Shown: positions 1 through 31,414, counted from the first letter of the stretch. The stretch: DNA of 31,414 nt from Baffinella frigidus (GCA_026770585.1 MU646333.1:796829-828242), one strand, 5' to 3'. Notes: a model not told the origin generated them from the letters alone. A program made the numbers and translations.

Positions 1-110
1 CCCTAAACCCTAAACCCTAAACCCTAAACCCTAAACCCTAAACCCCAAACCCTAAACCCCAAACCCTAAACCCTAAACCCTAAACCCGAAACCCGAAACC
101 CGAAACCCTA
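1..110. repeat. Telomere repeat array (CCCTAAA)n
   Basis: About fifteen units of CCCTAAA with sparse variants (CCCCAAA, CCCGAAA), ending in a poly-C/poly-A stretch near 110-128. The C-rich strand reads 5'->3' from base 1, the orientation expected at a left chromosome end. TTTAGGG is the telomere repeat of most plants, many algae and several other protists. Similar arrays occur inside introns of this window, so an interstitial array at a contig edge is the alternative reading. The terminal position favours a true telomere. Confidence 0.85.
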
Positions 111-549
111 ACCCCCCCCCCAAAAAAACCTTAACTCTAAACCGGACACGGGTGTGGACGCGGCGGAGAAGGTGCCCACTTGAGCCTCAAAACCTGATCC
201 CCTTAGTGACACCCCTGAGTGACACGTGTCACTTTCTTAAGTTGACAAACCTCAGCCTTCTATGCGAAAAATGACGGTTTACTGCAGTTCTCACCGAGAC
301 AAAAGTCGAGAGTGGAACGTCTCAAAGCAAAAGTGGAACCTCTGTTAACTTAAGAAGTAACAGTGGAGTATTGACTGTTTACTACAGATAGTTTACTACA
401 TGTAGTACGTACTGAATCCCCAAGTGTGTCGGACACGGCACTTTACCACACGGAACTGCTCCCGGGTGGGTGGGTCACGTCCGCGAAACGTTGCGTTGCC
501 AGCACGGTACGCCTACGTACTGAATCCCTGCGTGTGTCTCCTCTCTTAG
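111..549. other. Subtelomeric stretch with exon A echoes; no first exon found
   Basis: No exon carrying a convincing initiation codon for the TPR gene is visible here. Two small fragments of exon A occur, at 154-175 (its first 22 bases) and 252-271. The intron motif before the exon A acceptor (TACGTACTGAATCCC) appears at 406-420 and again at 514-528. An ATG at 261 lies inside an echo of exon A and could open a tiny phase-0 exon, but nothing supports it. The stretch looks like intron sequence running into the telomere. Confidence 0.5.
154..271 (+). repeat. Acceptor-side echoes of TPR exon A
   Basis: 154-175 repeats the first 22 bases of exon A. 252-271 repeats an internal part (CTATGCGAAAAA context). 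Neither has a donor. Confidence 0.55.
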
Positions 550-671
550 GTGGACGCGGCGGAGAAGGTGCTGACAGCCTACTATGCGAAAAAGGAGGCC
601 AAGGTCGGCCCGGACTCGCAGGGGCTTCTTGCCCTGATCGAGGCGCACGTTTTCCTCTACAAGACCAAAGA
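550..671 (+). CDS. TPR gene exon A (first visible exon)
   Basis: Acceptor ttag before 550; donor GTGCGC at 672. It encodes VDAAEKVLTAYY... to ...VFLYKTK in phase 0, leaving GA, which exon B completes to Glu. The helical Ala/Leu/Lys pattern fits a TPR-like helix pair. Confidence 0.8.
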
Positions 672-748
672 GTGCGCCCCCTCCTGAGAGAGAGTGGGGA
701 GAGAGTGAGGAGAGAGACAGAGAGAGAGAGACAGACAGACAGACAGAA

Positions 749-787
<39 letters not shown>

Positions 788-3700
788 GCGAGAGAGAGAG
801 AGAGAGAGCATAGAGAGAGAGAGCGGTGTGCGGGCCCGCCTCAGGTCGGCCCGGACTCGCAGGGGCTGCTTGCCCTGATCGAGGCGCACGTTTTCCTCTA
901 CAAGACCAAAGAGTGCGCCCCTCCTCCCTCTTCACCTTTGCTATTCTCAAGCCTATCAACGACGGTGGTGGGTACTTCTAACGGTCTCTCAAAGAGACGG
1001 TCTTTAGGCAGGGGTATTGGCTCCTCCTCCCCACCCACTTAGCAGCCACCGGTGCCTCCATCTAAAAAATCCCCGTACAAACTGCGCATTCGTTCGCGAG
1101 TAACGTGACCAATCTCGCCCTGATCGAGGTGGCTGTCTTCCTCTACAAGACCAAAGAGTGCGTCCCTCCTCCCCCCCCCGTCTATGTGGGTGTTGACCTC
1201 ATATCCCATTGCCGGTATTGGCACCAGAACCAGATGAGGATAGGAACCTCATATCAGCGACTGAACACTCCTATGGCGCCATAGGAGTGTTCAGTCGCTG
1301 GCGTGGGTGACGCCAGAGGAGTGTTCATTTTGTCCGTGCCGCGCAGAACCAAAACCCCGAAACCCGAAACCCGAAACCTCAAAACCCTTCCATGGTGCAG
1401 GGGCCCGAAACCCGAAACCCGAAACCCGAATGGCAGGGACTGGCCTTCGATGGCGGAGTGGGCTGGCAAGCACCTGGCCTTCATGCGCAAGTTCAAGGGC
1501 GAGGGCACGGTACGCGGAACCTGCATCCTTCGAACCCGAAACCCGAATTCCGAGGCACCTGGTTTGCATATGCAAGTTCAAGGGTGGGGGCACGGTGCTT
1601 GGGATTTCGGGTCTAGCATTCAGCCTTTAGCTTTTGGCCTTGAGCGTTAAGGGGTCGGGTTTGGGCGTCTGGCCTTGATGCACAAGTTCAAGGGCGAGGG
1701 CACGGTCCTTCGAGGCTTCAGGGTTGAGAGGTTGCAGGTTATGGGGTTCCCAAACCTGACTCCCCGCACCCGAAACCCTCGACGCGGGGCTGGCGGTCCG
1801 CATGCGTACGTTCAAGGGCGAGTTTAGAGTTTAGTGTTACAGTAAATACTGTTAACAGATGAAACTGCTTCTGCTATCCGCCCCCCCCGCACCCCCCCCG
1901 CACCCTCCCTCCCCGCCCACCTGCTCCTCCTCCCCTATGATCTTAGAAGTCCTGGCCTTAATGCGTAAGGTCAAGGGCGAGGGCGCGGTGCTGACCCGAA
2001 CCCCGAATCCTTGAACCCGAGACCCGAATCCTTAAATCCGAAACCCGAATCCTTAAACCCGAAACCCGAATCTTTAAACCCGAAACCCGAATCCTTGAAC
2101 CCGAAACCCGAATACCTGAACCCAAAACCCGAATCCTTAAACCCGAAACCCGAATCCTTAAATCCGAACCCCTTGACTTCATGCGTAATTTCCAGGGCGA
2201 GGGCACGGAGCTTTCCCAGCACTCTAAACCCTCAACACTATGTACCGCGTAGTGGTACATAGTGGTTCCTGTGGTATGGACATGGAAAGAATCAGTTTCG
2301 TATGTTACAGTATTTACTGGAACACTGAACCCTCAACTCTTCACCCTAAACCCTAAACCTGCCCCGGCTCTGGCACCGCATGAATCTTCCCTCTCCCGCC
2401 CGCCCGCCTCCCAACATAACGGTTTTAGTGGTCATGAAGGCTTCAGTGCTACCCAAAAACAGGGTTTAGTGTGGCCTAGGCTCGCAACCTAACCACACAG
2501 AGGGCTACGAAGAGATTTCGGGCACTCAGTGCCCGATTTTCCATTGCCTTATCCGTAGGAACCCCCCTATGTTCCTACGGGTTGCCTTCCATAGGGTCAT
2601 AAGTCTTATCGCTTAGGGGTTATTCAAAATCCCTTCGAAGTCCACTGTGTGGTGCCAAATTCGGGTCCACAACCTGTTGGCTATGTTTGTTCCTTTGGCT
2701 TTGTTTGTGCAGCTGGAGGTGGCGGTGTCGCTCGGCAACCCTGACCCTAAACCTACATACACCCATGCTCCTAACCTCATGAAAACCTCAGGTACATAAC
2801 CTGTTACCTATCCATAACCTATGTCCCGGCGGGATTTCTTTTCTTTTTCGGGATATTTCCCCCCCCCCTAAACACGAAACAATGTGTGGCTGTATGGGTG
2901 TCTGACAAACTCCTCTGTCTTTCCCGGCGTAGCTAGCGGTGGCGGTGTCGCTCGGCAACCCTAAACCCTAAACCCTAAACCCTAAACCCTAAACCCTAAA
3001 CCCTAAACCCTAAACCCTAAACCCTAAACCCTAAACCCTAAACCCTAAATCTTTATACACCCGGGAAACAGCTGGAGGTGGCGGTGTCGCTCGGCAACTA
3101 CGCGCTCGCGATCGCGCCCTCGGGTAAGCTCGTAGGCTCATAACCTGATGAAGCTCGTAGGCTCATAACCTGGTTTTCTGGCGCAGTTGGAGGTGGCGGT
3201 GTCACTCGGCAACTACGCGCTCGCGATCGCGCCCTCCGGGAAACTCGAAGAGGCAGAGAAGTGCTTCAACGAAGCCCTCGAGATCCAGCAGGACGTATGG
3301 ACCCCGCCCTCCACCCTGGAGGCAGGGTGGGGGTATTTTGAGCATTCTTAAGTCAACTCCCCTTGAAAAGGACTGAGCCCTCAGTCCCCCGTGATGAATG
3401 GATCTGGTACAAAACGGTCTTATAAGTATTTTAGTGGTACAAATCCTGTCAACTTTTGCGATAAAGGGTTATTCGGGATTGGCCGCAAGTCCCCTCCAGG
3501 GTGGAAACACGCAACTCGAACCCCGAAACCTGGAACAATACACACACTAACCCTGAACCCGGAAACCCCGAATAATACACACTGAACACTAAAACCTGAA
3601 CCCTTAACCCTGAGCCTTGAACCCTGAACCAACGAAGCCCTCGAGATCCAGCAGGACGTATGCGCCCCTCCCACACAGCGGACTTCGAAGGGATTTTGAC

Positions 3701-6700
3701 CCACACACAGCGGACTTCCAAGGGATTCTCTCGGACCCTACGGTAGGCAATCCGTAGGGGCATAGGGGGGTTCCTACGCTGGCGATTGCGCCCTCGGGCT
3801 AGCTCGAGGAGGCGGAGAAGTGCTTCAACGAGGCCCTCGAGATCCAGCAGGACGTTCGTGCCCAACCCATTGCCCTCTCTCGGTCTATTTGGACTCACCA
3901 ATTTGGCGAGCTTGGGCTCTTTTTGCTCCAAAGTTGACGGGTTCCTACCGCGAATCCAGCCTGTCAACTTAACAATAGCCTGTCAACTTCAACGAAGCCC
4001 TCGAGATCCAGCAGGACGTATGGGCCCCGCCCTAAAAGCACGACACCCGAAACCCGAAACCATAAAATCCTGACACCTAAAACCTGGACCCTAAACCCTA
4101 AACCAACAAAGCCCTCGAGATTCAGCAGGACGTATCTGCCCCTCATCCCGAAACCCGAAACCGCGCCCACCCCCGCCGCTCCCCTCCACTCTCGAGGAAA
4201 CGCGTGTGCCTCGGATGTAAACCCTAACGCTAGACCTGAAACCCTAAAGCCTCAATCATTTACACTGAAACCGGAAACCGGAACACTGAACCAACGAAGC
4301 CCTCGAGACCCAGCAGGACGTATGGGCCCCTAAACCCGAAACCCGAAACCCTAATCCCGAAACCCTAGACCCGAAACCCTAAACCCAAACCCCGAAACCC
4401 TAAACCCGAAATCGCGCCCCGCCCCGCCGCCCAACTCCACTCTCGATCAAAACGGTTTCGCATCCGATGTAAACCCTATCAGCCCGAAACCTAAACCCGA
4501 AACCTAACCCCGCCACTGTTGATTAAACGTTTTCGCCCATGATGTCGACCCCCCTGCACTCCTTCTCTGCAAACTCGCTCGCCTGGAATCCAAACACGAA
4601 CGCCAACCCCGAAACACGAAACACGAAAAAGATCAAACGCGTTTGATCGTTTTAGGTTAGGGTTGTGGTTGAAGGTTTATGCGTTTGATCGTTTTCGGGG
4701 GGTTATGTGGTTGATCGTTTTCGGATATAAACGTTAAAACACAACCCTAACCCCAAACCCGAAAACGGTCAAACGCTGCCGCCTCTGATATGAACCTCAA
4801 ACCACTACCACAACCACAACCACAACCACAACCACAACCACAACCACAACCACAACCAAAACCAAAACCACAACCACAACCACAACCACAGCCCTAACCC
4901 TGAGATATGGTGGGAGCAGAAGCTGGGGAAGGAGAGCGAGCACGTGGCCCAGACCCTCCACAACCTCGCCCTTCTCTTCCGCAACTCCATGCAGTTCTCC
5001 AAGGTGTGTTCCCAGGGGGGGCGGGAGGGTGCATGGGTTAGGTTTGAGGGTTTAGGGGTTAGGGGTTAGGGGTGCAGGTTCCAGGTTTCGGCCCACCTGT
5101 TCGGTAACGCCATGCAGTTTTCCAAGGTGTGTTCACAAGGGGCCAGGGAGGGTTCAGGGGTTAGGTTTGAGGGTTCAGAGGTTAGGGTTGGAGTTTCCGG
5201 GTTCCGGTTTCGGGTTTCGGCTCTCTTCTGCCGCAGCTCCATGTTTTTGCCAAGGTGTGTTCTCAAGGGGTGCAGGGGTTAGGTTTGAGGGGTTAGGGGT
5301 TAGGGTTCGGGGTTCGGGGTTCGGGGTTCGGCCCTCCTCTTCCGCAAGTCCATGCAGTTTTCCAAGGTGTGACCAAGCCCAGCTCACACGCGTGGTTCAA
5401 TCAAGCGTCCTGTCCCCTCCATTGCCGGCGATGTAAATGGAGGGCACGGGCGCCGTGGAACAGCCCCGCCGGCAGGCTCTTGAGCGCCCGCGTGACCGGT
5501 CACGCGGACGCCGAAGCCAACTGTCCGAGGTGACTGCCTTGTCATGTTCCCCTCCATTGCCGGCGATGTAAATGGAGGGCACGGGCGCCAAAAACCCGAA
5601 ACCCGAAACCCGAAACTCCATTCAGTTTGCCAAGGTGTGTGCTCATACACCCTGAACCCTACACCCTAAACCTAAACCTTAAACCCCAAACCCTAAACCC
5701 TAAACCCTAAACCCTAAACCCTAAACCCTAAACCCTAAACCCTAAACCCTAAGCCCTAACTTGACGACGGGGGGGGGGGCACCCCCCCCGTATGGGACGG
5801 GGCCCGCCGGCAGGCTCGTGAACGGCCCTTTTGACCCCGCGAAAAGGCGTCTTGTGGCCTCGAACCCACGACGGGCCCGCCCCGCTGGCAGGATCCGCAG
5901 GCCGAGGATCCCCCAGCTTGCGGAATAGCCTTAAACCCCAAACCCTAACTCTAACCCTAGGCGGAGGAGCCGTACGAGCGTTCGCGGCAGATCTGGCGCA
6001 AGAAGGAGAGCTTGTTGTTAGCGGGTTTTCGGACAAGAGACACACAGTATACGTATAATGTGTATAACACGAGTGAAGATATACGTATATTATGTATGAC
6101 ACGTGTTAATGTGTACGTATAATATGCAGGACACATGTTAAAAGGAAGTTTTGATATGAACGTATAATATATTATGGATAACAAGTGTTAATATGTACGT
6201 ATAATATACGTATATTATGCATAACACGTGTCGCAGTGCAGGCCGAGGAGCCGTACGAGCGCTCGCGGCAGATCTGGCGCAAGCAGGAGTCTCTGTCTCT
6301 GCTCGTATATATCACGAGTAGACAGAGAGAGATGACACCCAATATACGTATAATATGTACAGAAAGACACATCATATACGTATAATATGTAAAACAATTG
6401 TTTTGGCAGACAATATACGTATAATAGGTAAACCAATTGTTTTGCAGGCGGAGGAGCCGTACGAGCGCTCGCGGCAGATCTGGCGCAAAAAGGAGTCCTG
6501 GGGCCTCCTCTCTCTCGCTGCGCGTATATACGTGTAATATGTAAAACACGTGTTAATATATACGTATATTATGTATAAAAGGTGTTAATGTGTACGTATA
6601 ATATACGTATATTATGCATAACACGTGTCGCGGTGCAGGCGGAGGAGCCGTACGAGCGCTCGCGGCAGATCTGGCGCAAGAAGGAATCCTGGGGCCTCCT

Positions 6701-9700
6701 CGCCGTGTCCTGCAAGGTAGAAGAAGTCCGCTGTGTGGTCGTATATATACGAATAATATGCGGCGTTTCTGCCTAACCCTGGCACGGTTCATACGGCTGG
6801 TACCAGGGAAACGAGGTGTGAGAGGGTGCGCTGGTAGCCTCGTGGACGGTAGAGGTCCTAGCTCTGCCTCACTCGGGTTGGCTGACTATGCATAAGTTGA
6901 CATACTGGGTGTGCGGTACAAATCTGTCAACTTTGGGGCGAAAGAAGGAGTCGTGGGGCCTCCTTGCAGTGTCCTGCAAGGTCTGGCCGACTATTCTCAA
7001 GTTGCCATGCTGGGTTCGCGGTACAAATCCGTCAACTTTGGGGTGGGAAAGAGCCCGGGCGAAGCAAACTGGTGAGCCCGAATAGACCTCATCTCGGAAG
7101 ATAACTAAATCAGTGATAAACGCACTTTTTCTTAATAAACGCACTTTTTCTTCCCTATTGACCGATGGGCGCTGCTGGGCCACTCGAGAATGCTAGAGGG
7201 GCCTATCTAAAACCGAACATATAAAATCTTTACTACACAAATGCTCCATTTTGTACCAGGATAAGATAAAAATAACCTCGCGTCTGTATAATTTTTACCA
7301 GGCACGAGGTTACTTGACCTTATCCTGGTACAAATATTTACAACCTTTTTTTTTACACATATAAATAGGCCCCTCTAGCGTGCTCCTGTGGGGCAGGGGA
7401 AACCCGGGCGTGGTTCCCTAACCTGAAACCTGAAACCCGAACCCTGGACCGGCTGCAGGATTCTGCGATCATGTATGACATGGCAGGAAACCAGGACAAG
7501 GCAATCGCCATGGTGCGCCTCCCCAAGCCCTAAACCCTAAACCCAAAACCCAAAACCCTGAAGCCCAAACCTCAAACCCCAAACTCCCAAACCACAAACC
7601 ACAAACCACAAACCACAAACCCTAAACCCCAAACCCCGAACCCTAAGCTCTAAACCCCTCAACCCCAAACCCCAAACCCCAAACCCCAAACCCCAAACCC
7701 CAAACCCCAAACCCCAAAACCCCAACCCCAAAACAACTCGACAAGGCGGTGCACGCGGATGATAAGTTGACGTTTAGTTGACTTATGGATCATAAGTCGA
7801 CGTTGAGTTGACTTTGGCAGCTCGACAAGGCGACGCACGCGATCGAATTCATGACCTGACGCGATACTCATAACCTGATGCGGTACCATGCGGCTTTTGG
7901 ATGATAAGTTGACGTCTAGTTGACTAAGTTGACGTTGACTTAAGTTGACAATGAGTTGACTTTGGCAGCTCGACAAGGCGACGCACGCGATCGAGCGTCT
8001 GCCGGACGAGATCCACGGACATGATAAGTTGACGTTGAGTTGACTTTTGGATCATAAGTTGACATTCACTTGACTTATGGATCATAAGTTGACGTTTAGT
8101 TGTCTTATGGATGATAAGTTGACAATGAGTTGACTTTGGCAGCTCGATAAGGCGACGCACGCGATCGAGCGTCTGCCGGACGAGATCCACGGACAGGTTC
8201 ACCAAACCCCAAACCCTAAACCCTAAACACTAAACACTAAACACTAAACACTAAACACTAAACACTCAACCCAAACTCAAACCCAAAACCCTAAACCCCA
8301 AACCCTAAACCCTCAATCCTGAACCCTTAATCCTAAACCCTGATCCCTAAACCCTGAACCCTGAACCCTAAACCCTGAACCCTAAACCCTAAACCCTAAA
8401 CCCCAAACCCTGAAACCTAAATCCCAAACCCCTAAACCCTAAACCCCGAACCCTAAACCCTAAACACTAAATACTGAACCCTACAGCCTACACCCCAAAC
8501 CCAAAACACCAAACCCCAAACTCCAAACTCCAAACACCAAACACCAAACTCCAAACATCAAACTCCAAACACCAAACACCAAACCCAAAAACAGGTTGCC
8601 GACCAGCTGGGCATCGCCGAGCTACGCAACAGGTGCGGATTTCTGTGTAGGATGGGATTTTTGTGTGGGATGTTTTTTTGTGTGGGATGGGCGGGAGGTC
8701 CTCGGAGAGGCGCACGAACTACACGGGAGCCGGTTCGGGGGTTCGGAGATTTGATACTCTTTGATATCTTAGCCTTCCTTGCTTATCTTAACCTTATCAA
8801 AATGAGATTAAGATAAGCACGGATATGCTATTTAGGCTTCAAATCAAGGCTCGGTGCGGCAATCTTGCACCCACTCGAAAATGCTCGAGGGTCCTTTTTA
8901 CATGTAGGGTTCTAAACATGTGTGTTTTCTTGTGAGCGAGGTGCCCCTCCAGCTCTGTCTGGGTAAACCTGGGCTCGCAATAAGAGCATTTTACAGGGGT
9001 GCCTCGCTCATAAGAAAACGCCCCCCCCCTAGGACCATCATAGGGCCCCAGGCATGGGCCTACTGTAGGCTCCTAGGGTGGTGCGCTTTCTTATGAGCGA
9101 GGTACCCCTGTGGTTGTCCGTGTGTACGAAAACGGACGAATGCGGTCAGTTCAGTCGGTGTTCTTAGCGAGGCCTGTACAGGGGTACCTCGCTCAAAAGA
9201 AACCGTGCCCCCCTAGGACCCTACAGTAGGCCGACCATACAGTAGGCCTATGCCCAGGGCTCTAGGGTGGAAAATCAAGATTTTCTGCTCCCAACGTGTT
9301 CTATGGCGAGCCCACTTTTAGCAAAAATGTTTTTCTTCGCATACGTTTATACTTGGTGATATATGACTCTGGGTAGGTGAGTCTCTAGAGCGTATGTTCT
9401 ACTCTCTCGTGTCGCCTCCCAGAGTCGAGGTCCTAGGCCGGTCCTAGGGCCCTACGGTAGGGCGAATGAGCCTACTGGTCACTTAAGGGATACTCAGGCA
9501 AGTCGACAGCCGTGGGGCTCTGACCCCCCCTCCTCCTGTCATGTCAATCCGCGAGGCCACTCAATTTCAACCGCCTTTTATGCTATCTTAAGGGTGGTTT
9601 CTCTCTTATTTTGCTATATTAGCTTCGACATAGCTTTAATATAGGAAAAAATCCACACCAAGATAGCAAAAACACGGTTTAGATTGAGTGGCCTCGCACA

Positions 9701-10339
9701 TGAATGTGGCGCAGATTTTTTGCGGGGTCCCAGGCAGGTCTTAGGGCCCTACGGTAGGGCGTATGAGCCTACTGGTCACTTCCGCCTTCTGGTCACTTAC
9801 AGGGGTACCTCGCTCATAAGAAAGCGCCTCCCCCTAGGACCCTACAGTAGGGCTGTGCCTATGGCCCTATGGTGGTCCCAGGGGGGGTGCGCTTTCTTAT
9901 GAGCGAGGTACCCCTGTAAGGGATACTCAGGCAAGTCGGCAGCAGTGGGGGTCTGATCCCCCTCCTCCTCCTGTCATGGGGCGCATGTTTGTAGGAGGTG
10001 GAATTAGAATCCATCCGGAAAATGCTCGTATGAGCGGCCGACACGGGGTACAGTAAGTGGCACAATGCGCAGCATGTGCGGCGCTGACGCTGGTTGTTTG
10101 GCAATAACTTCTCAATCTCTCTGGCGCAGGTTTCTAGCTGGGGGGTGTACACGTTGTATACTTGGTGATATATGACTCTGGGTAGGTGACTCTCTAGAGC
10201 TGATCTTCTGCTCTTTCGTGTCGCCTCCCAGAGTCGACAGCCGGGGGGTTCTGATCCCCCTCCTCCTGTCATGTGGCGCAGGTTCCTGGCGGGGGGGTGC
10301 GCGGCAGGCATCGGAGAAGGCGACAAGAAGGGCAAATGA
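550..10339 (+). CDS. TPR-repeat protein, kinesin-light-chain-like (nine exons, 5' end missing)
   Basis: Exons 550-671, 1437-1509, 3187-3294, 4920-5003, 6639-6716, 7459-7512, 8143-8196, 8595-8632 and 10282-10339 join in phase into 222 residues plus a TGA stop. The product is a tandem helical repeat protein. Exon C holds a TPR helix pair (LEEAEKCFNEALEIQQD) and exons D-E the next (TLHNLALLFRNSMQFSK, then AEEPYERSRQIW), in the register of kinesin light chain and TPR_12 proteins. TPRs act as protein-binding scaffolds; the partner here is unknown. The C terminus is short, Gly/Lys-rich and unlike a TPR. No signal peptide or membrane segment is visible. The upstream end is open, because exon A begins directly after an acceptor with an in-frame TAG. 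The family assignment is firm; the orthologue is not identified. Confidence 0.85.
686..825. repeat. GA / GACA microsatellite
   Basis: AGAG and AGAC repeats directly after the donor of TPR exon A. Confidence 0.95.
843..1157 (+). repeat. Donor-side echoes of TPR exon A
   Basis: 843-912 repeats the last ~69 bases of exon A with one synonymous change and the same GTGCGCC donor. 1114-1157 repeats the last 44 bases with two synonymous changes and two changed residues. Both lack the acceptor end. Confidence 0.85.
1437..1509 (+). CDS. TPR gene exon B
   Basis: Acceptor GGCAG, donor GTACGC. The first base completes the Glu codon of exon A; the exon then reads DWPSMAEWAGKHLAFMRKF and ends after Thr in phase 0. 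Support comes from the phase match on both sides and from several donor-side echoes of its 3' end. Confidence 0.78.
1553..2207 (+). repeat. Donor-side echoes of TPR exon B (five)
   Basis: Copies at about 1553-1594, 1669-1704, 1798-1822, 1952-1987 and 2172-2207 repeat the AFMRKFKGEGT end. Three keep GT after ACG or GCG. The copy at 1798-1822 is an internal fragment that stops before the donor, and in the last one GT has become GA. Confidence 0.8.
1984..2170. repeat. Degenerate telomere-like repeat, ~21-bp higher order
   Basis: Tandem units of CCCGAATCCTTAAA plus CCCGAAA in the intron between exons B and C; they produce spurious KPESLNP-type open frames on both strands. Confidence 0.9.
2493..2652. 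mobile_element. Foldback element, family D
   Basis: CCACACAG(A)GGGCTACGAAG and complement CTTCGAAGTCCACTGTGTGG at the ends; core with CCTACGG inverted motifs. In the TPR intron between B and C. Confidence 0.8.
2713..3132 (+). repeat. Acceptor-side echoes of TPR exon C (three)
   Basis: 2713-2739 and 2933-2959 keep nine codons, and 3072-3132 keeps twenty (LEVAVSLGNYALAIAPSGKL). Each follows an intact AG. The third copy encodes the live peptide exactly, with five synonymous changes, and runs into GTAAG at its breakpoint. Confidence 0.9.
2959..3048. repeat. Interstitial (CCCTAAA)n array joined to an exon echo
   Basis: About thirteen near-perfect telomere units begin immediately after the nine-codon echo of exon C (…GGCAAC). 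Confidence 0.92.
3187..3294 (+). CDS. TPR gene exon C
   Basis: Acceptor GCGCAG, donor GTATGG, phase 0 to 0, 36 codons. It contains the TPR signature NYALAIAPSGKLEEAEKCF followed by NEALEIQQD. It is the only complete copy among at least nine partial ones nearby. Confidence 0.9.
3631..4319 (+). repeat. Donor-side echoes of TPR exon C (five)
   Basis: Copies at 3631-3657, 3779-3853, 3988-4017, 4105-4131 and 4293-4319 all end in GAC before GT. The longest (3779-3853) carries seven synonymous changes and one nonsense codon. The last two share about 100 bp of following intron (CGCGCCC...CCACTCTCGA), so whole exon-plus-intron units were duplicated. Confidence 0.9.
3673..3777. mobile_element. Family D fragment
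   Basis: Two left ends (CACACAGCGGACTTC) in tandem followed by part of the core; it stops at an exon C echo. Confidence 0.65.
4803..4890. repeat. AACCAC hexamer array
   Basis: About fourteen hexamer units directly before the acceptor of TPR exon D. Confidence 0.92.
4920..5003 (+). CDS. TPR gene exon D
   Basis: Acceptor GAGCAG, donor GTGTGT, phase 0, 28 codons. It reads KLGKESEHVAQTLHNLALLF and on to MQFSK, the classic kinesin-light-chain TPR register (LG..H..VA.TL.NLA.L). A hexameric AACCAC array lies just before the acceptor. Confidence 0.9.
5091..5634 (+). repeat. Donor-side echoes of TPR exon D (four)
   Basis: Copies at 5091-5126, 5221-5254, 5331-5366 and 5614-5634 end in CCAAG before GTGTG. 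They are separated by G-rich (TTAGGGG) stretches, the one place in this gene where the telomere-like repeats are G-rich on the sense strand. Confidence 0.85.
5412..5590. repeat. Direct duplication with CCCTCCATTGCCGGCGATGT
   Basis: A 45-bp block at 5413-5457 recurs at 5548-5590; unrelated GC-rich sequence lies between. It interrupts the exon D echoes. Confidence 0.85.
5672..5757. repeat. Interstitial (CCCTAAA)n array
   Basis: A largely perfect array in the intron between TPR exons D and E, C-rich on the sense strand. Confidence 0.92.
5961..6510 (+). repeat. Acceptor-side echoes of TPR exon E (three)
   Basis: 5961-6011, 6242-6292 and 6448-6510 each follow an intact AG and encode AEEPYERSRQIWRK with nearly only synonymous changes, then stop short of the donor. 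They are embedded in an AT-rich minisatellite built on ACGTATAATATG. Confidence 0.92.
6016..6630. repeat. AT-rich minisatellite around exon E echoes
   Basis: Irregular tandem units containing ACGTATAATATG and ACACGTGTTAAT between the three acceptor-side echoes. Confidence 0.88.
6639..6716 (+). CDS. TPR gene exon E
   Basis: Acceptor GTGCAG, donor GTAGAA, phase 0, 26 codons beginning AEEPYERSRQIWRKKESWG. It completes the TPR begun in exon D (A.EPYERS.QIW) and ends in SCK. Three acceptor-side echoes precede it and one donor-side echo follows. Confidence 0.9.
6863..7085. mobile_element. Two partial family F elements around an exon E echo
   Basis: CTAGCTCTGCCTCACTCGGG... begins at 6857 and stops at 6937. 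A second partial copy runs from 6987 to 7085. The exon E donor-side echo lies between them. Confidence 0.7.
6939..6980 (+). repeat. Donor-side echo of TPR exon E
   Basis: The last 14 codons of exon E (RKKESWGLLAVSCK) are repeated with five synonymous changes and no amino-acid change, and a GT follows. The echo sits between two partial copies of foldback family F. Confidence 0.92.
7186..7385. mobile_element. Foldback element, 200 bp, AT-rich core
   Basis: GAATGCTAGAGGGGCCTAT and ATAGGCCCCTCTAGCGTGC ends, with a second inner pair TTTGTACCAGGATAAG / CTTATCCTGGTACAAA. Confidence 0.82.
7459..7512 (+). CDS. TPR gene exon F
   Basis: Acceptor CTGCAG, donor GTGCGC, phase 0, 18 codons (DSAIMYDMAGNQDKAIAM), a TPR helix A/B turn. 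No echoes were noticed. Confidence 0.8.
7737..8021 (+). repeat. Acceptor-side echoes of TPR exon G (three) in a ~30-bp minisatellite
   Basis: Copies at 7737-7758, 7821-7846 and 7969-8021 lack the donor; the last two follow an intact TGGCAG. The third is complete up to the donor (GGACA then TGATAAG) with one synonymous change. Between them lie tandem copies of a motif built on ATCATAAGTTGACGTT. Confidence 0.9.
8143..8196 (+). CDS. TPR gene exon G
   Basis: Acceptor TGGCAG, donor GTTCAC, phase 0, 18 codons (LDKATHAIERLPDEIHGQ). Of four copies of this exon it is the only one that keeps both splice sites. Confidence 0.85.
8200..8590. repeat. Degenerate heptamer array before TPR exon H
   Basis: A mixture of CCCTAAA, CACTAAA, CCCTGAA and CACCAAA units fills most of this 398-bp intron. 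Confidence 0.9.
8595..8632 (+). CDS. TPR gene exon H
   Basis: Acceptor AACAG, donor GTGCGG; 12 codons (VADQLGIAELRN) plus AG, which the terminal exon completes to Arg. It is flanked upstream by long arrays of CCCTGAA/CACCAAA heptamers. Confidence 0.78.
8993..9111. mobile_element. Foldback element, family A
   Basis: Terminal inverted repeats ACAGGGGTGCCTCGCTCATA and its complement enclose a core with CCTAGGA/TACAGTAGG motifs. It has no coding capacity, so it is MITE-like. Family A copies are numerous, all about 120 bp. Confidence 0.8.
9175..9270. mobile_element. Family A element, right end lost
   Basis: The left inverted repeat (ACAGGGGTACCTCGCTCA) and core are present; the right repeat is missing. 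Confidence 0.65.
9551..9697. mobile_element. Foldback element, AT-rich core
   Basis: GCGAGGCCACTCAATTTCAA and TTTAGATTGAGTGGCCTCGC ends; inner TGCTATCTTA / AAGATAGCA arms. Confidence 0.8.
9797..9919. mobile_element. Foldback element, family A (well preserved)
   Basis: Inverted repeats begin TTACAGGGGTACCTCGCTCA and pair over about 30 bp. It lies in the last TPR intron. Confidence 0.85.
10282..10339 (+). CDS. TPR gene terminal exon I
   Basis: Acceptor GGCGCAG. It reads FLAGGCAAGIGEGDKKGK and then TGA at 10337-10339. The phase fits exon H, and an acceptor-side echo at 10130-10148 repeats FLAGGC with four synonymous changes, which supports the frame. Confidence 0.8.
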
Positions 10340-10363
10340 GGGGGACGCTCCGCAGGGCTATGC

Positions 10364-10452
10364 CCCTTAAGTTGTGAGTAGGCTCATACGCCCTACCGTA
10401 GGGCCCTAGGACCTGCCTAGGACCTCTTGGCGGTCTATTTTGACCGCCTCGC
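10364..10452. mobile_element. Foldback element, family B
   Basis: CCCCTTAAGT...ACTTAAGGGG ends, with GCGGTCAAA-type and GGCCCTACGGTAGGGCG-type inner motifs. Noncoding and MITE-like. Confidence 0.75.
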
Positions 10453-10530
10453 CACTTAAGGGGTAGATAGATAGGCCTACTGTAGGGCCCTACGCGATGC
10501 GAAGCACCGTAGGGCTATCATAGATAGGCC

Positions 10531-10639
10531 TACTATCCCTTAAGTGGCCAGTAGGCTCATACGCCCTACCGTAGGGCCCTAGGACCTGCCTATGACCTGG
10601 CGTGGGTCTTTTCAGACCCCCAGGGGCCACTAAAGGGAT
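10531..10639. mobile_element. Foldback element, family B
   Basis: TATCCCTTAAGTGGCC end and GGCCACTAAAGGGATA at the other end; same core as above. Confidence 0.75.
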
Positions 10640-10715
10640 AGAGCCCGAGACGATGCGGTCACCGAACTGACTGCATCGCATGACCCTGAGTGGGGGGGGG
10701 GGTGAAGACGGGCCC

Positions 10716-10836
10716 TACAGGGGTACCTCGCTCACAAGAAAACGCCACCTCCTAGGACCCTACAGTAGGCCTATGCCTAGGGTCCTGGGGTGGTCCTAGG
10801 AGGGTAGGCGTTTCTTCTGAGCAAGGTACCCCTGTA
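10716..10836. mobile_element. Foldback element, family A
   Basis: Both inverted repeats are present, with a few mismatches in the right arm (GAGCAAGG). Confidence 0.82.
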
Positions 10837-11314
10837 GGACGGGCCCATATGGGCCGGAGAGAAGTCAGGAGTAGGAGCGTAAGAGGCTACGCGTCACTTG
10901 CAGTAAGGGATAGGCTTACAGGGGTATCTGGGCATAAGAACACGGGTCCTCCGACATCGGCTGGTCGTCGTTTTCTTAAATTAAGAACACGCGAGCAAAA
11001 CCGGTCGGTCTCCGTTTTCTAAAATTAAGAAAACGCACGAAAGCGGTCGGTCCCCGTGTTCTTGAGGTTAAGAAAACAGACGAAAGCAGCCAGTTCACTC
11101 GGTGTTCTGAACGAGGCCTGTACGATCAAACGTCCTTTATTGAACCAACACCCCCGCGCCTCCTATGTGACATTCCAATGTGACATTGTCGGAGTTCCCC
11201 CGGGGCCTAACTTGACGTGACCGTGTATCAAGTCAACGAAACAAAATAGTAAAAGGTCAACTATTTTGACTTGACGGCGGATCCCTGGGGCCAGGTGTCG
11301 CCCAGGTGTACGTG

Positions 11315-11433
11315 TACAGATGTACCTCGTCCATCAGAAACGCCCACCCCCCTAGGACCACCATAGTGCCCTAGGCATAGCCCTACTGTAGGGTTCTAGT
11401 GAGGGTTGTTTTCTTATGAGCGAGGTACCCCTG
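11315..11433. mobile_element. Foldback element, family A, diverged
   Basis: The left arm is altered (ACAGATGTACCTCGTCCATC); the right arm is good. Confidence 0.72.
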
Positions 11434-11920
11434 AAGCCCACTTTGCCCCACGTGACCACCGGCGTGGCCTTTAGGTCCTTGAGGTTTTAATTTCTCCCAA
11501 CATATGCCAACGACACGCCCTTCCGTAGAAAGGACTGCAAAGAAAGCATGTCATTTGAAATCGTACAGCCTGTTAGGCCAGTCAGCACGTACACTGCACC
11601 CCATCATCCCAGGCCACCTGACGAGGCACAGCGCAAATGTCCACACTCTCGAGCTTGAGTGATGGCAGCTGCTTGGCAACGCCCTCTTGTTGTGGGCTGC
11701 CTTCTGCGGCAAGGCCTTCTCCCACCAACCCTCACGGGCTGGGCAAATCGACAATCTTCGATTTTCAATTTCAAGGTAAAATGGCTCCGAGGACGCCGGA
11801 ATCCGGCGGCCTCCAAGGGAAATACGTGACGTCAAATTCGACGATTTGCCCAGGCTGCGAGGGTTGGTGGTCGCAGTCTAGCCGCCGGACGACACGCGCC
11901 CATTTGCTCCCGCCCCTACA

Positions 11921-12061
11921 CCTAGCTCTGCCGCACTGGGGTTGACCGACTATTCTCAAGTTGACATGCCTTGCGTGCGGCATCAAAATTGTCAACTTTG
12001 GTGCGGACAAGAGCCCGGGCTCACCAAATTGGTGAGCTCAAATTGACGGAGACAGAGCTGT
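11921..12061. mobile_element. Foldback element, family F
   Basis: CTAGCTCTGCCGCACT...ACAGAGCTG ends, with an inner AAGTTGACATG / TGTCAACTTTGG inverted repeat. Confidence 0.72.
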
Positions 12062-12973
12062 ACGCCTGGACCACCTGCGGCAAGAAAGAGAGAGAGAGAG
12101 AGAGATTTACCCACGCTCGGGCCAAAGCATTCCATTTTCCCTGTGTGCCGCCAGCCAACTCACCCGCATAGGGTTCAGGGTCTAGAGTTTAGGGTTCACG
12201 TTTTAGGGTTTACGGTTAAGGGTTTAGAGTTTAGGGTTTATGGTTTACTACCCGGTTTAGGCTTTGGGCTGTGGGCTTTGGGCTTTGAGCGTTGGGCGAT
12301 GGGCGTTGGTCTTCAGGGTTTGGGGTTAGGGGGCACGGCAAAACACTCTCGGGGTACCGCCGCAATGTCCTGGAACACTTCTCGTCCCAGCCTTCCACCA
12401 GCAAGTAATTTTCAGCTAAACCCAAGAAATCTCTTGGGTGTCTCCCGTCGGTAATTCTAGGGTTTCCTACCGTGGGGTCCTATGAATACAAAAATTTATT
12501 CCCGAAAACAAAAATTCATTTCCGAATCTTGCAAGGACCCGGTAAAAGCTGATACGGGTTGCTGGTGGTGTGCATGAACGCCACTACTGTCTCTCGCAAG
12601 TTACTCCGAGCCTTTAGGTCCTTCAGGATCTTTGAACTCCCGCTATAGGCGGACAATGGAACTGGTTCTGCAGGATGGCCCGCATTTCGCTCGCGCGGTG
12701 TGCTTTCCGATGTTGACGCCCGAAGGCACGCGTAGCCCTGAAGGAAGCATGGCCTTTCTACAGAACAAGTTCCGGTGTCCGCCTTTGTTGGGAGCTCGAA
12801 GAACCCAAAGGACCTCAAGGACCTTACCCCGCGTACAGTCCGCCTAACGACCCGAGGCGGGCGCGTCCTTGCTCTCGTGTTGGGAGCTCGAAGAACCTAA
12901 AGGACCTTTATAGAAAGATCTCTGAGGGCTGCACCACCCGCCTGAGGAAGGCGGCTGGAAAGTAGGACGCGTG

Positions 12974-13124
12974 CAGGGGTACCTCGCTCATACGAAACAG
13001 CCTTCCCCTCATAAGAAACAGGCCTACTGTAGGGTCCTGGGGGGGGGCAGTTTCATGTCCGCCTATGTTGGGAGCTCGAAGAACCAAAAAGACCTAAAGG
13101 ATCATGTAACCGAGGTACCCCTGT
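12974..13124. mobile_element. Family A element interrupted by a family I sequence
   Basis: The right arm is split after GTTTCAT by about 45 bp of the CCGCCTATGTTGGGAGCTCG repeat, a nested insertion. Confidence 0.75.
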
Positions 13125-13280
13125 AGCGTTGGGAAAGGCCCGCCTCGGGAGAGCTGTTGGACAAAGAGCTCTTGATGGAGGTGGGCCTATCCCAGGTCCT
13201 TTGGGTCCTTTTGGTTGTTGGAGCTCCCAACATAGGCAGACTCTGGAGGTTAGTCCTGATCACGCGGGCCTATCCCACGC

Positions 13281-13401
13281 TACAGGGGTACCTCGCTCAT
13301 AAGAAACCGCCCCCCCCTAGGACCCTACAGTAGGCCTATGCCTAGGGCCCTATGGTGGTCCTATGGGGGGGGCAGTTTCTTATGAGCGAGGAACCCCTGT
13401 A
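13281..13401. mobile_element. Foldback element, family A (well preserved)
   Basis: Nearly perfect arms starting TACAGGGGTACCTCGCTCAT, TA on both sides. Confidence 0.85.
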
Positions 13402-13695
13402 TCCCAGGCTAGCCCTGAGCTCTCCCGAGGCGGGCCTATCCCAGGCTACTCCTCATGTAATAGGACTCACCCCGAGGCGGGCTCGTCCTGAGCCCGGTCC
13501 TCACCCCCCCCTTTTTTAGGTCCTTTAGGTTTTAAATGCTCCCAACATATGCCAACGACACGCCCTTCCGTAGAAAGGACTGCAGAGAAAGCATTTCTAG
13601 TGGCTATGTCTCACACGAAAATGGAAAAAAATAGGGAATTCGCTACTCCAAAAAGACGTTTTTGTGGTGGGGGGGAAGGGCGAGAAGGGCAGCAA

Positions 13696-13865
13696 CCACA
13701 CGAGGCTACCCATGCGAACAGAATAAAAGGGACTTTTAAAGTTTTGTGGGGAAATGATCACGTTACCGACCGCTGAGCGGTCGGTCGGTTACCTTATCCG
13801 TGATCATTTCCTCACAAAACTTTAAAAGTCCCTTTTATTCTGTTCGCCTGGGTAGCCTCGTGTGG
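13696..13865. mobile_element. Foldback element, family G: 170-bp near-perfect palindrome
   Basis: The arms (CCACACGAGGCTACCCATGC ...) pair over almost the whole length around GACCGCTGAGCGGTC. A diverged copy lies at 24252-24430. Confidence 0.88.
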
Positions 13866-13922
13866 AAAGAGGGAAGGGGGGCAGGGTGCTTGCCCAAGCA
13901 ACGCCCTGGTCTAGTTTCGGAA

Positions 13923-14068
13923 CCTTCCAGCCCTGGGGAGCTTTCTGGGACCTGAAGCGGATCAAATCCCCTCTACGTTCACCCCCTTTCCAGTCTTTGA
14001 AAAAATCCAGGCCCCGAAAGGGGATTTGATCCGCTTCAGGTCCCAGAAAAGCCCCCCAGGGCTGGAAG
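13923..14068. mobile_element. Inverted repeat element, ~48-bp arms
   Basis: CCTTCCAGCCCTGGGGAGCT pairs with the segment ending GCCCCCCAGGGCTGGAAG; the arms include GACCTGAAGCGGATCAAAT and its complement. A second inverted pair (CTCCGGAACCCAAGTAC) follows at 14213-14341. Confidence 0.8.
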
Positions 14069-14103
14069 CTTGGGTGACGAGGTCCGCTCGGAAGACGATC
14101 AAA

Positions 14104-14151
14104 TTAGTACTCGAGGATGGGCGCGTCGACGGTCTCGATTTTCGGGATGTT
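14104..14151 (-). repeat. 3' echo of GTPase exon 6 with stop codon
   Basis: It lies downstream of the gene on the minus strand and encodes NIPKIETVDAPILEY followed by TAA, so it keeps the 3' end of the terminal exon. Four changes are synonymous and three replace residues. Confidence 0.82.
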
Positions 14152-14367
14152 GCCGAAACACATATTGTATCATACATCACTTTGTACATAGGCAGGCTCC
14201 AAAAGCCTGCCTCCGGAACCCAAGTACCTCCGGAACCCGAGATCTCACCAATGGCTCCAATAGCCTGCCAACATCTCGCCAATGGCTCCAATAGCTTGCC
14301 TCCTGAACCACAAGTACTCTCGAGTACTTGGGTTCCGGAGAAGCCTGCAGAGCCAACGCCTCCCGTG

Positions 14368-14486
14368 CAGGGGTACCTCGCTCATAAGAAACCGCACCCC
14401 CCCCTAGGGCCGCCATAGGGCCCTAGGCATAGGCCTACTGTAGGGTCCTAGGAGGGTGCGGTGTCTTATGGGCGAGGTACCCCTGT
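14368..14486. mobile_element. Foldback element, family A
   Basis: Arms CAGGGGTACCTCGCTCATAA and complement, core with CCTAGGCATAGGCCTAC. Confidence 0.83.
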
Positions 14487-14535
14487 AGCGTGGGACAGGC
14501 ACGCGAGGAGAGAGACCGCCGTAGGGCCATAGGTA

Positions 14536-14640
14536 TCCCTTGAGTGGCGAAGCGGTCACATTTGACCGCCAAGAGGTCCTAGGCAGGCCCTAGGGCCCTA
14601 CCGTAGGGCGCATGCGCCTACTCGCCACTTCAGGGATAGG
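14536..14640. mobile_element. Foldback element, family B
   Basis: TATCCCTTGAGTGGCGA to TCGCCACTTCAGGGATA, just downstream of the GTPase stop codon. Confidence 0.78.
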
Positions 14641-14790
14641 CCTCGGGACCGTCCTCGCCGCTCCCCCCCGTGCGAGGACTATCCAGGGATAGGCCCGCCT
14701 CGACAGACGTTGGAGCCATTGGCTTGAGGAAGCCAGGATTAGTCAACCGGGGCCGGGGCGGGCCTATCCCCGGATAGTCATCACACCCTG

Positions 14791-14880
14791 TTAGTACTCC
14801 AAGATGGGTTCGCCGACGTTTTCGATCTTGGGGATGTTGCACTTGAGGTCGAACACGCGCGAGAGAATGATCTTGAACAC
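14791..14880 (-). CDS. SPG1: GTPase exon 6 (terminal)
   Basis: Acceptor CCGCAG, 29 codons ([20 protein letters not shown] then NVGEPILEY) and TAA at 14791-14793. It matches the conserved Spg1 tail. Confidence 0.93.
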   Translation of the reverse strand: MFKIILSRVFDLKCNIPKIENVGEPILEY

Positions 14881-17800
14881 CTGCGGGTCAGGGGGTTTAG
14901 GGTTTAGGGGTTTGTATATACCCCTTAAGTGACCAACGGGCGAATAATCGCCCTAACTGTAGGGCGTATGGGCCGTCGGTCACTTAAGGGATAAGGATTT
15001 GGGACGAGAACGCCTGCTGTCGAGAACGCCCAATGTCTACATAAATGACTTGTGAATTTTCGGTTTCGGTCTTGGGGATGTTGCACTCCACTAGAAAATC
15101 GCGTCGTTTCGCATCAGAATCGTAAAATCGCGTCGTTTCGCGTCAGCGAATCGCGTGGTTTTGCGTCCTTCGCACTGGCTTGATGCCATGCCAAATTGCG
15201 TCGTCCACTTAGCAGCCACCGGGGGCTTCACGGATACAGTCCATCTAAACGATTTGTACTAAAATCTTATCCATTTGCATTGGGTTCTAACCGCATTTTC
15301 CCCGGATATCTGGGGGGAAAGGAACTCGGCCGCTGCTAAGTGGGAGGTCGAACACTCGCGAGAGAATGATCTTGAACACCTACTGGTTCAGGGTTGAGGT
15401 TCCAGGGTTTAGGGTTTAGGGTTTAGGGTTTAGGGTTTAGGGTTTAGGGTTTAGGGTTTAGGGTTTAGGGTTTAGGGTAAAGGGGCGATTTTCAAAACAT
15501 CTGCCGGTTTAGGGGTTAGGGGTGAGGGGTTAGGGGTTAGAGTTTGGGGTTTGATTTTGAGCATCTGCCGAAGCGGAAACACGTATTTCCGAAATAGCGC
15601 GCGAAACGGGTTGGAGGTTAGGGGTTAGGGTTCGGGGGTTAGGGTTTGGGGGTTAGGTTGCAGGGTGAAGGGTGTCGCGAAACAACGTGCCGCTCCTGTG
15701 TGGGCGGACCCTAGGGCGGAGAGAGAACGCCTAATGTCTGCATATCCCTTAAGTGGCGAGGCGGTCAAATTTGACCGCCAAGAGGTCCTTGGCAGGTCCT
15801 AGGGCCCTACGGTAGGGCGTATGAGCCTTCTCTATGCACAGTATCTATGCAGACTTCTTACTCTACAAGGGTTACTCGAACTTAAGGAATTTCGAGTAAC
15901 CCCTATCCCTTAAGTGGCCAGGCGGTCAAATTTCACCGCCAAGAGGTCCTAGGCAGGTCCTATGGCCCTACGGTAGGGCGTGTGAGCCTACTGGCCACTT
16001 AAGGGATAGGGGTTGCTCGAAATTCCTTAATTTCGAGTAACCACTGTGGAGTAAAGTCTGCAGAGCAAACATAGGTTCTGTTGGCCACAGATACTTATGT
16101 TGAGCTCACGTGCTCTATGTTGAGAACATATATACTAGATATACCATGTATATATCATATATATTATGTAGTACATATACTATATATACACTATATGTAC
16201 AGTATGAATTTAATGACCGACCTTGTGGACGTTGATCGAGTGGGATGCGGACGAGAAGATAAGAGGCGCTTTCATTGCCTTTGCGTACCGCCATATATAC
16301 TACATGTATTACATAAATACCATATATACCATACATATTATATATACTATATGTACTATATATACTTCATATACTTGACGTATGGTATAATACTGGGGCG
16401 AAAATCTTGTGGACGTTGATGGAGTGGGATGCGGAGGAGAAGATAAGAGGCGCTTTCATGGCCTTGGCGTACCGCCGCATATATACTACACATATATACG
16501 AAATATACGAAACATACGAAATATACGAAATACACGAAATATACGAAATATACGAAATATAATAATAATTCATATTCATGGTGTGGTGGAGACCTTGTGG
16601 ACGTTGATGGAGTGGGATGCGGAGGAGAAGATAAGAGGCGCTTTCATGGCCTTGGCGTACCGCCGTGCCTGCTTTGTCAACTCCGCCTGCGCAGGGTTAG
16701 GGTTAGGGTTAGGGTCTAGGGTCCAGGGATCAAGGTTCAGGGTTTGGGGTTTTGGGGTTAGTAAGGCTTGTCCCCCAGCTCTCGCGTCTAGTCCTCACCC
16801 AACGCCTTCGCGCCTGCTCAACTCCGCCTGCGGAGGTTCAGGGGTCAATCAAAAGTTGCCGTGCCGCTTCGGCAGTGGTGACGCAGAGTGTCAAAACGAA
16901 AAAACGCCAGCAGTGTTACAAGTTTGTCAGAAGACACCAGACAGCTCGTTTGACACACGTTTGTCAGAAGACACCAGACAAAGTGCGGTTGGTGACGCTG
17001 TTTGCCAAACGACGCAGGACGCTGTTTGTCAAACGCAGTGTGGCAAAAGACAACACGACACACTTTTGAAACCCACGCCTGCGTCCGACACAGAGGGACT
17101 TAAGTCGGCCGCTTTCATGGCCTTGGCGTACCGCCGCGCCTGCTTTGTCAACCCCGCCTGCAGGGGGTCAGGGTCAGGGTTAGGGAGGGTCAAGGTCCAG
17201 GGATTAAGGTTCAGGGTTCGGGGAACCACCCCAGGGAACAGGCAATGTCAGTCATCCACTTCGCAGCGCCCGAGTTCGATGTTCCCCGGAAATCAGTCCC
17301 GGAATTCCGGGGATCGTTTCAGGCCCCTTACCGTAAAGTGACTTGCAATCCGTACCAGAATCGTTTAGATGGGCACATCATCGAAGGTCCCGTCCAATTA
17401 GCAGCAGCTAAGTGGACGCCGAAGGCTTGCGTTATCCCTTAAGAGGCGGATGGGCGTATAATCACCCTAACTCGCCCTAGGCAGGTCATAGGGCCCTACC
17501 GTAGGGCGTATGAGCCCACTCGCCACTTAAGGGATAGGGGGGCTTAATGCGCTATAGAGGGACTTAAGCCGGGCGCTTTCATGGCCTTTGCGTCCCGCCG
17601 CGCCTGCTTTAACAACTCTGCATGCGCAGGGTTAGGGTCAGGGTTAGGATCTAGGGTCCAGGGATCAAGGTTCAGGGTTTGGGGTTTTGGGGGTAGTAAG
17701 GCTTGTCCCCCAGCTCTCGCGTCTAGTCCTCACCCAACGCCGCCGCGCCTGCTCAACTCCGCCGGCGCCACGCCCGGGCACAAGTGGGACTTCCAGAACG

Positions 17801-20800
17801 CAACGTTTCGTTTCGTGGTACTAAATTAGTGTTCCCTTTGCGGTGAGACGCAGCTGAAATGGACCAATCTGGGAAGCCCACTTGCGTGGGGGTCAAGACG
17901 AAGGAAGATGCGAGAGCCAGGGGTTAAGGTTTCGCAGGTTCCGGGTTCCGGGTTTCGAGTTTCGGGTTCCGGTTTTCGGGTTTTCGGGTTCCGGGTTTTA
18001 GGTTTCGGTTTTCGGGTTCCGGTTTTCGGGTTTCGGGTTTCGGGTTTCTGGTTTCTGGTTTCGGGTTTCGGGTCCAGACCTGCTCCTCCGGAGCGTAAGA
18101 GGCGAACGAATCGTATTTGGTCCCCACGAGGATCGGCACCGCGGTTTTGTTGAAGCCTCTCGCTTGCCGGTACCTGCAAAGTCAACCCTGGGTCAGAATA
18201 TCTGCAAAGTCAACCCTGGCTCAGAATATCTGCAAAGCCAACCCTGGCTCAAAAGTCACCGGTACCTGCAGCCGGTCGGTTAGGGCCGTAAGTCAACCCT
18301 GGCAGGGCACATAGAGAGGCCTTTGTCAATCACGAGGATGGGCACCGCTGTTTTGTTGAAGCCTCTCGCCTTCCGGTACCTGCGGTTAAGGGAAAGGTGT
18401 TTTTCTTTTAGAATCTGGCAAAAAATATTCCAACACAAATGCCTGGGTCCAAAGTCAACCATGGGTCAGAAGTCAACCATAGATCAAAAATGAACCATGG
18501 GTCATAAGTCAACCCTGGGTCAAAAGTCAACCCTGGCGGGTCAAAACGTGCAGTCAACTTTTGGGGTGTTGAGTTCGCGGGGCGTCAACATTCGGGAGTT
18601 CCGACCCTGTCGTCATCCCTGGCTGGGCAGAGAGAGAGAGACCTTTATCAATACCAACACGGCTGCCGTGCTTGCACCCACCACTTAGCAGCCACCGGGG
18701 GCTTCACGGATACTGTCCATCTAGACGATTTGTACTAGAATCTTATCCATTGCCCCGGAATTTTAACCGCGTTTCCCCCGGATATCCGGGGGAAACGGAA
18801 CTCGGCTGCTGCTGAGGGGCAGAGGGGGAGGGGAGGGCGGGGCGGCGGGGAGTCTCACTCTTTTACGTTGTTGTGTTTAGGGTTTAGGGTTATGGGGCGT
18901 ACCACTCATTGACGTTGTGGAGCGTAGCAATTCGCGAGAGGTCGAATGTAAGAAGGATCCTACCCCCTAAACCTCCTCGGTTTGGGACTTGTGAACAGCC
19001 ACTGAGCAGCGGCCAAGTTCTTTTTCGCCTTGAATTCAAGGTGAAATTCCGGTTAGGTTCTAGAGCAATGGATAAGATTGGAGTACAAATCGTTAAGGTG
19101 GACTGTATCCGTGAAGCCCCCGGTGGCTGCTAAGTGGCTACCAGTACCCCTCTCAAGGTGAAGAGGACGGGGAAGAGGAGGGGTTTAGTACCACTCTTTC
19201 ACGATGTTGAGCGTCGCGATTCGCGAGAGGTGGAACGTCAAGAGGATTGCAGCGGCGTCGTTGCACACCAGCGGCGGGGGGGCAGTACCCATATTTCACG
19301 TTTGTTGACGGTGTTGAGGGTGACGATGCAGGAGAGAGTAGGGCTTCGGTTCTGGGGTCTACGGTTTGGCGGGTTTTTTTGTTTTGGGGCTCAGGATGTA
19401 CCACTCTTTCACGTTGTTGAACGTGGTGATGCGGGTCTCGGGTCTATATGGTCTAGGGTCTAGGGTTTCAGGGTTCGTTTTTTTGGAGGGGGGGGGGTCG
19501 GTACCATTCTTTGACGTTGTTGAGCGTGGCGATTCGCGAGAGGTCGAATGTGAAGAGGATTGCAGCGGCGTCGTTGCACACCAGCGGCGGGGGGGCAGTA
19601 CCCATATTTCACGTTTTTTGACGGTGTTGAGGGTGGCGATGCAGGAGAGTAGGGCTTCGGGTCTGGGGTCTACGGTTTAGCGGGGGATTTTTTGGGGGGT
19701 GGCTTAGGATGTACCACTCTTTAACGTTGTTGAGCGTGGCGATTCGCGAGAGGTCGAAAGTGAAGAGGATTGCAGCAGCGTCGTTGCACACCAGCGGGAG
19801 CATGTTCACGAATTCTGGCTGCCTGCGGTTTAGGGGTAAGGGTTGAGGGGGAAGGGCAAAGCGTGAGGTCGGGCGCAGGGGTGGGCTGTCGTGCGTGCGG
19901 ACTTATCTCAGAAAAGAGATTTTGAAATTCGTTTTCGTAAGTCAATTCCTGTATAAATTCGTCAAATTATTATTTTCTCTGCGCATACGTTGACAAATTT
20001 GAGGGGGGGTTGACTTAAGAAAACGAATTTAAAAACCATTTTTCTGAGATAAGGACGTGGGTTCGAGTGCTGACAGTGTTTCAGTCAGCGAAGTGATACC
20101 CACACAGCGGGCTACACAGGGACGGCGGATCGCGAGAGGCCGAATGTGAAGAGGATTGCAGCGGCGTCGCTGCATTGCAGCGGCGTCGCTGCACACCAGC
20201 GGGAGCATGTTCACGAATTCTGGCTGCCTGTAAAGGGTTGAGGGTTTACTTCGGAACTCCTAACCGATTCTTGGTGGCTCGGCCACCAAGAATCCCTTCG
20301 TAGCCCGCTGAGTGAAGAGGATTGCAGCCGCGTCGTTAAACACAAGAGAAAACGTATTCACGAATCCTGGCTGCTTGTTGAGGGTTGAGGGTTGAGGGTG
20401 CTTCCTGTGCTTCGAGTGTAGGGTTTAGAGCTGAGGCTTCAGGGCGTAGGGTTTAGGTTAGGGTGCAGCGTCGATGCACACCAGTGGCAACATGTTCACA
20501 AATTCCGGCTGCCTGTTTAGGGTGGGTTTAGGGTCAATACAACCAGGGTCAATACACCGGTTCGTGTCCTTGTTCGGGAGTAACCCTTGTAGGGGTTTTA
20601 GTCGTAAAACCCCTGGAAAGTTCGGTAGTTTCTCCTACGGCATTGTCTAGGACCTCCTACCGTAGGCCAAAATCCTAGGAAAATTTGGCCCTAGGAGCCC
20701 TACGGCCTACGGTAGGTAGGTCCTACCTGAATCCGTAGGGAAACTACCGAACTTTCCAGGAGTTTCCCTATGAGTTTGACAGTACAACCACGCAAGAGGG

Positions 20801-22607
20801 CACAGAAGAGGATTGCAGCGGCGTCGGTGCACACCAGCGGCAATATGTTCACGAAATCTGGCTGCCTGTCCACGCCAGGTCAGAAATTGAAATTTCATTT
20901 TACTACACGATCTTCGAGTAAAGTTGATTCTACCCGGGAAACACGCCAAAAGTGATGAGAATGGGAGCTCTTGCCAGGCGGAACACGTCCGGATTTTACA
21001 AAATCTGTACCAGGATGAGCCATCTATTCACTTTTAGCGCGAACAGCTGTGTTTGAAAATCCCACTTCTGCCCTGGCGTGGTGAGGGTATCCTAAGGTTG
21101 AGGCACTCAGGCTGCCTAAGCCGCGTCAAGATCCGGGGAGATTAGGGTTTAGGGGTCGGGGGTCAGGGTTTAGGGTTTAGGGTTTCTGGTTTAGGGTTTA
21201 GGGTTTAGGGTGTATGTAGGGTGTAGGGTGTAGGGTGTAGGGTTCAGGGTAAAGCGTCGTTCCAGACCAGCGACAGCATGTTTACAAACTGGCTGCCTGC
21301 GGTTTAGGTTTTAGGGTTCGGGGTTTCGGGTTTAGTGTTTAGAGTTTAGTGTTTAGTGTTGAGGGTGCAGGGTTCAGGGTCTAAGGTTCAGGGTTCAGGG
21401 TCCAGGGTAAACCGTGAGCGAGGGAGCATGGGCGGGCTGTCGTGCGTCAGCGACAGGGGTACCTCGCTCATAAGAAACCAACCCCCCCTAGGACCCTACA
21501 GTAGGCCTGTGCCTAGGGTGTAGGGTTTAGGACGCGGGTTCGGTGATGGGGCCGTGTGGACAGCGTTTCCAACAGCGGTGTGATACCACACAGCGGACTA
21601 CACAGGGATTTCGGGAATACAACACAAATAGATAGTCCATAGGACACTACGGTAGGCCGTAGGGACATAGGTTTGTTCCTACGGATATCCTGGCCGATTC
21701 TTGGTGGCTCAGCCACCGAAAATCCCTTCGCAGCCCGCTGTGTGGCTTAAAGCGGTGTTCGTGTCTGCCACTCGAAAAGAATAAAACAATGCCAAAAGTT
21801 GTTGAAGCTGGGAAACGTTGATGTCCCTGGTACTAAACTGGCTTCTTCTATCAATGTTTCATTTTTTTCGTGGCCAATACATGCGAAAACCGCGCTATCC
21901 AAAATTATTACCATCCACGTCGAATAAATACACCCCAAAATTTCTTCGGCGGCGCCAGGGGTCAGAGAGGCAGGTGGAAAACACGCGGGGTCAGGGGTGG
22001 GCGAAGGACCCACCCAGGTCCTAGATCCAGGAGGGTTGGGGGTGAGGGTCTAGCTCTGCCTCACTCGGGTTGACCGACTATTCTCAAGTTGACATGCTGG
22101 GGCTGCGGTACAAACCCGTCAACTTTGGAGCGGGAAAGAGCCCGGAATCACCACATTGGTGAGCCTAAATAGACTGCGACAGAGCTAGAGGGTCCAGGGT
22201 TTAGGGTTTAGGGATTACCCGCCAAGGTCCCAGATCGAGAAAGTGATATTCGCGTTGCGGATGCTTACTGTCTTCTCCATGAAGTTCACCCCCAGCGTTT
22301 GGATGTAGTCCTCATCAAACGACCCCTCCACGTATTTGACCATCAGGCTCGTTTTCCCCGTCTGGGCATCCCCGACCATGCCCACCTGTTTCCCGCGGCA
22401 GTCTCAGGTGAGACCCCACCGCGCCATGCTGCAGTGCCAAAATAGAACATGTGCTACCCGCGAGACGCCGGCCTCCATGGCGCAACGCCATGTCATGGGG
22501 TTCGATTGAGCTGAGGGGCACACCTTGACAACGACCTGCTCCTTTGCATCAGAATCTGGCGCGACGCCCGCCGCCCCAGCGAGCGGCGTCGCGGCGGATG
22601 CCTCCAT
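14791..22607 (-). CDS. SPG1: Spg1/Tem1-type small GTPase (six exons, complete)
   Basis: Minus-strand exons 22524-22607, 22219-22385, 19715-19822, 18080-18173, 16594-16686 and 14791-14880 join in phase into 211 residues. Visible motifs are a P-loop GDAQTGKTS, switch I context [14 protein letters not shown], the family-typical WDLGGQ in place of WDTAGQ, GTKYD for base recognition, and SSASHSIN. The 28-residue N terminus is Ala-rich and unconserved; the C terminus ends [11 protein letters not shown] with no prenylation Cys, as in this family. In fungi Spg1/Tem1 sits at the spindle pole and starts septation or mitotic exit through Cdc7 kinase; plant and algal relatives (SGP1) pair with MAP4K-like kinases. 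A role in division or signalling here is inference. Residue 2 after the GGQ glycines is Pro, where most relatives have Arg. Confidence 0.95.
14912..14993. mobile_element. Short family B element
   Basis: CCCCTTAAGTGACC and GGTCACTTAAGGG ends with a shortened core, in GTPase intron 5. Confidence 0.7.
15056..15390 (-). repeat. Echoes of GTPase exon 6 upstream of the live exon
   Basis: 15350-15388 keeps the first 12 codons ([11 protein letters not shown]) with one synonymous change. 15056-15092 is a poorer copy of the CNIPK part. A family H foldback element lies between them. Confidence 0.75.
15205..15343. mobile_element. Foldback element, family H
   Basis: CCACTTAGCAGCCACCGGGG to CTCGGCCGCTGCTAAGTGG, in GTPase intron 5. 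Confidence 0.82.
15404..15478. repeat. Interstitial (TTTAGGG)n array
   Basis: About ten perfect units in the last GTPase intron. G-rich on the + strand, hence C-rich on the sense strand of this minus-strand gene. Confidence 0.92.
15849..16061. mobile_element. Composite foldback: family B inside a second inverted repeat
   Basis: Outer arms (GCAGACTT...GGTTACTCGAA.TTAAGGA) pair over ~60 bp and enclose a complete family B copy at 15903-16010. A truncated family B copy lies just upstream at 15745-15830. Confidence 0.75.
16113..16570. repeat. TA-rich microsatellites around exon 5 echoes
   Basis: ATATAC/TATGTAC stretches at 16113-16210 and 16300-16400, and an ATACGAAAT array at 16497-16565. Confidence 0.9.
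16222..16475 (-). repeat. Donor-side echoes of GTPase exon 5 (two)
   Basis: 16406-16475 is identical to the live exon over 23 codons, but its donor GT has become AT. 16222-16292 differs at four third-codon positions only and keeps GT. AT-rich microsatellite separates them. Confidence 0.92.
16594..16686 (-). CDS. SPG1: GTPase exon 5
   Basis: Acceptor GCGCAG, donor GTCTCC, phase 0, 31 codons ([20 protein letters not shown] then [11 protein letters not shown]). Donor- and acceptor-side echoes flank it. Confidence 0.93.
17255..17414. mobile_element. Family H-like element, diverged
   Basis: CCACTTCGCAGC and GCAGCAGCTAAGTGG ends with a partly different core. A short family H left end is also at 1035-1069. 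Confidence 0.6.
17434..17537. mobile_element. Foldback element, family B
   Basis: TATCCCTTAAGAGGCG and CGCCACTTAAGGGATA ends, in GTPase intron 4. Confidence 0.75.
17930..18072. repeat. TTCGGGT/TTCCGGG repeat in GTPase intron 4
   Basis: Degenerate heptamers abut the exon 4 donor region; C-rich on the sense strand. Confidence 0.88.
18080..18173 (-). CDS. SPG1: GTPase exon 4 (TKYD motif)
   Basis: Acceptor TTGCAG, donor GTCTGG. It encodes [20 protein letters not shown] then [16 protein letters not shown] replaces the usual NKxD, as in Spg1/Tem1. One clear acceptor-side echo lies at 18331-18379. Confidence 0.93.
18178..18545. repeat. AAGTCAACCCTGG minisatellite
   Basis: Two clusters (18178-18260 and 18450-18540) of 18-30 bp units built on AAGTCAACCCTGGGTCA, on either side of the exon 4 echo. 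Confidence 0.85.
18331..18379 (-). repeat. Acceptor-side echo of GTPase exon 4
   Basis: It encodes [16 protein letters not shown] after an intact CGCAG: one residue change and two synonymous changes before the break. Confidence 0.88.
18681..18819. mobile_element. Foldback element, family H
   Basis: Close to the 15205 copy (CCACTTAGCAGCCACCGGGG, then CCGGATATCCGGGGG near the right end). Confidence 0.8.
18903..19648 (-). repeat. Donor-side echoes of GTPase exon 3 (four clear, two degenerate)
   Basis: 18903-18960, 19192-19274, 19402-19434 and 19505-19587 lie 3' of the live exon in transcript order, keep the ...KEW end and a GTAC donor, and lack the acceptor end. 19505-19587 differs from the live exon at four bases, all synonymous. 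Strongly degraded versions lie near 19291-19333 and 19605-19648. Confidence 0.92.
18999..19137. mobile_element. Family H element, opposite orientation
   Basis: Ends CCACTGAGCAGCGGCC and GGTGGCTGCTAAGTGG; inserted between two donor-side echoes of exon 3. Confidence 0.78.
19715..19822 (-). CDS. SPG1: GTPase exon 3 (switch II to KEW)
   Basis: Acceptor CCGCAG, donor GTACAT, split codons on both sides (Gly, Trp). It reads [20 protein letters not shown] and then [15 protein letters not shown]. It is the only copy with both splice sites among about ten. Confidence 0.93.
20099..20312. mobile_element. Family D element split around an exon 3 echo
   Basis: The left end (CCCACACAGCGGGCTAC) and right end (GTAGCCCGCTGAGTG) enclose an acceptor-side echo of GTPase exon 3. 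Confidence 0.6.
20127..21296 (-). repeat. Acceptor-side echoes of GTPase exon 3 (five)
   Basis: 20127-20227, 20311-20374, 20465-20512, 20806-20865 and 21254-21296 lie 5' of the live exon in transcript order. They start with CAGCC(A/G) and break off before the donor. The first carries a 19-bp internal duplication, and the second has lost the acceptor AG. All keep the unusual Pro after Gln. Confidence 0.92.
20590..20760. mobile_element. Inverted repeat element
   Basis: CTGGAAAGTTCGGTAGTTTC pairs with GAAACTACCGAACTTTCCAG; many CCTACGG/CCGTAGG motifs in the core. Confidence 0.8.
21453..21518. mobile_element. Family A element, left half only
   Basis: The left arm and half the core end abruptly in telomere-like TAGGGTTTAGG. 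Confidence 0.68.
21587..21744. mobile_element. Foldback element, family D
   Basis: CCACACAGCGGACTAC to AGCCCGCTGTGTGG, with an inner GATTCTTGGTGGCTCAGCCA hairpin. In GTPase intron 2. Confidence 0.8.
22049..22190. mobile_element. Foldback element, family F (reference copy)
   Basis: CTAGCTCTGCCTCACTCGGG to GACAGAGCTAG, in GTPase intron 2. A reversed partial copy lies at about 3874-3978. Confidence 0.75.
22219..22385 (-). CDS. SPG1: GTPase exon 2 (P-loop to WDLGG)
   Basis: Acceptor AACAG, donor GTAATC, 55 codons plus GG. It holds [18 protein letters not shown], the [16 protein letters not shown] effector region and SIWDLG. No echoes were found for this exon or for exon 1. Confidence 0.95.
22524..22607 (-). 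CDS. SPG1: GTPase exon 1 (start)
   Basis: The ATG at 22607 (reading down) is followed by 28 codons, [14 protein letters not shown]...KEQVVVK, then donor GTGTGC. It is chosen as the start because it is the first in-frame ATG before the conserved VGMVGD and because the length suits the family's variable N terminus. Confidence 0.85.
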
Positions 22608-23151
22608 CCCACCAAGAGCGCTGCCTCACCCACCGTCAAGCAGCCTCGCTCCGCGGACCCGCCGGCCCACAGCCCTCCTCGCGCCCCAAGACCGCCTCCC
22701 GCACCGCCCCGACCCGCTCCAGCTGGCCGCCAGAATAGCACCCCGAGGTATCTTCTTCTCTTGCACACCAATGGCTCGCTCGCGACGTCCGGAAAGGAGA
22801 GGGAGCCGAATTCAGGACCCAAGATTGGAAGGAGCGGGCGCGAGAACGTGTGCCCTATGAGTCAGGGGGCGGAGGGACAGCAGCGAAAGATACCCCCCCT
22901 CCCTTTCAGCCGCCTCCGCCTGTGGCTCCGAAGTGGACCAAGTCGAGGATGTAGCCAGAGCCGCTTTCCCCCTGGGTAGGTTCGAAATCGAACAAAATGG
23001 CTGAAATTCTCGACTTCCTCGGTTTCATCGAACAAAACGGGGGTAAATTTCAGAATTTTGGATCACAGACCGGTCAGGATCCAAGGACAGAGCGCTCCCG
23101 TCTCTCTCGCAGCTGGCCCCGCGCCTCGTCCTCATTGCTCGCAGCTTCAGG
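22608..23151. promoter_or_regulatory. Divergent intergenic region between GTPase and PDXK
   Basis: A GC-rich 544-bp stretch separates the two start codons, so both promoters and 5' UTRs must lie here or overlap. I see no TATA box. It is free of telomere-like repeats and foldback elements, in contrast to the rest of the window, which suggests constraint. An 88-codon frame beginning at ATG 22997 runs across the PDXK start in another frame and would be an upstream ORF if transcribed. Confidence 0.5.
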
Positions 23152-23228
23152 ATGGCGGCCCATAGCTCCACGTCGGTCCAAACGGAAAACCCGCGCGTCC
23201 TTTCGGTCCAGTCTCACACTGTCCACGG
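23152..23228 (+). CDS. PDXK: PDXK exon 1 (start)
   Basis: ATG at 23152 gives [20 protein letters not shown] then SHTVH plus GG; donor GTACTG. It is the only in-frame ATG close to the conserved VLSVQSH, and the short acidic/Ser leader is normal for the family. Confidence 0.92.
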
Positions 23229-26200
23229 GTACTGCCCAGTTCCTACCTGTGATCCGGACATGATGCGAGGACGCTCCTGCCCGCGCCCATAGATCCAGAG
23301 ACCCGCTTCCGTGCTCACCACTCGCGGTCAGCAAGTGTGCGCATGCGACTGCCCCTCGAGCGGCGACCCACTCCCGGAGAGGCCTGGTTGCCTCCCCGCT
23401 GGCAGCCTCGCATCGGATCCTGCGGATCATCTGGGAATCGCTGCTTCAAGGGGGTGTTTGGCGCCCGGGCCTCGCCGACATGCGGAGATGGACCCACCGC
23501 GTGCCGTGGGAGAGGTGTCCACGCGAGGGTTGAGCGTGGAGTGCCCGCAGGTATGTCGGGAACAAGAGCGCGGTGTTCCCGTTGCAGACGCTCGGGATGG
23601 ACGTTGACATCATCAACTCTGTGCAATTCTCCAACCACACAGGTCAACTCACCCCCCCCCTCGATTCTCGATCGTCCCCCCCCCCACCCCCCCCCCCCCC
23701 CCTCGCGTGGTGCATCGCCACCTCGCACACAGGATCCCCGCATCGCTGCAACTCGTTCTTGTTCGCAGACGAGGGAGAGAAGCTATATCCAACTTATGCC
23801 GTCGACCATAAACATAATGCGTTCAGAGAGGGTTCGAAAGTGAAGGTATCAAGGCTCAAGTGTCCTGGCAAATTATGGGTTTTCGGGGGCCTCTCCAGGC
23901 ATTTTTTTCCTAGTCCACTATTTCCCTGCGGGGCTGCAAGCTAACTAAGTTTATTTTCCGATGTCTTTTACAAGTGATTTTACCGCGGCCGAATCGTCTC
24001 TTAAGGAAACGATTGACTTTTGATGGCGGGTTTCCCGTTTTTAGGGGATTTGTACGGGGAGTCGCCCGAAATCGGGGAGCTTTGCCGTACAAAAATAATA
24101 GAAGGACACATGCAATAGAAACAATCAGAAACAATCGGACAACAACCCTCTAGAATTCCAAGGCATCAATTTCGACCTAACTTTTAGGGGAGTCGCTCAA
24201 GAGCCAAGATGGCAGCCCGCAAATAATGACTGAACGCAGAAGTTCCCCGAACCACAGGAGGCTACCCAGGCGAACAGAATAAAACGGACTTTTAAAGTTT
24301 TGTGGGCAAATGATCACGTTTCCGCCCGCTGAGCGGTCGGACCTGTGTAAAGTCGCTGCTTTTCAGCTGAAAATTACTACACACGTTTACAATCGACATG
24401 TATTCTGTTCGCATAGGTAGCCTCGTGTGGAACGGCCTGCACCCTCTGCACAAAACCACCACCAAATAATGACTGAACGCAAAAGGCACCGAGCCAGGAT
24501 GCTCGAAACGTCCACTTTTGACATCTTTCAAGGAAAACCCCTTGAATCCTTAAGTCAACCACGTCAGATCTTACGTGGATAAGGCGTCGGTTTACCTCGA
24601 TCAATATGGCGTGGCACCGCACGGCCTGCACCCTCTGATGAAAACCACCACCCCGTATTTGGGTTTAAAATGAATCTGGGTTTAAAAGGCGGTTTTGGCC
24701 TACAACTATTTTACATGCTCCAACCGATGGGGTTTGGACTTCCAAAGGTGGCCGGTCGCGCCGAAAGTTGTGGGAATTGGAGCCGTTTGGTGCACCACAC
24801 AGCGGGCTTCGAACGGATTTTCGGCCCATTTCGGGCCGGCTTTCCGTTACCTGATCCGTAGGAACCCACCTATGTCCCTACGAGTTGCCTACCGTAGGTT
24901 CGTATGTCTTGTCGGTTATGGGTTATTCACGAATCCCTTTTTAGTCCGCTGTGTGACAGGGGTTCCGGAACCTGTTCAAACGAAATACCGAAATGGTGGA
25001 TTTTTTTAGTAGCTGTCCACCAACGGGTGCGCTTTCCCGCACGGAAGGGTGTGTCCAGCACACGGTATGGTGTGTTCAGCACACGCGCACGCCGCCCTCG
25101 TCCACCAACCGTTGCATGTTCCCGTGCGCACGTCCACCAACCGTCGCGTGTTCGCGTGCGCAGGATACCCGTCGTGGACGGGGCGTTCTCAGGTGATGGA
25201 TGGGGACGACCTCTGGGATCTCGTTGAGGGCCTCAAGGCCAATAACCTGATGAAGCACTCGCACCTCCTCACCGGTCCCGCCCCTCAATCACTCGAGGCT
25301 AGAAATGTGACTATTTTAAAACAGTCATTCTTTTACAAGTGAAGAAAAAAACTGTGTATTAATTTTCACACAAATAGGGGCATTTGGTCACGTATTTCAA
25401 GTTATAACTTGAGATACGTGACCAAGCATGCCCGTGACTGGTACTAAATTTAACAACCCCACATTTAAAATACTCCCTCTTCCAGCCTCGAGTGGAAACT
25501 CTTCGCGATCCTGAATAGATTTTTTTCCAGATTCAGCTTGACATTGGAGCCATTTCTCACTTTTAGGGGTTTACAATACCTGGGTTTGTACTGGCAATCT
25601 TTTAGATGGGACACGTTGCGAAATAAATTGCATTCGTGCTGGGACTGAAATAACCTAAATCCAGCACTGGTGGTCAAACGGGGAAGGTCGGGCCGAGAAA
25701 CTGTGAGATGTTGAATGTGTTTGAGTTTGCTAGGGGTTTTGTTTAGAACCGAGCGGATTGTTTCACTGCCCCAGGGCGAGTGGATCAGGGTGGACACCGT
25801 AATTCCGGCTAGGCAACTACGGTAGAGCGGTTTTCTCATCTGTCGGCCACTCACCGACATGAAAATATGAACAAGGGCTCCAATTCCGGCAACTTTTGGC
25901 GTGATTCTGAAGTTTTAGAGTTTTATTTTGTGATAAAAATGCCAAAAGTGGCCGGAATTGGAGCCCTTGTTCATAAATTTCATATCGGTTGGTGGCCGAC
26001 AGATGCGAAAACCGCTCTAACTACGGCAGGGAACTACAGGTAACCACCTAACTACGGCATTCCGTGACGAGGCGCGTGAAACCGCAGGGTGCATGCGGTC
26101 ACCATCACCCCTCATCCCTGACTCTACCCTGCGCGATGCAGGGTGCATGCGGTCACCATCACTCCTCATCCCTGAACCCTACCCTGCGCTATACTATACT

Positions 26201-29200
26201 ATACTATACTATACTGTTCTGTACTATCCTATCCTATGCTATATTATCCTCTTCCCTCCTTTCCTATCCTATCTTATCCTATCGCAGGGTACATGCGGGT
26301 GTGCAGCAGGATACCCTAAAACCAGCGCTAGTGGCCAAGCGGGGAAGGTCTGGCCGAAAAACTGTGAGATGTTGAAGTGTTTGGGTTTGCCTACGGCTTA
26401 GGGTTTACTTTCAGAACCCAAAGCGCGTGAAACCGCAGGGGTGCATGCGGTCACCACCACCCCTCATCCCTGAACCCTGCCCTGAAACCGCAGGGTACAT
26501 ACGGGTGTGCAGCAGCATACCCCCCTGGTAGAACCCCCGCGAACCTGAACCGAGTGGAATGCTTCACTCGGGGTACATGCGGTCGCCCGTGCTGCTCCAC
26601 ACGGCCGATCAGTTCAGCTCCCTTACGAATTGACCGGCACTGGTCAAACGCTGGTCAAACTCGTGCGGCAAACTCTGACGGGGCTTGGGAGACAGGTACT
26701 GTTTCAGCCCTTTCAGGTATAAGTTTCAGCCCTTCCAGGCACAATCGTGTTGACGTTACACCCAGCATAAACTCCCTCAATCTCGCCGTGTGGTGGCGCA
26801 GGGTACATGCGGTCGCCGGACCTGCTCCACACGGTCGCTGGGTTCAACCTCCCTACGAATTCATCCGCACTAGTCAAACTCACGAATTGACCAGTACTGG
26901 TCAAACGCTGGTCAAACTCGCGGCGTGGTGACTGCTTCGAACCGTGTGGCGGCGCAGGGTACATGCGGTCGCCGGACCTGCTCCGCACGGTGCTCCGCAC
27001 GCTCGACGAGATCCGCGCCGTCAACCCCGATGCTGTCTACGGTCTAAACCCTACACCTAAACCCTGTACGGACCGTCTCACACTAAATCCTGACACTGTC
27101 CGTCCCACACTCAATACTGTCCATCCTACACGAAACCCTGTCCGTCCCACACTCCACCATATCCGCCCCACACTCAATCCTGGCCGTCTTACACGAAACC
27201 CTGTCCGTCCTACACGAAACCCTCAGCTCTCAGGACACGACTGTTTCGGACCATGTGTGGAATCTTGGTGCATGCGGCTGAAAACGCTCGACGAGATTCG
27301 CGCCGTGAACCCCGACGCTGTCTACGGTCTAAACCCTACACCTAAACCCTGTACGGACCGTCCCACACTAAATCCTGACACTGTCCGCCCCACACTCAAT
27401 CCTGGCCGTCTTACACGAAACCCTGTCCGTCCTACACGAAACCCTCAGCTCTCAGAACCCGACCCGGATGCTGTCTACGGTGTAAACCCTACACGCAAAC
27501 CCTGTACGGTCTGTCCCTCACGAGACTCGACCCCCCCCGTATACTGCAAACAGGTCGCATACTGTCACCAGTAAGTTGACAATTTTGACCACTTTGGTGG
27601 GTGGCAGTGTGTGACCCGGTGATGGGCGACCACGGGAAACTGTATATCCCCGTGGAGCCAGAATCCATATAGCTATTCCGGTAGGACTTGTCCGCTTTTC
27701 GACTTCGAGATCTCAAGATTTCAGACTGCGAAAAGGGTTTCAAGGTCGTAAATCGTTTTTAAACGCACCGTTTCAAATCTCACGGTACAATCCACATCTG
27801 GTATGGATTCTGGTGACTCAACGGGCTGGCAGTATGCCGGAGTGACTTTACAAAAGGCACCCCTGGGCGCCAGAAAGAGCTCCCCCGAGGCGTGCCTATC
27901 CCAGGCAAGTTCTAACGAAAGAATGGGGTGGTGGGTGGCAGTGTGTGACCCGGTGACGGGCGACCACAGGAAGCTGTATATCCCCGCGGAGCTGGCGGTT
28001 TCATTTCATTAGGAGGCCTAATTAAACGTACTATGCCCTAGCTAATTTCTCCTATGCAACCTCCTACTGAGAAGGAACTGATTCGGGTATCTTCGGAGAT
28101 GAGATTCTGATGACTCAATGGGGTGGCAGTGTGCGACCCGGTGATGGGCGACCATGGGAAGCTGTATATCCCCGCGGAGCTGGTGCCCATCTACCGTGAT
28201 GAGGTTTCTCCCTCTCTAGGATTTTCGGAGGTTTCTCCCTCGGGTTTGGTGTTTTCGATTTTTTGGTTTTTACGTTTCAAGTTTTACGTTTCAAGTTTTA
28301 GGTTTTGGATGGTTGGTTCGGAGAGGATTGTCCCTACGAGAGAGTGCCTTGGGCGGCCATGGAAAGCTGATATATCCCCGCGGAGCTGGTACCCATGAGG
28401 TTCCTCCCCCACTCGGATTTGTGGTTTTAGGGTTGAGATTTTTGGGGTAGGTTTCAAGTTTTACGTGTCAAGTTTTACGTTTCAAGTTTTACGTTTCAAG
28501 CTTTACGTTTCAAGTTTTACGTTTTGGATGGTTTTTGTAGGAGAGCACTGGCCCTGGCAGGAGAGGACTTGCCCTCTCTGAGAGATCTCTGAGAGAGTGC
28601 GTTGGGCGAGCACGGGAAGCTGTATATCCCAGCGGAGCTGGTGCCCATCTATCGCGATGAGGTTTCTCCCTCACTCGGGTTCGGGTTTTCGATTTTTTAG
28701 GTTTTCGTTTTTAGAGTTTTCAGGAGAGACACTTTCTTTTTTAGGAGATGCACCTTTTTGTTTAGGAGAAACACTTCTTCTCGCAGCGAGAGAGTGACTT
28801 GGGGCGACCATGGGAAGCGTCATGTCCCTGCGGAGCTGCTGCCCATTTACCGTGATGCGGTTTGGGGTTTGAGGGTGTAGGGTTGCAGGGCACCTCCCAG
28901 AAGGAGGCGCCCGGACGCCCCCCCGCAACCTCCGCACCCCCCTCGCAACCCTCGCACCCCCCCTCGCAACCCTCGCACCCCCCCTCGCAACCCTCGCACC
29001 CCCCCTTGCAACCCCCGCAACCCCCCCGTCATCTCCGCAACGCCCCCCCTTCCCTAGGGAGACCGTGCTTCGGAATACAGGGCTGCCCTATTTCCTCCTA
29101 ATGGAATGAAACCGCCAGCTCCGCGGGGGTATACAGCTTCCTGTGGTCGCCCGTCACCGGGTCACACACTGCCACCCACCACCCCATTCTTTCGTTAGAA

Positions 29201-29417
29201 CTTGCTCACAAGGCGGCTATGCTGCGGAAACGACTAAAACAAATACCACACAGTTCTGGTTTACTAGTCATAGTAAATTTACTGCACAGTTCTGGTTTAC
29301 TAGTCATAGTAAATTTACTGCACAGTTCTGGTTTACTAGTCATAGTAAATTTACTGCACAGTTCCGGTTTACTAGTCATATTAAAGCATATTTGTAGTAA
29401 TATTCGTTACCCAGAAA

Positions 29418-29452
<35 letters not shown>

Positions 29453-31195
29453 GTTTCCTGAAGAACCCCCCCCCCTTACAGGTGGTGCCGAAAGCGACGA
29501 TCCTCACTCCCAACCAGGTGTGGTCCCTAAACCCTACACCCTGAAGCTCAAACCTTAAACACCAGAACCCCAGAACCCCAGAACCCCAGAACCCCAGAAC
29601 CCTAAATCCCTAAATCCCTAACCCCCCCCAAAAAACAAGAACCAAACACCAAACACCAAACACCAAACACCAAACACCAAACACCCCAAACACCCCAAAC
29701 ACCCCAAACACCCCAAACACCAAACACCACACCCCAAACACCCCAAACACCCCAAACACCCCAAACACCCCAAACACCAAACACCAAACACCAAACTAGT
29801 TCGAGGCGGAGCTGCTCACCGACGTTCCGATCCGCTCCATCCAGGTCCCCTACCCCTCAACCTTAAACCTTCAATCTTAAACCCTGAACCCCAAACCCTA
29901 AACCCTAAGCCCTAAACCCTAAACCCTGAACCCTGAACCCTGAACCCTGAACCCTGAACTCTGAACCCTAAACCCTGAACCCTGAACTCTGAACCCTGGA
30001 CCCTTGACCCTGAAACCTAAACCCTGATCACTAGACCTCAAACCCTGATCGCTAGACCACAAACCCTGATCACTAGACCACAAACCCTGATCACTAGACC
30101 ACAACCCCTAAACTCTCAACACTCCGTCCAGGATGCCGTCACCGCCGCCGACTGCCTCCATTCAAAAGGTGCCCTACATCATGAACCACACACCTCATAC
30201 CCTCAACCCTGCACACACCTCGTACCCTGAACCCTGATACCCTCATACCCTGAACCCACACACCTTATGCCCTGAACCACACACCTCATACCCTGAACCC
30301 ACACACCTCATACCCTGGACCCTGCACCTTGCATCGTGAACCCTAACCCCCAGACCCTAAACGCTAATCCCTGCACCCTAAACCCCACCCACCAAAACCT
30401 CACCCACCAAAATCCCTCAACCCTAAACCCTAAACCCTAACCCCTGAACCCCAACCCCTAAACCCTGAACCCTGAAACCCTAAACCCTAAACCCTAAACC
30501 CGGCTCCCTAAACCCCACCCACCAAAACCCCTCAACCCTAAATCCTAAACCCTAAGCCTTGAACCCTAAACCCTAACCCCTTAACCCTCAACCCTGAACC
30601 CTAAACCCTAAACCCGAAATTCTAAACCCTAAGCCCTAAATCCCAGGGGTGAAATGCGTAGTGATCACATCGATGTGCGTCGAGGGGGACGACGAGACCA
30701 TCTCGCTCATCTCGCTCATCAAATCTCGCTCATCAAACCTCATCAAACCTCAAACCCTAAACCCTGCACCCTGAACCCTGAACCCTGGACTGAACCCTGC
30801 TCTGAACACCAAACTTTCCCTAACCTTCAATCCCAAGCGTAGGGGTGAAATGCGTAGTGATCACGTCGATGTGCGTCGAGGGGGACGACGAGACCATCTC
30901 GCTCATCTCGTCCCGCGTGCAACCTGGTCCGAACCCCGAACCCCCAAACACCAAACCCAAACAAAACCCCAACCAAACAACCCCAAAACCAAACAACCCC
31001 CAACCCCAACCCCAACCCAAACCCAAACCCAAACCCAAACCCAAACCCAAACCCAAACCCAAACCCAAACCCAAACCCATACCCAAACAAACCCACACAC
31101 GACCAACCCCGAACCCAAACAAATTCAAAATCTAAAATTTACCCCCACCCCCCCCGCAGGTCGGGAACCAGAGCGGTTGCAGATAGGCATGATCT
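23152..31195 (+). CDS. PDXK: Pyridoxal kinase, first ten exons (3' end beyond window)
   Basis: Exons 23152-23228, 23551-23642, 25164-25274, 26958-27041, 28130-28203, 29482-29517, 29800-29844, 30132-30168, 30843-30926 and 31160-31195 join in phase into 225 codons plus one base. PDXK is a cytosolic ribokinase-fold enzyme that phosphorylates pyridoxal, pyridoxine and pyridoxamine with ATP in B6 salvage. Visible motifs are the N-terminal [16 protein letters not shown] substrate loop, [65 protein letters not shown] and VVITS. The catalytic GTGD segment and C terminus should follow after 31195. The order and spacing fit plant and animal PDXK of about 300 residues. The last exon's donor is the least certain border. 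Confidence 0.95.
23551..23642 (+). CDS. PDXK: PDXK exon 2
   Basis: Acceptor CCGCAG; the first base completes Gly. It reads [20 protein letters not shown] then [10 protein letters not shown]; donor GTCAAC. This is the pyridoxal-binding N-terminal core. Confidence 0.95.
24252..24430. mobile_element. Foldback element, family G, diverged
   Basis: Same ends (GGAGGCTACCCAGGCGAACA and complement); the right half of the core is replaced. In PDXK intron 2. Confidence 0.78.
24795..24955. mobile_element. Foldback element, family D
   Basis: CCACACAGCGGGCTTCGAA to TAGTCCGCTGTGTG, with core CCGTAGGAACCCACCTATG, in PDXK intron 2. Confidence 0.8.
25164..25274 (+). CDS. PDXK: PDXK exon 3
   Basis: Acceptor GCGCAG, donor GTCCCG; split Gly codons at both ends. 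It reads [20 protein letters not shown] then [16 protein letters not shown], the lid/dimer segment ending at the LTGY motif. Confidence 0.95.
25814..26036. mobile_element. Foldback element, ~220-bp palindrome
   Basis: Arms starting AACTACGGTAGAGCGGTTTT pair almost to the centre (GGGCTCCAATTCCGGC...). Related end sequences occur near 21765-21895. A smaller palindrome (TTGGTCACGTATTTCAAG) lies at 25387-25432. Confidence 0.85.
26088..26835 (+). repeat. Acceptor-side echoes of PDXK exon 4 (seven)
   Basis: Copies start near 26088, 26142, 26288, 26439, 26494, 26572 and 26802. Most are 11-16 bases (GGTACATGCGG or GGTGCATGCGG after CAG). The last two reach 34-36 bases; the one at 26572 has lost its AG. 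Several share the following ACCATCACCCCTCATCCCTG intron motif. Confidence 0.82.
26958..27041 (+). CDS. PDXK: PDXK exon 4
   Basis: Acceptor GCGCAG, donor GTCTAA. It reads [20 protein letters not shown] then VNPDAVY. It is the only copy carrying both splice sites among about ten partial ones. Confidence 0.94.
27284..27482 (+). repeat. Donor-side echoes of PDXK exon 4 (two)
   Basis: 27284-27326 repeats [14 protein letters not shown] with three synonymous changes, and the next ~130 bp of intron is nearly identical to the intron after the live exon. About 27465-27482 keeps only DPDAVY and the donor. Confidence 0.93.
27608..27995 (+). repeat. Acceptor-side echoes of PDXK exon 5 (two)
   Basis: 27608-27658 and 27942-27995 follow an intact TGGCAG and encode CDPV(M/T)GDH(G/R)KLYIP, then break off before the donor. 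Confidence 0.92.
28130..28203 (+). CDS. PDXK: PDXK exon 5 (CDPVMGD)
   Basis: Acceptor TGGCAG, donor GTTTCT. Two bases complete Val, then [20 protein letters not shown] and YRDE. CDPVMGD is the family hallmark. Five partial direct copies and one inverted copy surround it. Confidence 0.94.
28268..28525. repeat. TTTTACGTTTCAAG tandem repeat
   Basis: Tandem 14-bp units in two clusters, around the first donor-side echo of PDXK exon 5. Confidence 0.9.
28351..28859 (+). repeat. Donor-side echoes of PDXK exon 5 (three)
   Basis: 28351-28399, 28605-28661 and 28803-28859 begin at the same point (after an AGAGAGTGC-like motif) and end before GT. 28605-28661 carries four synonymous changes and one replacement. 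The shared left junction shows that one echo was itself amplified. Confidence 0.92.
28920..29036. repeat. CTCGCACCCCCC-type tandem repeat
   Basis: Imperfect ~19-bp units built on CTCGCAACCCTCGCACCCC in PDXK intron 5. Confidence 0.88.
29094..29204 (-). repeat. Inverted copy of an exon 5 echo with flanks
   Basis: It is the reverse complement of about 27907-28016, covering the flank, the acceptor, the truncated exon and the breakpoint sequence GGCGGTTTCATT. It lies in the next intron, so the already broken echo was moved as a unit. Confidence 0.85.
29248..29390. repeat. 36-bp tandem repeat, four copies
   Basis: Units begin CACAGTTCTGGTTTACTAGT; the fourth is diverged. An (AT)n tract follows at 29419-29450. 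Confidence 0.93.
29482..29517 (+). CDS. PDXK: PDXK exon 6
   Basis: Acceptor TTACAG, donor GTGTGG, 12 codons ([12 protein letters not shown]), part of the conserved TPNQFEAE signature. Confidence 0.93.
29640..29795. repeat. CACCAAA / CACCCCAAA array
   Basis: A homogeneous array ending at the acceptor of PDXK exon 7. Confidence 0.93.
29800..29844 (+). CDS. PDXK: PDXK exon 7
   Basis: Acceptor ACTAG, donor GTCCCC, 15 codons ([15 protein letters not shown]), directly continuing the TPNQ motif. An array of CACCAAA/CACCCCAAA repeats precedes it. Confidence 0.92.
29860..30118. repeat. CCCTGAA array with CTAGACCACAAACCCTGATCA subrepeat
   Basis: It fills PDXK intron 7. The 3' part is a higher-order unit of about 21 bp repeated four times. 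Confidence 0.9.
30132..30168 (+). CDS. PDXK: PDXK exon 8
   Basis: Acceptor TCCAG, donor GTGCCC, 12 codons ([12 protein letters not shown]) plus G; matches the helix before the VVITS strand. Confidence 0.88.
30647..30720 (+). repeat. Acceptor-side echo of PDXK exon 9
   Basis: It follows CCCAG and matches exon 9 through ISLIS with a single synonymous change. It then runs into a short CTCATC repeat where the donor should be. Confidence 0.92.
30843..30926 (+). CDS. PDXK: PDXK exon 9
   Basis: Acceptor CGTAG. GG completes Gly, then [20 protein letters not shown] and ISSRVQP. Donor GTCCGA at 30927 is preferred because only it gives an open phase into the next exon; a GTGCAA at 30917 would lead to a stop. 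Confidence 0.85.
31009..31080. repeat. CCCAAA hexamer array
   Basis: A near-perfect hexamer array in PDXK intron 9. Confidence 0.93.
31160..31195 (+). CDS. PDXK: PDXK exon 10 (3' border uncertain)
   Basis: Acceptor CCGCAG; it continues as [11 protein letters not shown], compatible with the family's KPE-F-I segment. The likely donor is GTTCGC at 31196, followed by CT/CA microsatellite. Confidence 0.65.
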
Positions 31196-31199
31196 GTTC

Positions 31200-31249
31200 G
31201 CTCTCTCTCTCACACACACTCTCTCTCTCTCTCTTGCTCTCTCTCGCAC

Positions 31250-31301
<52 letters not shown>

Positions 31302-31414
31302 GGAATTAGACACACGCTTAGACACCCTGTCCTGTCTTATCTCCACATCGTGTCTTATCCTTCCCTCCCAAACCCAAACCTAAACAAAACCAAAATTCAA
31401 CCCCCCCCCCCCCC
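31200..31414. repeat. CT and CA microsatellites ending in poly-C
   Basis: (CT)n, (CA)n, then CCCAAAC-type repeats and a run of C at the window end, a plausible assembly break point. Confidence 0.95.

Follow-up and report, generated by a model that had tools for sequence, protein, structure and literature searches.

Truncated exon copies beside live exons of Baffinella frigidus suggest intron growth by local tandem duplication

In nuclear DNA of the Arctic cryptophyte alga Baffinella frigidus the exons of three genes are accompanied by truncated copies of themselves, and the end that a copy retains follows from the side of the live exon on which it lies. This observation is real and is confirmed here for the window, the whole analysed stretch of 31,414 nucleotides (C31:796829-828242), which carries a TPR-protein gene (+), a Spg1/Tem1-like GTPase gene (-) and the pyridoxal kinase gene PDXK (+). 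Repeated tandem duplication at close range, each event breaking once within an exon and once in the intron beside it, has probably enlarged the introns, and the truncated copies are of interest as the sign of an unusual route of intron growth.

The live exons were defined without recourse to the copies. Those of the GTPase gene were set from the MMETSP transcript-derived protein P0065 (99% identity), in which every exon is present once and no copy is included, and those of PDXK from the deposited protein P0001. The TPR exons were set from the reading frame, the splice sites and the homologue P0062 (44% identity), which has a single occurrence of each exon. The deposited TPR protein P0061 is a gene model that includes several copies as exons, which may be a prediction error. 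A chromosome end at position 1, where (CCCTAAA)n stands, was considered and rejected, since the window sits inside a 1,314,810-base contig and the protein P0061 continues upstream beyond T1.

The TPR features are as follows (nt, exon nucleotides; copies are BLAST matches unless marked otherwise).

550..671 (+): live exon T1 (P0061, P0062); further exons lie upstream of the window
154..175 (+): T1 5'-side copy, nt 1-22
253..274 (+): T1 nt 26-47, colinear with the 154 copy and resumed past an insertion
843..912 (+): T1 3'-side copy, nt 53-122, GT present
1113..1157 (+): T1 3'-side copy, nt 78-122, GT present
1437..1509 (+): live exon T2
1555..1594 (+): T2 3'-side copy, nt 34-73
1669..1704 (+): T2 3'-side copy, nt 38-73
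1801..1822 (+): T2 internal fragment on the 3' side, nt 46-67
1951..1987 (+): T2 3'-side copy, nt 37-73
2171..2207 (+): T2 3'-side copy, nt 37-73, donor GA
3187..3294 (+): live exon T3
2714..2739 (+): T3 5'-side copy, nt 2-27, AG present
2938..2959 (+): T3 5'-side copy, nt 6-27, scored internal, yet upstream AG kept; perfect CCCTAAA repeats follow
3073..3135 (+): T3 5'-side copy, nt 2-64
3630..3657 (+): T3 3'-side copy, nt 81-108
3777..3853 (+): T3 3'-side copy, nt 32-108, in-frame TAG within the matching stretch
3987..4017 (+): T3 3'-side copy, nt 78-108, identity 100%
4104..4131 (+): T3 3'-side copy, nt 81-108
4292..4319 (+): T3 3'-side copy, nt 81-108
4920..5003 (+): live exon T4
5091..5126 (+): T4 3'-side copy, nt 49-84, plus 61 nt of shared intron
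5331..5366 (+): T4 3'-side copy, nt 49-84
5610..5634 (+): T4 3'-side copy, nt 60-84
6639..6716 (+): live exon T5
5961..6007 (+): T5 5'-side copy, nt 1-47
6242..6291 (+): T5 5'-side copy, nt 1-50, plus 74 nt of shared intron
6448..6510 (+): T5 5'-side copy, nt 1-63
6937..6980 (+): T5 3'-side copy, nt 35-78
7459..7512 (+): live exon T6; no copies found by BLAST against the window
8143..8196 (+): live exon T7
7737..7757 (+): T7 5'-side copy, nt 1-21, AA in place of AG; weak, E 0.047
7821..7865 (+): T7 5'-side copy, nt 1-44, plus 64 nt of shared intron
7969..8021 (+): T7 5'-side copy, nt 1-53 of 54, last base and donor gone
8595..8632 (+): live exon T8; no copies found by BLAST against the window
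10282..10339 (+): last exon T9, includes stop
10128..10149 (+): T9 short 5'-side copy, by eye, under the BLAST threshold

The GTPase features (exons from P0065) are the following.

22524..22607 (-): exon G1
22219..22385 (-): exon G2; no clear copy found by BLAST against the window
19715..19822 (-): live exon G3
18856..18873 (-): G3 3'-side copy, nt 91-108, donor GT gone; weak, E 0.054
18903..18958 (-): G3 3'-side copy, nt 53-108
19192..19274 (-): G3 3'-side copy, nt 26-108
19305..19336 (-): G3 internal fragment on the 3' side, nt 71-102
19402..19433 (-): G3 3'-side copy, nt 77-108
19505..19587 (-): G3 3'-side copy, nt 26-108
19617..19649 (-): G3 internal fragment on the 3' side, nt 71-103
20124..20227 (-): G3 5'-side copy, nt 1-85, internally duplicated
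20311..20374 (-): G3 5'-side copy, nt 1-64
20465..20512 (-): G3 5'-side copy, nt 1-48
20791..20865 (-): G3 5'-side copy, nt 1-78
21253..21296 (-): G3 5'-side copy, nt 1-46
18080..18173 (-): live exon G4
18331..18379 (-): G4 5'-side copy, nt 1-49
16594..16686 (-): live exon G5
16222..16292 (-): G5 3'-side copy, nt 23-93
16406..16477 (-): G5 3'-side copy, nt 22-93, identity 100%, donor AT
16219..16665 (-): tandem array over the 3' part of G5 and intron; period 188, 2.4 copies, 81% match
17110..17157 (-): G5 5'-side copy, nt 1-48
17572..17621 (-): G5 5'-side copy, nt 1-50, plus 146 nt of shared intron
14791..14880 (-): last exon G6, includes stop
14104..14153 (-): G6 3'-side copy, nt 41-90 including stop, beyond the gene's last exon
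15344..15379 (-): G6 5'-side copy, nt 1-36
15061..15087 (-): G6 nt 38-64, resumes the 15344 copy; a dispersed element splits the two

The PDXK features (live exons from P0001) complete the set.

23551..23642 (+): exon P1; no copies found by BLAST against the window (query 23552-23642)
25164..25274 (+): exon P2; no same-gene copies found by BLAST against the window
26958..27041 (+): live exon P3
26572..26604 (+): P3 5'-side copy, nt 1-33
26802..26835 (+): P3 5'-side copy, nt 1-34
27284..27326 (+): P3 3'-side copy, nt 42-84, plus 111 nt of shared intron
27462..27479 (+): P3 3'-side copy, nt 67-84; weak, E 0.037
28130..28203 (+): live exon P4, the initial annotation's exon 5
27608..27671 (+): P4 5'-side copy, nt 1-64
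27942..27995 (+): P4 5'-side copy, nt 1-54
28350..28396 (+): P4 3'-side copy, match nt 16-61; a small deletion follows, past which the 3' end is seen by eye to be retained
28603..28661 (+): P4 3'-side copy, nt 16-74
28802..28857 (+): P4 3'-side copy, nt 17-72
29115..29168 (-): P4 inverted copy, nt 1-54, within an inverted duplicate of 27905-28016
29482..29517 (+): exon P5; no copies found by BLAST against the window
29800..29844 (+): exon P6; no copies found by BLAST against the window
30132..30168 (+): exon P7; no copies found by BLAST against the window
30843..30916 (+): live exon P8
30647..30714 (+): P8 5'-side copy, nt 1-68

The BLAST comparison of 23 exons with the window gave 61 rows: 57 same-strand copies in the same gene, the inverted one and three that were dropped, namely a P2 match inside another gene (E 0.02) and two internal G2 matches beyond G3/G4 (E 0.013 and 0.035; 74-76% identity). 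Some retained rows are equally weak (e.g., E 0.047 and 0.054), and retaining both G2 rows would have raised the internal copies by two and left the wrong-side count at zero. Reversed exons gave one match and codon-shuffled exons a mean of 2.55 (maximum 7 in 20 rounds) versus 58 for the real exons, inverted copy included; at E<=1e-3 the figures were 0, a mean of 0.05 and 51, respectively.

Among the 26 copies lying 5' of the live exon 23 retain the exon 5' end and 3 are internal, while 27 of the 31 copies on the 3' side retain the 3' end and 4 are internal; in total the predicted end is kept in 50/57 same-strand same-gene copies, 7 are internal and none keeps the wrong end. The more than 45 copies in three genes on both strands which the initial annotation had reported, with no clear one on the wrong side, are borne out. 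Its figure of at least 14 exons with copies is reached by adding T9, seen by eye, to the 13 found by BLAST. The ratio of three to five copies for its TPR exon C was reproduced for T3 with the 2938 copy counted in, and that of two to three for P4 with the 28350 copy counted in; for GTPase exon 3, given as five versus six, the five on the 5' side stand, while the 3' side holds five plus two internal fragments. It had mentioned one internal fragment and a few lost splice dinucleotides; seven copies are scored internal here, and AG is present in 19/24 of the 5'-side and GT in 23/26 of the 3'-side copies examined. Five window introns contain both kinds of copy, and in each the upstream exon's 3' fragments all come before the downstream exon's 5' fragments; the copy territories of adjacent exons stay separate. 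A side-blind codon-model classifier found 32 of 33 window copies consistent and one contrary.

At 16 other loci of this genome the same classifier rated 60 copies, of which 45 were consistent, 3 contrary and 12 full-length or ambiguous, so that 45/48 clear cases follow the side rule; the three contrary rows were re-read as misassigned, this re-reading being done with the rule known. The copy pattern recurs in 10 of these 16 loci, which supports the genome-wide scope proposed earlier to the extent that a small sample (74.6 kb) allows. In a relative (P0054) two 5'-side P8 copies precede a complete P8 on a separate 1,273-nt contig. Duplication of whole exons with later decay of one copy could be proposed from the full-length or ambiguous 12/60, for instance a pair of complete EF-G-like exons in locus L033; however, decay should remove either end equally, whereas the lost end faces the live exon in all clear window copies except the internal ones and in nearly all of those elsewhere, and only 1/57 window copies is nearly complete (T7, 53 of 54 nt), making this origin very unlikely.

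Under the preferred reading, segments of roughly 100-400 nt straddling an exon edge, a size taken from copy spacing in BLAST coordinates, would undergo repeated local tandem duplication. With a breakpoint inside it, the exon would persist intact alongside a truncated copy, and since the mRNA is unchanged the event would be tolerated. Duplication together with the upstream intron would place a fragment with the acceptor and exon 5' end on the 5' side, and duplication together with the downstream intron a fragment with the 3' end and donor on the 3' side. The duplications may have been made by double-strand-break repair; events leaving no intact exon would be removed by selection, and full-length copies would probably be thinned out, since splicing would include them. 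The polarity, earlier described as a strict rule, does hold in the window and in most clear cases elsewhere but is no additional law, because by geometry and selection any tandem duplication sparing one intact exon must yield it.

Tandem duplication as the simplest reading of the initial annotation is supported by the side rule, the territory order and at least two literal tandem units holding exon and intron (window 16219-16665; L033 1942-2311, period 187, 2.0 copies, 91% match, 0% indels). The simple version predicts neither the often missing shared flank nor the excess of third-position differences, and full-length copies are present as well. Among 51 window copies, 20 resemble the live exon's intron flank above every unrelated flank and 23 score <=8, though many exon parts are more than 90% identical; a stricter ungapped test was passed by 11/88. 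Copies that share the flank have diverged about as much in the exon as those that do not, which makes a slow erosion of flank homology a poor account. Homology often ends at the splice consensus, agreement falling just outside it.

Differences between copy and live exon amount to 15.8% at third and about 4.2% at first and second positions. The observed ratio is 3.57 in the window (bootstrap 2.83-4.75) and 3.55 at other loci; for a fragment evolving neutrally next to an exon under constraint, a ratio near 1.7 would be expected by the author's estimate. It is as if the copies diverged while coding or remain constrained. The simplest duplication version leaves both this excess and the homology ending at the splice consensus unexplained, and tentatively, the copies brought together in many events may have been coding sequences that had diverged beforehand, as alleles or lost paralogues, and had different introns; no second GTPase gene copy was found in the searchable part of the genome. 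In the 11 copies that share a flank the third-position excess is the same, and for these a derivation from alleles alone is disfavoured.

Selection that keeps the fragments as spliceable half-exons under coding and splice-site constraint would also suit the roughly 3.5-fold excess, the mostly kept AG and GT with agreement falling just beyond the consensus, the few indels in local alignments (5 in 57 window copies, 2 in 46 elsewhere, larger ones being hidden by the method) and the copies modelled as exons in P0061. It is nevertheless unlikely, as P0065 and P0062 show every exon once, the AG or GT is gone in some copies, 3777-3853 contains an in-frame stop and P0061 is possibly mere prediction error. 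The clustering of differences at third positions, which resembles that between alleles, the often unlike flanks and an assembly described as of draft quality could instead point to an artefact in which diverged haplotypes or repeats were chained wrongly. This is highly improbable, given that G3 alone has ten end-keeping fragments, five per side by BLAST, with differing flanks, that the window has no N, that literal tandem arrays occur in the window and in L033, and that the pattern is found in most of the other loci and on the relative's separate contig.

The stretches between copies frequently contain low-complexity, telomere-like or dispersed-repeat sequence, the dispersed elements being a class separate from the exon copies, which match their own exon. 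CCCTAAA-like sequence makes up 2310 nt in the sense strand of 23.7 kb of intron sequence, and telomeric repeats separate the duplicates 2938 and 3073 and are absent between many others. Such frequent telomere-like filler would suit target-site duplications left by introners, by transposons or by telomeric repeats joined to staggered breaks, and a study in the horse describes telomeric repeats inserted with a direct duplication of the target and with microhomology in register (PMC7215372). This explanation is unlikely: one copy boundary coincides in most cases with the splice site and the other varies, unlike target-site duplications, the kinds of filler are many, and in the horse simple duplication was seen at only 3/66 loci (PMC7215372).

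The literature search found no report of exon-edge tandem duplication as a pervasive mode, whereas single cases of such duplication are already known. In one intron-gain case a boundary-crossing tandem duplication likewise turned an exon fragment intronic upstream of an intact exon, but that single reported event made a new intron, while here presumably pre-existing introns are affected on both sides of exons in several genes with up to 10 end-keeping fragments per exon. Introner elements are very numerous intronic insertions in an algal genome and resemble the present case in this respect; here, however, no common element underlies the exon copies and each copy comes from its own neighbouring exon. 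In tandem exon duplication with mutually exclusive exons extra copies also adjoin the original, whereas most copies here are truncated and none is in the transcript-derived P0065. In the AGGT model the donor is directly followed by the copy of the downstream exon and the acceptor directly preceded by that of the upstream exon, an order that is reversed in all five window introns with both kinds. Intron gain in this model proceeds through duplication of an exonic segment and shares with the present case that duplicated coding sequence turns intronic with the protein preserved (PMC4974935). Interstitial telomeric sequences inserted at double-strand breaks are similar in their internal telomere-like arrays, sometimes with direct target duplication, and differ in that simple duplication is rare there, while here exon-edge copies dominate and the fillers are varied (PMC7215372).

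The live exons defined in the three genes of the window, 23 in number (T1-T9 of the TPR gene, G1-G6 of the GTPase gene and P1-P8 of the PDXK gene), were used as BLAST queries against the window itself, and 61 rows were printed. Three rows were dropped, one being a cross-gene P2 match and two being G2 matches positioned beyond G3 and G4; the E-values of the latter are no weaker than those of some kept rows, and as internal matches they leave the side count unaffected. The remaining set comprises one inverted copy and 57 copies on the same strand and in the same gene, which bears out the estimate of over 45 made in the initial annotation. Among the 26 copies lying 5' of the live exon in transcript order, 23 keep the exon 5' end and 3 are internal, and the 31 copies lying 3' of it divide into 27 that retain the 3' end and 4 internal ones. 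No copy with the wrong end was found among the 57. Thus the side rule proposed in the initial annotation, according to which 5'-side copies retain the acceptor end and 3'-side copies the donor end, holds in all three genes and on both strands, with the predicted end kept in 50 of 57 cases and 7 internal pieces.

Several of the internal pieces can be described further. Two of them, at 253-274 and 15061-15087, continue 5'-side copies in colinear order past an insertion; for the latter the insertion is a dispersed element of about 140 nt (15205-15343), further copies of which lie at 18681-18822 and 18999-19137. The piece at 2938-2959 begins at exon nt 6 with the AG nevertheless in place, and at 28350-28396 the 3' end is retained past a small deletion, as judged by eye. 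Control searches make a chance origin of the copies unlikely. Retrocopying from mRNA was rejected as a source, since by inspection no fragment crossing an exon-exon junction was seen among the BLAST rows. In total the aligned fragments amount to 2584 nt in the window versus 1857 nt of live exon; relative to the 23.7 kb of counted intron this is about 11%, with one of the fragments sitting downstream of a gene. The segment 29094-29205 is an inverted duplicate (98%) of 27905-28016 and includes a 5'-side P4 copy, the sole inverted exon copy among the BLAST rows.

The initial annotation had called for a genome-wide survey of side and retained end, and this was carried out at the scale of 16 other loci, a small sample of 74.6 kb, of which 13 were chosen because they match a dispersed repeat found in an intron of the window and the other 3 by arbitrary coordinates. 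Repeats common to several loci were masked, and a codon model trained on the window exons then designated as live copy the best-scoring AG-to-GT reading frame irrespective of side; weakly aligned copies and families with a coding score below 10 were passed over uncounted, and a few copies were counted twice due to overlapping families. By this side-blind classification 45 of 60 copies obey the rule, 3 are contrary and 12 are full-length or ambiguous, with at least one consistent copy in 10 of the 16 loci. The same classifier gave 32 obeying copies and 1 contrary copy in the window. When the contrary rows were re-read with the rule known, the one in the window was found to be the split G6 copy, those of loci L022 and L036 were judged to have arisen from the program choosing the wrong live copy, their sequences fitting the rule, and in locus L033 the family overlaps with two full-length copies. 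By eye, one L033 exon, which we take to be EF-G-like, carries three 5' and two 3' fragments, one exon of locus L008, presumably M13-peptidase-like, carries two 5' fragments, and the L022 exons, presumably DEG-protease-like, carry 3' fragments. In the match tables of PF00118 and PF00012 no copies stand out, these tables being too coarse for judging fragments.

In the mechanism favoured here the segment duplicated in tandem would run from a point inside the exon to a point inside an adjacent intron, and the observed polarity would follow, since whichever copy is still attached to the remainder of the exon stays complete. The order of fragments inside introns agrees with such a mechanism: in all five introns holding both kinds (T2-T3, T4-T5, G3-G4, G5-G6 and P3-P4) the 3' fragments of the upstream exon come first and the 5' fragments of the downstream exon after them. 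Literal tandem units are also present, namely an array at 16219-16665 with a period of 188 nt (81% match) and a unit in L033 with a period of 187 nt, made up of intron and 81 nt of exon (91% match, no indels). Full-length copies are a minority (12 of 60 at other loci, a figure that includes ambiguous ones), as would be expected were an additional whole exon deleterious. The breakpoint arrangement proposed in the initial annotation is supported in part, by polarity, intron order and tandem units; the intron flanks and the codon-position differences do not fit its simplest version.

Under gapped alignment the live intron flank beats every unrelated flank in 20 of 51 window copies, and the score is at most 8 in 23 of 51. 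A strict ungapped flank test was passed by 11 of 88 copies (57 from the window and 31 hand-listed from other loci). Agreement with the live acceptor site is 0.83, 0.92 and 0.79 at -1 to -3 and 0.33-0.58 farther out (24 copies); with the live donor site it is 0.92, 0.92, 0.69 and 0.88 at +1 to +4 and 0.5, 0.38, 0.38 and 0.77 at +5 to +8 (26 copies). Loss of the intron flank with age is not favoured as an explanation, since exon divergence is about equal with and without a shared flank.

Differences from the live exon at codon positions 1, 2 and 3 number 36, 46 and 147 in the window copies and 39, 27 and 116 in 46 copies from other loci, a list made by hand from the classifier output with some full-length or ambiguous copies included, some families left out and one weak copy dropped. 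For neutral fragments beside a constrained exon we estimate that a third-position ratio near 1.7 would be expected. Composition is excluded as the source of the excess, which persists at non-CpG G/C sites (10.2% versus 3.2-3.4%) and for transversions (7.7% versus about 2%). For the 11 flank-sharing copies, where numbers are small, divergence is 9.3% in the intron, 3.2% at first and second positions and 15.6% at third positions, so that even the shared intron has diverged less than the silent sites. Three readings present themselves: coding divergence of the copies before they were joined, constraint on the fragments, or unusually fast change at the silent sites of live exons. When copies were sorted according to their first- or second-position changes, the results on divergence before birth versus lasting constraint contradicted one another, and the searchable genome showed no second haplotype of either the GTPase or the TPR gene. 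It is rather improbable that the fragments are half-exons under selection instead of debris. In that reading each live exon, together with the copies around it, would supply splice sites and coding halves in redundant form; an exon could be assembled from different donors and acceptors, and the amino-acid sequence and splice consensus of the copies would be preserved while the remaining intron turns over. The third-position excess is a sharp and testable anomaly.

Other repeats lie in the introns and in the T9-G6 gap, as follows.

1-115, 2957-3049, 5649-5759, 15385-15478 and 21142-21401: CCCTAAA telomere-type arrays within introns
6857-6944: dispersed repeat drawing about 50 of 55 scored matches (2227 first-look candidates, 40 scored)
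7757-8136: minisatellite (30-bp unit) interleaved with T7 copies in the T6-T7 intron
13281-13401, 14368-14485, 15845-16065 and 20607-20765: presumably MITE-like foldback (inverted-repeat) elements, in GTPase introns and in the T9-G6 gap

A telomere at the window start was ruled out, the terminal array being intron filler. The C-rich strand mostly coincides with the sense strand of the gene (2310 versus 154 nt in 21 window introns), and this orientation is splice-silent, CCCTAAA arrays having no AG or GT. The bias is weaker elsewhere (1190 versus 476 nt in 16 exon flanks), and the mixed or opposite orientation at some of these loci rules out a strict rule. For the local tandem duplications preferred here, the molecular route is likely double-strand break repair with filler, because the introns often contain telomere-like arrays and telomeric insertions in the horse offer a parallel, with target duplication and in-register microhomology at some loci according to passages of PMC7215372.

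The window is located at C31:796829-828242 of the genome. The spliced PDXK peptide matches the Baffinella frigidus protein P0001, encoded on a contig of 1,324,955 bp, at 100% identity in a sequence search, and the GTPase has counterparts in the transcript-derived protein P0065 (MMETSP, 99% identity) and the Guillardia theta protein P0068. In the related GTPase protein P0066 an insert resembling a retained intron (residues ~30-50) carries a second VVKV, possibly a 3'-side copy of the corresponding exon's end; the match is very short and only a lead. The public entry of the TPR gene is T484DRAFT_1768811 (P0061), a model in which several truncated copies were taken as exons, giving internal repeats in the protein; other Baffinella frigidus gene models may have the same fault, and exon-edge copies offer an explanation for them. 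Elsewhere, at G000:C709:130108-134621, two HSP70 matches stand head to head, each uninterrupted over the whole family model, with identical scores of 866.6 bits.

The ENA-derived protein P0054 of a relative, encoded on a contig of 1,273 nt, contains a complete P8-like exon at residues 163-198 that differs at one point inside the exon; ahead of it stand two truncated P8 copies, at residues 31-51 in frame and at ~93-115 in another frame. The window has a single P8 copy at that place, with a different end, which at the level of protein sequence suggests copy turnover between relatives. Since fragment number differs in this single case compared, rates may be measurable; and because a fragment adjoins its live reference exon, the direction, breakpoints and age of an event can be read.

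Growth of introns is usually attributed to transposons. In this alga, whose genome is large, the window and 10 of the 16 further loci sampled show traces of a different process, that of duplications anchored at exon edges. According to PMC9756366, the genome has 534.5 Mbp versus 87.2 Mbp in Guillardia theta (6.1 times) and repeats constitute 41.1% of it; the word "intron" is absent from the main text of that paper. The initial annotation knew of no description of such a process as a genome-wide mode of intron growth, and in agreement with this, none of exon-edge fragments as a pervasive intron component was found among the matches listed from open-licence papers. Tandem duplications spanning an exon boundary are known as single cases, for example in the potato RdRp gene (PMC4974935).
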